Source: Cupriavidus sp. 2SB
GTDB lineage: Bacteria > Pseudomonadota > Gammaproteobacteria > Burkholderiales > Burkholderiaceae
Length of the DNA stretch: 64,000 bases
NCBI RefSeq assembly: GCF_005503625.1
Contig: NZ_SCMX01000032.1
Coordinates: forward strand, 1 to 64,000
Direction: 5' to 3'
Each line of letters opens with the position of its first letter. The first letter of the stretch is position 1. Below, piece by piece: positions 1 to 64,000 of this stretch. The notes beneath the pieces are model-generated. The model saw only the letters and a program-made list of their open reading frames with translations. It ran no database searches and had not been told where the DNA came from. A program made the translations under genes and the position numbers.

Positions 1-61
1 GTAAACGAGATATAAAAATGGGGTTTTCCGACTTCCGCGCTGGTTTGCCTATGCCTTGGCC

Positions 62-1033
62 CTACAACCAACCCGCCCGATGCAACTTGCTCCAGAGGAA
101 TCCACACGCCGTCGCCGTGACCCCGATCACCACCGGATACGCGTAATGCCATTTCAACTCCGGCATGAACGTGAAGTTCATCCCGTATAGAGAGAACACC
201 ACGGTCGGCACGGCCAGGATGGCGCCCCACCCGGCCAGGCGCTTGACCACCTCGTTCTGGGTCACGGTCACCAGCGCCAGGTTGACCTGCACGGCGGTGG
301 TCAGCATTTCGCGGACCACGTCGAGCGAGCGGACGATGCGGCTGCAGTGGTCCTCGATATCGCGGAAGTAGGCACGCAGTTCCTTCGGCACCAGGGCCTC
401 GTGCAGGCGGATCAGTTGCCCGCAGATATCCTCCACCGGATACACCGCGTTGCGCAGCCGCAGTACCTGGTGCTTGACGTGATAGAGGCGCGCGATGGCG
501 GCGCGGTCGAATTCGTCGCGGAAGATGCCCTGTTCCAGCGCCTCGAACGTGTCTTCGAGCTTGGTGACGATGGGCAGGTAGTGATCGACCACGAAGTCCA
601 TCAGCGCGTACAGCACATAGCCCGGACCGTTGGCCAGGCCGTGCGGATCCTGCTCGCAGCGCTCCCGCACCGGAGCATAGGTGGAACTGGCGCCGTGCCG
701 CACCGAGACCACGTAGTTGGGGCCGACGAACAGGTGCGTCTCGCCCACCACCACTTCCTCGCCCGCGAGCTGCGCCGTATTGAGCACCACGAACACGGAA
801 TCTCCATAGCTCTCCAGCTTGGGCCGCTGGTGGGCGTCCAGCGCATCCTCCACGGCCAGGTCGTGCAGGCCGAACGCCTGCTGCACGCGCCGCAACAGGG
901 TCAGGTCGGGTTCGTGCAGGCCGAGCCAAACGAAGGTCCCCGGCTCCGCGAGCACGGTTTCGATGGCATCGAACTCCACCGGGCCGACCTTCTTGCCGTT
1001 CCGATAGGCTGCGCAGTTGACGATGGCGCCCAT
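62..1033 (-). CDS. corA: CorA-family Mg2+/divalent cation transporter
   Basis: This is an inner-membrane divalent cation channel of the CorA family (323 aa), which moves Mg2+, and sometimes Co2+ or Ni2+, into the cytoplasm. The C-terminus shows the signature YGMNF at the end of the first membrane helix, followed by a second helix near the end. The long acidic and helical N-terminal part fits the cytoplasmic funnel. I chose the ATG at 1033 because GGAG lies just upstream; an ATG at 1060 is also in frame. It is divergent from minC, so the 1034-1219 gap must hold promoters for both. Family assignment is firm, ion specificity is not. Confidence 0.9.
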
Positions 1034-1219
1034 ATGCACTCCGCTGTGAGGGTGCGACATGCTAGCAATTCCACGCGCGCGGTGCAGCGCGTACCACGTC
1101 GCGCCGCCATATGGTCCGCATCGTCCACCCCTGAGCATTCACGGGTCGATACACCAAGATTTGTTACAGTTCGCCGGAATTCCGACGTTAGAATGACCCA
1201 TTTCCACGGTCCACCGACT

Positions 1220-2062
1220 ATGTCTCAGAAGAAATCGCCACGCTTCGAGCTGCGCAGTGGCAATGTCGACGCCCTCCTTCTCGCACTGCATAGCGCCGAT
1301 ACGGACGCGCTGCGGGACGACCTCCTCTCCCGCTTCGAATCGACCCCCGATTTCTTCTCCGATGACGTCGTGGCGCTGGATTTGCGCCGCCTGGAAGGCG
1401 ATGACGCCGTGGCGCTGGACCGCGTGATCGAGACCCTTTCCACCCTCAACGCTCGCGCCATCGGCGTGGTGGCACGCGCCGCCCAGCGTGACTGGGCCGG
1501 TGGTTTCGGCCTGCCGCTGCTGGACAGCCAGAGCCGGCGCGGTGGCCGCGACGAGGCGGCGAAGGCCGACGTGGAAGCCGCATCCCACGCTGCGGATCAC
1601 TCAGGGCAAACCCTTGGCAACGCGCCGGATGCTGACGCCGGCGTCTCTGCAGACACCGCAAATGGCACCCAGGCGGCCATTGCCGAGATCATGGCAGCGG
1701 CCACCGCTGCAGCCGGCCCGCGCAACATTCCCACCCTGATGATCGACAAGCCGCTGCGCTCGGGCCAGCAGGTCTATTCACAGGGCGATGTGGTGATCCT
1801 GGACCTGGTCAGCTACGGCGCCGAGGTAATCGCGGAAGGCAACATCCATATTTACGCCCCGTTGCGCGGCCGTGCGCTGGCGGGGGTCAAGGGCAATCCG
1901 GATGCGCGCATCTTCTGCACGTGCCTGGAACCCGAACTGATTTCCATCGCCGGCATTTACCGGACCGCGGAGCAGGCGCTCCCGGCCGACGTGCTCGGTA
2001 AATCGGCCCAGGTTCGCCTGGCAAACGAAAAACTGATCCTCGAACCGCTGCGGATGAAATAA
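1220..2062 (+). CDS. minC: Septum site-determining protein MinC
   Basis: MinC is the FtsZ-polymerisation inhibitor of the Min system and is brought to the polar membrane by MinD. The 280-aa product has an N-terminal FtsZ-inhibiting domain, an Ala-rich linker at about 100-165, and the C-terminal beta-helical domain that binds MinD. The C-terminal half contains the typical [13 protein letters not shown] and [10 protein letters not shown] stretches. The ATG at 1220 matches the family N-terminus; an in-frame ATG at 1192 would add nine residues and cannot be excluded. minD starts 48 bp downstream and minE follows, giving a minCDE operon. Confidence 0.95.
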
Positions 2063-2110
2063 GCAGCGCGTATCGGGGAACGAATTCCACTCAAACCGGA
2101 CCATAGAGCC

Positions 2111-2923
2111 ATGGCAAAAATCATCGTAGTGACCTCCGGCAAGGGGGGCGTTGGCAAGACCACCACCAGCGCAAGCTTCGCCGCCGGCCTGGCCCTGCGC
2201 GGCCACAAGACTGCCGTGATCGATTTCGATGTGGGCCTGCGCAACCTCGACCTCATCATGGGTTGCGAGCGCCGCGTGGTTTATGACCTGATCAACGTCG
2301 TGCAGGGAGAAGCCAACCTGCACCAGGCGCTGATCAAGGACAAGAAGTGCGAGAACCTGTTTATCCTGCCGGCCTCGCAGACGCGCGACAAGGAAGCGCT
2401 GTCGCGCGAGGGCGTGGAAAAGGTCATCAACGACCTGAAGGCAATGGATTTCGAATATATCGTCTGCGATTCGCCGGCCGGTATCGAGACCGGCGCGCTG
2501 ATGGCCATGTATTTTGCCGACGAAGCGCTGATCGTGACGAATCCCGAGGTGTCGTCCGTGCGCGATTCGGACCGTATCCTGGGTATCCTGGCGTCCAAGA
2601 CCAAGCGCGCCAGCGAAGGCGAACCGATCCGCGAACACCTGCTGATCACGCGTTACAACCCGAAGCGCGTGCACGGCGGCGAGATGCTGTCGCTGACCGA
2701 TATCCAGGAAATCCTGCGTATCAAGCTGATCGGCGTGGTTCCGGAATCGGAAGCCGTGCTGCACGCATCGAACCAGGGCACGCCGGCCATCCATCTGGAA
2801 GGCACCGACGTGGCGGACGCCTACGGCGACGTGGTGGACCGCTTCCTGGGCAAGGACAAGCCGCTGCGTTTCACTGACTATCAAAAACCGGGGCTGCTCT
2901 CGCGCATCTTCGGCAACAAGTAA
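2111..2923 (+). CDS. minD: Septum site-determining ATPase MinD
   Basis: MinD is a membrane-associated ParA-type ATPase that recruits MinC and oscillates pole to pole under MinE control. The 270-aa protein begins with the deviant Walker A motif GKGGVGKTT (residues 10-18). It carries the DFDVGLRNLDLIMG switch region and ends in a basic amphipathic membrane-targeting tail (LLSRIFGNK). Length is normal. It lies between minC and minE in one operon. Confidence 0.97.
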   Translation: MAKIIVVTSGKGGVGKTTTSASFAAGLALRGHKTAVIDFDVGLRNLDLIMGCERRVVYDLINVVQGEANLHQALIKDKKCENLFILPASQTRDKEALSREGVEKVINDLKAMDFEYIVCDSPAGIETGALMAMYFADEALIVTNPEVSSVRDSDRILGILASKTKRASEGEPIREHLLITRYNPKRVHGGEMLSLTDIQEILRIKLIGVVPESEAVLHASNQGTPAIHLEGTDVADAYGDVVDRFLGKDKPLRFTDYQKPGLLSRIFGNK

Positions 2924-2938
2924 GGAGGACTCATCCAC

Positions 2939-3193
2939 ATGTCGATCCTGTCCTTCCTGTTAGGGGAAAAGAAGAAGTCCGCTTCGGTTGCCAAGGAGCG
3001 GCTGCAGATCATTCTCGCCCATGAACGCACCGGCCATTCCGCGCCGGCCGACTACCTGCCGGCACTCCAGCGCGAGCTGGTGGCCGTGATCTCCAAATAC
3101 GTGAAGATCAGCGATCAGGACCTGCGCGTCAGTCTCGAACGCCAGGACAACCTGGAAGTGCTCGAAGTAAAGATCGAGATTCCCCAGGCCTGA
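2939..3193 (+). CDS. minE: Cell division topological specificity factor MinE
   Basis: MinE (84 aa) stimulates MinD ATPase activity and confines MinCD to the poles. The N-terminal part carries the MinD-interaction helix region ([13 protein letters not shown]) and the C-terminal half is the dimerisation domain. A strong AAGGAGG ribosome-binding site overlaps the end of minD, so translation is probably linked to the upstream gene. Confidence 0.96.
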
Positions 3194-3625
3194 TTCAAGC
3201 GGTTACCCTGAACCGCTGAATCGCTGAATCGCTGAGCCCTTAAAATCCCGGCCCATTATCACGGGCCATTTAACGGGATTTAAGGGATAACCCTCCCCTC
3301 TCTCGCGGGGGATATTGCACCGCACGCAGCCGTCCCGTGAGACGGCTGCATGACTTTGTGCAATCGCTATTCCCTCGCCGCTTTCCAACCGCGCTGCACC
3401 AGCGTGGCGCGTGCTGCCGTGCACCAACTCCAGAGGTTTATGACAATTTGTAGCGGCAAACCAACGGATTTGCACCAAATGTCTCCTGTAGATCAAGCTT
3501 GAGTTCGGATTTATGTCGGAATCAGCCGTGTTTTGATAAATTTTCGCGGCGTTAAGAGCAAACGTCATTCAAATGGGCGCGCCGTGATCCGGTGTAGTCC
3601 AACCACAAGACAGAAAAGGAGCACC
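3194..3625. other. minE-porin intergenic region with stem-loops
   Basis: This 432-bp gap contains no convincing gene. After minE there is a 7-bp stem (AGCGGTT/AACCGCT, 3198-3217) that runs into about three copies of CGCTGAAT. A nested inverted repeat spans about 3243-3283 (AAATCCCG/CGGGATTT outside, GGCCC/GGGCC inside). A perfect 9-bp hairpin lies at 3326-3349 (GCAGCCGTC/GACGGCTGC). None is followed by a T-run, so I do not call a terminator. The region probably carries the porin promoter and leader, given that porin genes are usually strongly regulated. Confidence 0.5.
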
Positions 3626-4714
3626 ATGAAGAAATCGCTATTGGCCCTCGCACTGGGTTCGCTGTTTGCCGGCAGCGCCTTCGCACAATCGTCCGTCACG
3701 CTGTACGGTATTGTCGACCAGAGCGTCCGCTACACCACGAACTCGGATGCTGCCAATCACAGCCAGGTTCAACTGACCAACGGCGCCGTGACCAACAGCC
3801 GCTGGGGCCTGAAGGGCAGCGAAGCCCTCGGCAACAACCTGAAGGCCATCTTCCAACTGGAAAACGGCTTCGATCCGGATACCGGCCGCGCCAACCAGAG
3901 CAACCGTCTGTTCGGCCGTCAGGCTTACGTCGGTCTGTCGGGCGACTTTGGCGCCATCAAGCTGGGCCGCCAGTACACGGAAGGGTTTAACTTCTTCGGT
4001 GACTACGATCCGCTGACGATCGGCAACTACACCGCCAACGCATGGCCGTTCTTCCTGACCAAGTTCCGTAACGACAACGTCATCAGCTACTCGGGCTCCT
4101 TCCAGGGTCTGAGCGTTGGCGCCAGCTACGGCTTTGGCGAAGCACCGGGCAGCTTCACGAAGGGCACGGCCACGACCAATTCGTACTGGGGCGCGCGCGC
4201 TTCCTACGAAACCGGTCCGTTCGGCTTCGGTGGCGTGTACCAGGAAGTGCGTGACCAGGCTGGCAACAAGCAGCAAATGTGGGGCGCAGCAGGTAAGGTC
4301 GGCTTCGGCGCGGCCAAGCTGTTCGCTGGCTACATTGGCGGCAAGGACCGCACCGGCTCGCTGGACACGACCGACTGGCTGAACGCACGTGCGTACACCG
4401 GCGGCGGCACGCAGAACGCCCAGGCCAACCCGCGCAAGGACACCATCGGCTACATCGGCCTGACGTACCAGGCCACCCCGGCCCTGGCACTGACCGGCGT
4501 GTTCTACGGCGACCACATCAAGAACAAGAACGGCGTGGCCGACAATGGCGGCAACCGTTACACCGGCGTCCTGCTGGCCGAGTACTCGCTGTCGAAGCGT
4601 ACCCAGGTCTATGGCACGGTGGACTTCAACAAGGTCACCGGCGGCGTGCAGACCGAACTGCCGGGCAAGAACAACCAGACCGGCGTTGCCGCTGGCATCC
4701 GCCACATTTTCTGA
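3626..4714 (+). CDS. Gram-negative trimeric porin (OmpC-like)
   Basis: This is a general-diffusion outer-membrane porin of the Burkholderiales type. The 362-aa precursor has a classic signal peptide (MKKSLLALALGSLFAGSAFA, then Q). SSVTLYGIVDQSV follows as the first beta strand. SRWGLKGSEALG, typical of this family, comes next, and the C-terminus ends in aromatic Phe as needed for Bam-dependent assembly. The ATG at 3626 is preceded by AAAAGGAGC. An intrinsic terminator follows, so it is probably a single-gene transcript. Substrate selectivity cannot be read from the sequence. Confidence 0.95.
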   Translation: MKKSLLALALGSLFAGSAFAQSSVTLYGIVDQSVRYTTNSDAANHSQVQLTNGAVTNSRWGLKGSEALGNNLKAIFQLENGFDPDTGRANQSNRLFGRQAYVGLSGDFGAIKLGRQYTEGFNFFGDYDPLTIGNYTANAWPFFLTKFRNDNVISYSGSFQGLSVGASYGFGEAPGSFTKGTATTNSYWGARASYETGPFGFGGVYQEVRDQAGNKQQMWGAAGKVGFGAAKLFAGYIGGKDRTGSLDTTDWLNARAYTGGGTQNAQANPRKDTIGYIGLTYQATPALALTGVFYGDHIKNKNGVADNGGNRYTGVLLAEYSLSKRTQVYGTVDFNKVTGGVQTELPGKNNQTGVAAGIRHIF

Positions 4715-4742
4715 TCGGCATTTCAGATCAGCTGATTTTGGG

Positions 4743-4769
4743 AAAGGCACCTTCGGGTGCCTTTTTTTA
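4743..4769 (+). terminator. Intrinsic terminator of the porin gene
   Basis: A perfect 9-bp stem (AAAGGCACC/GGTGCCTTT) with a TTCG tetraloop is followed by a run of T residues, 28 bp after the porin stop codon. It also separates the porin from the convergent regulator gene. Confidence 0.95.
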
Positions 4770-4783
4770 TTCCTGCGCCTCCC

Positions 4784-5548
4784 CTATCCCGTCTTGCGCC
4801 GCGCTCTTCCGTCCGATGCCATCGGCTGGCCATGTGCGTCGACGCGCTCCAGCCGGTAGCCGTACGTATAAATGGGTTGTACCCGCACGCCGTGGCATTC
4901 CCATAATTCCAGCTTGTTGCGTACGCGCGAGATATGCGTGTCGATCGTGCGCGACATCGGCGGGATATCGCGGCCCCAGATCGCCAGCACCATGTGTTCG
5001 CGCGGCACGACGCGGTCCAGGTTACGGAACATCAGTAGCGCCAGTTCGAACTCCTTGGGCGTCAGTGTCACCAGCGCACCATGGCGCGAGACCTGGCGAG
5101 CCATGACATCGAAGGTATAGGCCCCGCATGTGAGCGGCGCCTCCTCGTTCACGCGGGCATCGGGATACGCGCGACGCAACAGCGCGGCCATGCGCGCAAC
5201 AAGCTCCGTGCGCCGGATCGGCTTGACCATGTAGTCGTCGGCGCCAGCCGCCAGCGCCGCCGCCATGTCGTCTTCCTCGCCATGCCTGGCCAGGAACAGG
5301 ATGGGCAGGCGCGGATCGAGATGCCGCCTGGCCCAGCGCAGTACCTCCATGCCGTCGAGGTCCGCCACCTCCCACTCCAGCAGCAGCAGGTCGAACTCGA
5401 CCTTGCGCAAGGCCAGCAGCATGCGACGCCCTTCGGCGAACGTGGTGCATTCGTATCCCGCGCTGGCGCAGACATCGCGAATGCGCGCGGCATCCGCGCG
5501 ATCGCCTTCGAAGGAAGCAATCCTGAAACCGAAACCTGAGGTTGTCAT
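4784..5548 (-). CDS. OmpR-like response regulator with atypical receiver (Asp to Glu)
   Basis: This 254-aa protein has an N-terminal CheY-like receiver and a C-terminal OmpR/PhoB winged helix (LTPKEFELALLMFRN, SRTIDTHISRVRNKLEL, YGYRLER). In the receiver the residue aligned with the phosphoacceptor Asp is Glu58 (LLLLEWEVADLDG), and the conserved Thr/Ser position is Ala (LFLARH). The switch Lys is kept (YMVKP). Glu at this site often mimics phosphorylation, so the protein may bind DNA without a kinase; that is inference. No histidine kinase gene is adjacent. I prefer the ATG at 5548; one at 5578 is possible. It is divergent from a second unusual regulator. Confidence 0.85.
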   Translation of the reverse strand: MTTSGFGFRIASFEGDRADAARIRDVCASAGYECTTFAEGRRMLLALRKVEFDLLLLEWEVADLDGMEVLRWARRHLDPRLPILFLARHGEEDDMAAALAAGADDYMVKPIRRTELVARMAALLRRAYPDARVNEEAPLTCGAYTFDVMARQVSRHGALVTLTPKEFELALLMFRNLDRVVPREHMVLAIWGRDIPPMSRTIDTHISRVRNKLELWECHGVRVQPIYTYGYRLERVDAHGQPMASDGRARRKTG

Positions 5549-5748
5549 GCGTGGTCGTGCCCCGCCTCCGGGCACCATGAGTGGGCATGACGTCCATTAG
5601 ATGCAATCCCGCCCCTAAACCATATAAGACGATGCTCATTTTTGCGTCGGGCACAAATGTTTACTTTCTTCCGCAAGGTGGCCGGCCCTACCATGGCCCG
5701 CATTACCTAGCCTCTCCGGCAGGACCAACCCAAGCGAGGAAACCGATC

Positions 5749-6471
5749 TTGAAGATTGCAGCGCTCGAAGATAATCCGGCGCGGGCCATGGTGCTGGAGC
5801 GCGCCCTGCATCCGGGCGGGCACAGCGTGGCGCGCTTTCGCTGCGGACAGAGCATGGTCGAGGCGATGCATCGCGAGCCCTACGACATGCTGCTGCTGGA
5901 CCGCGACGTGGTGGGCACCGACGCCGACAAGCTGCTGGACTGGATTCGCCGCACGCTGGGCCACGGCGTGCCGGTGATGATGCTGGGCGAGAGCGATGCG
6001 GAGCATGTGGTGGCGCGCTGCCTCATAGCCGGCGCCGATGCCTATGTGCCGCAGCCCGCGCGGCATGCCGAGCTGCTCGCTCGCATCGAGGCGCTGGGTC
6101 GGCGCGCCGCGGTGGCCGGCCTGGGCGCGGCGCCGGTGTTCCGCGATGCCTTTACCGACGTTCCCGATCCGCTGGTCTGCGGCAAGTTCCGGTTTCGGGT
6201 AGGTCAGCGCGAGGTCTGGGTGAGGGATGTGCGCGTCACCGTATCGCCCAAGGAATATGCGCTGGCATTACTGCTGTTCCGCCACCTCGGCGCGATTGTC
6301 TCGCGGCAGATGATGGCCGAAGCGGTCTGGCACAACCCCGGCATGGACGAGCAGGCGCGCACCATCGACAGCCACTTGTCCCGCGTGCGGACCAAGCTCG
6401 GCCTGTGGCCGTTCAACGGCGTGATGCTGCGCAACGTCTACCGGATGGGCAGCCGGCTGGACTACGTCTGA
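5749..6471 (+). CDS. OmpR-like response regulator with degenerate receiver, probable TTG start
   Basis: This is a receiver plus OmpR-type winged-helix regulator of about 240 aa. I place the start at a TTG (5749) because GAGGAA lies eight bases upstream and the next codons open the receiver fold (KIAALEDN). Upstream in-frame ATGs add 50 or so residues with no family match. The phosphoacceptor is present (Asp51 in LLLDRD). The switch Lys is replaced by Gln (VPQP), the conserved Thr by Gly (MMLGES), and the Gly after the phosphorylation loop by Ala. The DNA-binding half looks intact (VSPKEYALALLLFRH, TIDSHLSRVRTKL). No kinase is nearby. Confidence 0.8.
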   Translation: MKIAALEDNPARAMVLERALHPGGHSVARFRCGQSMVEAMHREPYDMLLLDRDVVGTDADKLLDWIRRTLGHGVPVMMLGESDAEHVVARCLIAGADAYVPQPARHAELLARIEALGRRAAVAGLGAAPVFRDAFTDVPDPLVCGKFRFRVGQREVWVRDVRVTVSPKEYALALLLFRHLGAIVSRQMMAEAVWHNPGMDEQARTIDSHLSRVRTKLGLWPFNGVMLRNVYRMGSRLDYV

Positions 6472-6501
6472 GGGCTGAGTTCGCGCCGGAAAGATCCGGT
6501 C

Positions 6502-7485
6502 TCAGTCGGCCTTGATGCCCGCTTCCTTGACGATGCGCGCGTTCTCGGCGGATTCGGTGCGGATGGCCGCGGAGAATTGCGCCGCCGTGCCGCCCGTGGG
6601 CACTTCGCCGCCGCGCAGCAGACGCTCGCGCACCTCGGGCTCGGCCAGTGCCTTGTTCAGTTCGGCATTGAGCCGGTTGACGATGGCGGCCGGCGTCTTT
6701 CCCGGTGCGAAGATGCCGAAGGTCGAGGTGAGGTTGGCCTTCGGATAGCCCAGTTCGTCGAAGGTCGGCACGTTCGGCAGTGCTTCCAGCCGCTTGGGCG
6801 CGCCCACGGCGACGGCACGCAGGCGGCCGGCCTGCATATGCTGCGTCAGCATCGGGCTGGCGTTCGTGCTCATGACCTCGAACTGTCCGCCGAGCGCGTC
6901 GTTCATCTGCTGGCCGGCACCCTTGTAAGGAATCAGCGTGATGTCGGCTTTCGACTTCGCCTTGATCTGCTCCAGCATCACGTGACCCACGGTGCCGAGG
7001 CCCGAAGTCGCCCAGCGCACCGAACCCGGCTTGGCCTTGGATTGGGCAATGACATCCTGGAACGTCTTGCCCGTGAAGCTCGGCGTGGCAACGACCAGCA
7101 CCGGCGAGTACATCACGCTCATCACGGGGGCCACATCGTGCTGCGGATCGTAGTTGACGCGGCCCACGTGCGGATTGAGCGTCAGCGGGCTGGTCGAGGC
7201 AAAGCCCAGCGTGTAGCCGTCAGGCGCGGCCTTGGCGACGGCATCGATGCCGATCGAGCCGCCAGCGCCAGCCTTGTTTTCCACCACCACCGACGTGCCC
7301 ATCTGCAGCGAGAGTTTCTCGCCCAGCGCACGCGCCACGGCGTCGCTGATGCCGCCAGTCGGATAGGCCACGATCATGCGGATCGGCTTGCTCGGGTAGT
7401 TGTCGGCGGCCACGGCGGGCGCGCAGACGGTGAAGGTGGCGGAAATTGCAGTGGCAACCAGCGGCAGGAATCGGAGCGCGGCCAT
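6502..7485 (-). CDS. Bug-family tripartite tricarboxylate transporter substrate-binding protein
   Basis: This is a periplasmic solute-binding protein of the Bug/TctC family (327 aa), abundant in Burkholderiales. It has a signal peptide ending near AVAA, then DNYPSKPIRMIVAYPTGG, the family's N-terminal signature. NKAGAGGSIGIDAVAKAAPDGYT and the GTVGHVMLEQI region follow. No TctA/TctB membrane partners are adjacent, which is common for Bug genes. The ligand, usually a carboxylate, cannot be predicted. Confidence 0.93.
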   Translation of the reverse strand: MAALRFLPLVATAISATFTVCAPAVAADNYPSKPIRMIVAYPTGGISDAVARALGEKLSLQMGTSVVVENKAGAGGSIGIDAVAKAAPDGYTLGFASTSPLTLNPHVGRVNYDPQHDVAPVMSVMYSPVLVVATPSFTGKTFQDVIAQSKAKPGSVRWATSGLGTVGHVMLEQIKAKSKADITLIPYKGAGQQMNDALGGQFEVMSTNASPMLTQHMQAGRLRAVAVGAPKRLEALPNVPTFDELGYPKANLTSTFGIFAPGKTPAAIVNRLNAELNKALAEPEVRERLLRGGEVPTGGTAAQFSAAIRTESAENARIVKEAGIKAD

Positions 7486-7556
7486 GGGCGGTGGGGCGTG
7501 GAGAGGTATAGGACGGGCGCCATTCTAGCCGATCGGCTATTGCACCCGAGGCCGGA

Positions 7557-7796
7557 CTATCGCACCAGCGGATGCTCGGGCACCCACGACACGAACAATT
7601 CGTTGGCGCGATCGTAGAGACGCCAGGAGGTGCCGCACTCGCGGCAGATGAACGACATCATGCTGAAGGGCACGCCAGCGGCGCTCTGGCTCACCAGCGG
7701 GGCGGTATTGCGCAGGGCCAGGCAGGGATGCGGCTCGCGCCGGCGCGAGTCATCGGCCAGGGCAAGGCAGTGGGTGCATGCGGGACGGGAGGACAT
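7557..7796 (-). CDS. Small CxxC zinc-ribbon-like hypothetical protein
   Basis: This is a hypothetical protein of about 79 aa with two CxxC pairs (CTHC near the N-terminus, CREC near residue 50), which suggests a small zinc-binding protein. I do not recognise a family. The start is uncertain because no clear ribosome-binding site is visible; an ATG 45 bp upstream is also in frame. It lies between the Bug protein and an MFS transporter on the same strand. Confidence 0.5.
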   Translation of the reverse strand: MSSRPACTHCLALADDSRRREPHPCLALRNTAPLVSQSAAGVPFSMMSFICRECGTSWRLYDRANELFVSWVPEHPLVR

Positions 7797-7913
7797 GGCG
7801 GGCGTGGGGAGCGGGGGCACGGCGGACTTCATGCCCGCCATGATGCCGCAAAACCGGGACGGAGGTCGACGCCCTGACAGGCGTGCTCCCCATCCCGTCC
7901 CGGCCGGGGCCCG

Positions 7914-9143
7914 TCAGGCCGCGCGGGCGCGCTCGCGCAGATCCGGCAGGAAGACGGCCAGCAGTCCCAGCAGCGGCAGGTAGGCGCACAGCGCGTAGAC
8001 GGTCTGGATGCCATGCGCATCGGCCAGGCCGCCCAGCACTGCGGCGCCGATGCCGCCCATGCCGAACGCAAACCCGAAGAACAGGCCCGACACCATGCCG
8101 ACCTTGCCAGGGATCAGTTCCTGCGCGAACACCAGGATGGCCGAGAACGCAGACGCCAGGATGAAGCCGATGATCACCGTCAGCACCGCCGTCCAGAACA
8201 GGTTGGCGTGCGGCAGCATCAGCGTGAACGGCGCCACGCCCAGGATCGACGCCCAGATCACGCGCTTGCGGCCAATGCGGTCACCGATCGGGCCACCCAG
8301 GATAGTGCCCAGCGCCACGGCGAACAGGAACAGGAACAGGTAGATCTGCGAGGTCTGGCGCGGCAGCCCGAACTTCTCCATGAGATAGAACGTGTAGTAC
8401 GTGTTCAGGCTCGCCATGTAGAAGTACTTCGAGAAAATCAGCATCAGCAGCACGGCGATGGCGCGCACCACGGTGGATGTCGGCAGCTTGGCCACCGGCG
8501 CCGCCGCCTTCTTCTTTGCGGCACGCTCGGCCAGATGGCGTCCGTACCAGCCGCCAATCTGCCACAGCACGGCGATAGCCAGGATCGCGGCCAGCGAGAA
8601 CCACGCCACGCTGCCCTGCGTATGCACGATCCACGCAGCCAGCAGCGGCCCCATGGCGCTGCCGCCATTGCCGCCCACCTGGAAAATCGACTGCGCCAGC
8701 CCATGCTGGCCGCCCGACGCCATGCGCGCCACGCGCGACGACTCCGGATGGAAGATCGACGATCCCGTACCCACCAGCGCTGCCGCCACCAAGAGCACGC
8801 CGTAGGTCGGCGCCACGGACAGCAGCAGCAGACCGCCCAGCGTGAAGCCCATGCCAATCGCCAGCGAATGCGGTTTCGGATGCTTGTCCGTGTACAGGCC
8901 GACGATGGGTTGCAGCAGCGACGCGGTGATCTGGTAAGTCAGTGTCAGCAGGCCGATCTGCGTGAAGCTCAGGTTGAAGCCGCCCTTGAGCATCGGATAG
9001 ATGGCAAGGATCAGCGACTGAATCATGTCGTTGAGGAAGTGCGCGAAACTGATCGCGTACAGCACGCGAAAACGCGTGCCTTCCTCGCGCTGGGCAGCGG
9101 CGGCGCTAGGCGCCTGGGGGGCCTGGTTGACGGTTGTGCTCAT
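7914..9143 (-). CDS. MFS transporter, Fsr-like (fosmidomycin-resistance family)
   Basis: This is a 12-helix major facilitator exporter of 409 aa. The N-terminal RVLYAISFAHFLNDMIQSL and the following LAIYPMLKGGFNLSFTQIGL match the Fsr branch, with loop motif GPIGDRIGRKR in the second half. A Lys-rich central loop near residue 225 (RAAKKKAAAP) separates the two six-helix halves. The ATG at 9143 fits the family start. A divergent AraC-type regulator begins 128 bp away and is the obvious candidate controller. The actual substrate is unknown. Confidence 0.88.
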   Translation of the reverse strand: MSTTVNQAPQAPSAAAAQREEGTRFRVLYAISFAHFLNDMIQSLILAIYPMLKGGFNLSFTQIGLLTLTYQITASLLQPIVGLYTDKHPKPHSLAIGMGFTLGGLLLLSVAPTYGVLLVAAALVGTGSSIFHPESSRVARMASGGQHGLAQSIFQVGGNGGSAMGPLLAAWIVHTQGSVAWFSLAAILAIAVLWQIGGWYGRHLAERAAKKKAAAPVAKLPTSTVVRAIAVLLMLIFSKYFYMASLNTYYTFYLMEKFGLPRQTSQIYLFLFLFAVALGTILGGPIGDRIGRKRVIWASILGVAPFTLMLPHANLFWTAVLTVIIGFILASAFSAILVFAQELIPGKVGMVSGLFFGFAFGMGGIGAAVLGGLADAHGIQTVYALCAYLPLLGLLAVFLPDLRERARAA

Positions 9144-9270
9144 GGTGCAGGGGGCGCATTGGCCAGTTGTCTCTTCTGGAAAGTGTGATGCTAATTGGCA
9201 AACAAGCGCCTGTCCTGCGAGAATGGGGCCGCAACTTTCGCAAAACGGACAGTCAGGAACCGCACGCAAC

Positions 9271-10170
9271 ATGCCACGTGATCGTCGCGCATCGCCGCGC
9301 GTCCAGCCCCCGGTGCCATGGATCGACCACGGCACACCGGGCAGCCTGCCGCTTCCTGCCGATGCCCCGCGCGATCCCCTTGCCGAAGATCGCGCCGACA
9401 CCTATTCGGCCAAACCCGCCTACCTCAAGTACGACCGCAGCGAGATGCCGGTCACGGCCATGGCCGCCGACTATGTGCCAGGCCACATCACCCGTCCGCA
9501 CCAGCATCCGCACGCGCAACTGATCCACGCGATGCACGGCGTGATGGTGGTGTCCACGGCAGAAGGTCAGTGGATCGTGCCGCCCACACGCGGCATGTGG
9601 ATGCCCGGCGGCACGGTGCACTGGATCCGCATGGTGGGCCGCGTGCAGATGCGTACGGCCTATATCCGCCCCGATGCCGCGCCTGACCTGCCGGCGCGCT
9701 GCACGGTGCTTGGTATCTCCCCGCTATTGCGTGAGCTGATTCTCGCGGCCATCGACGTCCCCCCGGAATACGAATCCGATTCGCGCGACGGCCGGCTGAT
9801 GCGGCTGCTGCTCGATGAGGTCAAGCTCGTGCCCACCCTGCCGCTGCATCTGCCCCGCCCCGGCGACGGCAGCCTGCGCGAAATCTGCGACGAGATTCTG
9901 GCCAACCCCGACACGGACCTGACACTGGCGGACTGGGGCACGCGGATCGGCGTGGACCCGAAAACCATCCAGCGGCGCTTTGCCCGCGAGACCGGCATGA
10001 CGTTCGGCCAGTGGCGGCAGCAAGCCCGTCTGCTGGCCGCGCTGCAGCGGCTGGCCGCAGGAGACAAGGTGGTGGATGTGGCGCTCGACATGGGCTACGA
10101 AAGCCCCAGCGCCTTTGCGACGATGTTCCGGCGGCAATTCGGCGTGCCGCCCAGCGCGTTCTTCAAGTAG
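9271..10170 (+). CDS. AraC-family transcriptional regulator with cupin N-terminus
   Basis: This is a 299-aa regulator. The N-terminal half is a cupin-like sensor (HPHAQLIHAMHGVMVV, WIVPPTRGMWMPGG), and the C-terminal 100 residues are an AraC double helix-turn-helix (TLADWGTRIGVDPKTIQRRF, VALDMGYESPSAFATMFRRQFG). It is divergent from the Fsr-like transporter and probably regulates it. The start at 9271 begins just before the conserved region; AGGAA lies 12 bases upstream. Confidence 0.9.
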   Translation: MPRDRRASPRVQPPVPWIDHGTPGSLPLPADAPRDPLAEDRADTYSAKPAYLKYDRSEMPVTAMAADYVPGHITRPHQHPHAQLIHAMHGVMVVSTAEGQWIVPPTRGMWMPGGTVHWIRMVGRVQMRTAYIRPDAAPDLPARCTVLGISPLLRELILAAIDVPPEYESDSRDGRLMRLLLDEVKLVPTLPLHLPRPGDGSLREICDEILANPDTDLTLADWGTRIGVDPKTIQRRFARETGMTFGQWRQQARLLAALQRLAAGDKVVDVALDMGYESPSAFATMFRRQFGVPPSAFFK

Positions 10171-10192
10171 ACAACTACCTGCCCGATCCCGA

Positions 10193-11440
10193 TTACTCCG
10201 ACAGGTAGCGCTCCACGAGCCGCGTCCAGTAGGCCGCGCCTACTGTCAGGTTCTCGTCGTTGAAGTCGTAGCCCGCGTTGTGCAGCAGCGGCTGGTTTGC
10301 GCCATTGCCCATCCGCACGAAGCAGCCGGGACGCTGCTGCAGGAAGTACGCAAAGTCTTCGCTACCCGCGATGCGATGGAAATTGCCGATGACGCGCTCA
10401 GGGCCCACCAGTTCTTCGGCCACCTGCTGCGCGAATGCGGTCTCGGCTTCGCTGTTGACCAGCACCGGATAACCGCGCACGTAGTCGATATCGGCCGTGG
10501 CGCCGTACCCCTCGGCATGCGCGGTCACCAATTGGCGAATCCGCGACTCCATCGACGCGCGCACCTCGGCGCTGAACGATCGCACGCTGATTTCCATGCG
10601 CGCGCTATCGGGGATGACGTTCGGGGCATGGCCCGCATGCAGCGTGCCGATGGTCACCACGGCGGTTTCATTCGGATCGACATTACGCGCGACGATGGAT
10701 TGCAGCGCCATCACCAGGCTGCCTGCCACCAGGATCGGATCGATCGATTGATGCGGACGCGCCGCGTGGCCGCCCTTCCCGCGAATCGTGACATTGACCG
10801 TGTCGCACGCCGCCATGAATGGCCCCGCGCGGAACATGAAGGTACCGGCTTCGACACCTGGATGGTTATGCAGCCCGAAGATGGCGTCACACGGAAAACG
10901 CTCGAACAGGCCATCGGCCAGCATGCGCTCCGCGCCGCCACCCGCGCCAATTTCCTCGGCGGGCTGGAAGATCAGGTGGACCGTGCCGTTGAAGTGGCGA
11001 GTACGCGCCAACTGTCGCGCCGCGCCAAGCAGGATGGTCGTGTGGCCATCATGGCCGCACGCGTGCATCTTGCCTTCGTGCACGCTGGCGTACGGCAGCC
11101 CGGAGCGCTCGTGGATGGGCAGCGCATCCATATCGGCGCGAATGCCGACGCTGCGCCTGCCGCTGCCCGAGCGCAGCGTGGCGACCACACCGGTGCCCCC
11201 CACGCCGCGCGTCACGTCGTAGCCCCACCCTTCGAGCTTGCTGGCCACAAGCTCTGCAGTGCGGACTTCGTTGAACGCGAGTTCGGGATGCTGGTGAATG
11301 CTGCGACGGATGTCCTGCAACTCATCGCGCGAATCGAGCGTGTCGTGCAGGGAGCAGAACGAACGCGTGGGTGCGTCCTTGGCGATGCGGATCGAGACGG
11401 TCTTTAATATCGACTCGATTTCGGGGGCGTGTTCAGACAT
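10193..11440 (-). CDS. M20-family amidohydrolase (hippurate hydrolase-like)
   Basis: This is a dinuclear metallo-amidohydrolase of peptidase family M20D (415 aa), which cleaves N-acyl amino acids. The metal-binding motif HACGHDGH, the GIRADMDALP strand and FQPAEEIGAGG, which holds the catalytic Glu pair, are visible. A dimerisation lid domain lies between about 210 and 325. Conserved sequence starts near residue 38, so the first 35 residues may be a lineage-specific extension or the true start may be downstream. Confidence 0.9.
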   Translation of the reverse strand: MSEHAPEIESILKTVSIRIAKDAPTRSFCSLHDTLDSRDELQDIRRSIHQHPELAFNEVRTAELVASKLEGWGYDVTRGVGGTGVVATLRSGSGRRSVGIRADMDALPIHERSGLPYASVHEGKMHACGHDGHTTILLGAARQLARTRHFNGTVHLIFQPAEEIGAGGGAERMLADGLFERFPCDAIFGLHNHPGVEAGTFMFRAGPFMAACDTVNVTIRGKGGHAARPHQSIDPILVAGSLVMALQSIVARNVDPNETAVVTIGTLHAGHAPNVIPDSARMEISVRSFSAEVRASMESRIRQLVTAHAEGYGATADIDYVRGYPVLVNSEAETAFAQQVAEELVGPERVIGNFHRIAGSEDFAYFLQQRPGCFVRMGNGANQPLLHNAGYDFNDENLTVGAAYWTRLVERYLSE

Positions 11441-11691
11441 GGCTTGCTCTTTTTGGCTGACATGTAGAAACAGTATTTCACGCGACCCCGAAGGGTAAAA
11501 CCCCGATTGCCGATTTCGTGCGAAAGCGCCCCAAATGGCCCCAAAACTGTTGCCCTTAACGGACGCTTTGTTTGCAAACGCGACGCTTTGAAAGACGATG
11601 TTTCAGCGGGGAACCCTCAGCACGCCGATTTTCCCCGTTATTTTTCATATGACGATATCTCGCGCAGTCCGCGCAATGGATCACTCGTCAA

Positions 11692-12540
11692 TCAGCGCTG
11701 CGCGTAAGCCACCACTGCCTGCCGCTGCTCGCCGAGTCCTTCGATGCCGAGCGTCATCACATCGCCGGCCTTCAGATAACGCGGCGGCTTGAAGCCCATG
11801 CCCACCCCAGGCGGCGTGCCGGTGGCGATCAGGTCGCCGGGCTCCAGCGTCATGAAACGGCTCACATAGCTGACCACCGTCGCCACGTCGAAGACCATGG
11901 TCGCGGTGCTGCCTTTCTGCATGCGCTCGCCGTTGACGTCCAGCCACATGCCCAGCTTCTGCGGATCGGGCACTTCATCGCGCGTGACCAGCCACGGGCC
12001 AGTCGGGCAGAACGTGTCGCAGCCCTTGCCCTTGTCCCAGGTGCCGCCGCGCTCCAACTGGAACTCGCGTTCCGAGACATCGTTGACCACGCAGTAGCCG
12101 GCCACATGCTCCAGCGCCTGCGCCTTCGAGACATTGCGCGCCGTGGTGCCGATGACCACGCCAAGCTCCACTTCCCAATCCGTCTTCACCGATTCAAACG
12201 GCAGCATCACCGCATCGTCCGGCGCGTTCAGCGAGGTCGTGGCCTTCAGGAACACGATGGGCTCGGCAGGCAACGGCATGCCGGCCTCGGCGGCGTGGTC
12301 GGCATAGTTCAGGCCGATGGCGATGATCTTGCCGACGCCGGTCCAGGGCACGCCGTGGCGCTGGCCTTCCAGCACGGGCAGCGTGGCCGGATCGAGCGCC
12401 GCCAGCCTGGCCAGCGCGGCCGGCGCCAGCTGATCCGGACCGATACCCTCCACCATGCCCGACAGGTCGCGCACGCGGCCGTCTCGGTCGATCAGGCCAG
12501 GGCGCTCGGCACCGGGATTTCCTACGCGGACCAGTTTCAT
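11692..12540 (-). CDS. Fumarylacetoacetate hydrolase family protein
   Basis: This is an FAA-hydrolase fold enzyme of 282 aa. Members hydrolyse or decarboxylate 2-oxo acids, for example in aromatic degradation or ureidoglycolate metabolism. The core motifs IAIGLNYADHAAEAG, VELGVVIG and GDLIATGTPPGVGMGF are present, including the E-E-D metal ligands. Specificity within the family cannot be settled. The gap of 250 bp toward the M20 gene shows no gene. Confidence 0.9.
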   Translation of the reverse strand: MKLVRVGNPGAERPGLIDRDGRVRDLSGMVEGIGPDQLAPAALARLAALDPATLPVLEGQRHGVPWTGVGKIIAIGLNYADHAAEAGMPLPAEPIVFLKATTSLNAPDDAVMLPFESVKTDWEVELGVVIGTTARNVSKAQALEHVAGYCVVNDVSEREFQLERGGTWDKGKGCDTFCPTGPWLVTRDEVPDPQKLGMWLDVNGERMQKGSTATMVFDVATVVSYVSRFMTLEPGDLIATGTPPGVGMGFKPPRYLKAGDVMTLGIEGLGEQRQAVVAYAQR

Positions 12541-12588
12541 CGTTCTGCTCTCTCGTTTATTGCGGGGGAAATAGGGAGATCAACCGAA

Positions 12589-13251
12589 TCAGCGTGCGCC
12601 GAGCAGTTCCTCGATCTTGGCCACGAACTGCTTGTCGTCGGGCTTGACCATGCTGTTGAAGCTGCCCACCACGTTGCCCTTGCGATCGATCAGGTACTTG
12701 TAGAAATTCCACTTCGGCGCCGTGCCAGACTCCTTGGCCAGCAGCGCGTACATCGGATTGGCTTCGTTGCCGCGTACGTGGGACTTGCCCAGCATCGGGA
12801 ACTTGACGCCGTAGGTGTTGTAGCAGAAGTCCGAGATTTCCTTCGAGGAGCCCGGCTCCTGCGAGAAATCGTTCGACGGAAAGCCCAGCACCACCAGGCC
12901 ACGGTCGCGGTACTTGGCGTACAACTGCTCCAGGCCCTCGTACTGCGGCGTGAATCCGCAGTAGCTCGCCGTGTTCACCACCAATACGACCTTGCCGGCG
13001 TACTGGCAAAGGTTCTGCGGCGATTCGTCCTGCAGGCGCGGAAACCGGAAATCCAGCGTAGCCGGACAGCTGCCGCCCTGCGTGGCCGAGACGGTGATCT
13101 TTTCCACGCCCTTGCCGGCGGCGCGAGCCGGGCTGGGCAGCAGGCTGGCGATGGCGGCCGCCCCCAACGCGCCCATCAGCGCCAGGCGCTGGAGCCGCTT
13201 GATGTTTACGGCTTGGGCCGAGGTTCGCGGACGGGACAGGTGGCGAGGCAT
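12589..13251 (-). CDS. Exported glutathione peroxidase-like protein
   Basis: This is a 220-aa thiol peroxidase of the GPx family. It has a basic N-terminus and a hydrophobic stretch ending in PARA, consistent with export. The catalytic centre uses cysteine rather than selenocysteine (NTASYCGFTPQYEGL). The other tetrad residues are visible: Gln in FPSNDFSQEPG, and Trp and Asn in PKWNFYKYL. I chose the ATG at 13251 because it gives a complete signal peptide. Confidence 0.9.
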   Translation of the reverse strand: MPRHLSRPRTSAQAVNIKRLQRLALMGALGAAAIASLLPSPARAAGKGVEKITVSATQGGSCPATLDFRFPRLQDESPQNLCQYAGKVVLVVNTASYCGFTPQYEGLEQLYAKYRDRGLVVLGFPSNDFSQEPGSSKEISDFCYNTYGVKFPMLGKSHVRGNEANPMYALLAKESGTAPKWNFYKYLIDRKGNVVGSFNSMVKPDDKQFVAKIEELLGAR

Positions 13252-13354
13252 CGTTTTCAGGCTCCATCGAAGGGGAATGGAGGCAAGTCTACGCGCTCGG
13301 CAAAAAGGCGTCATGGCGCGGAGCGGCAAAGACGCCACATGGACCGTCGTCGGC

Positions 13355-14137
13355 TCAGGTTGGCATCGGCGGCACCTGATAGTGGCCGGGTTGGAGCAGG
13401 TCCAGCCCGCACTGCAACTGGTCTACCCAGTCAATGAAGCGATTGACCATCTCGCGGCCTCGGAACGATGGGCCGTGCTGGGGCACGATCCATTCGATAT
13501 CCATGGTCCGCGCCATCGCGGCCCACAGCCGGCAGGCGCGGTTGCCGCTCATGTAGCGGCGGTGGAACCCCAGCATCTTCGGGGCATGAGCGTCGAAATC
13601 GGTCACCACCATGGCGGCTTCTTCCCCGGATGTCATGGAAGCCCCGAGGTCGCCCGAGAACAGGATCTTGCTGCGCGGATCGTAGAACTGGAAATTGCCT
13701 TCGGAATGCAGGAAGTGCGCGGGTACGCAGACCAGATGGCTGTCGCCGATCGGCAGCACCATGCCGGCGTCCGGAATCGCCTGGATACGGCCCGCCGTCT
13801 TGCCCTGCTGGCAGAAATGCGGAAGAAAGCGCGCCCAGATCTGCGAGATCAGCACGCGGCTGTCGGACGCCGTCAGCCAGCGCCCCACCGACGCCACGAT
13901 GTCCGGGTCCGCATGCGATGCCAGCACGTAGTCGAGCCGCTTGGGCGGGAAGTACCGGGCGATGGTCAGGAAGAGCTCGTTATAGGTCATCTGCCCGCCC
14001 GGGTCGATCAACGCGGCATGACCGTTATTGACCACCAGGAACTGATTGCTCTGGACGGCCTCGCCCTCACCCTCGTCCACCAGATCCGTGAATGCCAGGC
14101 ACACGTGGCCGTCCGCTTCGTACAACACATTGCTCAT
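13355..14137 (-). CDS. MBL-fold protein of the oxygen-binding diiron (ODP) type
   Basis: This 260-aa protein resembles the metallo-beta-lactamase-like diiron domain of flavodiiron proteins without the flavodoxin part. NNGHAALIDPGG opens the fold, the ligand loop reads ASHADPDIV in place of HxHxDH, and later His and Asp ligands lie in PAHFLHSEGNFQFYDP and FSGDLG. GIVPQHG-type closing sequence appears as WIVPQHGPSF. The role may be O2 or NO handling or sensing. GGGAGTGGG precedes the ATG at 14137. Confidence 0.8.
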   Translation of the reverse strand: MSNVLYEADGHVCLAFTDLVDEGEGEAVQSNQFLVVNNGHAALIDPGGQMTYNELFLTIARYFPPKRLDYVLASHADPDIVASVGRWLTASDSRVLISQIWARFLPHFCQQGKTAGRIQAIPDAGMVLPIGDSHLVCVPAHFLHSEGNFQFYDPRSKILFSGDLGASMTSGEEAAMVVTDFDAHAPKMLGFHRRYMSGNRACRLWAAMARTMDIEWIVPQHGPSFRGREMVNRFIDWVDQLQCGLDLLQPGHYQVPPMPT

Positions 14138-14245
14138 GATCCCACTCCCGCCGTTATCGGTTTGCCGTGATAGGCCAATGGGCGAAAGTAATGAGGCGTG
14201 AGCGTTTCCCTCTTGACGGCGATCAAACGAGGCGCGAAGCGGCAA

Positions 14246-15841
14246 TTACTCCATCTGAATCTTTGCGGCGTGTTCGGTCACGCTGCTGCGCAGTTCCAGA
14301 TCCGGCATGCGCCGTACAATCAGCAGCGCGATGATGGCCGCCACCGCGCCCGCCGCAAAAATCAGGTGGAAACCGGACTCCACGCCGCCCGCGAGCACCT
14401 GCCGCACGGCGGGCGACAACTGCGCCATCGCCTCGCTGCCATGGCGCAGCGCGCCCAAATCCAGCGCCTGCGTGACGCCCGCCGTGGCAAGGGCGCCACG
14501 GAACTCCATGGCCAGCAGCGTGCCGGCCAGCGCGCCGCCCACGGCGCTGCCCAAGGAGCGCAGCACCAGCAGGGCGCCTGTGCCAGCGCCCATGTCGCGG
14601 CGCTCCAGCGCGTTCTGCACGCTGATCAGCGTACCGACCATCGCCATGCCCAGGCCGATCCCTGCCACCGTCATCGCCACCAGCACCAGCGCCGTGGGCA
14701 CGGCTGCCGTCACCGTCGCCAGCGAGACCAGCCCCACGGCCGCCGCCACGTAGCCCCCGGTCAGGATGCCGCGCATGCGCCCCAGCCGGGGCGCCAGCCA
14801 CGCCACCACGAAGTTGCCGGCCACGGTGGACAGCAGGAACGGCACCACCAGCAGGCCCGACATCGACGCGTCGGCATCGCGCACCAACTGGAAATGCAGT
14901 GGCAGGGCGAAGATGCACAGGAAGATATTGAGCGCGGCCAGTGCCGAGGCGCCCACGCCCATCACATAGGCCCGGTTGCGGAACAGCCGGGGCGGCAGCA
15001 TGGCATCGGGCGCGCGGCGCTCCTGCCAGGCCAGCAATGCCACGGCAGCCAGCGTGAGCAGCAGCAGGCCAGCCATCTCCATTGAGATCCAGTCGAAGGC
15101 CTCGCCTGCCCAGCTCATTGCCAGCAGGAAGGCGACGATGGCCACGGCCAGCAGGAAGGCGCCGAGCCAGTCCACTCGCGGCTTGCCGCCGCGTGGGCGC
15201 AGTTGCGACAACCCGCGATAGCACAGGCCCATGGCCAGCAGCCCCAGCGGCACGTTGATCCAGAACAGCCAGCGCCAGGACATGTGGTCCGACACCCAGC
15301 CGCCCACCAGCGGCCCGGCAATCGACGACACCGCCCAGACCGTGGCCAGGTAGCCCTGGTAGCGGCCGCGCTGGCGCGGTGCCACCACATCGGCAATAGC
15401 GGCCTGCGCCAGTGACATCAGGCCACCGCCACCCACGCCCTGCAACGCCCGAAACAAGATCAGCTGCGTCAGCGACTGCGCCATGGCACAGGCCACGGAC
15501 GCCGCGATGAACAGCGTGATGGCGACCATCAACAGGCGCCGCCGCCCAAAGCTGTCGGAGAGCTTGCCGTACAGCGGCGTGGTCACCGTGGAGACGATCA
15601 GGTAGGCCGTGACGATCCAGGACAGGTGGCCGAAGCCGTTCAGGTCAGTGGCGATGGCCGGCACGGCCGGGATCACCACGGTCTGGTCCAGCGCGGCCAG
15701 CAGGATGCAAAGCACGATGCCGCCGATCACGCGCATGATCGCGGCGTGGTCGTGGATGGCTGGTGGGGCGTCAGGGGCGGCTTGGGAGGCTGGGGCGGCT
15801 TGGGAGGCTGGGGCGGTTTGCGTGGAGGCGGACGGCGACAT
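14246..15841 (-). CDS. DHA2-type MFS multidrug efflux transporter (EmrB/QacA family)
   Basis: This is a 14-helix drug:H+ antiporter of 531 aa. The motifs LDQTVVIPAVPAIATDL, LYGKLSDSFGRRR and GVGGGGLMSLAQA are typical of the DHA2 branch. The N-terminus before the first helix is low complexity: an exact 18-bp DNA repeat (15781-15798 and 15799-15816) encodes APASQA twice. I chose the ATG at 15841; one 57 bp upstream is possible. No periplasmic adaptor or regulator is adjacent. Confidence 0.9.
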   Translation of the reverse strand: MSPSASTQTAPASQAAPASQAAPDAPPAIHDHAAIMRVIGGIVLCILLAALDQTVVIPAVPAIATDLNGFGHLSWIVTAYLIVSTVTTPLYGKLSDSFGRRRLLMVAITLFIAASVACAMAQSLTQLILFRALQGVGGGGLMSLAQAAIADVVAPRQRGRYQGYLATVWAVSSIAGPLVGGWVSDHMSWRWLFWINVPLGLLAMGLCYRGLSQLRPRGGKPRVDWLGAFLLAVAIVAFLLAMSWAGEAFDWISMEMAGLLLLTLAAVALLAWQERRAPDAMLPPRLFRNRAYVMGVGASALAALNIFLCIFALPLHFQLVRDADASMSGLLVVPFLLSTVAGNFVVAWLAPRLGRMRGILTGGYVAAAVGLVSLATVTAAVPTALVLVAMTVAGIGLGMAMVGTLISVQNALERRDMGAGTGALLVLRSLGSAVGGALAGTLLAMEFRGALATAGVTQALDLGALRHGSEAMAQLSPAVRQVLAGGVESGFHLIFAAGAVAAIIALLIVRRMPDLELRSSVTEHAAKIQME

Positions 15842-16037
15842 GCAGATGGGCGGCGGCAGGGCAGCGGGAGCTAAGGCAAAGGACAAGCCGCACGTCAAAC
15901 CCTGCGGCCTTATTCAGTAACCGCATAATTATATGCATGCTTAGCATTTGGCGCAGCCTCGCTGACCAGACATGCGCCAGCACCGTTCCACACGCGCCTG
16001 CCCCAGGCGCGTGCTTCGTCACAAGGTGGGAGGTGGC

Positions 16038-16478
16038 CTAGCGGGTGCCCCCGGTAATGTACTGTTCGAGTTGCTCGATCACAAAGCGCTGCTCGCTGAT
16101 GATGTTGTTCACCAGGTCGCCAATGGACAACATGCCGAGCAGTTCCTCGCCCTCCATGACCGGCAGGTGACGCATCCGGTGCCGCGTCATCAACGCCATG
16201 CAGTCGTCGGTGGTCTGATCCCCCCGCACGTAGATCACTGCCGAGGTCATGATTTCGCGCACCAGCGTTTCACGCGATGTCCGTTGCATCAGGATCACCT
16301 TGCGCGCGTAATCCCGCTCGCTCAGGATGCCGACGATTTTTTGATGTTCCATCACCAGCAGTGCGCCGATTCCCTTGTCGGCCATGAGCTGTAGCGCGGA
16401 ATAGACCGTGGCCGTGGGTGGGATGCTGTAGATGGCCCGAGATGCCTTGTGTTCCAGAACCTGCCGTGCGGTTTTCAT
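16038..16478 (-). CDS. Tandem CBS-domain protein
   Basis: This is a 146-aa protein made of two CBS motifs, which usually bind adenine nucleotides and sense energy state. The first repeat includes ALQLMADKGIGALLVME and GILSERDYARKV; the second has DCMALMTRHRMRHLPVMEG and GMLSIGDLV. AAGGAG lies in front of the ATG at 16478. This stand-alone type is common in Burkholderiales. No effector domain is fused and the partner is unknown. Confidence 0.92.
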   Translation of the reverse strand: MKTARQVLEHKASRAIYSIPPTATVYSALQLMADKGIGALLVMEHQKIVGILSERDYARKVILMQRTSRETLVREIMTSAVIYVRGDQTTDDCMALMTRHRMRHLPVMEGEELLGMLSIGDLVNNIISEQRFVIEQLEQYITGGTR

Positions 16479-16657
16479 TGTCACCGACTCCTTGTTGCCG
16501 TCTTGGAAACAGTCTTTGCCGTGGCCCAATGGTCTCGCTGCGCCGCGCAACGCTGCTGCGCCCCCGGGTGTCAGGCCACGTTTGTTCAGATTAGCAAAGG
16601 AACGGCGATGCTTACAGGGTGACTTTCACGAATCTTTGTAAGCATTCCCGACGCGGG

Positions 16658-17374
16658 CTAGGCCGGCTGACTGATCAAGTGCGGACGCCGCATCCAAAGC
16701 CGGCCCAGGCGAGCGAGGTCGGGCGGCAGGTCGGCATCGGCAGACCCATGCATCAACAGTGTCTGACGCAGCCGGGGGCAGCGGCTGGCAACGAAGGCGA
16801 TATCGTCGACATAGCCCAGCTCCAGCAGCGTGTCCGCCTTGTCGAACACCACGGTATTGATGGCGCGCAGGTCGAGCGTCGCGGCGTCGACGTGGTCGAG
16901 CAGGCGTCCTGGCGTTCCCACAACGATATGCGCGCCGTGGATCAGGCTGTCGATCTGCATCCGCATCGGCGCGCCATGGCAGAGCATCGCCACCTTGATA
17001 TGCCCCAGGGACTGGGCAAGACCGCGCATGCATCGCGCCACGCGATCTGCGGCATCTGGCGTAGGACAGAGCCATAGTGCCTGGACATCGAAACGCCGGG
17101 CATCGAGCCGGTGGAGCACGGCAAGGGCCAGTGCGAGTTCGCTATCGGCGTCGCTGTCATTCGTCTGGCGATCCCGCCGGACCTGCACGATCACGTCGCG
17201 CCCGGACAGCGCCGCAGGCAGCATCGAAGCCTGCAGCGGCGTCATGGCGTCGTGGCCCAGACGGGCAAGCGCGTCGAGCCAGTCCGGCGCCAGGGGCAGC
17301 GTGGCGTAGGGCGCGCCCGCCTGTGCCGGGGAAATACTGCGGCGCGAGGCCTGGTGAATCGACGCTACCGGCAT
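16658..17374 (-). CDS. Degenerate, truncated DEAD-box helicase-like protein
   Basis: This 238-aa protein aligns by eye with the N-terminal RecA domain of DbpA/RhlE-type DEAD-box helicases. It has a Q-motif-like start (YATLPLAPDWLDALARLG, MTPLQASMLPAALSGRDVIVQ) and a clear VGTPGRLLDHV. Walker A, which should follow as AxTGSGKT, is absent (VRRDRQTNDSD). DEAD is replaced by DKAD, and the whole C-terminal helicase domain is missing. It cannot be a functional ATPase by known rules. The frame is open and codon use looks normal, so it may be a pseudo-helicase that binds RNA or protein, or a young pseudogene. Confidence 0.7.
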   Translation of the reverse strand: MPVASIHQASRRSISPAQAGAPYATLPLAPDWLDALARLGHDAMTPLQASMLPAALSGRDVIVQVRRDRQTNDSDADSELALALAVLHRLDARRFDVQALWLCPTPDAADRVARCMRGLAQSLGHIKVAMLCHGAPMRMQIDSLIHGAHIVVGTPGRLLDHVDAATLDLRAINTVVFDKADTLLELGYVDDIAFVASRCPRLRQTLLMHGSADADLPPDLARLGRLWMRRPHLISQPA

Positions 17375-17389
17375 CGCGGTGCACCTCGC

Positions 17390-18442
17390 CTACGTGGCAG
17401 CGCGGCCAGTGGCCTTCGCAGCAGGTTTCTTTTTCGCAGGCACCTTGGCTGGCGTCCTGGCCGCAGTCTTGGTGGATGGCTTGGCCGACTTCGCAGGCGC
17501 CTTCGCCGCAGCACTCACTGGCGCGGCCTTCGACACGGCGGCCTTCACCGGCATCTTCACCGCCACCTTCACCGCCACCTTCACCGCCACCTTCACCGGC
17601 ACAGTCTCCGTCGGCGTCCAGCCGAGCCGCTCCAGCAACCCGCCTGCCGCCGCGGGCGCGTGGACCTTGGCGCCGTTGATGAAGAACAGGTACACGGGCT
17701 GCGCCTTGCGCGCCTTGGCCGCCGATGTCTCTACGCGCGGCAGGTCATCCGGTGCCTTGCCGCTCGCCCACGCCGCGGCGCGCGCCGCCCATCGATCGAG
17801 ATCCTTGGCCGCGTAGCCGGTGGCGATGTCTTCCTGCGCGTTCATCAGCCGCGCGTAGACGAAATCGGCGGTCTGGTCGGCAAAGGACGGGAATTTTGGT
17901 GAATCGGTGAAAACGGTGCCGGCCTTGTACTTGCGCGCGAGCTTTAGGTAGTCATCGCACATGAAGCTGTCGTGGCGCACCTCCAGCACGTGGCGGAGCG
18001 TCACGCCCTCGACCGAATCCGGCAACAGTGTCAGGAAAGCCTCGAAATCGTCAGCAACAAACTGCTTGGTCGGCGCGAACTGCCACACCACCGGACCCAG
18101 TTTGTCTCCGAGTTCAGCAATGCCGCTGTCAATGAAACGATGGATCGAGTCAGCCCCTTCGGCCAGAATACGGCGATTGGTAGCAAAGCGCGACGCCTTG
18201 ACCGAGAACACGAAGCCGTCCGGCGTGGCATCGCGCCAGTTGGCGAACGACGACCGCTTCTGCGTGCCGTGATACGTGCTGTTGATCTCGATGGCGGTCA
18301 GGTGACGGCTCGCATATTCGAGCTCGCGCGCCTGCGCCAGTCCCGCCGGATAGAAGCTGTCGCGCCACGGCGCAAAATTCCAGCCACCGATACCAATGTG
18401 AATCTGTGTCGCCGCCTTTGCTCCGCCCTTGCTAACCGCCAT
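17390..18442 (-). CDS. DUF72-family protein with Lys/Ala/Pro-rich tail
   Basis: This is a 350-aa protein. Residues 12-255 match DUF72, a TIM-barrel-like family of unknown biochemical role (IGIGGWNFAPWRDSFYP, EINSTYHGTQKRSSFANW, VWQFAPTKQF, LEVRHDSF). The last 80 residues are an Ala/Lys/Pro-rich tail with VAVK repeats and PAKKKPAAKA-like blocks resembling histone H1-like or nucleic-acid-binding tails. The tail is partly made by three exact 12-bp DNA repeats. The ATG at 18442 is best supported. Confidence 0.88.
   Translation of the reverse strand: MAVSKGGAKAATQIHIGIGGWNFAPWRDSFYPAGLAQARELEYASRHLTAIEINSTYHGTQKRSSFANWRDATPDGFVFSVKASRFATNRRILAEGADSIHRFIDSGIAELGDKLGPVVWQFAPTKQFVADDFEAFLTLLPDSVEGVTLRHVLEVRHDSFMCDDYLKLARKYKAGTVFTDSPKFPSFADQTADFVYARLMNAQEDIATGYAAKDLDRWAARAAAWASGKAPDDLPRVETSAAKARKAQPVYLFFINGAKVHAPAAAGGLLERLGWTPTETVPVKVAVKVAVKVAVKMPVKAAVSKAAPVSAAAKAPAKSAKPSTKTAARTPAKVPAKKKPAAKATGRAAT
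17561..17596. repeat. Three tandem 12-bp repeats within the DUF72 gene tail
   Basis: The unit CGCCACCTTCAC occurs three times head to tail and encodes VKVA-type units on the minus strand. Imperfect relatives flank it on both sides. Such an in-frame array can change length by slippage. Confidence 0.9.
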
Positions 18443-18565
18443 GGCCGATTCTCCACGAGAGGCAATCCGGGGAAGTCTAGCTGCAATTGCGTGATGCGGC
18501 TGCCCGCATTCGGACATGTGACTGGCAGATGATTTGCGCAAGACGCAAGTCCAAGCCAGCGGCGC

Positions 18566-18901
18566 CTACGGCTGCTCGGCACCCGGCGCCGGGTATTTCC
18601 GCGCGTTCATCTCCATCTTTGCCCGCACCGCCGCATCGAGGTCCACGCCGAGCGCCGTCACCAGTTGCGTCAGGTAGATCGTGATGTCGGCCAATTCCTG
18701 CTCCACATGCCCGCGCTCGTCGGTGGCCATGATGCCGCGCGACTCCTCCTCGGTCTGCCACTGGAAGATCTCCACCAGCTCGGCCACTTCCACACTCAGC
18801 GCCATGGCCAGGTTCTTGGGGCTGTGATACTTGCCCCAGTTGCGTGCCTCGCCAAAGGCGAGAGCGGCTTGCTGGAGGTTTTTTATGTCGATGAGGGGCA
18901 T
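18566..18901 (-). CDS. MazG-like nucleotide pyrophosphohydrolase
   Basis: This is a 111-aa all-alpha NTP pyrophosphatase of the MazG-like/RS21-C6 (dCTPase) type, which hydrolyses non-canonical or excess dNTPs. The Mg-binding pattern is present: SVEVAELVEIFQW, then VEQELADITIYLTQL. The N-terminal FGEARNWGKYHSPKNLAMAL is characteristic. The start at 18901 is the last ATG before conserved sequence. It lies just downstream of rtcR on the same strand. Confidence 0.9.
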   Translation of the reverse strand: MPLIDIKNLQQAALAFGEARNWGKYHSPKNLAMALSVEVAELVEIFQWQTEEESRGIMATDERGHVEQELADITIYLTQLVTALGVDLDAAVRAKMEMNARKYPAPGAEQP

Positions 18902-18945
18902 GATGGAAACGCGAGGCATGGTGCGACGTGGCATTGTAAAGGCGC

Positions 18946-20550
18946 TCACGGAAAGGTCCGCACAGCATCCCAGGTCAGTTCGAAGCGCATCAGGTACTTG
19001 CGCAGCCGATCGGCGTCGTTGACCACGGAGCGCTGCGTACGGGATCGGTCAAAGAGCCGGCGGCCAGCCTCGGACAACGTCTGCGATGCCCGGCAAACCC
19101 CGATGACGGCTTCGAGTTGCAATCGGTCGAATAGATCGAGTCCGTCGAGGACACCTGGCGGCACGACGACATCGAGGTCGACCTCGCTCGCATCTCGCTC
19201 GCTGGCTGGCTGCCACAGCCATTTCAAGCGCTGGATCTCGGCATCGACAAGACCCTCGGAAATCCTTCCGCCATCGGCCAGCGTCGCCATTCGCGTGACA
19301 CTGGCCGACAGGTCACGAAAGTTGCCCTTCCACAGTGCCTCTACCGAATTGGCGAACCGCAGATACCGGGCCTTGGCCTCGACGTTGAAGCGCACGGTTC
19401 GCCCGGTCTCCGTCGCAGCACGTGTCAGCAGATGATCAATGTTGGGCTCGATATCCTCGGGGCGCTGGGCGAGTCCCGGCAGCGTATAGGCCCAGAGGTT
19501 GATCCGCGCGAACAGATCCTCGCGGAACCGCCCCTGCGCCACATCGACGCGCAAATCGCGGTTGGTGCCGGCAATCAGTTGGAAATCGCTGCTGACCTCC
19601 TTGTCGCTGCCCATGGGCAGAAAGCGCTTTTCCTCCACGGCCTTGAGCAGCATCGCCTGTTCGTCCAGGCCGAGTTCACCGATCTCGTCGAGAAACAACA
19701 CACCCTTGTGCGCCGTGCGCAGCAGCCCCGGCCGATCGGCCATCGCACCGGTGAACGCGCCCTTCCTGTGACCGAACAACGTGGAGGCCGCGCCGTCGCC
19801 GCGCAGCGTCGCACAATTGACCTCGACAAACTCGCCCTGCACCTGGTGCCGCGACTTTTTCAGTTCGAACATGCGCCGCGCCAAATGGGACTTGCCTGCG
19901 CCCGTCGGGCCGGTCAGCAGGATCGGCGCCTGCGAGCCGACCGCCACGCGCTCGATCTCCTCGATCAAACCATTGAAACGCTTGTTGCGCGTGGCGATGC
20001 CGTTCTTGAGGAACTCCAGCGCTTCGGCCTGCGCCTCGTCGAAGCGCCGGGCCAGGACGTCGTAGCGCGACAGGTCGAGGTCTATCAGCGTGTAGGTGCC
20101 GGGCTTGCCGGGACCTTGCCGCCGCGGCGGCGCGGTCTGGAGCAATACGCCCGGCACCATGCGCGATTCGACCATCAGGAACATGCATATCTGCGCGACG
20201 TGGGTGCCGGTCGTGATGTGCGCCCAATATTGCTCGTCAGCCGGATCGAACGGGTACGCGCGTGCCCAGTCGTAGAGCGCCGCATATACCTCGCCGAAGT
20301 CCCAGGGGTCCACCACGCTCATCGGCACAAGGTTCACCAGGGTGTCGGGCGAGACATTCGCCATGTCCTGCTGCAGCGTTTGCGCCAGCGCCGTATGCGA
20401 CGCGGGGTAGAACAACTCCATGCGGTCGATCAGCGTGTCTTCGTGCTGGACCAGCGAAACCGTCGGACGCCACTTCTCCCAACGCCCCGGACCTTGTCCG
20501 GAATCCAGTTGGGTTCCCATGAAACCGATCACCACGTTCTTTTTTGACAT
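18946..20550 (-). CDS. rtcR: Sigma-54 dependent activator of RNA-repair genes RtcR
   Basis: RtcR (534 aa) activates rtcBA with sigma-54 RNA polymerase. The N-terminal 180 residues are the CARF-like regulatory domain that senses RNA-damage products. The AAA+ domain shows Walker A (TGPTGAGKS), the sigma-54 contact loop GAFTGA, Walker B (GVLFLDEIGEL) and FREDLFARINLW. A C-terminal helical region ends in a DNA-binding segment. It is divergent from rtcB, with a consensus sigma-54 promoter between them. Confidence 0.95.
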   Translation of the reverse strand: MSKKNVVIGFMGTQLDSGQGPGRWEKWRPTVSLVQHEDTLIDRMELFYPASHTALAQTLQQDMANVSPDTLVNLVPMSVVDPWDFGEVYAALYDWARAYPFDPADEQYWAHITTGTHVAQICMFLMVESRMVPGVLLQTAPPRRQGPGKPGTYTLIDLDLSRYDVLARRFDEAQAEALEFLKNGIATRNKRFNGLIEEIERVAVGSQAPILLTGPTGAGKSHLARRMFELKKSRHQVQGEFVEVNCATLRGDGAASTLFGHRKGAFTGAMADRPGLLRTAHKGVLFLDEIGELGLDEQAMLLKAVEEKRFLPMGSDKEVSSDFQLIAGTNRDLRVDVAQGRFREDLFARINLWAYTLPGLAQRPEDIEPNIDHLLTRAATETGRTVRFNVEAKARYLRFANSVEALWKGNFRDLSASVTRMATLADGGRISEGLVDAEIQRLKWLWQPASERDASEVDLDVVVPPGVLDGLDLFDRLQLEAVIGVCRASQTLSEAGRRLFDRSRTQRSVVNDADRLRKYLMRFELTWDAVRTFP

Positions 20551-20693
20551 AGCTTGGTAGCTAACAGACTAGATCTAATTCTAGTCTTTTCGTGGAATGC
20601 ATTGGTACTCGCCCATACCCGGAGCACTTGGAAAATTAAAATCCAACGATAGATCAACGACTTACAAACTGAGCCACACTCCATCAAGGCGAC

Positions 20694-20708
20694 TGGCACA
20701 CCACTTGC
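20694..20708 (+). promoter_or_regulatory. Sigma-54 (-24/-12) promoter of rtcBA
   Basis: TGGCAC, five bases, then TTGC matches the -24/-12 consensus exactly. It lies about 47 bp before the rtcB start codon, in the rtcR-rtcB divergent gap. RtcR, an enhancer-binding protein, is encoded next door, as in Escherichia coli. Confidence 0.93.
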
Positions 20709-20754
20709 ACAATCCTGGCCGTTGAGAATGCACATAGATGGGAGAGGAACAACG

Positions 20755-21981
20755 ATGTCAAACCAGAAATACAACATCGCGGACGTCGCTGGCGGGGTGC
20801 CGGTGAAGATGTGGACCAAGGGCGTGCCTGTCGAAGACGAAGCCATGAAGCAACTGGCCAATGCCGCGCGCCTGCCCATCGTTTTCAAGCACATCGCGGC
20901 CATGCCAGACGTCCACCTGGGTATCGGAGCCACGGTCGGCTCGGTGATTCCGACGGTCAAGGCGATCATCCCGGCGGCGGTCGGCGTCGACATCGGTTGC
21001 GGCATGATGGCCGCAAAAACGACGCTGCGTGCGGAAGACCTGCCGGACAACCTCGGTCCGCTGCGCTCGGCCATCGAGGCTGCGGTGCCGCACGGCTTTA
21101 CGCCGCGCCGGGGCGGACGCGACCCGGGAAGTTGGGAGAACCCTCCGGAATCGGTCGACCATATCTGGGGCACCCTTGTCGACGAATTCGAAGCCTTGTG
21201 CGAACTGCACCCACGCCTGCGGAACACGAATAACCGCAAGCACCTGGGTACGCTGGGAACTGGCAACCACTTCATCGAGGTCTGCCTCGACGAAACAGGC
21301 TTCGTCTGGTTCATGCTGCACTCGGGCTCGCGAGGTGTGGGGAACGCTATCGGCACGCACTTCATCGAACTGGCCAAGAAGGATGCGGAGCGCCATGACC
21401 GCCACCTGCCTGACAAGGACTTGGCCTACTTCGAGGAGGGCGCCCAGTACTTTGGCGACTATGTGCGCGCGGTCTCGTGGGCGCAGAAGTTCGCGATGAA
21501 GAATCGCGAAGTCATGATGGCCAACCTCATCGCCACGGTGCGCAAGGTCATCGCCAAGCCGTTCGACTCACATGTCGAGGCGGTGAACTGCCACCACAAC
21601 TACGTCCAGCAGGAGCAGCACTTCGGCGAAGACGTGTTCGTGACCCGCAAGGGGGCAGTCAGCGCGAAGCGCGGCCAGATGGGCATCATTCCGGGCAGCA
21701 TGGGTGCACGCAGTTATATCGTGCGTGGGCTCGGCAATCCGGAGAGCTTCGAGAGCTGCAGCCACGGCGCGGGACGCGTGATGAGCCGTACGAAGGCCAA
21801 GAAGCTGTTCACTGTCGAAGACCAGATCAAGGCGACCGCTGGCGTGGAATGCCGCAAGGACGCCAACGTCATCGACGAAATCCCGATGGCGTACAAAGAC
21901 ATCGATGCCGTCATGGCGGCCCAGGAAGACCTCGTGGAGGTCGTACACACGCTGAAGCAGGTCGTGTGCGTGAAGGGGTGA
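20755..21981 (+). CDS. rtcB: RNA-splicing ligase RtcB
   Basis: RtcB joins RNA 2',3'-cyclic phosphate or 3'-phosphate ends to 5'-OH ends using GTP and Mn2+. The 408-aa protein contains DIGCGMMAAKT (metal ligands), GTLGTGNHFIE, NCHHNYVQQE, and SCSHGAGRVMSR with the His that becomes guanylylated. The ATG at 20755 follows GAGAGGAAC. It forms an operon with rtcA. Confidence 0.96.
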   Translation: MSNQKYNIADVAGGVPVKMWTKGVPVEDEAMKQLANAARLPIVFKHIAAMPDVHLGIGATVGSVIPTVKAIIPAAVGVDIGCGMMAAKTTLRAEDLPDNLGPLRSAIEAAVPHGFTPRRGGRDPGSWENPPESVDHIWGTLVDEFEALCELHPRLRNTNNRKHLGTLGTGNHFIEVCLDETGFVWFMLHSGSRGVGNAIGTHFIELAKKDAERHDRHLPDKDLAYFEEGAQYFGDYVRAVSWAQKFAMKNREVMMANLIATVRKVIAKPFDSHVEAVNCHHNYVQQEQHFGEDVFVTRKGAVSAKRGQMGIIPGSMGARSYIVRGLGNPESFESCSHGAGRVMSRTKAKKLFTVEDQIKATAGVECRKDANVIDEIPMAYKDIDAVMAAQEDLVEVVHTLKQVVCVKG

Positions 21982-22053
21982 ACACGTAGGGGTGAACGCT
22001 GGATAAGGTGGGGGTACACGCCCTCACCCGTTGTGCAACAGAAGAACAAGACG

Positions 22054-23094
22054 ATGATCGAAATCGATGGTTCCACCGGCGAAGGCGGGGGTCAGATCCT
22101 GCGCACGTCACTGGCCCTGTCCATGTGTACTGGCCAGCCCTTTAGGTTGAGCGGCATCCGCGCCAACCGCCCGCGCCCGGGTCTCATGCGTCAGCATCTG
22201 ACGTGCGTGAAGGCCGCAACTGTGATCTGCGATGCCGACGTGCAGGGCGATGAACTCAATTCCCAGTCGCTGATGTTCACGCCGCGCAAGCCGCGGGCGG
22301 GAGACTACGCCTTCAACGTCGGCACGGCGGGCAGTTGCACGCTGGTGTTGCAGACAGTCTGGCCAGCACTGCTGTTGGCGGACGCGCCGAGCCGCTTGCT
22401 AATAAGCGGCGGCACGCACAACCCGATGGCGCCACCTTTCCATTTTCTCGAACGCAGCTATGCGCCGCTGGTGCGCAGGCTTGGCGCCGACGCCAGCCTG
22501 ACACTGCGCCGCCTGGGCTTCTTTCCCGCAGGCGGCGGCGAGATCGAAGTCGAGATCTCGCCGGCCGCAGATCGGCTGCAACCGTACGACCTGACCGAAC
22601 GCGGCCAGAAGATCGACAGCTACGCCGAATGTTTCGCCCCTGCGCTGCCGCGCGCCGTCGCGTCCCGCGAACTGGAATTTCTCGGCACCGCACTGGGCTG
22701 GAACGCGGACCGCCTCCGCGTCGCCCCCGTCCGACAAAACGAAGGTCCGGGGAACGCACTGCTTGCCACCCTGGCCTACGAACACATGACCGAGGTCTTC
22801 ACGCAGTTCGGAGAGAAGGGCATCACTGCAGAAAAAGTCGCCAACGCCCTCGTCCACGAAGTCCGCGATTATCAACTGAGCGACGCCGCATTGGGACCCC
22901 ATTTGGCCGACCAGTGGGCGCTACCCCTCGCAATCGCCGCCTGGAAGCGCCAGCGCAGCGCGGTCTATACCTGCACTACATTGACCGCCCATGCAAAGAC
23001 GAACTTCGAGGTGATCGAGCGTTTCCTGCCCGTGGGATTTTCGACGAAGCAGACCGGAAAAGGATGGCGAGTGGAACTACGGCCGATGAAGTGA
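22054..23094 (+). CDS. rtcA: RNA 3'-terminal phosphate cyclase RtcA
   Basis: RtcA converts RNA 3'-phosphates to 2',3'-cyclic phosphates with ATP. The 346-aa product begins IDGSTGEGGGQILRTSLAL, the family signature. It has the NVGTAGSCTLVLQT loop and the C-terminal DAALGPHLADQWALPLA, whose His is the adenylylation site. The start at 22054 is preferred over an in-frame ATG at 22033 because conserved sequence begins there. The gap after rtcB is 72 bp. Confidence 0.95.
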   Translation: MIEIDGSTGEGGGQILRTSLALSMCTGQPFRLSGIRANRPRPGLMRQHLTCVKAATVICDADVQGDELNSQSLMFTPRKPRAGDYAFNVGTAGSCTLVLQTVWPALLLADAPSRLLISGGTHNPMAPPFHFLERSYAPLVRRLGADASLTLRRLGFFPAGGGEIEVEISPAADRLQPYDLTERGQKIDSYAECFAPALPRAVASRELEFLGTALGWNADRLRVAPVRQNEGPGNALLATLAYEHMTEVFTQFGEKGITAEKVANALVHEVRDYQLSDAALGPHLADQWALPLAIAAWKRQRSAVYTCTTLTAHAKTNFEVIERFLPVGFSTKQTGKGWRVELRPMK

Positions 23095-23110
23095 GTTAAA
23101 GGAGGGAAAC

Positions 23111-23152
23111 GTCCAAAGAAAAATGGCGCTCGAGCGCCATTTTTCTTTGGAC
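23111..23152. terminator. Perfect 42-bp palindromic, probably bidirectional terminator
   Basis: Two 21-base arms pair perfectly around CGAG. The stem contains a GC-rich core (TGGCGC/GCGCCA) flanked by A- and T-tracts on either side, so it can stop transcription from both directions. It begins 17 bp after the rtcA stop. It was probably also the terminator of convergent gyrB before the island inserted. Confidence 0.9.
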
Positions 23153-23172
23153 AGGAGCAGACGTGAGAACCC

Positions 23173-23296
23173 GGAATTCGCGAGACTGCGAGTTCCGAAA
23201 AATCAAGGACATACCAACTAATTCCGTCGTCACTTCCTCGGCTTAAAACCGGAAATAGTGAGACTAGTCTGAATCGAAGCGCGAATTAGCTGGACT
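23173..23296 (+). repeat. Left-end TnsB-site-like repeats (three copies)
   Basis: Three 15-bp copies in the same orientation are GGAATTCGCGAGACT (23173-23187), GGAAATAGTGAGACT (23251-23265) and CGAATTAGCTGGACT (23282-23296). The middle copy is identical, over 16 bp with its leading C, to the reverse complement of 62980-62995 at the other end of the island. Multiple spaced repeats pointing inward are typical of Tn7-family transposase binding sites. Confidence 0.8.
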
Positions 23297-23529
23297 GCTC
23301 CGAAAGCGCCTGATGATGCACATTTTCGGTCGTTTCCCCCGATCCGCTCTGTACTTTCCTGGCTGCCGCGCGCTAGGTTGCCTGAAACGACCCGCCCAAA
23401 AGATCTGGGAGAATCCCAAAGTAGCTTGCTGCTAGCTCTTAAGTATCCAGCTAGCTAAATCGGCGTGCCGCGGTGGGCGCTTGCGATGCCTTCATCACTT
23501 TCCAGTTCACTGCGGACGGGGAGTGCCGC
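23297..23529. other. Left-end gap with inverted repeats
   Basis: No gene is seen here. Two inverted repeats stand out: GGTCGTTTC (23328-23336) with GAAACGACC (23384-23392), and GCTAGCT (23431-23437) with AGCTAGC (23449-23455). The second sits about 75 bp before the small zinc-finger gene and could be an operator or a ParB-like binding site. Both may be chance. Confidence 0.35.
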
Positions 23530-23979
23530 ATGAAGATCATCAGGGAATGCCTGGCGTGTGGGCTGCCCTTCGAGGTCCGCCCTCAGACGCCAACGCAGCG
23601 CTACTGCTCATCCCCAGATTGCCAAAGACGCCGGCGGCGCGACTGGCATCGGAAACGCATGGCGACCGATGCCGACTATCGGGAAAACCAAGCACGGGCT
23701 CAGCGAGCTTGGGCGGCCTGCCACGCAGACTATTGGCGCATGTACCGCAGTCACCACCCCGACTATAGCGCTCGCAATCGCGAACAACAGAAGCGAAGGA
23801 ATGCAACAAACAGGATTGCAAAGATGGACGTGTGCCGAAGGCTAACGTCAGTCCCGTCCGGCATCTACGCTCTGTCGCCAGCGCCACACAAGCTGATTGC
23901 AAAGATGGACGCCTGGATCGTCCGGATTACAGTCCTGGCGCGGCCGGGTGCAGAGACGATCATGATTGCAAAGAGATGA
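23530..23979 (+). CDS. Small Cys-rich protein of the recombinase/ParB module
   Basis: This is a 149-aa protein that starts with a treble-clef-like zinc site (CLACGLPFE, then RYCSSPDCQRRRRRDW). An aromatic, Arg-rich region follows (DADYRENQARAQRAW, DYWRMYRSHHPDYSARN). Similar small proteins accompany the large serine recombinase plus two ParB-like genes in other proteobacterial islands, as far as I recall. GGGGAG before the ATG at 23530 decides the start. The tail after residue 110 contains the triplet IAKMD/IAKR motif and looks less conserved. Function is unknown; DNA binding is plausible. Confidence 0.6.
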   Translation: MKIIRECLACGLPFEVRPQTPTQRYCSSPDCQRRRRRDWHRKRMATDADYRENQARAQRAWAACHADYWRMYRSHHPDYSARNREQQKRRNATNRIAKMDVCRRLTSVPSGIYALSPAPHKLIAKMDAWIVRITVLARPGAETIMIAKR

Positions 23980-24104
23980 CGTGTCACTGTCAGTGGCGGG
24001 AGCTGCTAGAAATGATGGTGTGCATGCTTCGAGTGATTGCCGGCGATGACGGCTAGGCGAGACACCGGCACGGCACGACGATTTGGACGCTGTGAGTCGA
24101 AATC

Positions 24105-25670
24105 ATGCTGACGGTCGCTCAACAAGCTGGCGTGGAGCCAAGGGAGTCCCTGGTAAGGGCGGCCGAGTATGTCCGCATGTCCACGGAACATCAGCAGTGC
24201 TCGACGGAGAACCAACACAGCAAGATCCAGGATTATGCGCAGCGCCGCGGCCTAAGCATCGTCCGAACATACGCAGACGAGGGTAAGAGTGGCCTGCGCA
24301 TCGACGGCCGACAGGCATTGCAAGACCTAATTCGAGACGTGCAGTCGGGGGCCGCCGACTATCAAGTCATCTTCGTCTATGACATCAGTCGCTGGGGACG
24401 TTTCCAAGACGCCGACGAAAGCGCTTACTACGAGTACATCTGCCGTCGAGCCGGCCTGCAGGTGGCCTATTGCGCTGAGCAGTTTGAAAACGATGGATCT
24501 CCCGTCTCGACAATCGTCAAGGGTGTTAAGCGTGCAATGGCCGGCGAATATAGCCGGGAGTTGTCGACCAAAGTGTTTGCCGGACAGTGCCGGCTAATCG
24601 AGCTGGGATTCCGGCAAGGAGGACCTGCAGGTTACGGCCTTCGCCGGGTACTTGTAGATCAACATGGAGTCATGAAGGGCCCACTGGATCGAGGTGAGCA
24701 CAAGAGCCTTCAGACCGACCGAGTCATCCTGATGCCGGGCCCTGAAAGCGAGGTACGCACACTCAATCTCGTCTACTCCTGGTTCGTTGAGGAGGCGCTG
24801 AACGAGCATGAAATAGCTGCACGCCTAAACGGCATGCGCATCGTGACAGATATGGGACGCCCATGGAGTCGAGCGACAGTTCGGGAGGTACTCACCAACG
24901 AAAAGTACATCGGCAACAACGTATATAACCGCGTCTCTTTCAAACTGAAGAAGATGCGGGTCATCAATACACCCGACATGTGGATTCGTAAGGAGCACGC
25001 GTTCGAAGCGATTGTGCCAAGCGATGTCTTCTACACCGCCCAAGGCATCATGCGCGCGCGAGCACGCCGCTATTCGGACAACGAGCTCATCGATCGTTTG
25101 CGCGCCTTGTACGAAAGCCGTGGGTTCCTGTCGGGTCTTATCATCGACGAGACAGAGGGCATGCCTTCGACCTCCGTCTATGTATATCGATTCGGCAGCT
25201 TGATTCGCGCCTACCAGGCGGTCGGGTTTACGCCGGGCCGTGACTACCGGTATGTAGAAACCAATCGATTCTTAAGGAGGCTACATCCGGACATAGTTAG
25301 CGAAACAGAACAACGGATATCCAATCTCGGCGGCAGCGTACTCCGCGATTCGGCCACCGACATGCTCACATTGAACGGTGAGTTCAGTGCCTCAATCGTC
25401 CTTGCTCGCTGCCAAGCGCCCGCCAGCGGCCACTACCGCTGGAAGGTTCGCTTCGACACGAGCCTTGCGCCCGATATAACGGTCGCTGTACGGCTTGACC
25501 ACGCCAACCAAGGACCGCTGGACTACTACTTGCTACCGCGTCTGGATTTCTGTCAGTCCCGCATTAGTCTTGCGGAACGAAACCACGCTGAGCTGGAGAG
25601 CTATCGGTTCGACACGCTAGATTACCTGTACGGCATGGCAGCCCGTTCAAAGCTTCGGAGGGCAGCATGA
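24105..25670 (+). CDS. Large serine recombinase
   Basis: This is a site-specific DNA recombinase of 521 aa. The N-terminal resolvase domain holds the nucleophile Ser26 in AAEYVRMSTEHQ, with conserved Arg and Asp in VYDISRWGRF. The recombinase domain follows (GGPAGYGLRR, LTNEKYIGNNVYNR), then a C-terminal region particular to this subfamily. No typical zinc ribbon of large phage integrases is obvious. Its stop overlaps the next start (ATGA), so it is translationally linked to two ParB-like genes. It may act on the element or on target DNA of another element. Confidence 0.9.
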   Translation: MLTVAQQAGVEPRESLVRAAEYVRMSTEHQQCSTENQHSKIQDYAQRRGLSIVRTYADEGKSGLRIDGRQALQDLIRDVQSGAADYQVIFVYDISRWGRFQDADESAYYEYICRRAGLQVAYCAEQFENDGSPVSTIVKGVKRAMAGEYSRELSTKVFAGQCRLIELGFRQGGPAGYGLRRVLVDQHGVMKGPLDRGEHKSLQTDRVILMPGPESEVRTLNLVYSWFVEEALNEHEIAARLNGMRIVTDMGRPWSRATVREVLTNEKYIGNNVYNRVSFKLKKMRVINTPDMWIRKEHAFEAIVPSDVFYTAQGIMRARARRYSDNELIDRLRALYESRGFLSGLIIDETEGMPSTSVYVYRFGSLIRAYQAVGFTPGRDYRYVETNRFLRRLHPDIVSETEQRISNLGGSVLRDSATDMLTLNGEFSASIVLARCQAPASGHYRWKVRFDTSLAPDITVAVRLDHANQGPLDYYLLPRLDFCQSRISLAERNHAELESYRFDTLDYLYGMAARSKLRRAA

Positions 25671-26569
25671 ATGAGCCGCGGCAGCCTGGCGAAGTGCGCA
25701 TGATCCCGATCGACAGGGTCGAAGTCCTTAACCCACGGGAGCGCAACGGGCGAGTGTTCGATGAGATCGTCGAAAACATCAAGACCATAGGCCTGAAGAA
25801 GCCCATTACCGTTACACCGCGCGCAGCGCCGGACGGTGGGGAGCGGTACATGCTGGTCTGCGGCGAGGGGCGTCTAAAAGCCTTCCGCTCTCTGGGTGAG
25901 ACAACGATCCCTGCGCTCGTTGTGCATGTGAGTGACGACGACGCCTTCCTAATGAGCCTTGCCGAAAACATCGCGCGCCGCCAATGTCGGTCACTAGAGC
26001 TTCTAGCCGGCATCAGGCAGCTCCACGAGCAAGGTTATACACCCAAGGTCATCGCCGATAAGACCGGCCTTACACAACAGTATGTGCAAGGCATACTGAC
26101 TCTGCTACAGCAAGGTGAGGAACGCCTACTCGTGGCGGTCGAGAAAGGCAGCATACCGTTGAATGCGGCCCTCACCATTGTAGGGGCCGGCGATGACGAC
26201 AAGGCAATACAAGCGGCCCTTCAAGAAGCATATGAATCAGGAAAGCTACGCGGCAAACAGTTGATGGACGCACGGCGCGTTATTGAGCGTCGCGCGGCAC
26301 TGGGTCGAACGACCGCGCACCGCATGCCACGCAACACCAGCGACGTTTCAACGTCTAGCCTCATTCACACCTATCAAAATGAAGTTGAACGGCAAAAGGC
26401 GATGGTACGTAAGGCTGAATTTGCGCAGCAGCGTCTGCTGTTTGTCGTGGGAGCACTGCGTCAGCTATTCGCCGACGAGAATTTTGTCAATCTGCTGCGA
26501 GCAGAAGACCTGGCAACATTGCCGAAGTACCTCTCCGAACGTGTATGGGCTGGAGGTCTGCAGAAATGA
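25667..26569 (+). CDS. ParB/RepB-like protein 1
   Basis: This is a 300-aa protein with an N-terminal ParB nuclease-like/CTPase domain (IDRVEVLNPRERN, GLKKPITVTPR, LVCGEGRLKAFRSLGE, SLAENIARRQ), then a helix-turn-helix (VIADKTGLTQQYVQGILTLL). The family normally binds centromere-like sites in plasmid partition. No ParA is present, so here it more likely works with the recombinase. It overlaps its neighbours by 4 bp at both ends. Confidence 0.88.
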   Translation: MNEPRQPGEVRMIPIDRVEVLNPRERNGRVFDEIVENIKTIGLKKPITVTPRAAPDGGERYMLVCGEGRLKAFRSLGETTIPALVVHVSDDDAFLMSLAENIARRQCRSLELLAGIRQLHEQGYTPKVIADKTGLTQQYVQGILTLLQQGEERLLVAVEKGSIPLNAALTIVGAGDDDKAIQAALQEAYESGKLRGKQLMDARRVIERRAALGRTTAHRMPRNTSDVSTSSLIHTYQNEVERQKAMVRKAEFAQQRLLFVVGALRQLFADENFVNLLRAEDLATLPKYLSERVWAGGLQK

Positions 26570-27447
26570 GCGGCATCACACTCGGCTTCATTCCCGAACC
26601 CCTGAACGTGCCGGTCATCTGCATACTGACATCCCGACGCACGCCAGAGGGAATAAGTACCTCGCGCAAGTTCAAGCAGATCAAGTCGTCGATTGAGGAG
26701 ATCGGGCTAATTGAGCCGCTCACAGTTACCCCCGCCAACCAGCAGTCGGGACAACACGTGCTACTAGACGGACATATCCGTTTGATTGCCCTGCGAGACT
26801 TGGGATTCGTTGAAGCTTCCTGCCTAGTTGCAACGGATGACGAGGCCTTCACCTACAACAATCGCATCAATCGGCTTTCGACTATCCAAGAGCACTTGAT
26901 GCTGCGCAGAGCCATCGAACGAGGTGTGCCACCCGACCGGCTGGCGAGAGCATTTAGCGTCGACATCTCGCACATTCAGAAGAAGATCAATCTCCTAAAT
27001 GGAATCTGCCCGGAAGCCACGGAACTGTTGAAGGATCGACAGTTTTCCCCGGAGCTTGTGCGCGCCATACGCAAAATGAAGCCGACCAGGCAGGTTGAAT
27101 GTATCGAGCTCATGGCATCGGCGAACAATCTTACCGTCGCGTACGCCGAAGCCTTACTTGTGGCCACGCCCGCGGCACTGCTTGTCGATGGGAAGAAGCC
27201 AACCAAGCTGACTGGCGTCACCCAAGAGCAGATGGCAAAGATGGAGCGGGAGATGACAAACCTTCAGGGTCAATACAGGCTCGTTGAGCAGACATACGGC
27301 CAAGATGTCTTGAACCTGGTCTTGGCGAAGGGCTATTTGGCGAAGCTTCTTGAGAATGAGTCTGTTGCCACGTTCCTGCGTCAGAGGCAGCCAGACCTGC
27401 TCGCAGAGTTCGAGCTTATTGTGCAAACCGTTTCGCTAGATCAGTAG
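26566..27447 (+). CDS. ParB/RepB-like protein 2 with RepB C-terminal domain
   Basis: This is a 293-aa ParB-fold protein. It has TSRKFKQIKSSIEEIGLIEPL, then LLDGHIRLIALRDLG and NRINRLSTIQEH. The C-terminal part (ICPEATELLKDRQFSPELV, RKMKPTRQVECIELM) resembles the RepB plasmid-partition C-terminal family. The ATG at 26566 overlaps the previous stop. It completes a recombinase / ParB1 / ParB2 transcription unit seen across proteobacterial islands. Confidence 0.88.
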   Translation: MSGITLGFIPEPLNVPVICILTSRRTPEGISTSRKFKQIKSSIEEIGLIEPLTVTPANQQSGQHVLLDGHIRLIALRDLGFVEASCLVATDDEAFTYNNRINRLSTIQEHLMLRRAIERGVPPDRLARAFSVDISHIQKKINLLNGICPEATELLKDRQFSPELVRAIRKMKPTRQVECIELMASANNLTVAYAEALLVATPAALLVDGKKPTKLTGVTQEQMAKMEREMTNLQGQYRLVEQTYGQDVLNLVLAKGYLAKLLENESVATFLRQRQPDLLAEFELIVQTVSLDQ

Positions 27448-27576
27448 AGCCTGAGGCTTGGGCGCCCCGGCCTCGATCACCGGACGCCACAACGCGGTGC
27501 AGGAGGGTCACCAAGACATGGGCCGACGGAAACAGCACCTCATATAATCATGGTTACAAGAAAAAATGGTAATGAG

Positions 27577-29061
27577 ATGTCTTTCAAGATAACAGAGATA
27601 AAAAGAAAAAATCTAGGCCGTCACGCGGTGAGCGGTCGTGTGCGAGACAGGGACAATCGCATTACCTTGCTCGTGGGACCGAACGGGTCGGGAAAAACGC
27701 AGGTCTTGGTGGAGATGCTGGATAAATATGTTCATGGACGCCGCAGTCGATCGTCGCTCGCCTCGGGCATCGAGATCGAGGGAGTTGGCGAGCCATCGCG
27801 CGTGGTGGCACAGACATTTAGTCCGTTCTCGCGTTTCCCCAGGGAGAATACAAAGCCGCTGACCCTTCAAGAGTACCTGGAACCATCACCGGGCCCATAT
27901 GCGGCAATTGGCTTGACGCGGGGCAACGGTATTGGGCGTCCCATTGCTCGGGAGGTGACCGGACGCATCCTAAAGCGTCTGTACGCGAATCCCTTGGAAG
28001 CGCCTTCGTTCGCCGTCGCGCTCACGAGCATGGGATTTCTTCCGCGCTTGACCCTCGTATATGCCACCACCCCGCTGGCGCGGAAAATCGAATTCGAGTC
28101 GGACGGATGGGAACTGCATGACTCGGTTAACCGATATCTTATGGGCGTCCAAGGCGATGCCGAGTTCTTGCCCCAGGAGTTGCCGCTTCGACGGGAAGTT
28201 GCCCCCGCAGATAAATCGATCTCCCCAGCGGAGGCCCGCGAACGTCTCGTTGAACTTTTGGTGGATTCCATCTCACAGGTGAAAGAGACGAGTTTTAATC
28301 ATCTCAACCGGCGCGATCAGTCCTACACACTTGCCGTGGATCTGCGGAGGGATGATGCCTCTGCCAGGCAGTTGCACGCATTTCTTGTCTTGAGTCGAAC
28401 AGGATTTCTGCGGATACGCAACTGTTATCTGGAGCCCGTCTCAGCCGAAGAGCGCACCTGGCAGATCGCGCTCGGAACCGAGAAGGAGTTCGATATCACA
28501 GATGCAAGCTCCGGGCAGCAACAGACGCTCAGTTCGCTCTTCGGAATTGCCGCAGAGGTCGAGGACGATTCACTGCTTCTAATCGATGAACCGGAATTGA
28601 GCCTTCATCCAGCCTGGCAGAGTAGTTATCTCGACAATCTCCGCGGAGTATTGTCCTCGCGAAAGGGTTGCGACGTTTTTATTGCCACTCATTCTCCGTT
28701 GATTGCACAGAGAGCGCGCGAACTCGGACTGGAAATGATCAATCTTGCCAAAGATGAGGCATCGCCTGATGTATCGCACGCCGAGGTATCACGCACCGAG
28801 GCTTCAGTTGACCAAATATTGCTCGATGATTTCAGAGTCGCAGTGCGCGATAGCACCTATGTTGCACACCACCTGCTGTCGCTGGTCATGAAGGCGGAGC
28901 GTGAGGCGGAAAAGGGAAGGCATGCCGATGATGTCATGGGGCGGTTGCTATTTCTCCAGGGGCTATATAACACGTCTTCCACACCGGACAGTAAGATCGA
29001 TAAGCTAATTGCCGATGCGATTAGCATCGTCTCGACCGCCAATAATCGTGACCGGGGCTGA
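27577..29061 (+). CDS. Septu-like AAA ATPase (PtuA-like)
   Basis: This is a 494-aa ABC/SMC-type ATPase. Walker A is GPNGSGKT (residues 34-41). Walker B with signature is LLLIDEPELSLHPAWQ (about 335-350), followed by the D-loop and switch ATHSPL. An HNH protein starts 4 bp after its stop, the two-gene layout of the Septu anti-phage system. I chose the ATG at 27577 over 27550 because a perfect TATAAT at 27543-27548 would place transcription start after the upstream ATG. This is weak support. Other ATPase-HNH systems exist, so the name is a family-level guess. Confidence 0.72.
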   Translation: MSFKITEIKRKNLGRHAVSGRVRDRDNRITLLVGPNGSGKTQVLVEMLDKYVHGRRSRSSLASGIEIEGVGEPSRVVAQTFSPFSRFPRENTKPLTLQEYLEPSPGPYAAIGLTRGNGIGRPIAREVTGRILKRLYANPLEAPSFAVALTSMGFLPRLTLVYATTPLARKIEFESDGWELHDSVNRYLMGVQGDAEFLPQELPLRREVAPADKSISPAEARERLVELLVDSISQVKETSFNHLNRRDQSYTLAVDLRRDDASARQLHAFLVLSRTGFLRIRNCYLEPVSAEERTWQIALGTEKEFDITDASSGQQQTLSSLFGIAAEVEDDSLLLIDEPELSLHPAWQSSYLDNLRGVLSSRKGCDVFIATHSPLIAQRARELGLEMINLAKDEASPDVSHAEVSRTEASVDQILLDDFRVAVRDSTYVAHHLLSLVMKAEREAEKGRHADDVMGRLLFLQGLYNTSSTPDSKIDKLIADAISIVSTANNRDRG

Positions 29062-29065
29062 GGAA

Positions 29066-29902
29066 ATGCAAAATCCCAAGCTGCCGCGAAAGATCCTGAA
29101 GTTTGAACTTGAGCAAATTCCGTGGTCCGAAACCGAATTCAATACCCTACTCTCCATCGCAGCGAAGCATAAGGATCGCGCGTGGGATCATGCTGGAAAG
29201 GACTCTCCGCTTGATGAAGCCGAGAAGGAACTTGTCAAGAATTTCAAGACCGCTCTCAAGAATCATCTCTACAGCGTCGCCCAAGGCAGGTTTTGCTGCT
29301 TCTGTGGCACGAAGCTTCAGAGTCATGATGCAACGAAAGACCTGGAGCATCTCATTGCAAAGGAGGGCAAGGAGCATGTTGTATTCGCCTTGAAAAACAT
29401 TGCACTTTCCTGCAAGGATTGCAATGTCTCGAAGGGGAGAAAAAAAGTAACAGTTCTCGCGCTAAATGAGGGCTCAGATGATCCCGATAATGTTCTCGCA
29501 CTTTCTAAGGAATATCTCATCATTCATCCACATCATGATGAATGGCAGGAGTATCTTTACGTCGACACGTTTGGACGTGTGACTGCTCGCGACGCCTCGG
29601 TTGACGGGAAGGGCAGCACGACACTGAGGATCTGTGGCATTCATCGAAAGAACGCCATGGAGCTTGCCGATCATTTCGTATGGCTTCGCTCAGACGGGAA
29701 GCGGCATAGCGATTGGGTCGACTTTTACTCGCTGGTCAACAGCAAGGAGACGGATGAAAAGCGCCTCGAAAAACTAATGGATTTTGCGTTTGGGTTAGCC
29801 GACGCCTTACGGAGTCCAGAAACCCCCTCGGAAGACACAATTGACTTCGCGCTGATGGATATCATCGAACGTGCAGGGCTCAGTGGAGCAGCCGCGGATT
29901 AG
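29066..29902 (+). CDS. HNH endonuclease (PtuB-like)
   Basis: This is a 278-aa protein with an HNH nuclease domain in residues 75-125. A CxxC pair (CCFC) comes first, then DLEHLIAK with the first catalytic His95, and NIALSCKDCNVSKGRK giving the second CxxC and Asn/Lys. The C-terminal half, about 150 residues, is unfamiliar. The start at 29066 follows GAGGAA directly after the ATPase stop, so the two are surely co-expressed. In Septu, the ATPase controls this nuclease. Confidence 0.78.
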   Translation: MQNPKLPRKILKFELEQIPWSETEFNTLLSIAAKHKDRAWDHAGKDSPLDEAEKELVKNFKTALKNHLYSVAQGRFCCFCGTKLQSHDATKDLEHLIAKEGKEHVVFALKNIALSCKDCNVSKGRKKVTVLALNEGSDDPDNVLALSKEYLIIHPHHDEWQEYLYVDTFGRVTARDASVDGKGSTTLRICGIHRKNAMELADHFVWLRSDGKRHSDWVDFYSLVNSKETDEKRLEKLMDFAFGLADALRSPETPSEDTIDFALMDIIERAGLSGAAAD

Positions 29903-30392
29903 CAATGACCCGGCGCAGGCGGAGCTTGTTCGGCCGGAGGCGGCAACGGATCGTACGCAAACCGCAAGCGGTCACTCGATTCAGTACTTTCTGGGCTGTA
30001 GGCGGATGTCGCTGCGCGGTGTAGCAAAGGCGGAAAAATCCAACGGCAGATCCAGATTGGCGGCGCGAGCGCAATTCCAGAGCGCCTCCCCTTGGAGTCA
30101 CGTCAGCGGATGGTGCCACCACAGAAGCAAGCCTCAGTCGTGGTCCAGATTCGCCCCCCACTTTGCAGCATAACCTTGGTGGCGATCCCCGGCGTCGGGT
30201 CATCGCTGGGCGACGGGTAGACGGAGTAGAGCATCAAGCCTAGAATAGGCGCCGGGTGCCCACCTTACTTGCACACGAGTAGAAACAGGCATTATTTCCG
30301 TCATTGCAAAACCTCTCTTTGAGCCTCGCCGTCGGGGACTTAAACGTGTGCGCCTGACCCGAATTCGGCGTGGCGTTTAGGAAAGGTTCACT
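29903..30392. other. Gene-poor stretch, possibly decayed coding DNA
   Basis: This 490-bp stretch has no gene I can support. Its first 300 bases are GC-rich on the minus strand and keep one frame open for 108 codons (about 29880-30203), without recognisable motifs; neighbouring frames give longer similar-looking pieces broken by stops. I read it as a decayed gene or mobile-element remnant. The last 100 bases probably hold the promoter of the Sel1-repeat gene. Confidence 0.35.
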
Positions 30393-31520
30393 ATGACGAT
30401 CAAGGAACTTGCGTACATTGCGCAGCATCATCTCCAGGCCCATACCGGTACGCAATTCAAACGCGCCCACATCTACGAGTTGCTGGCCGCAGCCTTTGGT
30501 TTCAAGTCCTACGCGGCGCTCTCTGCAGAAGCCGTTTTTACCAAACAGTCGCTATCCAGTCGACGTGCGGCAGATTATGGCGAGCACGTCGGGAACCGTT
30601 GCCTAGAGATCGGTTACCAGTTCGATGCGGCGACAAGGGCCGCCAGCGTGCTCCCGGCATTTATGACCGAACGCAAATTCGGGCTTGTCAGGATTCCGGA
30701 TCTGATCGCCTATCTGCGAGGCGAGTCACGGCACGGCTCGTGGCCTAATGAAGATGAGCAGGGGGATCAGAACGAGGTTAAGTGGTGGTCTTCTTCTGAC
30801 GAACTGGCCTCACCGCTTATGCTGGATGGGCTCAGCGCAGCAGCGAGCCGGGGTCATGCCGCCGCTCACTATGCATTGGCATTGATCCACGCCCCAATGA
30901 TTGACGACTTCGATGACCCAGGAGTCGGTGCTGATTACTGGTACATGCAGGCCAAAAACGGACGTGCTCTGATAGGCGTGGAACAGGAGTGGGCCGATGC
31001 TCACGCGACTCGTCTGGTGCAGAATCAAAAATACTCTCTACATCTTCGAGAGGCTGCGAAGCTCGGACATAAAGAGGCACTATTGGAACTTGCCGATCGT
31101 TTTGATGACCCGACATTCTTTGAGCAGGTGAGCGATTCGGTGAACGCCAGTCCTTCCTGGGTTGCCGGCATCGCCGAGCGCATAGGGCGACCAGAGGATG
31201 CGAAGAAGTGGTTGACGGAAGCGGCAACGCAGGGAGATACGGATGCCATTCGCCGATTGATTGAGGACTACGACCGTGAAGACCGACAACAATGCTGGAC
31301 ATGGGTGTACCTCGCAGAGTTGAATGGTGTCGATTTGAACAAGGATGAGTACGTCGCCATCCACGAGGACGGATCACGCTACGACGACGACGTTGGCGGC
31401 CCAATGTTTGTGGATGGCCGAGATGGCGTGAAACTCGAGCCAATGAGTGAAGCACAACATTCCTATGCCCGACGCGCCGCACGGGAGATCTTCGAGGGAG
31501 TTCGGCGGTTGAAGAAGTAA
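30393..31520 (+). CDS. Sel1-like repeat protein
   Basis: This is a 375-aa cytoplasmic protein. The N-terminal 45 residues (ELAYIAQHHLQAHTGTQF, YELLAAAFGFKSYAAL) form a small module often found in front of Sel1 repeats in islands. The middle has degenerate Sel1/TPR-like helical repeats (GHAAAHYALALIHAPM, GHKEALLELADRF, KKWLTEAATQGDTDAIRRL). Such repeats mediate protein contacts. It is not linked by operon to either neighbour. The role is unknown. AGGAAAGG precedes the start. Confidence 0.7.
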   Translation: MTIKELAYIAQHHLQAHTGTQFKRAHIYELLAAAFGFKSYAALSAEAVFTKQSLSSRRAADYGEHVGNRCLEIGYQFDAATRAASVLPAFMTERKFGLVRIPDLIAYLRGESRHGSWPNEDEQGDQNEVKWWSSSDELASPLMLDGLSAAASRGHAAAHYALALIHAPMIDDFDDPGVGADYWYMQAKNGRALIGVEQEWADAHATRLVQNQKYSLHLREAAKLGHKEALLELADRFDDPTFFEQVSDSVNASPSWVAGIAERIGRPEDAKKWLTEAATQGDTDAIRRLIEDYDREDRQQCWTWVYLAELNGVDLNKDEYVAIHEDGSRYDDDVGGPMFVDGRDGVKLEPMSEAQHSYARRAAREIFEGVRRLKK

Positions 31521-31676
31521 CTCGAATTGCATCGCTGCAATGCGCAACCGACGGCTGCAATTTCCGTCGTCGGTCGCCATCACTACAGAAGTCTCCGACG
31601 AAAATCGATTGCCCTCAATTCCGGCTGGGCCCGAGTCGCACGACAGGAGAAGCGGGTCCGGGTCCACGGATATTGG

Positions 31677-32180
31677 TCATTGCCTTCGGTTGGCGTAGGG
31701 GAGCGTATCGCCGTGCTCTCGCTGAAAGCGTTTAATCAGGTCAGCTTTTGCCGCATCGACAGATTCACCCGGACACTCCACCCAGCGTACCAGTAGATCC
31801 TCCCAATCCGAGAGGTGCCAAAGCAAGCGCCCGCCTCGATGCCCAACATTCGCGCCGTAGGCAAAGCTCACCAATTGCTGCACTCGCTGTCGAAGGCCGT
31901 TACGACCTGCCCCTTTCCCGATGTACACAACAGTGGCATTAGGCACCCATGCCGCCTTGACGATTTCCTCGGGATAACTTGGGGCCAGCCCTTTGAACTG
32001 TCCAGCCCCGCTATCGCGCAGAAACGTCGGCGCACCTGCTGCCTCCCGGACGACAACGTAGACGCCGGAAACTGTTGGAACATCGCCAAAGGGATCATCA
32101 CCCCAGCGGGGCGTTCCGAGCATCTTAATAGATATGCCAGTTGCGAACGAGTTCAAGTCGATGCCGTCGACGATTCTCAT
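31677..32180 (-). CDS. GIY-YIG-like nuclease domain protein
   Basis: This is a 167-aa protein whose core reads SGVYVVVREA, then VVYIGKGAGRNGLRQRVQQL about 50 residues later. This matches the GIY-YIG pattern (GVY and YIG) with the conserved Arg on the following helix. HRGGRLLWHLSDWEDLLVRW follows. A Glu that could be catalytic lies in the C-terminal part. It is a single-domain protein, so it could be a restriction-type nuclease or a repair factor. The ATG at 32180 has GAAGGGGG upstream; longer starts are unlikely. Confidence 0.6.
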   Translation of the reverse strand: MRIVDGIDLNSFATGISIKMLGTPRWGDDPFGDVPTVSGVYVVVREAAGAPTFLRDSGAGQFKGLAPSYPEEIVKAAWVPNATVVYIGKGAGRNGLRQRVQQLVSFAYGANVGHRGGRLLWHLSDWEDLLVRWVECPGESVDAAKADLIKRFQREHGDTLPYANRRQ

Positions 32181-32308
32181 TACGCCCCCTTCGTATCTAG
32201 GGTCCCCACTCCCCGTCGAAACGAGAATACACTGCTGCGGACCCATTGTTCTGTTGGCCGCTGTAACGCTAGTCATTGGCCGACCGGGAGCACCTCGATG
32301 AACATCGA

Positions 32309-32758
32309 CTATTCGTCAGGCTCGTCCGCCGGCTTCGAATTGAAGTCGGCATTGACAATCAAGGCGGAGCGGTAACGAGGTTTTGTGAACACCAAATAGC
32401 AGGATCGAAGCATTCCAGCAGACGCCATCGTTAGCAGAGACTGAAATTCACTTGCGGATAGGTCGATAACGGCCTGCACAACTGGCTTGACAGCAATAAT
32501 CGCGCCAATCGATGGCACCTCCACCTGACCTACGGCTGGATCTGCATTGACGTAGACCATGATGGAAAATTGCGAAGTTCCTGCTACTGGCTCCGTGAGT
32601 TCACCCTCGATGTGTATGGTGAGCATGGTCACCCGTTCTGGGGGCAATGATCGGGGTCTGTCGGCACGAACACTCAGGCTGGCACGAAGCCGATTAATAT
32701 CGCCCGAGCGCTGTATAAGCTCGCCGCCACCCCTTCTTCTCTTGCTTGGATGGGACAT
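32309..32758 (-). CDS. Hypothetical protein
   Basis: This is a 149-aa protein with a basic N-terminus (SHPSKRRRGGGE) and a beta-rich remainder (VTMLTIHIEGELTEP, FSIMVYVNAD, SALIVNADFNSK). I do not recognise a family. GGAG precedes the ATG at 32758. It lies on the same strand as the GIY-YIG gene but is separated from it by 128 bp. Confidence 0.5.
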   Translation of the reverse strand: MSHPSKRRRGGGELIQRSGDINRLRASLSVRADRPRSLPPERVTMLTIHIEGELTEPVAGTSQFSIMVYVNADPAVGQVEVPSIGAIIAVKPVVQAVIDLSASEFQSLLTMASAGMLRSCYLVFTKPRYRSALIVNADFNSKPADEPDE

Positions 32759-32837
32759 ATGCGGTCTCCAATGACGAGGCCGCGAGCCGACCGGCGATGC
32801 CGCGATGCCCTGCGTGAAGCAAAGCCGACGGACTTTT

Positions 32838-32998
32838 TACCCATTCTCAACTAGCTCTTTCACGGCCGTGGTTCGCGTGCGCGAAATCGTGGCAGCCAGC
32901 CTTGATGGAAATCCGTTCGCGCGACTCCCGCGATACTGCCGAAAACCTCCGGTTCCAGCAATCATCTGCCAGAATTGTGATTCATTCGTTGACCGACA
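32838..32998 (-). pseudogene. Relic of a TniQ C-terminal region
   Basis: Read on the minus strand, this stretch encodes NRRFSAVSRESRERISIK and, after a frameshift, TRTTAVKELVENG. The intact TniQ at 37673-39019 has NRRFSSESRESHEWISAK continuing into MRTAKVRELVEKG at the matching place. The DNA is alignable over about 110 bases with indels. It is therefore the frameshifted remnant of a second TniQ of the same type. The rest of that gene is not recognisable. Confidence 0.75.
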
Positions 32999-33328
32999 TT
33001 CTGGACCTCCCTCTAGCGGCATAGCACGTGACAGTGTTGCCTCCCCGGCAAAAACACGCACTTCGCCCCTCCCCGAGGCGAAGTGGCCGGACAAGCAGAG
33101 GCTTGGATCGTTCGCCGGACTGCATCTGACGCGGGCGCTTGTGCCAGCAAATGCACACAGGCTTGAACCGCCTGGAAGCGACGCAACAGGAGCAGCGAGA
33201 GGGGCTGGGGCTGCGGCTGGCTGGGAGTGCTCAGTACGCGGTGAACACCGAATGGCGACATCACACCGCAAATACAATAACGTTGTGGTTCCATTTGCTA
33301 CGCGATGTGCTCACGTTACGGTGACGCT
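32999..33328. other. Gap with decayed DNA upstream of the mazE-like gene
   Basis: No gene is supported here. There is a 7-bp stem (CTTCGCC/GGCGAAG) near 33060-33082. The stretch continues the relic region and probably contains the mazE-like promoter at its end. Confidence 0.35.
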
Positions 33329-33577
33329 ATGAGAACGACGATTCGCAGGATAGGCAATTCCCAAGGGGTGCTGATCCCCAAGCTGATTCTTGCCCAGCTC
33401 GGTTTGGAGGCTGAAGTGGATATGGCCGTAGAGGGCGACGCACTAGTGATTCGCAAACCAAAGAAAAAAGCTCGCGAGGGCTGGGCCGAAGCCAGCCAGG
33501 CGGTGGCGAGTGCGGGCGATGACGCGCTGGTGATGACCGATTTTCCCAACACCGACGACGCAGAGTTGGTGTGGTAG
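33329..33577 (+). CDS. AbrB/MazE-family antitoxin
   Basis: This is an 82-aa protein with the swapped-hairpin AbrB fold at the N-terminus (TIRRIGNSQGVLIPKLILAQ, VDMAVEGDALVIRKPK). The acidic C-terminal tail (TDFPNTDDAELVW) normally wraps around the toxin. It overlaps, by 7 bp, the start of a MazF/PemK-like gene that is frameshifted, so this antitoxin appears orphaned. Confidence 0.88.
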   Translation: MRTTIRRIGNSQGVLIPKLILAQLGLEAEVDMAVEGDALVIRKPKKKAREGWAEASQAVASAGDDALVMTDFPNTDDAELVW

Positions 33578-33755
33578 CGCGTTGTGAGATTAGCTGGTCA
33601 CGTTCTACTCGAAGAAGAGCAGTGAAATTCAGAGAACGCGGACGCGCGTAGTTGTCGCGCCACCAGAGATGCACGACCGTCCGGACACGTTGTTGGGGGC
33701 GACGATAACAGCTGAGCTGACGGCTGTGGCGGCACTATCTGACCGCAGGTTTTGA
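33571..33755 (+). pseudogene. Frameshifted MazF/PemK-type toxin gene
   Basis: A GTG start at 33571 overlaps the mazE-like stop, the usual mazEF arrangement. It reads VVARCEI, then a one-base loss in what should be a Trp codon (about 33592) shifts the frame. The other frame continues LVTFYSKKSSEIQRTRTR, VVVAPPEMHDRPDTLLGA and ends at 33755. MazF/PemK proteins read EIWLVxxDPxxGSEIQKTRP at this place, so identity is clear. The C-terminal half is also missing. The toxin is almost certainly dead. Confidence 0.8.
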
Positions 33756-33898
33756 AGGTCCGCTCTTCGGTGGGGTATGCGGAGAGATCGGTCATGCCGA
33801 TAGGATCGTGAAGCACCCTCGAATGGAGCTGATAGGCGCCAGCAGCGAGCCAAGGCCGCCATCATAGCCTCTCCGATCGCTTTTGGTTTCACTGACCG

Positions 33899-35128
33899 AT
33901 GACAGCAATTGCACTACTGAACCCCGAATCGTCGCCTCACGTAGTGGCGGACTCCCTTCTTTCAGCTGCAGGGCGAGATCCTCGTCAGAAAAAAACTGTT
34001 TGGCTGCCGGCCATGGGCAGCATCCGCTCCGAATGGGGAAGCGAGGCTGAACCGTGGCACATCACACGCCTAGGCCGCAAATCTTTCTTTCTGCCAAACT
34101 TCTCGGGCGTGCTGGTCTTCGCAGGGGACTGTCGCGCTGCATTCAACTTCTGGGCGGATCTGTCTGATGCCATAGCAAATGCCGCGCTATACGACAATTC
34201 AGTACGTGTTCGTCGGTCTTTGGTAGATCGAGTTCTAACGCACACAGCTGGCGCGGCCGATATCTCGTTGCTGGGAATTCTTATCGATGAAAATGGCCAG
34301 CGTGAGGGTTACGTGCACAACGCGACGAGGCTTGACACTGCCAATTTTGGATCCTGCTATGTCGCTGGCACAGGAGCGTCACTAGTGGCTCAGCTCATTC
34401 GTTCAACGGACGCTCGGATCTCTAACGATGGGGGATGGGCGGCAACCATTCGAATTTCCGCGACAGAGAATCTCGCTGAGCAGATTTCCTCGGATATGCT
34501 ATATCGCGAAAGCGACGCACGAAATGGTTTGTCCGCGACCACTCCAATAGGCGCTCAGTGCGGCGGCTTCTATGAGTGGTACGGCATCGAAACGTTCGGC
34601 ATACAGCCAATGCGGCCGCGTATAGATCTACACGTGAAGATCGAAGATCACCGGGTCTTCGCCACCCGCGTCCATCTTTCCGAGATGTTTCAGCTGATTA
34701 ACCCACCGAATTCAACTCTTCGCTCCCAGCGATATTCCATCAGCGTGCTGAACTTGGGGCTTATCCCCTACGACCTATCGTCGGAGGTTGACGAATACGG
34801 TGGGTGGACAATCATCCCAGAGGATGTTCATGGTGTCATTATCGAACCCACATTCAAACTCTACGAGCAGCCCGGAGATGCCTCTGTCACCTCGCGGCTA
34901 TCAGGCCCACTAACTCCCGAGGACTTGACGGGCCTATTCTCAGAGCCGATGAACATTCATCGTGTTCGGCTGACTGTGCAGAAGGAAGGTTCGGCCAAGG
35001 GCAAAGGGATGTACACGGATGCCGGGGAAATCCCGAATGTCCGTATTTGCTGCGAGGACGGTCAACTGTCCTTGCAGTTGAGCAGCAAACTGAAGCAAAC
35101 AGTACTCGCCATCGGGAGAAGCCTTTGA
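33899..35128 (+). CDS. Hypothetical protein, possible Ntn-hydrolase
   Basis: This is a 409-aa protein I cannot assign. The N-terminus MTAIALLN, followed by VVADSLLS and then VLVFAGDCRAAFNFWADL, resembles the proteasome-like Ntn fold, in which Thr2 would be the nucleophile after Met removal. This is suggestive only. The C-terminal 200 residues have no recognisable features. It stands alone, 770 bp from the next gene on one side with only relics between. It could be a peptidase-like effector or sensor in a defence setting. Confidence 0.5.
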   Translation: MTAIALLNPESSPHVVADSLLSAAGRDPRQKKTVWLPAMGSIRSEWGSEAEPWHITRLGRKSFFLPNFSGVLVFAGDCRAAFNFWADLSDAIANAALYDNSVRVRRSLVDRVLTHTAGAADISLLGILIDENGQREGYVHNATRLDTANFGSCYVAGTGASLVAQLIRSTDARISNDGGWAATIRISATENLAEQISSDMLYRESDARNGLSATTPIGAQCGGFYEWYGIETFGIQPMRPRIDLHVKIEDHRVFATRVHLSEMFQLINPPNSTLRSQRYSISVLNLGLIPYDLSSEVDEYGGWTIIPEDVHGVIIEPTFKLYEQPGDASVTSRLSGPLTPEDLTGLFSEPMNIHRVRLTVQKEGSAKGKGMYTDAGEIPNVRICCEDGQLSLQLSSKLKQTVLAIGRSL

Positions 35129-35325
35129 TGCCAACGAGGGGGCCAGTTCTGTTCATTCGTATTAACGCTCCCTTAGAACGATGTCACATGGAGGGACCGT
35201 GCATGGCACAGATGTGCAACATGACCCCTTGTTCCCTTCTTCGTAGACTGCTGAGTCGCCCGGGTCGGGAAGCCACTGATCAGGTACACTTTCGAGCACA
35301 CTGATACTGCCAATGACGGGTACCT

Positions 35326-36453
35326 ATGGGCATTAGAAACCTGGCTGATCCTGCTGCCGTCAGACTGGCACTTGAAGAATTCGATGAGCTCGGCAGAACT
35401 GCCTTTTTGGAAAAGTATGGTTACGGGCGTTCACGCGAGTACATGCTGCGTGATTCCGCGACGGGCCAACTCTACGACTCTAAGGCAATTGTCGGAGCAG
35501 CATACGGCTACGCATTCCCCGAACACGGCCCGCTAGGCTTCGACAGCTTCTCTGGCGGGGAAGCGACGGTGCAAAAGCTGCTGTCAGACCTCGGCTTCGA
35601 CGTGGTTCGCGTTGGCCAAGATTGGAGTCGCGAGGAAGTTGAGGCGACTGTGCGGGACTACTTCCAGATGTTGGCACTGGAATCCAAGCAGGCCCCTTAC
35701 AACAAAAGCGACCACAACGCCAAGCTGCGCGCCACACTGAAGATAAGAAGCAAGGGCGCGGTGGAACTGAAGCATCAGAACATATCTGCAGTCCTCGATC
35801 AAATCGGTCTACCTTACATTAAGGGATACAAGCCAAGGCAGAATTTGCAGGATTTGCTTCGCCAGGTCGTTCTTGAGTATGTACAAACTCATGGGACCCA
35901 AGTTGAGTCTGTCCTAGATAACTTGGAAGCTCAGACTCTCCCAGCCGATCAACTATTCAAGGGGGTACTGGTCGAGCCACCCATCGTCGAAGCACTACAA
36001 TCATCGGCCACAAAGAGCCGCTTGCCCAGAAAATTTGATTATGCGGCTCGCGACGAACGAAATCGTCGACTTGGTCACAGCGGAGAAGGCTGGGTTATAG
36101 GCTTCGAGCAGCGCAGATTGGTTGAGGAGCAACGGCCTGATCTCGCACCCAGGGTTGACTGGCTCTCGGATAGGCTTGGTGATGGCACTGGCTACGACAT
36201 TCTTTCATTTGAAGCGTCAGAACTTGCACGCTTCATCGAAGTGAAGACGACGAATGGAGGACCACTAACTCCATTCATGATTACGCGAAATGAGAAGGAG
36301 TTCTCCGACGAAGCCGGCGATACTTTTTGTCTTTATCGCGTCTTCGAGTTTGCGACTGCCCCCAAGCTCTTCATCCTACGCGGGAGCATCACCAACAATC
36401 TTCAGTTGGAGCCCATCGACTACAGGGCGCGGCTAAAGACGATCCGCTCATAG
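35326..36453 (+). CDS. ScoMcrA-N / DUF3883 restriction-like protein
   Basis: This is a 375-aa protein. Residues 25-100 match the N-terminal head domain of ScoMcrA-type modification-dependent nucleases (FLEKYGYGRSREYMLRD, YDSKAIVGAAYGYAFP, FSGGEATVQKLLSDLGF). Residues 250-370 match DUF3883, a PD-(D/E)XK-like nuclease domain (GHSGEGWVIGFEQ, GTGYDILSFE, RFIEVKTTNGG with the E-x-K pair). It lacks the McrA HNH domain. A likely role is recognition of foreign or modified DNA. It is a single-gene unit. Confidence 0.72.
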   Translation: MGIRNLADPAAVRLALEEFDELGRTAFLEKYGYGRSREYMLRDSATGQLYDSKAIVGAAYGYAFPEHGPLGFDSFSGGEATVQKLLSDLGFDVVRVGQDWSREEVEATVRDYFQMLALESKQAPYNKSDHNAKLRATLKIRSKGAVELKHQNISAVLDQIGLPYIKGYKPRQNLQDLLRQVVLEYVQTHGTQVESVLDNLEAQTLPADQLFKGVLVEPPIVEALQSSATKSRLPRKFDYAARDERNRRLGHSGEGWVIGFEQRRLVEEQRPDLAPRVDWLSDRLGDGTGYDILSFEASELARFIEVKTTNGGPLTPFMITRNEKEFSDEAGDTFCLYRVFEFATAPKLFILRGSITNNLQLEPIDYRARLKTIRS

Positions 36454-36511
36454 TAGGCACCCAGCCAACGGCACTCACGTCCTGTGGCCCACCTTCCATT
36501 CCTGGAGGGCG

Positions 36512-37207
36512 CTACGCGGAAGTCGCGCATGCCGTCATATCTTGATTGACATCGGCGTTTCTGTCGGCTGGCGTCTCAGCGGGCCTCTTCAAATCATTGC
36601 ACAGTTCAATCGCCCGCCTTGCTCGCTGCTTCCCTCTCATATCAACAACTTCGAGAACGGTCATCATAAACAGAAGCGCTGCTACGGCCAGGTACACCAC
36701 ACAGCCACGTAGAGATCCAGTCGCCCCCTGATAGAAAGACCACGCTAGGCTGATTGCGAAGCACAGAATCGTTATCCACGCGGCCTTGCTGATGTGGTCT
36801 GGAGAAGGAGGTACGAAGCCCTCATCCGCAACGTAGCCATCAGCCCCCAGGAACTCCAGGTACGTCGAGCCGCCTGCGACCGCTCTTGCCAGCAACAATG
36901 CCTCGGGATGCCGAGCAATATACCGCAGTTCTTCAAGCGAATAATCTACGCCGTAGGCGGAGAACATACGACCGGCATCCGCCAAAGTCGGGGCTTCTGG
37001 ATTTAAGGATTCCCACGCCTTAGCGACAGCGTCCGGATTTCGCATGCAGTGTTCACGTGCAATCCACGAGAGGAAGTTGCCCAACGTGGAAAGAATGCCT
37101 CCCGATACCTGGCTTAGCATAGATTCTGAAATTTTCGATGACGGGAATGGTTCAGATTCTAGCCGCATCCACCGGAAGAATCGCTTTACCTGAAGACCCT
37201 CCCACAT
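36512..37207 (-). CDS. Hypothetical membrane protein
   Basis: This is a 231-aa protein with two adjacent membrane helices near residues 145-190 (AAWITILCFAISLAWSFY and CVVYLAVAALLFMMTVLEV). A soluble N-terminal domain and a basic C-terminal tail lie on either side. AAGGAG is right next to the start. No family is recognised. It is convergent with the ScoMcrA-like gene, so it is probably independent of it. Confidence 0.55.
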   Translation of the reverse strand: MWEGLQVKRFFRWMRLESEPFPSSKISESMLSQVSGGILSTLGNFLSWIAREHCMRNPDAVAKAWESLNPEAPTLADAGRMFSAYGVDYSLEELRYIARHPEALLLARAVAGGSTYLEFLGADGYVADEGFVPPSPDHISKAAWITILCFAISLAWSFYQGATGSLRGCVVYLAVAALLFMMTVLEVVDMRGKQRARRAIELCNDLKRPAETPADRNADVNQDMTACATSA

Positions 37208-37283
37208 CACTCCTTAGAGGGATGGTAAAGCACGATTCTTCAGAGGGCCCTTGGCGCGCATGCATACCGGTTTTTCGCTAGTG

Positions 37284-37532
37284 TCAAACGGCTCGCTCCA
37301 CCACCAACCGGCCGCTTACTAGATCTAACCGCATCAGCTCACGCCTGCCGTTTGGGTGCACTCGTACCGCTCGGCCAGGATAACGCCGATCCGATATGTA
37401 AATGGCACGCCCCTCCCTCAGGTGCCTCGATGCCTCACTGCCATCGTCGTTGGCGAGCATGTCTTCGAACTCTGCGAAGAAACGCTCCTCTTCGCTGGGG
37501 GAGGCGTTGTCCAAGAACCTCGGATCTATCAT
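37284..37532 (-). CDS. Small hypothetical protein
   Basis: This is an 82-aa acidic-then-basic protein (IDPRFLDNASPSEEER, DMLANDDGSEASRHLREG, RRYPGRAVRVHPNGRR). The ATG at 37532 is preferred; a longer version starts at 37595. The family is unknown. It lies downstream of tniQ on the same strand, with a hairpin (CCCGGTAC/GTACCGGG, 37640-37660) in between. Confidence 0.45.
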   Translation of the reverse strand: MIDPRFLDNASPSEEERFFAEFEDMLANDDGSEASRHLREGRAIYISDRRYPGRAVRVHPNGRRELMRLDLVSGRLVVERAV

Positions 37533-37672
37533 TACCGCTCCAGTATTCAATGTGCTGCGATGACTTATTGCCGTAGCCAAAACTGCTCGTCCCACGGAGC
37601 GACTGTTCGCTCAACACCATCCTCTGTCGTTCAAAGAGCCCCGGTACGGCACGTACCGGGAACTGTCAAACT

Positions 37673-39019
37673 TTACAGCCGTTCATTCTCGTTCTGCCAG
37701 GCATTCCCATCTCCGCTACGCCTCGCCAATCTTATGGCTTCCTCCAGCGCGGCCTCCTCGAATTGCCAAACCGGATGTCCGTCGACTAGTGGTCCTGTAA
37801 TTGCACGAAGTAGGCCATCCGCTATCAACTTGTACAATCGCTTCCTGGAAAGCCCATGCGCTCGCCTCGCTTCTGCCAGCGTAAATAATTTTGCTCGTCG
37901 CTCCGCCGCCGCAGTGACGCTGTCCTTCAGAATCGAGCCCATTCGACGCCCGCTCGACGTCGCAAAAAATCTGCCGACAAGCTCTCCCTTCTCCACAAGC
38001 TCTCTCACTTTGGCGGTCCGCATATGTAAGATCTTCGCGGCCTCCTTTGCCGAGATCCATTCGTGCGACTCACGTGACTCCGACGAGAACCTTCGGTTTC
38101 TTTTTGCCAACTGACCAGTCCAGTTACTGCCGATGTAGCTCTCAAATCCGTCGCGCAGGAACGCGAATGATGCCTCCGGAAAGCTCTTATATAGGGTCGG
38201 ATAGAACCGCCCAAAATGGGCGGACAGCTTGTTGCCATTCGCTTCTAAGCTTCCCCGTGCACCGATCTGATCGACTAGGCGATGAAAGCCACCTGGCCAA
38301 TCGAAGAGTACCTCACATGTGGCCTGCACCATGGCAATAGCGTTTTCGAGCTGCATGACACCGGAAATCTTCTGCGCCTTCGCTGTTTGCCGAACAGCAT
38401 AGGCACCGAGAAACCAGGTAAGGCGAAGCAGCTCCTCGACGTTAAGAACTAAGGCGTGCGACGGAAGGACTTGTCCTACTGAGGCGCCGGGATGCAGCAC
38501 GGATGCCAACAAGCCTGCATAGCACTGCGCATACTCGGTGCACGTTACCGCAGTAGCGGTCTCAAGCAGGGTGCCACAGGAGCACTTGCCGAGCGGCGCG
38601 TTGGTCCACCGGATAGCGCGCCTGCATCTGTGACAATCATCACGTAGCCAAACGGCGTGCTTGTCACAGGCAACACCGAACGTCACCCCCCAAACTGCAC
38701 GATGATATCGTTGCTCGGCCAGGCATCTCGGGCAATAGCGTTGGAAGCGGGTATTCCAATATCGCGATGCCACATTGCCACGATCATGGGTATTCAGGGC
38801 TCCGAGGCCATATATTGGCCCGCGAAGAATCGCCAACGTTTCCTCATCGTGCCCCGTAAGCTCACTTAGAGATGCACGCGCTCCTCCAGAAACATTTGCT
38901 GCGCGCGCAAGGGATGCGCACCACCGCGGGCGATCGAATCCGTTCAATGAGCTCAAACGCAGGACGTACCCTTGCTTCGACTCATGTGCGAGTGGCAATG
39001 GCCGAACTAATAGCAACAT
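37673..39019 (-). CDS. tniQ: TniQ/TnsD-family target-selection protein with C-terminal helix-turn-helix pair
   Basis: This is a 448-aa TniQ protein. The N-terminus LLLVRPLPLAHESKQGYVLRL is the TniQ signature. It is followed by zinc-ribbon Cys/His sets (YCPRCLAEQ, CDKHAVWLRDDCHRC, KCSCG). The C-terminus carries two excisionase/MerR-like DNA-binding helices (WISAKEAAKILHMRTAKVREL and LFTLAEARRAHGLSRKRLYKLI). TnsD-like proteins bind the att site and recruit TnsC, so this longer protein is the best candidate to recognise the gyrB end. GGAG before the ATG at 39019 decides the start. Confidence 0.88.
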   Translation of the reverse strand: MLLLVRPLPLAHESKQGYVLRLSSLNGFDRPRWCASLARAANVSGGARASLSELTGHDEETLAILRGPIYGLGALNTHDRGNVASRYWNTRFQRYCPRCLAEQRYHRAVWGVTFGVACDKHAVWLRDDCHRCRRAIRWTNAPLGKCSCGTLLETATAVTCTEYAQCYAGLLASVLHPGASVGQVLPSHALVLNVEELLRLTWFLGAYAVRQTAKAQKISGVMQLENAIAMVQATCEVLFDWPGGFHRLVDQIGARGSLEANGNKLSAHFGRFYPTLYKSFPEASFAFLRDGFESYIGSNWTGQLAKRNRRFSSESRESHEWISAKEAAKILHMRTAKVRELVEKGELVGRFFATSSGRRMGSILKDSVTAAAERRAKLFTLAEARRAHGLSRKRLYKLIADGLLRAITGPLVDGHPVWQFEEAALEEAIRLARRSGDGNAWQNENERL

Positions 39020-39130
39020 ATCTTCGCTCCAGCGAATCCGATCTAAGGCGATGCGCAGTAGATCTGGCACGTGCACTGGAACGCCGACGGATATCTGTTG
39101 TCACCCCACTTTGGCCCAAAGAGAGGCTTG

Positions 39131-39919
39131 TCAAAATCTTGCCACATATGACATGGTTAGGACTGTCACCATATCGAGGCGATGGTTCTCGGTGGAAGGC
39201 GGCATCTCCACCTCCTCACCGTCCCATCGTCTAACGTATCGCTCAGCGCTTTGAAAAAGCGAGACGAAGTCGGCAACTAACCAGTCCTCCACGAAGCGCT
39301 GAAACCCTCTAGAGCGCGCTTCGGCAAATGGAAGGTCGTTTCTAAGCCAGTCTTCGAGTGCTTTGGTGAAAACCAACACGCTCACAGGCGCTTCCACCTG
39401 ACTGTCGACTCTATTCGTAAGATCGTTCCCGCACACACATTGAATTAATTGTTCGCGGCGCCAATCTAAGGTGCAACCGCACTTCGGACACGTGTCGATC
39501 AACCAATGCCGGTGCCGTACACACGCACAGATCATACGAAGGTCTCGTATGGCCGGTGTCGCCTTTCGTTCTCGAAGGCACTCGACGCAGATCGCCGAAC
39601 GCGTCCGGCGAAAGAGCTTTTTTGGTATTTCGGCATTCATGAACTGCACCACATGTTGCAGTTCAGTCGGTTTGGGTCGACATGTCATATTGGATAGGAC
39701 TTCAGGGTCAATTCCAACCGACTCCGCGAGCAGCAACTGAGGGCGATGGCTCTGGACCCCGAACGACACCAGCTTGCTTAGCACCGAAGGCGCCCAGTTC
39801 AGAGAGGTAAGACCGTTCAACTCCCCTACTCTGTGGACATAACTGAACAGACTTTCACCCTCATATGGCCGGGGCCGCACAAGGAGTCTGGCAGGAAGCA
39901 GCTTATTAGCTATAGCCAC
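39131..39919 (-). CDS. tniQ: Shorter TniQ-family protein
   Basis: This is a TniQ-family protein of about 262 aa. LLPARLLVRPRPYEGESLFSYVHRV opens the domain, followed by zinc-binding clusters (CVECLRE, CACVRHRHWLIDTCPKCG, CVCG). It lacks the C-terminal helix-turn-helix pair of its neighbour. The start is uncertain: GTG at 39919 overlaps the tnsC end by 14 bp, GTG at 39931 is also possible, and an ATG at 40015 lies deep inside tnsC. Two TniQ proteins in one Tn7-like cluster may serve different target pathways. Confidence 0.83.
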   Translation of the reverse strand: MAIANKLLPARLLVRPRPYEGESLFSYVHRVGELNGLTSLNWAPSVLSKLVSFGVQSHRPQLLLAESVGIDPEVLSNMTCRPKPTELQHVVQFMNAEIPKKLFRRTRSAICVECLRERKATPAIRDLRMICACVRHRHWLIDTCPKCGCTLDWRREQLIQCVCGNDLTNRVDSQVEAPVSVLVFTKALEDWLRNDLPFAEARSRGFQRFVEDWLVADFVSLFQSAERYVRRWDGEEVEMPPSTENHRLDMVTVLTMSYVARF

Positions 39920-40937
39920 TGAACGGCTCACCGGTTTTGTTAAGCAGCCTTGGTATGAACGCACTATCAAAGGGATTGCGCTCACGATCCGTCGCGCTCC
40001 ATATCTCGCTCTCAAATGCCATCCTCAACACATCGAGGTCTATCCGATCACGCCCCTCTTCCAAAGCAATCCGTATCGCACCACCGGTAAGCTTCATGAG
40101 ATAGTCGATGAGCCCATGGGTCGCATAGAACATGAGAGGAATCACTGCCGGCTCAATGAACGCCGATGCCTTTTTGAACGGCGCTTGGGAACTAAGTGTA
40201 TTCAGGAAATCTGCGAACTTTATCGCCTCCATCTTTGTTTTTATGGAAAATGGCGGCAACGTAGCTTGGGGAAGGAACCGACGACGCAATTGCTCATTGA
40301 CCTCGAGAATCCGTTTGCAGTGAGGCAGTCCAAGTAGCACAAACGGAACCCGCGTGGCGTTAATCAATTGCTTGAGCCAATCTGCAACCTTGTATTCTAT
40401 CTTTCCACCTGAGTTGTCAATGAACTGCTGGAATTCGTCCAATATCGCAATTTCAACGCGACACTCTCTAAACAAAGTAACTATGCGTGCCGTCTTGCTT
40501 TCGGCAGATCCTCTGTCCCCATAGGGATCACCTAGCTTCGTCAATATTCTTTCGGCGACATTCTTGATCGTGGGTCCCGATGGAAGTTCTATTTCCACTA
40601 CTCGTATTACGGTGCGATCCTCGAGCTCTTCCCGCGGATATTTCGCCTCGTACGATTTGCGCAGTGTTGACTTGCCCGCCCCCGAGACACCGGTGATAAG
40701 AAGGCAATCCGGCTCTTCGACAAGGTGGCGGCCATATAGGTGGCACCTCTCAATAGCCTGCATTGCTTTCATGAACGTCGGATATCGAATAAGTTTACTG
40801 CGGAACTCGATCGCCGCCGCGTCGGCCGGCGGAAGGGATTGCATGCCACTAGTGAACATTTCAGCCTGCGACTGCCCTACCGACATGACGCGGTTGCGGC
40901 TGGGCTTTCGTTTGTCGTTCTCAGCGCTGTCAGCCAC
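39906..40937 (-). CDS. tniB: Transposition regulator ATPase TniB/TnsC
   Basis: This is an AAA+ ATPase of 343 aa that links target selection to the transposase. Walker A is GVSGAGKST (residues 83-91) and Walker B is AILDEFQQF near 165. RVPFVLLGLPHCKRIL and RRRFLP (arginine finger region) follow. It starts with GTG at 40937, four bases after the end of tniA, with GAGGAG upstream. The gene is translationally close to tniA and overlaps the downstream tniQ. Confidence 0.93.
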   Translation of the reverse strand: MADSAENDKRKPSRNRVMSVGQSQAEMFTSGMQSLPPADAAAIEFRSKLIRYPTFMKAMQAIERCHLYGRHLVEEPDCLLITGVSGAGKSTLRKSYEAKYPREELEDRTVIRVVEIELPSGPTIKNVAERILTKLGDPYGDRGSAESKTARIVTLFRECRVEIAILDEFQQFIDNSGGKIEYKVADWLKQLINATRVPFVLLGLPHCKRILEVNEQLRRRFLPQATLPPFSIKTKMEAIKFADFLNTLSSQAPFKKASAFIEPAVIPLMFYATHGLIDYLMKLTGGAIRIALEEGRDRIDLDVLRMAFESEIWSATDRERNPFDSAFIPRLLNKTGEPFSGYS

Positions 40938-40940
40938 GGC

Positions 40941-42956
40941 TCACTCCTCTGAATTGGTTATTTGCACAGTGCGGCATTCAACGTCGAATTCCGACAGCTC
41001 CCTATCGGTGAGCCACGACACGATATCGTCGGCGGTTTCCTTTTCCGTCGGAGGGCCGTCCTCAGCTCTGTCCTTTCTATTGGGCGTTTCTTCAGCGTGT
41101 TGCCGTAGCGCCTCCCTGACTGTCGCGGGCTGTCGCTTTTTGCGCGAAGCGGGAGCTATACGGGATTCCAGAAGGCGCTGGGTGAACTCTCGCACTTCCA
41201 ATTTGGCCGCAAGCATGGCGTCGTGGAAAGGCAACGCTTTATAGTCGTCTTTCGCCTTCCTAGTGATGAGGACGTGTTGCTCTAACGTTAGGCCGTTCGC
41301 GTAGCCAGGCGATGTGCAACTCGCAAGAGCGTATTCTTTGCGTTCAGTATCCAGGACATGTACGGCGCCGAGATCGTCCGGGTCGAATCTGACCGTAACC
41401 TCTAACGACCTCCGTCCCGCAAGAATGCGTTGCAACGCCGACGACGTGTATCGAAGGTTGTGCAGCTGCACGCCGTTGCGATCTAGCTGCCGCCTAACGA
41501 CTTGGCCAAGGTACACCTTGAGCCGCTGCGGGTCGGGCGCGAGTTCAGGAGCGTCGATCGCCACACCCTCATTCCATCGCTGTAGCGGGGCCGCGTTGAT
41601 ACCTCGGTGAAATGTGGCCCCATATACGTCCACGATCCACTTGTGAAGGGCTAGCTGAAGTTCGCCAAGGGTAAGCACTGCTTTGGCAACCGAGTCGTAG
41701 TCGAGCCGTTTTGCATAGGTCGAATATGTGGTGCCTGGAACCAGATGGAGAAAGCTGTAATTCAGTGTTTTTAGAAATCGTTCAATGACACCCTTCAAAT
41801 GCGGTGTACGCGGCTGACAATAAAGCAGATGGGTGCCAAGGTCTGCGCATGCCGCCTCTAGATCTTTCGCATGAAACTCCAGGCCGTTGTCACAGACGAT
41901 CAGCTCGATCAGCCCGAAGCACGGCCAGACGCCTTTGACCTCGGAATACATCTCGCGCATGTACGTCTTAGGAAGCATCGCGTGACGCAAGCACCGGAGT
42001 ACCGACTGCACGCTGGGCTTTCGGAAGCTCAAATGGTAGCCGACCACCATTCGCGAATACCGGTCGATCATGACGGTCACCCATGGGCGGCCGAGAACGA
42101 GTGATGTGGCCTCGTCGATCACAAGCACGTCCAACGGCGTATTATCAACTTCGACGCGCTGCAGTGGCCGCGTGCATTCCGGCCCCTTACCAAACATAGT
42201 GAGTTGCTGTGTCGCGATCCGCTGACCATATCGACGCTTCAGCACGTCATATTTTTCGTACTGATCGAGAAATCTGTTGATTAGCCGCATGGAGTCATCG
42301 GGGAGTGTCTCTTCTGGAAACCTGGCCAGGTTTGCTTTCCTGACCCGCGCGTTTATCCAATCGCGGAGCGCCACCTTGGACTCTCGCTGCTCAGTTAGAT
42401 AGACCCTCTCAATACCTTCGACGATCAGGTCCCTCAGAACCTCTGGGTAGTCGGAACGGGGCCGCCTACCTCGAAGCTCCCATTTGTCTATCAGAGCCCG
42501 AATGTCCATGTTGCCGAACACCCATCTCCGTCGCCAAGCGTAGAAGCGTGCGATCGCCGGCGGCCGACCTCCAGGCTCAATCTGTTCTGCACACGTGCGA
42601 AGCAATTCGGATAAAACTTGTCGGCCGAGTCGGAGCCGCCCGTCTGGACAAATCGCTGTAAGGTACTTCCACTTACGGATAGCCTTGTTACGTATCGCCT
42701 CGGAAAAGTCCGCCAGACTTCGTTCGATAGGGGCCTGACGGGAACGCTCGCCATCGTCCGCCGGAAATTCACTGAAGGTCGTGATCTTGAGACGGGCCTG
42801 CTCGTACAAGCTTAGGAGTTGCAGGTTCGAGTATTCATACAGTGCCCCGTCGCTGGCTGAGCGTAGTTGCAAACGGTCACCGACAATCTCGACGATACGA
42901 TGGTGAACAGCATCGATCGTCAGGATTGATCCTCGCTTAAACAAACAGCGCGTCAT
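40941..42956 (-). CDS. tniA: DDE transposase TniA/TnsB
   Basis: This is the strand-transfer transposase of the Tn7-like element (671 aa). An N-terminal helix-turn-helix region precedes the RNase H-like core. The first catalytic Asp lies in VEVDNTPLDV, the second in IVCDNGLEFHAKD and the Glu in HLKGVIERFLKTLN. GRPWVTVMIDRYSRMVVGYH is typical of the rve fold. A basic C-terminal tail probably contacts TnsC. The ATG at 42956 follows GGAGG and overlaps tnsA by 20 bp. Confidence 0.94.
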   Translation of the reverse strand: MTRCLFKRGSILTIDAVHHRIVEIVGDRLQLRSASDGALYEYSNLQLLSLYEQARLKITTFSEFPADDGERSRQAPIERSLADFSEAIRNKAIRKWKYLTAICPDGRLRLGRQVLSELLRTCAEQIEPGGRPPAIARFYAWRRRWVFGNMDIRALIDKWELRGRRPRSDYPEVLRDLIVEGIERVYLTEQRESKVALRDWINARVRKANLARFPEETLPDDSMRLINRFLDQYEKYDVLKRRYGQRIATQQLTMFGKGPECTRPLQRVEVDNTPLDVLVIDEATSLVLGRPWVTVMIDRYSRMVVGYHLSFRKPSVQSVLRCLRHAMLPKTYMREMYSEVKGVWPCFGLIELIVCDNGLEFHAKDLEAACADLGTHLLYCQPRTPHLKGVIERFLKTLNYSFLHLVPGTTYSTYAKRLDYDSVAKAVLTLGELQLALHKWIVDVYGATFHRGINAAPLQRWNEGVAIDAPELAPDPQRLKVYLGQVVRRQLDRNGVQLHNLRYTSSALQRILAGRRSLEVTVRFDPDDLGAVHVLDTERKEYALASCTSPGYANGLTLEQHVLITRKAKDDYKALPFHDAMLAAKLEVREFTQRLLESRIAPASRKKRQPATVREALRQHAEETPNRKDRAEDGPPTEKETADDIVSWLTDRELSEFDVECRTVQITNSEE

Positions 42957-43638
42957 CGTCGGCCTCCGCGAAAGGTCGGACCAAGGTCTCAGCAGCCAAT
43001 GGCTGATGGAGGTCACAGACAAGATTGCGGACGGCCAATGCCTCTAGCACGTTTCTATAGCTCCCGAGTATTTCGATAGCCTCCGCAAAGTTGACCGAAT
43101 GAGCGCCTCGCCAATCCAAGTCCGCGCAGACGTTCGGCACGGATTCGTATGGACGCATATGCAGCAGGTACGAAACCAACTGTGAGCGATTGGAATGACA
43201 GATATGCTCCTCTGTGAGTGCGACAAAGCGAGCGCCTGTACTTTCGAAGTAACTGGCAATTGCTGCGAAGCGCTCATTGTTCTCCGGCGTGGCGAGCCTT
43301 TCTGCAGGCTTGACCTCAACGAACCATTCTTGTCCATTCTCCCAGAGGAATCTGAAGTCTGGCGTATAGCGCCGCCGGCGCCCGCTAGTCACGTAGGAAA
43401 TTGATAGGGGCTGTTCGTCAAAGGCCGCAATCGTGCGAGCAAACTCCGCCAGGTGAAGGCAGGTCATCTCGAGTAGGCTCTCGCATCGCACCATTCGCTG
43501 CATTTTGCGGGACGCGAATTTTCCCCTAAACCCGCGCCCTGAGGGTCGCACCGGGTTACGAGTGTTGTGATACGGAAGTTGGGAGGGGAAAAGATGCCGC
43601 GCTGAGACATGCTGGGTAGGCGCGCTATGGTCAGCCAT
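42937..43638 (-). CDS. tnsA: TnsA-like endonuclease
   Basis: This is a 233-aa restriction-fold nuclease that cuts the 5' ends for cut-and-paste transposition. The PD-(D/E)XK residues are visible: Glu in CESLLEMTCLHLAEF, Asp94 in RRYTPDFRF, and Glu108 and Lys110 in WFVEVKPAE. FDEQPLSISYV is typical of TnsA. The C-terminal half is the TnsB/TnsC contact region. Its presence sets this element apart from Tn5053-type tniABQ transposons. It is the first gene of the tns operon. Confidence 0.9.
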   Translation of the reverse strand: MADHSAPTQHVSARHLFPSQLPYHNTRNPVRPSGRGFRGKFASRKMQRMVRCESLLEMTCLHLAEFARTIAAFDEQPLSISYVTSGRRRRYTPDFRFLWENGQEWFVEVKPAERLATPENNERFAAIASYFESTGARFVALTEEHICHSNRSQLVSYLLHMRPYESVPNVCADLDWRGAHSVNFAEAIEILGSYRNVLEALAVRNLVCDLHQPLAAETLVRPFAEADDDALFV

Positions 43639-43904
43639 GATGGGTCCCTAATCGCTTTTTGGAGGCGACCACCGGGCAGCGGTACCCCAAGCTAGGGCGT
43701 CGCCAACAAGACTCCGGTTTTTGGGCGTAATAACTCCCACCCTTAGGTTGTTATCCCCAAAGCAAAACCGCAGCTAACCGATGATCGATGAATAGACGGC
43801 CTTGACCAGCCAACCGCGAGGAGGGATACTTCGAGCGCCAACCAGAAGTATTGGCCTCCAAGTGAGGTCAGCGACGGGGCAAGCCGCCAAGGTTTGTCCC
43901 GTTT
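43639..43904. other. Upstream region of tnsA
   Basis: This 266-bp gap holds no gene that I can support. It must contain the tns operon promoter. I saw no copies of the terminal 15-bp motif here, so the transposon end is not directly upstream of tnsA as it is in Tn7. Confidence 0.4.
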
Positions 43905-44330
43905 TTACATTTCGGCGTCCTCCTTTGACTTACGTCGGCGCAGCCGTGGCGGGCCATATGTAGGCTCGTCCGCAAGAAGCTCATCGATCCGCACCAATTC
44001 ACGTAAAGCCCGAATTTGAGCCGGATACAACCGGTCAATTTTTTCCCAGAGCTCGTGGCACAGCAGGTACGTCTCGGTTGGGACATCTGCCGGCAGCACA
44101 AATCGCCGCCGCGACCTTTCTGCAGCAAGCCGCATTTCAAGGTTGTCTCGGTCATTGAGAGATAGCTCTCTGTCGAGCTTTCCCAGAAATTCGTCACTCG
44201 GCGGTTTGGTGCCCAGTTCGATAGCGGAGACGTAGGCCTGTTCGTAGCCCAGCAGCTTGGCTAGCTCATGCTGTCGCATGCCGCTACGCAAACGTACGGC
44301 GCGGAGAAAAGTGGCGAATGGGCTGCTCAT
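43905..44330 (-). CDS. XRE-family transcriptional regulator
   Basis: This is a 141-aa protein with an N-terminal Cro/C1-type helix-turn-helix (FLRAVRLRSGMRQHELAKLLGYEQAYVSAIELG) and a mostly helical C-terminus rich in Arg and Glu. I start it at 44330 where the domain begins. It sits between the tns operon and the DISARM-like operon on the same strand and could control either, or itself through AGTAC motifs upstream. Confidence 0.8.
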   Translation of the reverse strand: MSSPFATFLRAVRLRSGMRQHELAKLLGYEQAYVSAIELGTKPPSDEFLGKLDRELSLNDRDNLEMRLAAERSRRRFVLPADVPTETYLLCHELWEKIDRLYPAQIRALRELVRIDELLADEPTYGPPRLRRRKSKEDAEM

Positions 44331-44633
44331 ACGGCCGCATCTGGAGATGGTACTTAGTACAACATACTGAACGGGCTCAGCGGCTATTGAAGTACATTTC
44401 AGTCTACTTGCCAAGAAGAGTTTTTCTTGCAAGCTGTTGATATATAAGGTTTTATACCGTTAAACAGTACCAAAAGCGTAAGCCGATGGCCGCCGCCCGT
44501 TCCGCCGTCACGTTGGAAGTCGGGCGTGGCTGGGCTACGAGCGCACCTGCTGGGCAGCAGGTCCCGAAGGTTTGCCGACTGGTGATGCCATTCGCCGCCC
44601 TATCGCCATGTGAGGCTCGAGCTGAGCAAGACG
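44331..44633 (-). promoter_or_regulatory. Promoter/operator region of the XRE gene
   Basis: This 303-bp gap contains an AT-rich block (44430-44470, ATATATAAGG and TTTTATACC). The palindrome GTACT-T-AGTAC lies at 44350-44360, with further single AGTAC copies near 44391 and 44466. Short palindromes 20 bp before an XRE start are typical autoregulatory operators. Assignment is by position only. Confidence 0.35.
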
Positions 44634-45509
44634 TCATAGCCATCTTGTGGCTGCAGCAAGGACTGCGTCCACGACCTCAGCGACGCCAGCGGCGGCATGT
44701 CCTTCAAGTACGACGCCCATCTCCATCGAGTTTTCGAGTGAGGCCGCGGTTACGTTCGACGAACCCAGGTAGGCGGTGCTGCGGTCGCAGAGCACCGCCT
44801 TTGCGTGAAACGTTTCCCGCCCACCGTCCATGCGTGGAATCGAATAGTTAAAAACATGCACGCCGTGCGCCTTGAGCCACGATGAGATGGCATCGAAGCC
44901 GACCGGGTAGTCCTTCCGCGCGGTGTCTTCCAGGCTGCGAAGAATCAGGGTACTCTCGACCCCGGGGGGTGCGTGTGCCAGCATCTCCTGTAGCCAAGCA
45001 GCGCCCCTACTGTCGAGGAACGGCGTCATGATGACCACGCGCCGCTGCGCCGCCCGAACCATACCGTGAAAGGCGTGCTCGGTAGATTCCAGGTCTGTCG
45101 TTCGCCAGCCCAGCGCCGATAGCTTTTGTTCCAGAACGCTAGGCCGCGGCGGTTTGGTGAGCACGACCTGGGCTACAGTCGCATCCCGGTGGACGAACGA
45201 CCGATAATGCTCGACGCTATTCAGGGCGAAGGCCAGACGCCGAAAACGCAGATGCGCGCCGCCGCGAGGCCTGAACCCCGCCGGCGTTGCCTCGACAAGA
45301 CCGAGCCCAACCGAACGCTCGAGTAGGTCCCGCGTCGCCCCCTCTTCGGTGACGCCCAACTGCGCCGCGTCGACCAACGAACGGGCCGACTGCACCGAAT
45401 CGGCGGGCAGGTCTGCCCATGCCTCCAGCAGCGCCGCCGCGAGGCCCGCTTTGTCGGCCAGGCCCGCCAGCGCCGCTTGCTCGAAAGCCGTCAGCTTTTG
45501 CGCAGACAT
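44634..45509 (-). CDS. drmC: Phospholipase D-like protein, DrmC-like
   Basis: This is a 291-aa protein with a single C-terminal PLD motif (FHAKAVLCDRSTAYLGSSNVT, then ENSMEMGVVLEG), the HxK and downstream N/E pattern of PLD nucleases. VVIMTPFLDSRGAAWLQEM forms the preceding strand-helix. The N-terminal 100 residues are helical. In DISARM the PLD protein DrmC is the last common gene and is reported as dispensable in at least one system. It starts 9 bp after drmB. Confidence 0.8.
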   Translation of the reverse strand: MSAQKLTAFEQAALAGLADKAGLAAALLEAWADLPADSVQSARSLVDAAQLGVTEEGATRDLLERSVGLGLVEATPAGFRPRGGAHLRFRRLAFALNSVEHYRSFVHRDATVAQVVLTKPPRPSVLEQKLSALGWRTTDLESTEHAFHGMVRAAQRRVVIMTPFLDSRGAAWLQEMLAHAPPGVESTLILRSLEDTARKDYPVGFDAISSWLKAHGVHVFNYSIPRMDGGRETFHAKAVLCDRSTAYLGSSNVTAASLENSMEMGVVLEGHAAAGVAEVVDAVLAAATRWL

Positions 45510-45517
45510 GGCCGGGG

Positions 45518-47710
45518 CTACGGAGTGACAATGTCGAGGTAGCCGCGAATCGGTGCTCCGCGCTTATCAAGGCGAGGACTGCCTCCGATGGACCTCAACA
45601 CCGAGCGCGACAGCAGCTTGTTACCGGCAACGCAAGACGTCTCCGGCATCATCACGCAGTCAGGGCAAGCGCCGCCGCGCTCCGTGCAAAGCGAACCCGT
45701 ACCGCACTGGGTCGCTTTCGAACCCAGCATCGAGGTCAGCATCGCCGTGCCGGCGTTGCGCCAGAGCGCAGACAGGTTGCCCAGATCCATCGTGGTTCCG
45801 TTGCGGTAGACCACGAAGGCCAGGTCCGCGGGGAAGATGTATTCGCCCAGCGAGCCCAGGTCCAAGCCCGAGTACTCCGACACGTGCTTCATCAGCAAAT
45901 GTGAGTAGCTGTGGAGCAACGTGTACAGGTAGAAGTAGATCGGCGGCGTAGTGCTCTCGGGAAGGTTATCCAGGAACGGGCTCATGTCTTGCGCTGCGCC
46001 CAGCAGGCCGGCTCCAATCTTTTCGCCCGCATTCAGCGTGAACATATCCGGGCACTTCAGGCTGCGCAGCCAGTCAATAACGAGTTCTTCCCTGAGCCGC
46101 ACGTAGATGGCCTCATTGCCCTGCTGGACGACATACACGGGATACCGCATGCTGTCGTTTTGTCTCACCGGCGGGAACAGGTTTAGACGGACAGGCATGT
46201 CCATACCTCGCTTGTCCCGGAGGATGGGCACAGACTCCATGCGCGAGTAGCCGAAGCTAAAGCGGCAGAGGTCGAACTCCCGGATGAGACCCATGTCCTC
46301 CAGGCCCAGTTTGTCGAGTAGTGCACGCGTCGCAGTCTGGACCTGGTCTGTCTTGTCCTTGTCTTCGGGCGCCAGGTCTTCGTCCAGTCTGGTGAACGAG
46401 ACGTATGGCTTCTTGCCGTTCGTCCTTGTTTCCACATCTAGACGTGTGCTCTTGAGCGCGGCGTGTTCAATGGCCAGGCGGAAAGGGTCGAACTTCGATG
46501 CGAACTTGGACCTGTCCCGGATGTTCGAGACGACTGACATCGGCAAGTCCACTTTTGGTAGAAGAATTTGCCTCTGGCGCAGGTCATCGAGAACGCGCTC
46601 CTTGTGACTGTGCGCCAGGTCGATAGCCCCTTTGAGTTTCGTACGCATGGGCTCCGGGAATTCTTCCAATGTGCGAATCTGTTCCACCGCGGCCAAGTAG
46701 TCTGCCAGGTCCTTGGTGCACTCGGATTTTCCATCACACGCCTTGCGTACGTCCTCATCCGTGACGGTCTGAGCAGCGAAACCGTATTGCTTGGCGACGA
46801 AGTCCTTGAGCTCTGCCTCATGCCCAGGCCTCAGGCGAGTCAGCAGTTGCTGGCTGCCATCCTTGAAGTCGATGAAGAGGTCAGACTTGACGTAGTAGGC
46901 GCTCGACGCGCGATAGGGCGTAGCCTGCATGCGCACGTCGGTGAGTCGGTCGGGCCCCATCGCCGGTCCGAGAATGCGCAGGGTATCGCGGTCGTTCTGC
47001 AGCCACTTCGGAGACAACGGCTTGTCGCAGGCGGCGCATTCAAAAAACCAGTCGCCAATGCCGGCCGAGCGCCGGTTCAGCCTGAACTGTGAGCTGCCGC
47101 AAACGCAGCTGTCATAGCGCTTGACCACTTTCGCGTCGCGGTCGCTCCAGTGCCACTGGCCTGGGAAAGCAGCCTCCCAGCGGCCGGACCAATGCACGAA
47201 GATGACGTCCAGCTGCTCCCAATCGCACAGGCCCTTCTTCTTCGGGTTGGGGCAATGGTTGGGTGTCAGGTTCTCCAGGTTCTTGTCCAGCTCCGCGAGT
47301 GTTTCATAATCCTGGAACATCCCGCAGGTCCGACAGACGAAGGTCAGCGGGGCCGGCGTGTACTCCATGTGGGACGGTCGGCAGAGATAGAAGCGGTCCT
47401 GGCCCGGCAGCTGGAATTCCATCCTGGCCGGGTCCAGCATGGCCTGGTCGACGCACTGGGCTGGCAGGACACGTGGCTTGGTTGGGTCGCCGTCGCGCGC
47501 AGACGAGGCGGTGTTGAACCAGGCACGCCCGAGTTCGTTCATTCGCCCGAACACCAAGTCCATTGTCGACGCGGATAGCGGGATGGGCTCGCCGGCCGCC
47601 GAGCGCGAGATGCACGCCCCCATCCCCCCCTCGAATGTAAAGAAGCTCTCTGGGGCGTAGGCCGTCGCAAGCTGGTTGCGAGAGCGGTTCATCGTCTTGG
47701 CTTTTGCCAT
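45518..47710 (-). CDS. drmB: DUF1998 protein, DrmB-like
   Basis: This is a 730-aa protein. The C-terminal part matches DUF1998 (HSYSHLLMKHVSEYSGLDL, then GTGSLCTERGGACPDC and a further Cys, forming the family's Cys cluster). Two more zinc-binding regions lie in the N-terminal third (VCRTCGMF with CPNPKKKGLC, and CVCGSSQF with CAAC). In DISARM, DrmB forms a complex with the helicase DrmA. The gap to drmA is 13 bp, and the start is preceded by GGGAG. Confidence 0.85.
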   Translation of the reverse strand: MAKAKTMNRSRNQLATAYAPESFFTFEGGMGACISRSAAGEPIPLSASTMDLVFGRMNELGRAWFNTASSARDGDPTKPRVLPAQCVDQAMLDPARMEFQLPGQDRFYLCRPSHMEYTPAPLTFVCRTCGMFQDYETLAELDKNLENLTPNHCPNPKKKGLCDWEQLDVIFVHWSGRWEAAFPGQWHWSDRDAKVVKRYDSCVCGSSQFRLNRRSAGIGDWFFECAACDKPLSPKWLQNDRDTLRILGPAMGPDRLTDVRMQATPYRASSAYYVKSDLFIDFKDGSQQLLTRLRPGHEAELKDFVAKQYGFAAQTVTDEDVRKACDGKSECTKDLADYLAAVEQIRTLEEFPEPMRTKLKGAIDLAHSHKERVLDDLRQRQILLPKVDLPMSVVSNIRDRSKFASKFDPFRLAIEHAALKSTRLDVETRTNGKKPYVSFTRLDEDLAPEDKDKTDQVQTATRALLDKLGLEDMGLIREFDLCRFSFGYSRMESVPILRDKRGMDMPVRLNLFPPVRQNDSMRYPVYVVQQGNEAIYVRLREELVIDWLRSLKCPDMFTLNAGEKIGAGLLGAAQDMSPFLDNLPESTTPPIYFYLYTLLHSYSHLLMKHVSEYSGLDLGSLGEYIFPADLAFVVYRNGTTMDLGNLSALWRNAGTAMLTSMLGSKATQCGTGSLCTERGGACPDCVMMPETSCVAGNKLLSRSVLRSIGGSPRLDKRGAPIRGYLDIVTP

Positions 47711-47723
47711 CTCGTTCGCTCCC

Positions 47724-50700
47724 TTAGCTCCGCGCTTCCGTAGTGTTGTCTGTCGAGTCGATGTCCGCTCCGGAGCCTCGCCGGATGAAGAGCATAGCCC
47801 GAGCTGTCATACCGTCCCTCACAAGCTTGAAGGAGGCATCCACGCCTGATTCGTGAATTAATCCCGGTTGGTCCACGTCGCGCAGTGACGTCATTGGCCG
47901 AAGCAGGCCGTTGCGGGCAGCGAAGAACTTGACCAGTTGGGTCGCATTGACCAGTCGGTCGACGCCAAGGTCCTGCTGGTAGTGGGTGAGCTGCCCTTTG
48001 AGCAGGGCGCGGTAGTAGTTCTTGCCTTCCGGGGAAGGTGAGAAGGACAGGCCGAGCGCCTTCTCCATGAACGCCTCCGTGGCCTTCATGTTAGCCGGCA
48101 CGGCCAAGAAGTCCCGCACATCGGGCGCCATCGAAAATGGGGGGCAGCTGCGCTTCTTGTCGTCGTCAGCTGCGCATAGGCGCTCAATGGCGTTCATGCC
48201 GCAGACGTACTCCTGGAAGAAGCTCGGCATCACCCGCACGAGCGCCTTTTCGGCCCATCGATCCACCGCAGCCGGCAGAATCATCCGCTCTAGGAACCGG
48301 TGGAAGATGTCGTGAATCTCCAGCACGAACCGGTCTCGATATCGCTGGGGGACTGGCACCAGAAGTGAGAAGCCTACGTGAGTGCGGCCAACACGCGATG
48401 ATGCCTGGATGTACTCGGCGATGTCTGATGGGATGCCCGCAAAGAACATCGCGTTGAACTCCTCCACGTCCACACCGTGCGAGATAGCGGAAGTAGCGAT
48501 GACCGAACGGAGGGTGTCGTTTAGCTCTGGGAACGGCGAGCCGACGCCAACCCGGGCCTCGGCTCGCCGGACGATGTCCTGAATGTCCGCGGCGGAGACG
48601 GCACCCGAGATGAGCTCCGAGTTCAACTCGTGGTCCGTATACCCATCGGCCCGGTGGAGCTTCTCGAACTGCACCTTTTCGGTGTCTATAACCTGGTCGC
48701 CACCTTTCTTGTTGGTGACGTAGGTCAGGGCGATGCGGTGCAAGTCGACGAGTGTCAGAAGAGTCGCAACATCGGCGTCAGTCATAAGCCGAACGAACTG
48801 GGCCTGTAGAGGACCAGCCGACACCCACCTAATTAGCTCGGCGCGGGCGGCATTTTCCTTGACCGGGTCCTCGCTACGCAGGCGCTCGTACAAGCCGGTA
48901 AGCATCAAGTGGTAGTGCCCAAGCACCGAGGCCATCGCCACGGTGTGGCGGTGCCCGTTAGTCAGGATGGAAGCGTAGACACGTGCCCAGTGGCTACGCA
49001 GCTCCACATCGCCGACAGAAATCGCTGCGCGTTCGGTGTCATCCAGCGTGGCGTCCGGTTGGAGGGGCGTCGCATAGAACGAGTTGTAGAGAGTCGGCCC
49101 GGGATGCGGGAATTGAACGGTGTTGTCACGCTGGTAGAGATTGCGCATCTGGCGCTGCGGCTCGCTGACGGTGGCAGATGCAGCGATGACCTTAATCTTC
49201 CGGCGCACCGTGGAATCGGGCTCGTACGACAAGTGGCCATTCAGCAGCGGCGCAAGCTGGTCGAATCCGGCCTCAAGCGCAGACTCGAATAGGCCGGAGA
49301 ACGTCCCCAGAGACTCGTCCAGAAGGTGCGCTTCGTCCTGGATTAGCAGAGCGGGAAATGGGTCGAAGAAGCGCTTTTCCCCTGACGCAAAGGACGGAAA
49401 CAGCGCGCGCGTACTGGCGCCAGGGTGGCCATCCCAGTCCTTGGGCTTCATTGGTACATACAAACGCTCGCTGTCGGTCTCGACAAGGGGCGCGAGACCG
49501 AACATCCCGAAAAACTTACGGATGGTCCCCTGCGACTGTCCGATGGCGGCGAGCTTGTCGACCGTGCCCAGAAGAACGGAGGGTGCGAGATCGTAAATGT
49601 CCTCGTCCACAATATAGAACGGCAGCGGGGTCGGCTTGGCGAAACGGGCGTTCCAGGAGCACTTCTCTTTCGGTGCCGCGCAGTAGTGGCCCAACGCGTT
49701 GGCACCGGTGCCGGAGTGACGGCGCAGCGCTAGCAGGCTGCCGTCCTTGTTTCCACAGAATGGACACGACGACAGCTTCAACCAGCGCTCACGGGCGCTC
49801 TTGTAAGGCTGGATATCTTTGTGCTTGGACTCAGAGTTGGGTGCGACCTCGCTATCGCTCGGAACTTCGTCGTATCCCTCTTCAGAGTGCCAGTTGGGAG
49901 TGTTGCTGCCGCCCACCCAAAATCCCAGCGAGAACGGCTCGCCTGGATGCCCGCGCGAATGCCGAACCTCTTCGGCTGCACCCATGGTGGCGAAGGTCCG
50001 GCGCGCCTGCTGCAGCGTGAGCAAGCGTAGCGGGTAGCGCATCAACGCTGACACCCCTCTGTGTTTTCCCCGTAGGCGGTCGAGAAACAGCACAAACGCG
50101 AGCAGGCCGAGGAAGGCCTCAGACTTGCCACCGCCAGTCGAGAAGTACAGCAGCGTTACGGCGTTGGCGTGCTTGGCGACGTCGGGTGTGTAGAAGTTAT
50201 GGAATTCGGGAATGCGGGTCGCGAACGCTGGGATGGACGCCAGGATGAAGGCGAGTTGGAACAAGCGCCACTCGTCATAGCCTTTCGATTTTGCCACCTT
50301 GGCCATGGCTGTATTCATCGACAACCACGCCTCGAACGGAATACCCAATGGTGACTTCTGCACGCCGGGCCCGCTCCAATGTTTGCAGGATTTTTCGAGG
50401 ATTTCCAAGCCGCATCGGATGGCGCTCAACTCCCGGCGCCACGCTGTGAGGTCCAGATGTAGTTTCTCGCGCTCGGCGGCCAGTTGTTCTGAGGCGTCCG
50501 GCCCCACGAGGCCATGGTCCACAGGATGCTTCTCTACCTGGGCCAGCCACGTCTCGTAGGCCGTAACGAGGGGCTGCAGGCCGCTCAGACAATCGGGTTG
50601 GGACAGCTTCCCAATGTTGCGCTGAACGGCGCCATCGGTTGGAATGATTCGGGGCAGCACGTAACGTGGTGCCCACGTCGTCGTGAGCCGGTGCAACAGA

Positions 50701-51926
50701 CCGTTGGTGGTGAGGTTGACCCCACTATTGAGCCCCAACGCTGGGTATTTTAGGTACTGGTTGTAGCGATAGGATGGCTTGACTCGGTCCAAGTGCAGGA
50801 ACTGGTGGTCGGTCGCCGGCACTGTCACAGCCACCGAGACCTGGAAAAGCGACGGCTCCAGCTCCTTGAAGTTGGTCTTCGTGAGCGGAGTCGTCCAATT
50901 CTCCAAGGCCACATGGACGGTCATGCGGCTAACGTCGACTGGATCAGGCACCGCCTGAACGATCCAGCGCAACTCAATTTTGGGTACGATGACAGCAAGG
51001 CTCGAGGCACGAACTGCCTCCAGGTAGCGTTTCCAGTCGCGCACGTTGGACGGGCGGACTCTGGCTCGACGGTAGCCCCATAGCTTCCCGCCTGTGTCAG
51101 GGTCGGTGCTAGTCGCCCAGTCCGCAAGCTGCTTGGCGATGGCCTCGTTCAGCGCATCGGTTGCCTTCTTGGCATCGGCCTCTGCCGTCGCCGCCGTGAA
51201 TTCAAACGATGGCAGGGTGAGCTCGAGCCGGAGCCATTTCGGAGGAGGAGGGATATCGTCTGCCAAGCCATCGGGCGTGGCTAGGCCAACAGTAATCTCC
51301 TGAGCCGGACGTGCTTCGCCTTCCTCGTCGCTTTCGCCGCCCCCATCTTTGGCACCCTCGGCTTCGGTTTCTTCGCCCGCCGGCGCACGGTCCAACCGGT
51401 TATCGAAGGGCAATCCCATCGATTCGTACACAAATTTGCGCGCCTCGTAGCTTTTTGCGGCCCATTCCGAATTCGTCTTGCCGCCAGGTAGCGCGGCGGT
51501 GAGCTTAGTTAGCGCGTCCCTGATCTTGCCGCGGATTTCGGTGCGAGCCTCTCTGGTCAGCGGGAACGTAGCCTCCAGCCGGCCCCCTGGCTTCACATCG
51601 TCCTCGGTTGGCAGGATGCGGACGTACACAGCACCGGTCAGTGATACGCCGAGAGCCGTACCCACCGCGGTCGTGCGAATCTGGAAATCCATGCCGTGCG
51701 CACTGATGCGGATAGGGTCAGCCTCCTCGTCACCGCCGCGCTCCTCGATAGGCATCGGTACGATGAATTCCGACATCAGTGCTGCACTGGGCTTAGTGTC
51801 ATAAATGACTCTGTAGAAGTCCCCCCGCCCGGCGAGCCGCGCCGAAAGGCCATTGAGCAAGCTGTCAACCACGGCCTCTTTGTAGGCCGGATGGATGTTG
51901 CGTGGGTTCTCACTGAGGATGGGCAC
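47724..51926 (-). CDS. drmA: DISARM-type helicase, DrmA-like
   Basis: This is a 1400-aa superfamily 2 helicase. Walker A is STGGGKSEAF (near residue 600), motif II is DEAH in LIQDEAHLLDES (near 864), motif III is ASATV, and the second RecA domain has TSAISHGVDVEEFN and ASSRVGRTHVG (near 1177). A zinc ribbon (CPFCGNKDG with a later Cys pair) is inserted between the RecA parts. The long N-terminal half is unlike common helicases, as in DrmA. A GTG at 51926 with AGGGAGAG upstream is the likely start, overlapping the previous gene by 17 bp. Confidence 0.85.
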   Translation of the reverse strand: MPILSENPRNIHPAYKEAVVDSLLNGLSARLAGRGDFYRVIYDTKPSAALMSEFIVPMPIEERGGDEEADPIRISAHGMDFQIRTTAVGTALGVSLTGAVYVRILPTEDDVKPGGRLEATFPLTREARTEIRGKIRDALTKLTAALPGGKTNSEWAAKSYEARKFVYESMGLPFDNRLDRAPAGEETEAEGAKDGGGESDEEGEARPAQEITVGLATPDGLADDIPPPPKWLRLELTLPSFEFTAATAEADAKKATDALNEAIAKQLADWATSTDPDTGGKLWGYRRARVRPSNVRDWKRYLEAVRASSLAVIVPKIELRWIVQAVPDPVDVSRMTVHVALENWTTPLTKTNFKELEPSLFQVSVAVTVPATDHQFLHLDRVKPSYRYNQYLKYPALGLNSGVNLTTNGLLHRLTTTWAPRYVLPRIIPTDGAVQRNIGKLSQPDCLSGLQPLVTAYETWLAQVEKHPVDHGLVGPDASEQLAAEREKLHLDLTAWRRELSAIRCGLEILEKSCKHWSGPGVQKSPLGIPFEAWLSMNTAMAKVAKSKGYDEWRLFQLAFILASIPAFATRIPEFHNFYTPDVAKHANAVTLLYFSTGGGKSEAFLGLLAFVLFLDRLRGKHRGVSALMRYPLRLLTLQQARRTFATMGAAEEVRHSRGHPGEPFSLGFWVGGSNTPNWHSEEGYDEVPSDSEVAPNSESKHKDIQPYKSARERWLKLSSCPFCGNKDGSLLALRRHSGTGANALGHYCAAPKEKCSWNARFAKPTPLPFYIVDEDIYDLAPSVLLGTVDKLAAIGQSQGTIRKFFGMFGLAPLVETDSERLYVPMKPKDWDGHPGASTRALFPSFASGEKRFFDPFPALLIQDEAHLLDESLGTFSGLFESALEAGFDQLAPLLNGHLSYEPDSTVRRKIKVIAASATVSEPQRQMRNLYQRDNTVQFPHPGPTLYNSFYATPLQPDATLDDTERAAISVGDVELRSHWARVYASILTNGHRHTVAMASVLGHYHLMLTGLYERLRSEDPVKENAARAELIRWVSAGPLQAQFVRLMTDADVATLLTLVDLHRIALTYVTNKKGGDQVIDTEKVQFEKLHRADGYTDHELNSELISGAVSAADIQDIVRRAEARVGVGSPFPELNDTLRSVIATSAISHGVDVEEFNAMFFAGIPSDIAEYIQASSRVGRTHVGFSLLVPVPQRYRDRFVLEIHDIFHRFLERMILPAAVDRWAEKALVRVMPSFFQEYVCGMNAIERLCAADDDKKRSCPPFSMAPDVRDFLAVPANMKATEAFMEKALGLSFSPSPEGKNYYRALLKGQLTHYQQDLGVDRLVNATQLVKFFAARNGLLRPMTSLRDVDQPGLIHESGVDASFKLVRDGMTARAMLFIRRGSGADIDSTDNTTEARS

Positions 51927-54678
51927 TTGTCTCTCCCTTCTTGCTTTTGGTAAGCCGCGCCAGCGGTGGCACAACGCGTTCGACTCGATAGACGCAGCGC
52001 AGCGCCTCTTGCTGCAGTTGCCGAATGGCGTCTTCGGGAACCTTGCGGTAGGCGGCCGCGCTTTCGGGCTGAAACAGGATCTCTGCGTACCGGGCGACCA
52101 GCTCTCTTCCGAGGTACTGGTTCAAGCGCCGGGCATTCAGTACGAAACCCCAGTGCTGTTTCGCGGCCTCCTCGCTCATGCCCAAGGCCTTGCAAAAGAT
52201 GATGAAATACTTGGTCTCTTTGGCGGCGTGGGGCCGCGAATCGTTCTCGTGCAGGGACAACCAGTAGTAGACACGCCCCAATCTGCATTCCTCGGCCTTG
52301 GAATCGAGTTCAACCATCCTGGCATGAATTTCTCGTGCCAGAGCTGACCGTTTCGTGGCTTTAAACATTAGCGCGCAGCGCCTCTGAACATCGTCGTGGT
52401 ATAGCTTGAGCAATGTACGCACGGGGTCGACAACCGATCTCACCCCTTCGCCATTCAGCTGGAGCGATGATTCCAACTTGGCGCGAAGTTCATCGCTCAT
52501 GTCGAAGATGAAGTCGCCTTGTTGGATGGCGCTCGCGGCAGCACGCCGGAACGGGGGGTCTTCATCGGGCACGTGGCGGTAGACCCAGCCATACGCGTAC
52601 GCCCGGCCGCCACCCTCCAGCTCGAACTTGAAGTAGGCCTGCTCGTCGCTCTCACCGCTGCGGCCATTTTCGTCGAACTTGAACGTCAGAGACATCTCGC
52701 GAAGTTTGCCAATGACGAGCGGGTTCGGAACTTCTGCCAGGCGTCGCTCAACCTCTTGGGCCAGCAAGCCGATGCGTCCCCGGTAGGCCTTGAACGCCTC
52801 CGGCTCCTTCATGCAGGTCAGCGTCGTAAGGGTGGACTCGGCTTGCCGATAAGCGAGTAGGACTGCGGTGCCGTGCGGCACATCTGGATGCGTCACCAAG
52901 ATGCGAACTACATCGGGGTTGATACCTACGAAGGTGATATGTTTCCCTTTCCTGTCGCCGGTTAGCGTCTTGGCAACGGTGGATAGCGTGTGCCATTCGA
53001 TGCGTGTTTCGGCAGAGGGCCAGTCAGCACCAAGCTTTCGTTGGAGGAAGCGATGCGCCAGCAGGACGTACTGGTTGTTCGGCAGCACCAGCGAGATGCC
53101 CTGCCGGCTCGCAACCGCATGCTTTCGGACTTCGGCAAGCATGCGGGATGCCATCGGCGTGGCATCGTTCCAGTCGTCGATGAGCTTCTCTGCCTGCGCG
53201 ATGGATTGTTCGACCGAGTCACGTACGTGGTTCAACGCACCGGAGGTAAGTGCCGCCACGAGTGCCAACTTGACGGGAATCCAGGCATTCTGCTGGCTTC
53301 CGTAATCGCCTCCTCCCGATTCTGCAGACGCCGCAGTGAGGTCCGTGTACCCGGCAGGCATGTTCGACAGCCGCAGGATATACATGCACGCTTGGAGCAG
53401 CGCCTGATAGGCGGGGCGCTCCTCTTTGCCGGCAGACAAAGTCAGGCGTTGGAATTTCAGTGCGAGCTGTGACGCGTCTCGGTCGACGATGCTGACGCTG
53501 AAGTTCGAGTTGCTGCGCTGGGCGGGATGCCAATCTTCAGCGACTGGATGCGCGGAGAGCAGCACGTCCTCAGCTTCTGCGGCCCACACTCTAGTCGAGA
53601 ACGGAATCTTGGAATCCCGAAGCTGCCCCCGTATGATGAAGAAGGTTTTGGGGTCATCCGTTACGATGACGGCCCCTGCATCGGAGAAGCCGTTTTCCCG
53701 AGCGAACAATAGAAAATCAGGAATGCCATTGACCGCAGCGTAGTTCGTTCGCGACGCGGTGTCCGTCGCGTCCAGCAGTAAAACCTCCGGCCGGCCTTGG
53801 CCCTTTAGCGCTGGGTCGGCCAATGCCGTACGCCACGAGTCCTTCTTCGCCGTGTGGTGCATCACCATGAGGGCGCTCGGCGCTTTGCCAGGGGTGCCCC
53901 ACTCGAGGTTGACCTTCTCTCGCAAGTCACGCCGATGCGCGAGGCGTCCCACTTTGGCGAGGGTGCGCTCCAGCGGGTTCGAGACCGTCGTCGCCCAAGT
54001 GCGATTGGCGGGGTCGAAGACGAACGTCGGAACGAGCTCTGCGAGCGAGGGATTGGGCGATTCAGGGTTGTGCTGGGTGAGGTCATTGAGGGCCGACAAC
54101 GCGGCCAGGAGTGCAGGCGACGACGTGTAGGCCTCTACCTCGAATGAGCCGTTTGCCTGTTGCACCCACAACGTCCGATAAAAGGCGCTCAGCAACTCGC
54201 GATTGGCGAGCACGCTGTGGAGCGGAGCGCGGCAAGCATGCGTGCCGGGGTAGAGTACGGTTCGCATCCCACGCAGGTCCTTGGCGAAGATGCGCTCAAC
54301 GTTTGCGAGTGCGTGCAACAAAGGCGGCGCGGTCAACTTGGCAGGCCAGACCAGGCAAAGTGCCACGTCTCCACTGTCGGCAGCGCCGAGCAGCGTGCTC
54401 ACAAGCCCCTTCGCCCAGGGTTGCGGAGCGATGGTCTCGTTTGCCGTCCGCGACAGGTAGCTCAAGGGAGCGCTTCCGGCACGGACCTGTGCCCACTGCC
54501 GTTGTGGGCGCATCGGGGTAGGCGGCTTGGCTAGGGCTGGGGGCGCCGCTTCGACATGGACAGGGAGCTGCTTACCTCCGACCGGCTTCGCTACAAATTT
54601 GCGGGCGAGTTCGGCAAGCTTTTCTCGCGCTTTTGTTTGGTCCGCCTGGCGCTTCGCCAGTGATTTGAGTTGAGGCAT
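51910..54678 (-). CDS. Large unrecognised protein of the DISARM-like operon (DrmE-like position)
   Basis: This is a 922-aa protein with no family I can assign. It has a basic coiled N-terminus (KSLAKRQADQTKAREKLAELARKF). Two regions resemble degenerate nucleotide-binding strands (PEVLLLDATDTASR near 310, and GKHITFVGINPDVVRILV near 585), but no Walker A or DEAD/SNF2 motif is visible. It therefore does not look like DrmD, the SNF2 helicase of class 1 DISARM. It might be a distant DrmE (class 2) or a new component. It lies between the methylase and drmA in a tight operon, overlapping drmA by 17 bp, so a shared function is very likely. Confidence 0.65.
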   Translation of the reverse strand: MPQLKSLAKRQADQTKAREKLAELARKFVAKPVGGKQLPVHVEAAPPALAKPPTPMRPQRQWAQVRAGSAPLSYLSRTANETIAPQPWAKGLVSTLLGAADSGDVALCLVWPAKLTAPPLLHALANVERIFAKDLRGMRTVLYPGTHACRAPLHSVLANRELLSAFYRTLWVQQANGSFEVEAYTSSPALLAALSALNDLTQHNPESPNPSLAELVPTFVFDPANRTWATTVSNPLERTLAKVGRLAHRRDLREKVNLEWGTPGKAPSALMVMHHTAKKDSWRTALADPALKGQGRPEVLLLDATDTASRTNYAAVNGIPDFLLFARENGFSDAGAVIVTDDPKTFFIIRGQLRDSKIPFSTRVWAAEAEDVLLSAHPVAEDWHPAQRSNSNFSVSIVDRDASQLALKFQRLTLSAGKEERPAYQALLQACMYILRLSNMPAGYTDLTAASAESGGGDYGSQQNAWIPVKLALVAALTSGALNHVRDSVEQSIAQAEKLIDDWNDATPMASRMLAEVRKHAVASRQGISLVLPNNQYVLLAHRFLQRKLGADWPSAETRIEWHTLSTVAKTLTGDRKGKHITFVGINPDVVRILVTHPDVPHGTAVLLAYRQAESTLTTLTCMKEPEAFKAYRGRIGLLAQEVERRLAEVPNPLVIGKLREMSLTFKFDENGRSGESDEQAYFKFELEGGGRAYAYGWVYRHVPDEDPPFRRAAASAIQQGDFIFDMSDELRAKLESSLQLNGEGVRSVVDPVRTLLKLYHDDVQRRCALMFKATKRSALAREIHARMVELDSKAEECRLGRVYYWLSLHENDSRPHAAKETKYFIIFCKALGMSEEAAKQHWGFVLNARRLNQYLGRELVARYAEILFQPESAAAYRKVPEDAIRQLQQEALRCVYRVERVVPPLARLTKSKKGETSAHPQ

Positions 54679-54711
54679 TACAAAGTCCGCACCATGTGTT
54701 GCCCTGCCTGA

Positions 54712-56457
54712 TCAATTCTCTGAAATAAGCCCAAATGCTAGGTTCACCGCTTCGTCCATCGACCTGCCATTGGTAGCGGCTTCCTTAAGCGCTTGTGGAT
54801 TGGGGAGTACGAGCTGGTTGAGCTCAAACGCTGAAACATTGGTGGCACCGGAGATGCACCGAAAGTAGCGGTCGACTGCGTGCGCGCTTAGCAGCTTTGC
54901 CAGCTTTGTCGGCGGTAGCTCTGGCTTGTCGCTCACAGCTTCGAGGATAACGACGTGGTTCTCGCCGATGAATCCCCCATATGAGTCAAAGACACCAGGG
55001 GAGACTGCTGCCGCCACCAAGCGCCGAGGTTGGTCGTTCGACGTCACACGTTGCAAGACTACGCTGGGCGACGTGATTACCGACGTATGTTTCCTGTCAC
55101 CGAGATCCACAAAGCGATGCTCTCCATCGAAGGCTGACGTGTCCTCTAGTCGGACGATTCCTCCTGAGACGATGTCTCGGGACCACATCAGGGGCATGGC
55201 GGTGTCCGCTTTGACACGTCGAGCATCTTGAAGGGATTCAAACTTAGGGCGCTTGTCCCGGTTCCACACATACGCCCCGATGCGTATGCGATAGCCGTAG
55301 TCCGATAAGCGAGACTGAGAGAGCGCTGCTCTCTTGAGGAGGGTCACGTCCTCGAGAGAACGGGGAATGGGCCACACGGCACCGGCGTTGGGCAGTCTGC
55401 ATTCGCCAACATTCGTGTACTGGCCAGTAGCTGATACCACCGATACGTTGGCTCTCATTTTCGTGCGGTCCTCTTCAGCGCGGCGACGCAGCACGGTCAA
55501 TGCGGTCTCTTGTTCGACGTCAATGAAAACGCCCTGTCTGTCACTGACCATGCCTATGTGCTTTACATCAGTGTTGCGGAGAAGGAATTTGCGCAACCGC
55601 CCGAAGTACTGCCCGGAGAGGTAGCTGGTCGGTGTGACCAGCGCGGCGTGACCACCAATACGCAGCAAGCGCACGCAGAGAGTTATGAAAAGCGCGTAGA
55701 GGTTCGGTTGCGCCTCGATAACGTCGGTGTAAATAGGACGCAACGGTTCCAGCTCTTCGGAAGTCATCTTGCGGTATGGCGGATTGCAGACGACCACGTC
55801 GGCAGTCCCGACGACGGGGGCCAAGTGGGTCAGGGAATTTGCCGCATAGACCGAAAACGACGGAACGTAGCCAGTCTCCAGGATTTCCTCGTGTAACGCC
55901 ATGCAGAGAAAATGCTTGGAAAGCGCACACAATGTCTTGTCCAGGTCGACGCCATAGAGGCGCTTCTCTATGTGCTTAAGCAGCTTTAGGGCCGTGTACC
56001 CCTTTGTCTTCAGCGCTGTTCGCATGCGCAGCGCAATTGGGGCTAGAAAGGCCGCGCCCCCGCACGCCGGGTCTATGAAGGACTGGCTTCCGAAATCGAC
56101 GCCTTGAGCGGCCAGATCATCTAGAAGCCCTTCGGCGAGCGATGTTGGCGTGAAGAACATCGCAAGCCTTTTTCTATGGTCTGCGTCAGCCAATATCGCG
56201 TAAGAGGAGCTGAGCCAATATGTGGCATCGAGAAAGCTCATTTGAGCCAGGAGGGCAACGAAAGCGCTGAGCTCTGGCTCCGAAGCAAGGGCCTTAGAAA
56301 AAGGCAGAGATGGTTTGGGTAGCTTCGGATACGCTGATTTGCACCACATGCGCAGTAAAGTTCCGACAAGCGTCGGTACGTCACCCCCGCAGCGCTCAGC
56401 TGCAGAGCCGAGTGCTCTAATGCGGCGCTTGATTGCCTGCTTCGACAAAGGAACCAT
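54712..56457 (-). CDS. N6-adenine DNA methyltransferase (DrmMI-like)
   Basis: This is a 581-aa adenine-specific methylase of the N6_Mtase/Eco57I type. Motif X-like FFTPTSLAEGLL is followed by the SAM-binding motif I (FIDPACGGAAFL, residues 127-138) and the catalytic NPPY (residues 225-228). SYLSGQYFGRLRKFLL and a C-terminal target-recognition-like half follow. In class 1 DISARM an adenine methylase marks host DNA. The ATG at 56457 directly follows a TTG that could also start it. The next gene starts 33 bp after the stop. Confidence 0.85.
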   Translation of the reverse strand: MVPLSKQAIKRRIRALGSAAERCGGDVPTLVGTLLRMWCKSAYPKLPKPSLPFSKALASEPELSAFVALLAQMSFLDATYWLSSSYAILADADHRKRLAMFFTPTSLAEGLLDDLAAQGVDFGSQSFIDPACGGAAFLAPIALRMRTALKTKGYTALKLLKHIEKRLYGVDLDKTLCALSKHFLCMALHEEILETGYVPSFSVYAANSLTHLAPVVGTADVVVCNPPYRKMTSEELEPLRPIYTDVIEAQPNLYALFITLCVRLLRIGGHAALVTPTSYLSGQYFGRLRKFLLRNTDVKHIGMVSDRQGVFIDVEQETALTVLRRRAEEDRTKMRANVSVVSATGQYTNVGECRLPNAGAVWPIPRSLEDVTLLKRAALSQSRLSDYGYRIRIGAYVWNRDKRPKFESLQDARRVKADTAMPLMWSRDIVSGGIVRLEDTSAFDGEHRFVDLGDRKHTSVITSPSVVLQRVTSNDQPRRLVAAAVSPGVFDSYGGFIGENHVVILEAVSDKPELPPTKLAKLLSAHAVDRYFRCISGATNVSAFELNQLVLPNPQALKEAATNGRSMDEAVNLAFGLISEN

Positions 56458-57204
56458 CAATCCATCCCTAGACGCGCGTTGCCCTTACCCGCTTCGTCAT
56501 CTGCCGGCTTATCGGTCATTTGCCCACTCCTAGGCGTCTATCTATTACTGGAAGGATTCTACCGGTCGGTAGATGCTGCTGAAATAATAAGATCGAGGGG
56601 TTCAGGCGCTGCGCGGCTGACCGGTCCCTTCAATCCGGGGCTAGCGGACAAGTGAGTCTAAAAAACGACAGTCCGGAAACGACCGTCTACATGACCGCCG
56701 AGCCCGAGCAGATTCCCGCCAGCCCGCCCACTACGCAGGCGGTCGCATCGGTTTCATTTCAGAACAGAACGTCCGTCCAACTGATGACGTCCAAATCGCT
56801 GGTGAAATTTGTCACAATAGGTGGACATCGCCTTCTTTTTTCCCCGAGTAGTAAGTTCATAGCCGAACAGATCGAAGGGATCGTTGAGATTCTTCAGCGT
56901 GGAAATCTTGATGCGAGCGTAACGCCCTGCAAAGCGCGGCTCACGGAGGCTAATTCGTGGACGCGCAATGGGTAGGATGGGCTTTTTCACGCTCGCCCGG
57001 CATAGAAGAAGAGCCCTGCCAGGGCAGGCAACAGATATTAGAGGCTACGGGTGCAGAATACCCCTAAGATGGGGGGCCATTAAACTCTAGACTGCAGATC
57101 ATCAGGGCGGGCGTCGCTTCCGGACGGTGGGCTCGCTATAATCGTTACTTCCTCAGATCTCAAGATTGCTAGATGGGTTGTCGTTGCAGAGAGTGGCGCT
57201 TCCA
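56458..57204. other. Divergent promoter region with a gene fragment
   Basis: This 747-bp gap separates the divergent DISARM-like operon and the GHKL-ATPase gene. It must contain both promoters. It holds one possible gene fragment, listed separately at 56754-56990. I see no further supported gene; a 107-codon plus-strand frame at 56652-56975 lies opposite the fragment and has no recognisable motif. Confidence 0.4.
56754..56990 (-). pseudogene. Possible DUF2971-like N-terminal fragment
   Basis: This 78-codon frame includes STLKNLNDPFDLFGYEL and RGKKKAMSTYCDKFHQ. The FNDPFD-type motif preceded by a short strand is characteristic of the start of DUF2971 proteins, which are usually 200-300 aa. 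Here the frame ends early, with no recognisable continuation. I therefore call it a truncated remnant; a small intact gene is possible. Confidence 0.4.
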
Positions 57205-58281
57205 ATGAAAGAAAAGATCAGAAAAATTCTGGAAGCGAGACAGCCGATCAAGGCGCGTGAAATCGCACGTGTGCTTGGTGTGACCAATCGTGACGTCAAT
57301 CGAATTTTGCATGATTGCAAAGAAGATTTTTTGCAGGATGACGCGAGCTATTGGCGACTGAGAGCGCCTGTTGAACTGCGAGTGCAATTTCCTCCCGCTC
57401 AGTGGCTTTCTACCCGGCAATTCGAAAGTGCGCTGAGCCAGGTTGAGTCGCCACTGGATTCTGCCTGTTCCAAGGTCATATTCGAATTCGCGCCATCTAC
57501 GTCTGTCCTGCTGGAAGCGATTGCACGCTTGCTTGCCCTCTGCAATCAACTGATTTACACAGGCAAGTCTGTCATCATTGATTTTAGTGGGTGCAAGGAA
57601 ACGTCAAAATATCTTAATCGCGTGGGTTTTTATGACCTGCTCGATAAAAAAGTGGAGGTGCTGCCGAGCAGGCCAAAGCGGTCAACCGCAAAGGAGCTGC
57701 ACGGTGGCAACTCGGGTCTGGTGGAGGTGGCGAAGATCGATTTGCAGCATCGCGACAAAGAGATTCCTCGCCGGCTGCAAGAGAGTCTCGCCCAGCACGT
57801 CGCATTCCCGGAGGCCCGGCTTCATACAATTCTGGCAGAGCTGTTCTCCAACATACATGAACATTCAAGCTCGCCTATTCCCGGGTTCGTCGCCCTGCAG
57901 CTATACAGGAAAGGCAGCACGCCACACATCAGCACAGTTTTTTCAGATAGCGGGACCGGGATAGCCGGATCGCTTCTCCCGACGCTCGACGCTGCCACAC
58001 TCGCGAAGTTGGATGCTTCCGGCAAGGATCGAGCCATTGCGCTTGTTGAACTGGTCTTCACTGACGGTCAGCTGAGCCGGCTGGATGATGACGGCCGGGG
58101 ACTCGGGCTTTTTCGTACGGGCGAATGTACCCAACGCTTCAAAGGCAGCATCACCGTGCGCCAGGATACCTTCGAGGTAACAATCCGGTATACGGGCGAT
58201 GAACGCCGTATCACAAGCCGGAAAGGGTTGCGTCGGATGAATGGCACACATATTTGCGTGAAGTTCAACTTGACGCAGTGA
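57205..58281 (+). CDS. GHKL ATPase with N-terminal winged helix (anti-sigma/kinase-like regulator)
   Basis: This is a 358-aa protein in three parts. Residues 1-50 are a winged helix (IKAREIARVLGVTNRDVNRILHD). Residues 110-160 resemble a STAS-like strand-helix (SVIIDFSGCKETSKYLNRVG). Residues 200-355 form a histidine-kinase-type ATPase with N box ELFSNIHEHS, G1 DSGTGI and G2 DDGRGLGL. No phosphoacceptor His domain is present, so it resembles SpoIIAB/RsbW-type protein kinases more than sensor kinases. The next gene, 24 bp away, is a STAS-like protein that could be its partner. GAGAGTGG precedes the ATG at 57205. Confidence 0.78.
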   Translation: MKEKIRKILEARQPIKAREIARVLGVTNRDVNRILHDCKEDFLQDDASYWRLRAPVELRVQFPPAQWLSTRQFESALSQVESPLDSACSKVIFEFAPSTSVLLEAIARLLALCNQLIYTGKSVIIDFSGCKETSKYLNRVGFYDLLDKKVEVLPSRPKRSTAKELHGGNSGLVEVAKIDLQHRDKEIPRRLQESLAQHVAFPEARLHTILAELFSNIHEHSSSPIPGFVALQLYRKGSTPHISTVFSDSGTGIAGSLLPTLDAATLAKLDASGKDRAIALVELVFTDGQLSRLDDDGRGLGLFRTGECTQRFKGSITVRQDTFEVTIRYTGDERRITSRKGLRRMNGTHICVKFNLTQ

Positions 58282-58305
58282 AGTTCGTCTCATTAAATTA
58301 CCGGC

Positions 58306-58875
58306 ATGAACCAGAATGCAAAGTGCGTGCGGCTCCGCCTCAGAGATCTCACGGCCTCCGACCGTCCCTATGGGAACGAGGAAGGAAGGGAAGTTTTCCG
58401 TGAGCTGACCGCCCTCGCCGACGCTCGCCCAGAACCGACTATTTTCGAGGTCTCCTTCGATGGAATCGTGGGGACCGACGCTTCTTTCGCGCGGGAAAGC
58501 GTGATCTCGGCAGCGAAGCTCTACCGCGGGCATCACTCGTTTTGCCTCTCCAATCTGGATAACCGTGATGTGGTCGACAACTGGCGCTACGCCGCGCACG
58601 CCAAGGATCAGCCACTGGTCATCTGGCATCCTGACGGCCGGTTTGAAGTCATCGGACCTGCCATGACGGCGGCTGCTAGCGATCTGCTCACATATGTTCT
58701 GCGATCTGGCGAAGTTGGGACAGGCCAAGTGGCGGCGGACCTCGGCATCTCAGTACCTAACGCCAGCACGCGTCTCAAGAAGTTAGTAAGTGATGGCTAT
58801 CTCTTGCGCCGCGAGGATGTGGCCGACAGTGGTGGCGTTGAGTTCACTTATCTTCCTATTCGGTGCACTGCTTAA
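58306..58875 (+). CDS. STAS-like DUF4325 protein with C-terminal helix-turn-helix
   Basis: This is a 189-aa protein. The N-terminal 100 residues match the STAS-like DUF4325 domain (VRLRLRDLTASDRPYGNEEGREVFREL, TIFEVSFDGIVGTDASFARE, HSFCLSNLDN). The C-terminal part is a winged helix (GTGQVAADLGISVPNASTRLKKLVSDGYLLRRE). It is paired with the GHKL ATPase upstream, like an anti-anti-sigma factor beside its kinase, with DNA binding added. Targets are unknown; the ubiquitin-like operon starts 112 bp downstream. Confidence 0.78.
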   Translation: MNQNAKCVRLRLRDLTASDRPYGNEEGREVFRELTALADARPEPTIFEVSFDGIVGTDASFARESVISAAKLYRGHHSFCLSNLDNRDVVDNWRYAAHAKDQPLVIWHPDGRFEVIGPAMTAAASDLLTYVLRSGEVGTGQVAADLGISVPNASTRLKKLVSDGYLLRREDVADSGGVEFTYLPIRCTA

Positions 58876-58987
58876 ACTGCTTGCTTTAATCAGAATTCAA
58901 CGTTAGTATCCGGTTAACTGTTCGAGAAGCCAACTTCCGGCCAGTCTTAAACGGGATCATTTAATCAGATTCTTACCGGTACTAGCT

Positions 58988-59710
58988 ATGCAAAACAAAA
59001 CGACCCAAGACGACGAACAGCGTCGTCAACGCTTCAAAATCCTGGTGGCCCAGGGAAGCACCACCTTCCAGAGCGTAGAACTGGAAGACCCCGTCCCCCT
59101 CGGCCGCCAGATTCTGGCTGCCTGCGGCCTGCGTCCGGAGGGCGACTACACGCTCTTCAACATCCTGCAAGCCGGCGACTTCGAAGACGTCCGCCTGGAT
59201 GAGCCGGTAGACCTGCGTCGCCCCGGCGCAGAACGCTTCATTGCCTTCAAGTCGGATCGTGACTTCAAGCTGACTCTCAATGGCAGTCAGATCGTGTGGG
59301 GCCTTCCCAAAATCTCGGGTACGGATCTCTACGCACTGGCCAAAGCGTCGCAGGACGAAGCCGTGTTCCTGGTCGTGCGTGGTGGCGAAGACGTGCAGAT
59401 CGAGCCGGAGGATGAGGTTGACCTCACGGCTCCCGGCATCGAGCACTTCGAAGTGGCCCCCCAGCGCCACACCAAGATTGTGATCATCGTGAACGGTCGC
59501 GAGAAAGAAGTGCCGACCCGCCATATCACGTTCGAGCAACTGGTCGCGCTGGCCTACCCGGGTGAGCCGCCGCAGCCGAACATCACCTACGACGTCACCT
59601 ATCGCAAGGTCGCGTCCTTTCCGCACCAAGGGGAACTGGCCGCCGGCGGCTCGGTTGAAGTCAAGAAAGACGGGAGCATCTTCAATGTCGGCCGCACTAT
59701 TCAATCGTAA
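58988..59710 (+). CDS. Multi-ubiquitin domain protein (three beta-grasp repeats)
   Basis: This is a 240-aa protein made of three ubiquitin-like domains, at about 14-88 (FKILVAQGSTTFQSVELED), 89-155 (DFKLTLNGSQIVWGLPKISG) and 156-230 (KIVIIVNGREKEVPTRHITF). It matches the bacterial multi-ubiquitin family. The C-terminus (GSIFNVGRTIQS) has no di-glycine, so activation by the neighbouring E1 would need processing or a different chemistry. It overlaps the E2/E1 gene by 26 bp, so they are co-expressed. Confidence 0.88.
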   Translation: MQNKTTQDDEQRRQRFKILVAQGSTTFQSVELEDPVPLGRQILAACGLRPEGDYTLFNILQAGDFEDVRLDEPVDLRRPGAERFIAFKSDRDFKLTLNGSQIVWGLPKISGTDLYALAKASQDEAVFLVVRGGEDVQIEPEDEVDLTAPGIEHFEVAPQRHTKIVIIVNGREKEVPTRHITFEQLVALAYPGEPPQPNITYDVTYRKVASFPHQGELAAGGSVEVKKDGSIFNVGRTIQS

Positions 59711-60857
59711 TCCGGACCTCAAACGCCTGTGGGATGAGGGCTACAAGGTGCGCGTCGAAGGCGGAACGCTGGTGATGCTAGACGTCCCTTACGTTAACGC
59801 GAAGCGCGAAGTGAAGATGGGCAAGATCATCTCGCCGCTTTGCCTAGCGGGCGACGTCACGCAGAAGCCGGAACCGCACACGGTGCACTTCGAAGGCGAA
59901 TTTCCGTGCAATGCACAGGGACGCCCGTTGCAGAGCATCGCGGTCGGAGGGCAAGTGCCGCCAGATCTGCACGCAGTCGGCCCTCACCACTTCTCGACCA
60001 AGCCGGATGCAAGCGGGTACTCGGACTACCACCAGAAGATGACCACGTACGCGAACATCATTGCGGGTCCCGCCGGACAGATCGAGCCCGATGCAAGTCC
60101 CCGTAAGTTCTGGCAACCGATGGACGACGAGGACAGCATCTTCAACTACGTGGAAAACGCATCTGGTCGCGCGGGCATTGAAGAGCTAACGGTTCGCCTT
60201 GCCAGTGATCGCATCGCGATCCTCGGCGTCGGGGGCACCGGCTCCTATGTCCTTGATCTTGTTGCCAAAACGCCCGTTCGCGAGATCAGGCTTATCGATG
60301 GCGACGACTTCCTGCAGCACAACGCTTTTCGTGCGCCTGGGGCGCCAACGCTGGACCAACTCCGCGAGGTGCCCAAGAAGGTTGACCATCTTCGCGGCAT
60401 CTACAGCAACATGCATCGCGGGATTACCGCGCACGCGGTGGAGTTCAGTACAGCAACTCTCGGGCTTCTGGAAGGCGTGACATTCGCATTCCTCTGTATG
60501 GATGCGGGTCAAAGCAAGCGGGTGGCGGTCGAGGAACTCGAGAAGCGCGACATCCCGTTCATTGATGTGGGAATGGGACTCGAGTTGACCGACGGTAACC
60601 TTGGGGGGATTTTGCGGACCACGCTCAGCACCCCGAACCACCGGGAGTTCGCGCGCAAGAAAATTTCTTTCGAGGAACGTTCGGGCGAGAATATCTACGG
60701 TTCTAACATCCAGGTGGCCGACCTGAATGCGATGAACGCTGTGCTTGCCGTGTTCCGGTGGAAGCGGTATCGCGGCTTCTACCGGGATATGGAGGGTGAA
60801 CTGCACAGTTTGTTCACGACCGACGGAAACATGCTGCTGAATGGTGGTTCCGAATGA
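59685..60857 (+). CDS. E2-like/E1 (ThiF) fusion adenylyltransferase
   Basis: This is a 390-aa protein. Residues 1-160 are an E2-like domain of the kind found in front of ThiF in multi-ubiquitin operons (VHFEGEFPCNAQGRPL, HHFSTKPDASGYSDYHQKM). Residues 165-385 are an E1/ThiF fold: ILGVGGTGSYVLDLV (near 180) binds ATP, LIDGDDFLQHNAFR holds the Asp, Asn and Arg of the active site, and FLCMDAG follows. I see no Cys in the region where E1 enzymes have the catalytic Cys; the E2-like part has Cys in SPLCLAGD and EFPCNAQ. GGGAG precedes the ATG at 59685. Confidence 0.85.
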   Translation: MSAALFNRNPDLKRLWDEGYKVRVEGGTLVMLDVPYVNAKREVKMGKIISPLCLAGDVTQKPEPHTVHFEGEFPCNAQGRPLQSIAVGGQVPPDLHAVGPHHFSTKPDASGYSDYHQKMTTYANIIAGPAGQIEPDASPRKFWQPMDDEDSIFNYVENASGRAGIEELTVRLASDRIAILGVGGTGSYVLDLVAKTPVREIRLIDGDDFLQHNAFRAPGAPTLDQLREVPKKVDHLRGIYSNMHRGITAHAVEFSTATLGLLEGVTFAFLCMDAGQSKRVAVEELEKRDIPFIDVGMGLELTDGNLGGILRTTLSTPNHREFARKKISFEERSGENIYGSNIQVADLNAMNAVLAVFRWKRYRGFYRDMEGELHSLFTTDGNMLLNGGSE

Positions 60858-61315
60858 TGCGGCACTCGGAGCTTGCGCCCCGTTTCATGACCACCATCCC
60901 AGGTGAGCTAGAAGGGGGCGTGCTGTACATATCGATGGAGTACGGCACGGTGGTCCATAGCTGCTGTTGTGGCTGTGGCCATGAAGTGGTAACACCACTT
61001 ACCCCGACAGACTGGTCGCTGACGTTCGACGGCGAGGCGGTCTCGCTCTGGCCTTCCGTTGGAAGCTGGAATCTGCCTTGCCAATCGCACTACGTCATCA
61101 AGGGAAACAGGGTGGTGGAAGCTGGACCTTGGAGTCGCAAGATGGTCGAAAAGGAGGTCAAACACGGCAAAGCGGCCAAGGCGAGGTACTACGCTAATCT
61201 CAGCAAGTCGTCTGTAGATACTGGCGTTAGCAAAGCGAAACTGGACCCCGGTCAAGAATCGCGAGCAACGGACTTGAGCCCGTGGAAGCGCTTTTGGGCT
61301 TGGCTGTCGAAGTAG
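60854..61315 (+). CDS. DUF6527 family protein
   Basis: This is a 153-aa protein with a Cys-rich turn (CCCGCGHEVVTPL) and the family hallmark WPSVGSWNLPCQSHYVI, consistent with a zinc-binding fold. DUF6527 proteins regularly follow ThiF genes in ubiquitin-like operons; their biochemical role is not known to me. The C-terminal 55 residues are Lys-rich and end in a Trp-rich stretch. The start overlaps the E1 stop (ATGA). Confidence 0.8.
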   Translation: MMRHSELAPRFMTTIPGELEGGVLYISMEYGTVVHSCCCGCGHEVVTPLTPTDWSLTFDGEAVSLWPSVGSWNLPCQSHYVIKGNRVVEAGPWSRKMVEKEVKHGKAAKARYYANLSKSSVDTGVSKAKLDPGQESRATDLSPWKRFWAWLSK

Positions 61316-61365
61316 TTGCTGACGTTCAGAGCGGGATTCCAATCACGCTATGCTCGATGATCAAA

Positions 61366-61399
61366 GACCGGCTGCGCCAGTGACGTGGCGTAGCCGGTC
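61366..61399. other. Hairpin between convergent genes
   Basis: A 14-bp stem with one mismatch (GACCGGCTGCGCCA/TGGCGTAGCCGGTC) lies midway between the convergent DUF6527 and RES genes. No T-run follows, so it may be a weak or factor-dependent bidirectional terminator. Confidence 0.5.
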
Positions 61400-61464
61400 C
61401 CCACAGCGGTAACCTAGCAGGAGTCTTGCCTATTTCATGGGGGCACGCCCCGTCCTTTCGCTAC

Positions 61465-62721
61465 CTAGAAGTCCAAACCGAAATCGCGGTCAAGGAGCCG
61501 CATCTTTCCAGTTTCCGTGCTTACGACTACGTCAAGTTTGCGGTGAGCGTACTTGATCGCCTCCGTGGAGTGGACCTCGAGGCTGTCCTCCACATACCGA
61601 ACCCTGAACTGCTCTCCAATCCCACCCGTCAATAGCGTGGGATCTGCGAACAGGACGACATTTGTCCCGCCCGCCCTTTGAGCAGACGCAAACAGAATTC
61701 CGTCAAACGGAGCCTCGTGGACGTGTGCCAGATACTCTGCCATCGTCTGAGTGATCAGGTAGTCTGCCTCTCGCCCCGGCACAACCGGTTTGGCGATCAA
61801 GGTGTGCAGCATCTGGAGAAACCGGCCGCGCTCGCGCTGAGTTATATAGTCCGGCTGAAAATAGCTTAGATCTTTTACGCTTTTCGCAGCCTCGAGCCGC
61901 GAAAAGTCCAGCACGCGTAGCGGTTGAGTGGTCTCAAGAGCGATCTGAAATATGTCGGTCTTCAAGGCGGGCCGGAGCTCTGCGCGCGCCGTCTCGGGCT
62001 CTGTTGCTGCATATAGCACTACAACCCCATCCGCATTCATGCGTCCTGCCCTAGCGACTTCTTTTGGCGGCGGGCCAACCCGCTGTAATGGGGCTGCGAA
62101 GGTCGACTCGAGATCGTCAGGTGATCCGCTGATCCTGGCTCGATAGAGTCGAGTACCCTCGGGAAGCTTCCGCACCACGGATCGAGAGCGAGTACCCCGT
62201 CGCTCACGGACGTGATCTATGTCTGCAAACAATGAAGCGAAGAGGTCACGGGCCGAAGCGCTGAAAAATCGCCGCGAATACTTGAGTTCTTCAACAGTAC
62301 GCTCCCACTTCGCGATGTAGCTCTCCACCCCGATTGGCCTGGGAACATAGTAAGTCGTTTCATCCCAAAACGGCCCACCACCGCGAGATGGAAAATAATC
62401 GTCTGCCGCGACGACCGCGTCGGCGATCGCATCGTTCGCATCCAGATATTGGCCCAGGACCTCTTGGACAAGATCCTCAATTGTCTCCCCTTGCTGGATC
62501 CAGTCACCTCTGTCATCGTCCCCGTGGAACACCTTGTACTGCTCCCCCGGTGCGAAATTTCGGTGCAGGACCGGTTCAAGAAACTCGCCGAGTTTCTCGA
62601 CCGAGACAGCCAAGTCATCGCTTTCGCCGCATTGGTCGCATTCGACCTTAGAGCCGTTTTGCTCGATGAATAGCCGTACGTGGGGATCATCAATGCAGCT
62701 ACGACAAATGGCTTGGGTCAC
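61465..62721 (-). CDS. RES-domain protein with HEPN/RES N-terminal domain
   Basis: This is a 418-aa protein. A short zinc-binding pair (CRSC, CDQC) opens a roughly 180-residue N-terminal domain of the HEPN/RES-NTD kind. The RES domain follows with its three hallmark positions: Arg in TRLYRARISG, Glu in EPETARAELRP and Ser in GILFASAQRAG. RES toxins degrade NAD+. The usual Xre-type antitoxin is not adjacent, so it may be an abortive-infection effector. AGAGAG precedes the start. Confidence 0.82.
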   Translation of the reverse strand: MTQAICRSCIDDPHVRLFIEQNGSKVECDQCGESDDLAVSVEKLGEFLEPVLHRNFAPGEQYKVFHGDDDRGDWIQQGETIEDLVQEVLGQYLDANDAIADAVVAADDYFPSRGGGPFWDETTYYVPRPIGVESYIAKWERTVEELKYSRRFFSASARDLFASLFADIDHVRERRGTRSRSVVRKLPEGTRLYRARISGSPDDLESTFAAPLQRVGPPPKEVARAGRMNADGVVVLYAATEPETARAELRPALKTDIFQIALETTQPLRVLDFSRLEAAKSVKDLSYFQPDYITQRERGRFLQMLHTLIAKPVVPGREADYLITQTMAEYLAHVHEAPFDGILFASAQRAGGTNVVLFADPTLLTGGIGEQFRVRYVEDSLEVHSTEAIKYAHRKLDVVVSTETGKMRLLDRDFGLDF

Positions 62722-62879
62722 TCTCTATGGCTCATTGGATGCGTTGCGCATATTCTATCGCCCCAACGACTTACGGCCACTGATGTCTACGCACCGGATC
62801 GCGCGCCTGCGACATGGCTCCATCGTTGCCCTCAGCGCGAGGCCAGGCCCGAAGCCCGCGCCAGCGCTGGGAGCGGGCG

Positions 62880-62908
62880 AAAAAAAACCAACCGAGAACG
62901 GTTGGTTT
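62880..62908 (-). terminator. Intrinsic terminator on the gyrB strand, inside the element
   Basis: On the minus strand a perfect 10-bp stem (AAACCAACCG/CGGTTGGTTT) with a 4-base loop runs into a T-tract. It lies about 110 bp after the gyrB stop, inside the right-end repeats, and so would end gyrB transcripts. Confidence 0.9.
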
Positions 62909-62936
62909 CCCTACAGTATGGTTATGGTTGCACGTC

Positions 62937-62994
62937 AGTCGCGGTAATTCCGGAATTTCAGTCTCACAATAGGGCTCGTAGTCTCACTATTTCC
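62937..62994 (-). repeat. Right-end TnsB-site-like repeats (three copies)
   Basis: Read on the minus strand these are GGAAATAGTGAGACT (62994-62980), CCCTATTGTGAGACT (62974-62960) and GGAATTACCGCGACT (62951-62937). The first equals the middle left-end copy. They point inward, opposite to the left set, which is the arrangement of transposase binding sites at Tn7-like ends. Spacing here is tighter (20-23 bp) than at the left (78 and 31 bp), an asymmetry also seen in Tn7. Confidence 0.8.
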
Positions 62995-63017
62995 GAATTC
63001 CTACACTACAAGACTGC

Positions 63018-64000
63018 TCAAACATCAATATTCCGAGCCACCAACGCATTCGACTCGATGAAGTTACGGCGCGGCTCCACCTCATCGCCCATCAGCGTCG
63101 TGAAGATCTGGTCCGCTGCAATCGCGTCTTCGATCTGTACGCGCAGCAGGCGGCGTTGGGTCACGTCGAGGGTGGTTTCGAACAGCTGGTCGGGGTTCAT
63201 TTCGCCCAGGCCCTTGTAGCGTTGGCGCGTGACGCCGCGTTCGGCTTCGCTCAGCAGCCATTGCATGGCCTGGTGGAAATCCGCCACGGTCTGTTCGCGC
63301 ATGCGATCGCCTTCGCCGCGCTTGACCTTGGTGCCGTCCGGGATCAGGCCCTGGAACGTCTTGGCGGCGCCGGACAGTGCGGCGTAGTCGGCGCCGTGGA
63401 CGAAGTCTGCGTCCAAGTGCGACAGTCGCACGTTGCCGTGGTGGCGGCGCGCGATCATCAGGCGGTGCTTGTCGGTCTTCTCGTCGAACTGCGCGTAGAC
63501 GTCTGCGGTGCCATCGTCGTTGACGGCGGCGCCGAGCAGGGTCTTGGCGTGCATCTCGGCCAGCTTGGCCTTCAGTGCCACGGCCGATGCTTCTGCGGCA
63601 GCGGCATTGTCGAGGTCGAGCGTCACGCCGTCGGCGATGGCGCGCAGCGCATCGGTATCGACGATGCGCGACAGACGGCCGATCACGCCTTCGGTCAGCT
63701 GGTACTGGCGGGCCAGTTCGCCCAGCGCATCACCGGCGATCTCGCTGCCGTCCGGACGGATCAGCGCGGCCTTTTCCATCGCCAGCTTCAGCAGGTACGC
63801 ATTCAGCTCGTTGTCGTCCTTGATGTAACGCTCGTCCTTGCCGTGCTTGATCTTGTACAGCGGCGGCTGCGCGATATAGACGTAGCCGCGTTCGATGATG
63901 TCAGGCATCTGGCGGTAGAAGAACGTCAGCAGCAGCGTGCGGATGTGCGAACCGTCCACGTCAGCATCGGTCATGATGATGATGCGGTGGTAGCGCAGCT
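63018..64000 (-). CDS. gyrB: DNA gyrase subunit B, C-terminal part (incomplete at window edge)
   Basis: The last 327 codons of gyrB are present; the 5' part is outside the window. The Toprim Mg-binding motif [14 protein letters not shown] is visible, followed by the inserted domain typical of Gram-negative GyrB, then [20 protein letters not shown] and a normal C-terminus ([16 protein letters not shown]). The gene is intact at its 3' end although the island begins about 10-20 bp after the stop. Confidence 0.97.

Follow-up and report, generated by a model that had tools for sequence, protein, structure and literature searches.

Tn7-family elements serve for safe chromosomal insertion, and we know of few protein-recognised attachment sites that have been characterised. 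The TnsD protein of Tn7 itself binds the final 36 bp of the coding part of glmS, and insertion follows about 20 bp behind the stop codon (PMC2918618). The group of elements described here, one of which lies in a 64-kb stretch of Cupriavidus sp. 2SB DNA (hereafter the window), shares with Tn7 as described there the tnsABC genes with a TniQ-family selector, insertion behind the stop codon of a conserved gene, a fixed orientation, and a 5-bp duplication, but differs in its target, gyrB, and in a distance of 2–13 bp past the stop in most of the loci read here. The window copy differs further in that Pfam scanning of 29 ORFs found no TnsE family and that tnsA lies far from the gyrB-side end. The type I-F3 CAST Tn7017 likewise has two TniQ proteins, and its TniQ-targeted site adjoins the gene of a type II topoisomerase, in that case parE rather than gyrB (PMC11406308). 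The marks sought for a CAST (Cas genes with a CRISPR array or guide RNA) were not found in the window, where no Cas family (Pfam, the same 29 ORFs) and no Rfam match at gathering score was detected; the two selectors are compared here by their targets. CMGI-E of C. metallidurans CH34 (TnsABCD1D2) also combines a Burkholderiales host, two tnsD genes, and a location other than attTn7; it is likened to the island by description, and the account of it in PMC3384475 names no attachment gene.

Attachment sites named in three published accounts are glmS, tRNA genes, comM, or parE (PMC10293859, PMC8649781, PMC11406308), and no word beginning "gyr" occurs in those three main texts or in those of PMC3384475 and PMC10702557. 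We found no paper naming gyrB as a site for the Tn7 family, in a search whose coverage excluded most subscription journals, preprint servers, and supplements. Judging by gene order, the Tn7-like transposon of P. putida HB3267 may adjoin gyrB. Its published description places it at locus tags 00025–00140 (PMC4731212). The attachment site and the selector group appear to be new, within a type of transposon that is already known. The island in the window very probably belongs to a group of Tn7-like transposons homing to the gyrB 3′ end; its position and orientation, the linkage to TniQ, and the duplications found in relatives are all read directly from sequence.

The island and its ends

The island spans positions 23162–63005 of the window (~39.8 kb), and its gyrB-side end lies 12 bp past the gyrB stop codon, within the approximately 20 bp given in a preliminary description of this DNA. 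The two ends and the adjoining target are as follows.

23162..23300, plus strand: left (rtcA-side) end, with motifs at 23172 and 23250, a weaker one near 23282, and a CGT terminus
62930..63005, minus strand: right (gyrB-side) end, reading TGTAGGAATTCGGAAATAGTGAGACT..., with motifs at 62980 and 62937 and a weaker one between them
63006..63017, minus strand: 12-bp spacer between the right end and the gyrB stop, its last five bases (gyrB strand) being TGTAG
63018..63974, minus strand: 3′ part of gyrB, the target gene, with Pfam GyrB domains and its stop at 63018–63020

The motif CGGAAWTAGTGAGACT occurs four times in the 64 kb at three or fewer mismatches, against 0.55 expected, and none of 100 shuffles reached four. 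All four copies are terminal and face inward (left end: 23172 and 23250, plus strand; right end: 62937 and 62980, minus strand), with no additional copy at this threshold in the island interior. The copies at 23250 and 62980 form the exact 16-bp inverted match across the island that had been reported. Of the three motifs described at each end, two are recovered by the search; the third is a weaker copy visible by eye (near 23282 on the left, between 62980 and 62937 on the right). Relaxing the threshold to four mismatches adds copies at 12566, 23211 (left end, opposite orientation), and 34903. Judged by their sequence, the motifs are putative TnsB sites, in the multiple, oppositely oriented arrangement that marks membership of the family. 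The terminal 31 nucleotides inward from 23162 and 63005 are identical at 22 of 31 positions, a value equalled by none of 5000 random island-internal pairs. The left terminus of the window copy reads CGT, in contrast to TGT in the relatives G038 and G053.

The tns genes and their polarity

Pfam identified the complete internal set of tnsA, tnsB, tnsC, and tniQ, with two tniQ genes, on the minus strand between 37673 and 43638.

42937..43638, minus strand: tnsA, TnsA-like endonuclease (PF08722, E 2.2e-13)
40941..43022, minus strand: tnsB, DDE transposase with rve and Mu C-terminal domains (Pfam)
39906..40937, minus strand: tnsC, TniB AAA+ ATPase (PF05621, E 2.1e-31)
39131..40015, minus strand: short TniQ, 294 aa (PF06527, E 3.3e-13)
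37673..39076, minus strand: long TniQ, 467 aa, TniQ plus excisionase-like HTH region (Pfam), the proposed gyrB selector (TnsD)
43905..44432, minus strand: XRE-family regulator, kept adjoining tnsA in relatives

Of the features by which a Tn7-like element is recognised, tnsA, tnsB, and tnsC together and a TniQ/TnsD-family selector (here two PF06527 genes) are present. Both gyrB and the tns operon lie on the minus strand, and the operon is transcribed away from gyrB. The earlier assignment to the Tn7-like elements holds for end motifs, tns genes, and polarity alike. A location of tnsA at the gyrB-side end was not borne out, its start lying approximately 19 kb from that end. The XRE-family regulator is 85%–87% identical in G038 and G056. 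Among at least 5000 matches to tnsB no close plasmid copy was seen, all being below 60% identity, with the 15 matches listed at 26%–34%.

gyrB as an attachment site in Burkholderiales

In the genus, where gyrB was detected in 59 of 60 genomes (E ≤ 1e-80), 9 of 60, the window counted, have a TniQ match that shares the gyrB strand and lies no more than 30 kb downstream. Among the 30 genus gyrB ends first returned by similarity, 15 (again counting the window) carry a TGTAG or TGTCG in the 25 bp that follow the stop; adding seven genomes fetched for their elements or contig context brought this to 22 of 37, and TGT[AC]G was found in 465 of 7400 random 25-mers from the same loci. Such an end is present in all nine genomes with TniQ near gyrB and in 13 of the 28 others without TniQ in reach, where it may represent remnants or other elements.

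We built a profile from 12 long TniQs, including two that come from other families of the order, and searched 399 Burkholderiales genomes with it, excluding the profile's own rows from the test count. It returned 15 strong matches (E ≤ 1e-70), of which 11 share the gyrB strand and lie 4–22 kb downstream of that gene (G446, G337, G183, G294, G219, G312, G108, G399, G435, G176, and G263). At all 11 of these loci a TGTAG or TGTCG end begins 2–9 bp after the gyrB stop, versus none of three genomes whose TniQ match lies elsewhere (G425, G342, and G253). The remaining four strong matches were located behind two other genes: two behind lysS, where TGTAGG follows the stop by 24 bp in G342 and by 27 bp in G425, and two behind msrB, where TGTAG overlaps the stop in G086 C1 and G425 has a weaker TGTATG 11 bp past it. 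Phosphoglycerate mutase had been considered as the target in G086 C1 and was dropped, since the gene adjoining the element end is msrB. Four weaker matches (E 1e-34 to 1e-51) in the 399 genomes were not found near gyrB; those of G253 and G131 lie more than 200 kb from it, and those of G210 and G137 are on other contigs, in G137 at the contig start. At class level, 369 genomes yielded strong matches only in the window's own genome and in G108, with weak ones in G582, G613, and G787. A search of genome contigs with a single long TniQ as the query gave no match, and one with a four-row TniQ alignment gave one locus, in Burkholderiaceae bacterium 16.

Target-site duplications and stacking in relatives

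Exact 5-bp duplications combined with matching ends, defined as the first eight bases of the partner end with at most two differences, were found at 8 of the 21 gyrB loci evaluated, bounding elements of 12.8–38.2 kb:

G053: 30,679 bp, a close relative of the window element
G021: 27,801 bp
G032: 31,432 bp
G183: 12,776 bp
G337: 13,933 bp
G446: 25,926 bp
G108: 38,178 bp
G435: 24,222 bp

These eight, G053 included, show the TGT...ACA termini and 5-bp duplication that characterise the group. The same test at random sites in the same stretches succeeded in 99 of 2100 trials (4.7%), so that roughly one of 21 loci would be expected by chance, and about one of the eight duplications may be spurious. 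The duplication takes in the final two bases of the gyrB stop codon in G337 and G108. No duplication was seen within the stretches examined (10 to 64 kb) at the other 13 loci, including the window. G312 was kept outside the count because its stretch began beyond the needed part of gyrB. Two candidates were not counted: the flanks TCAGT/CAGTT in G038, which are offset by one base, and an exact pentamer match in G007, where the ends have no similarity. In two relatives a second right end sits directly behind the first element, near 13.8 kb in G399 and near 24.0 kb in G219.

The bacterial gene gyrB is nearly universal and usually lies near the replication origin. The region beside it might be merely tolerant of insertions, with no homing directed by TniQ, and it does hold further accessory DNA, for example the rtc operon. 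However, orientation is fixed, ends fall a few base pairs past the stop, exact duplications are much more frequent than at random sites, and 11 of the 15 strong TniQ matches are placed at gyrB, all of which makes mere tolerance extremely improbable. Placement, ends, and duplications in many relatives instead back the original proposal that gyrB is a Tn7-like site, and we conclude from these sequence comparisons that gyrB appears to serve a Tn7-like group in Burkholderiales as a common attachment site that is used time and again. The selector group, we further conclude, is spread through the order, re-uses and stacks at gyrB, and has sometimes switched genes.

The empty site and the window copy

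Empty sites, for which a comparison with relatives had been recommended, do exist. The DNA conserved among relatives stops near 18905 in the window, where it is followed by an rtc operon and the island up to gyrB; the distance from the end of conserved DNA to the gyrB stop is approximately 140 bp in G010, 0.8–0.9 kb in G012, G009, G035, and G050, and 2.2 kb in G004. The rtcR-rtcB-rtcA operon (18946–23094) thus adds to the DNA that separates gyrB from the conserved neighbour gene. Matches to rtcA are rare (6 of 100 genomes searched at E ≤ 1e-60, the window's own counted), and in G005 gyrB is followed immediately by the rtc genes, in the opposite orientation.

The 5-bp duplication anticipated for the window copy is absent, its flanks being GCAGA and CTACA, and with TGT likewise missing from one terminus the copy does not have the form of an intact single insertion. 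A candidate duplication AGACG/AGACT (4 of 5 bases matching) was dropped as too easily obtained by chance. One intact 39.8-kb element is therefore not proven, although the missing duplication and the CGT terminus touch the intactness of this copy and not its family membership. The left terminus and the duplication may have decayed, or the copy may have been rearranged after insertion beside an older element. The final TGTAG of the spacer (gyrB strand) is the same as the first five bases of the element itself, and in G056 the same TGTAG stands ahead of the right end, with two right ends approximately 110 bp apart. From its sequence, the TGTAG before the right end suggests an insertion that landed five bases inside the terminus of an older element already in place.

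It is accordingly conceivable that the island is a composite of elements inserted successively beside gyrB and reduced by later deletion, with its two ends derived from different insertions. The unshared 5-bp flanks, the TGTAG ahead of the right end here and in G056, the stacked ends of G399, G219, and G056, and cargo flanking the tns operon on either side are all consistent with such a history. Nonetheless, one motif type, including the 16-bp exact match, is common to both ends, no motif copy at three or fewer mismatches lies inside the island, and the related G053 element, which also has long stretches on either side of its tns operon, still has an exact duplication. We regard a composite origin as a real possibility, but on balance a rather doubtful one.

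Long and short TniQ proteins

We propose the 467-aa TniQ as a TnsD-type selector that reads the 3′ end of gyrB. In seven gyrB elements (G025, G083, G086 C9, G021, G032, G007, and G016) the single TniQ found is of the long type, while the window, G038, G053, G056, G028, and G108 have a long TniQ and a second, shorter one. That the short protein, and not the long one, selects gyrB could be argued from its staying with the element in G038, G053, and G056, but the seven elements in which only the long type was found make this very unlikely. By analogy with other Tn7-like elements having two TniQ proteins, the short TniQ probably works in a separate target pathway.

A quick tree of 57 TniQ rows places the 11 gyrB-linked long TniQs together with the G056 protein in a single group (SH-aLRT 90), and the gyrB label needs four changes versus a shuffled mean of 13.3. 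In a second tree (31 rows, including four outgroup rows), three outgroups, which are long-branched, are placed inside at weak support, and the gyrB label takes six changes versus a shuffled mean of 8.0 (28 of 500 as low), so it is not clearly clustered. The exclusivity of the gyrB-linked TniQs is thus not firm. In the latter tree the lysS pair (support 100) and the msrB pair (100) join the gyrB-linked row of G294 (100), suggesting target switching.

A structure predicted for the long TniQ (mean pLDDT 78.7) best matches solved TniQ chains (E 2.8e-8), a TnsD chain ranking 13th (E 1e-4), in both cases at low TM-scores of 0.3–0.4; excisionase chains also match, with weak E-values. Its C-terminal part scores as an excisionase-like HTH, and Pfam scores two such helices in the window's protein. 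The gyrB-linked long TniQs outside the window's group are approximately 580–700 aa (that of G263 is cut by the stretch end), and the 467-aa protein is without the C-terminal extension of these longer members, which on our reading of the alignment would consist of further winged helices.

As TnsD of Tn7 binds the glmS coding end, the long TniQ should by analogy bind the gyrB coding end, acting as TnsD through its C-terminal HTH region. Once bound, it would recruit TnsC, which would in turn position TnsA and TnsB for insertion a few base pairs after the stop, with the TGT-ended side facing gyrB, generating the 5-bp duplication visible in the sequences of relatives. Because the gyrB coding sequence is left intact, insertion should be harmless and repeatable. 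Elements would stack beside earlier ones, as the ends in three relatives indicate, the newest presumably nearest gyrB.

More broadly, and tentatively, since we consider it possible but a little short of probable, the long TniQs could be natural retargeted selectors in which a TniQ core is joined to what we read in the alignment as two to four excisionase-like winged helices, reading the 3′ coding ends of housekeeping genes, with gyrB the commonest target, lysS and msrB derived switches, and elements queuing beside gyrB across Burkholderiales. If true, one scaffold with a modular C-terminus would read different genes, with insertion sites possibly chosen by protein alone. The eight sequence-bounded gyrB insertions, together with the lysS and msrB switches, would make TnsD-type target reading and its change directly testable.

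Cargo and defence systems

The gyrB site is a re-used landing place in Burkholderiales, and in the window it is used for anti-phage cargo, among other genes.

24105..25670, plus strand: large serine recombinase
25667..27447, plus strand: two ParB/RepB-like proteins
27550..29902, plus strand: Septu-like PtuA and PtuB (PADLOC)
35326..36453, plus strand: NOV_C protein, candidate defence family PDC-S36 (PADLOC, E 2e-99)
44634..56460, minus strand: DISARM-like operon with DrmC, DrmB, DrmA, a 922-aa protein, and an N6 methylase (PADLOC, NCBIfam)
58988..61315, plus strand: multi-ubiquitin protein, DUF6791/ThiF E1-like protein, and DUF6527 protein (Pfam)
61465..62721, minus strand: HEPN/RES-domain toxin-like protein (Pfam)

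The DISARM core is represented by drmA (5.3e-88), drmB (6.5e-16), and drmC (9.4e-15; all PADLOC E-values) together with the N6 methylase, DrmA and DrmB scoring under the NCBIfam cut-offs. The class genes of DISARM are drmD or drmE; neither was found, and the 922-aa protein had no match in Pfam, PADLOC, or NCBIfam. In G038 and G053, a large serine recombinase likewise lies between the tns operon and the left end.

Element ends at gyrB, lysS and msrB

Tandem arrangements of element ends were found among the relatives: on stretch L165, near 13810, and in genome G219 (stretch L172, then L173), near 23967, only a few bp separate a left end from the second right end that comes after it. These are traces of stacked insertions adjoining gyrB. 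Tn7-like ends were also located immediately 3' of lysS in two genomes and of msrB in two genomes, and both are apparently additional attachment genes for the same TniQ group (the proposed gyrB selectors).

Tn7-like ends behind lysS/msrB in relatives' stretches
L155, near 12066
L153, near 12577
L156, near 9120
L154, near 8955

Island flank and cargo

Features of the window
18946-23094, rtcR-rtcB-rtcA RNA-repair operon, separating the island from the conserved neighbour gene
23111-23152, perfect 42-bp palindrome, terminator-like, between rtcA and the island's left end
24105-27447, serine recombinase and ParB/RepB-like module (relatives' loci L052, L053, L055)
44634-56460, DISARM-like operon
58988-61315, genes for a multi-ubiquitin protein, E1-like DUF6791/ThiF and DUF6527

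In genome G005, the rtc operon directly adjoins the 3' side of gyrB, reversed relative to the window, which suggests that the operon is accessory DNA in this position. The recombinase module, flanked by the left end and the tns operon, is present in the window, in G053 and, as two copies, in G038, and may thus be a regular component of the gyrB-linked Tn7-like element group.

Based on Pfam, PADLOC and NCBIfam, no DISARM class gene was recognised in the DISARM-like operon, nor any family for its 922-aa protein (51910-54678), encoded between DrmA and the N6 methylase. The genes at 58988-61315 form a ubiquitin-like conjugation operon; operons of such make-up are tied to defence.
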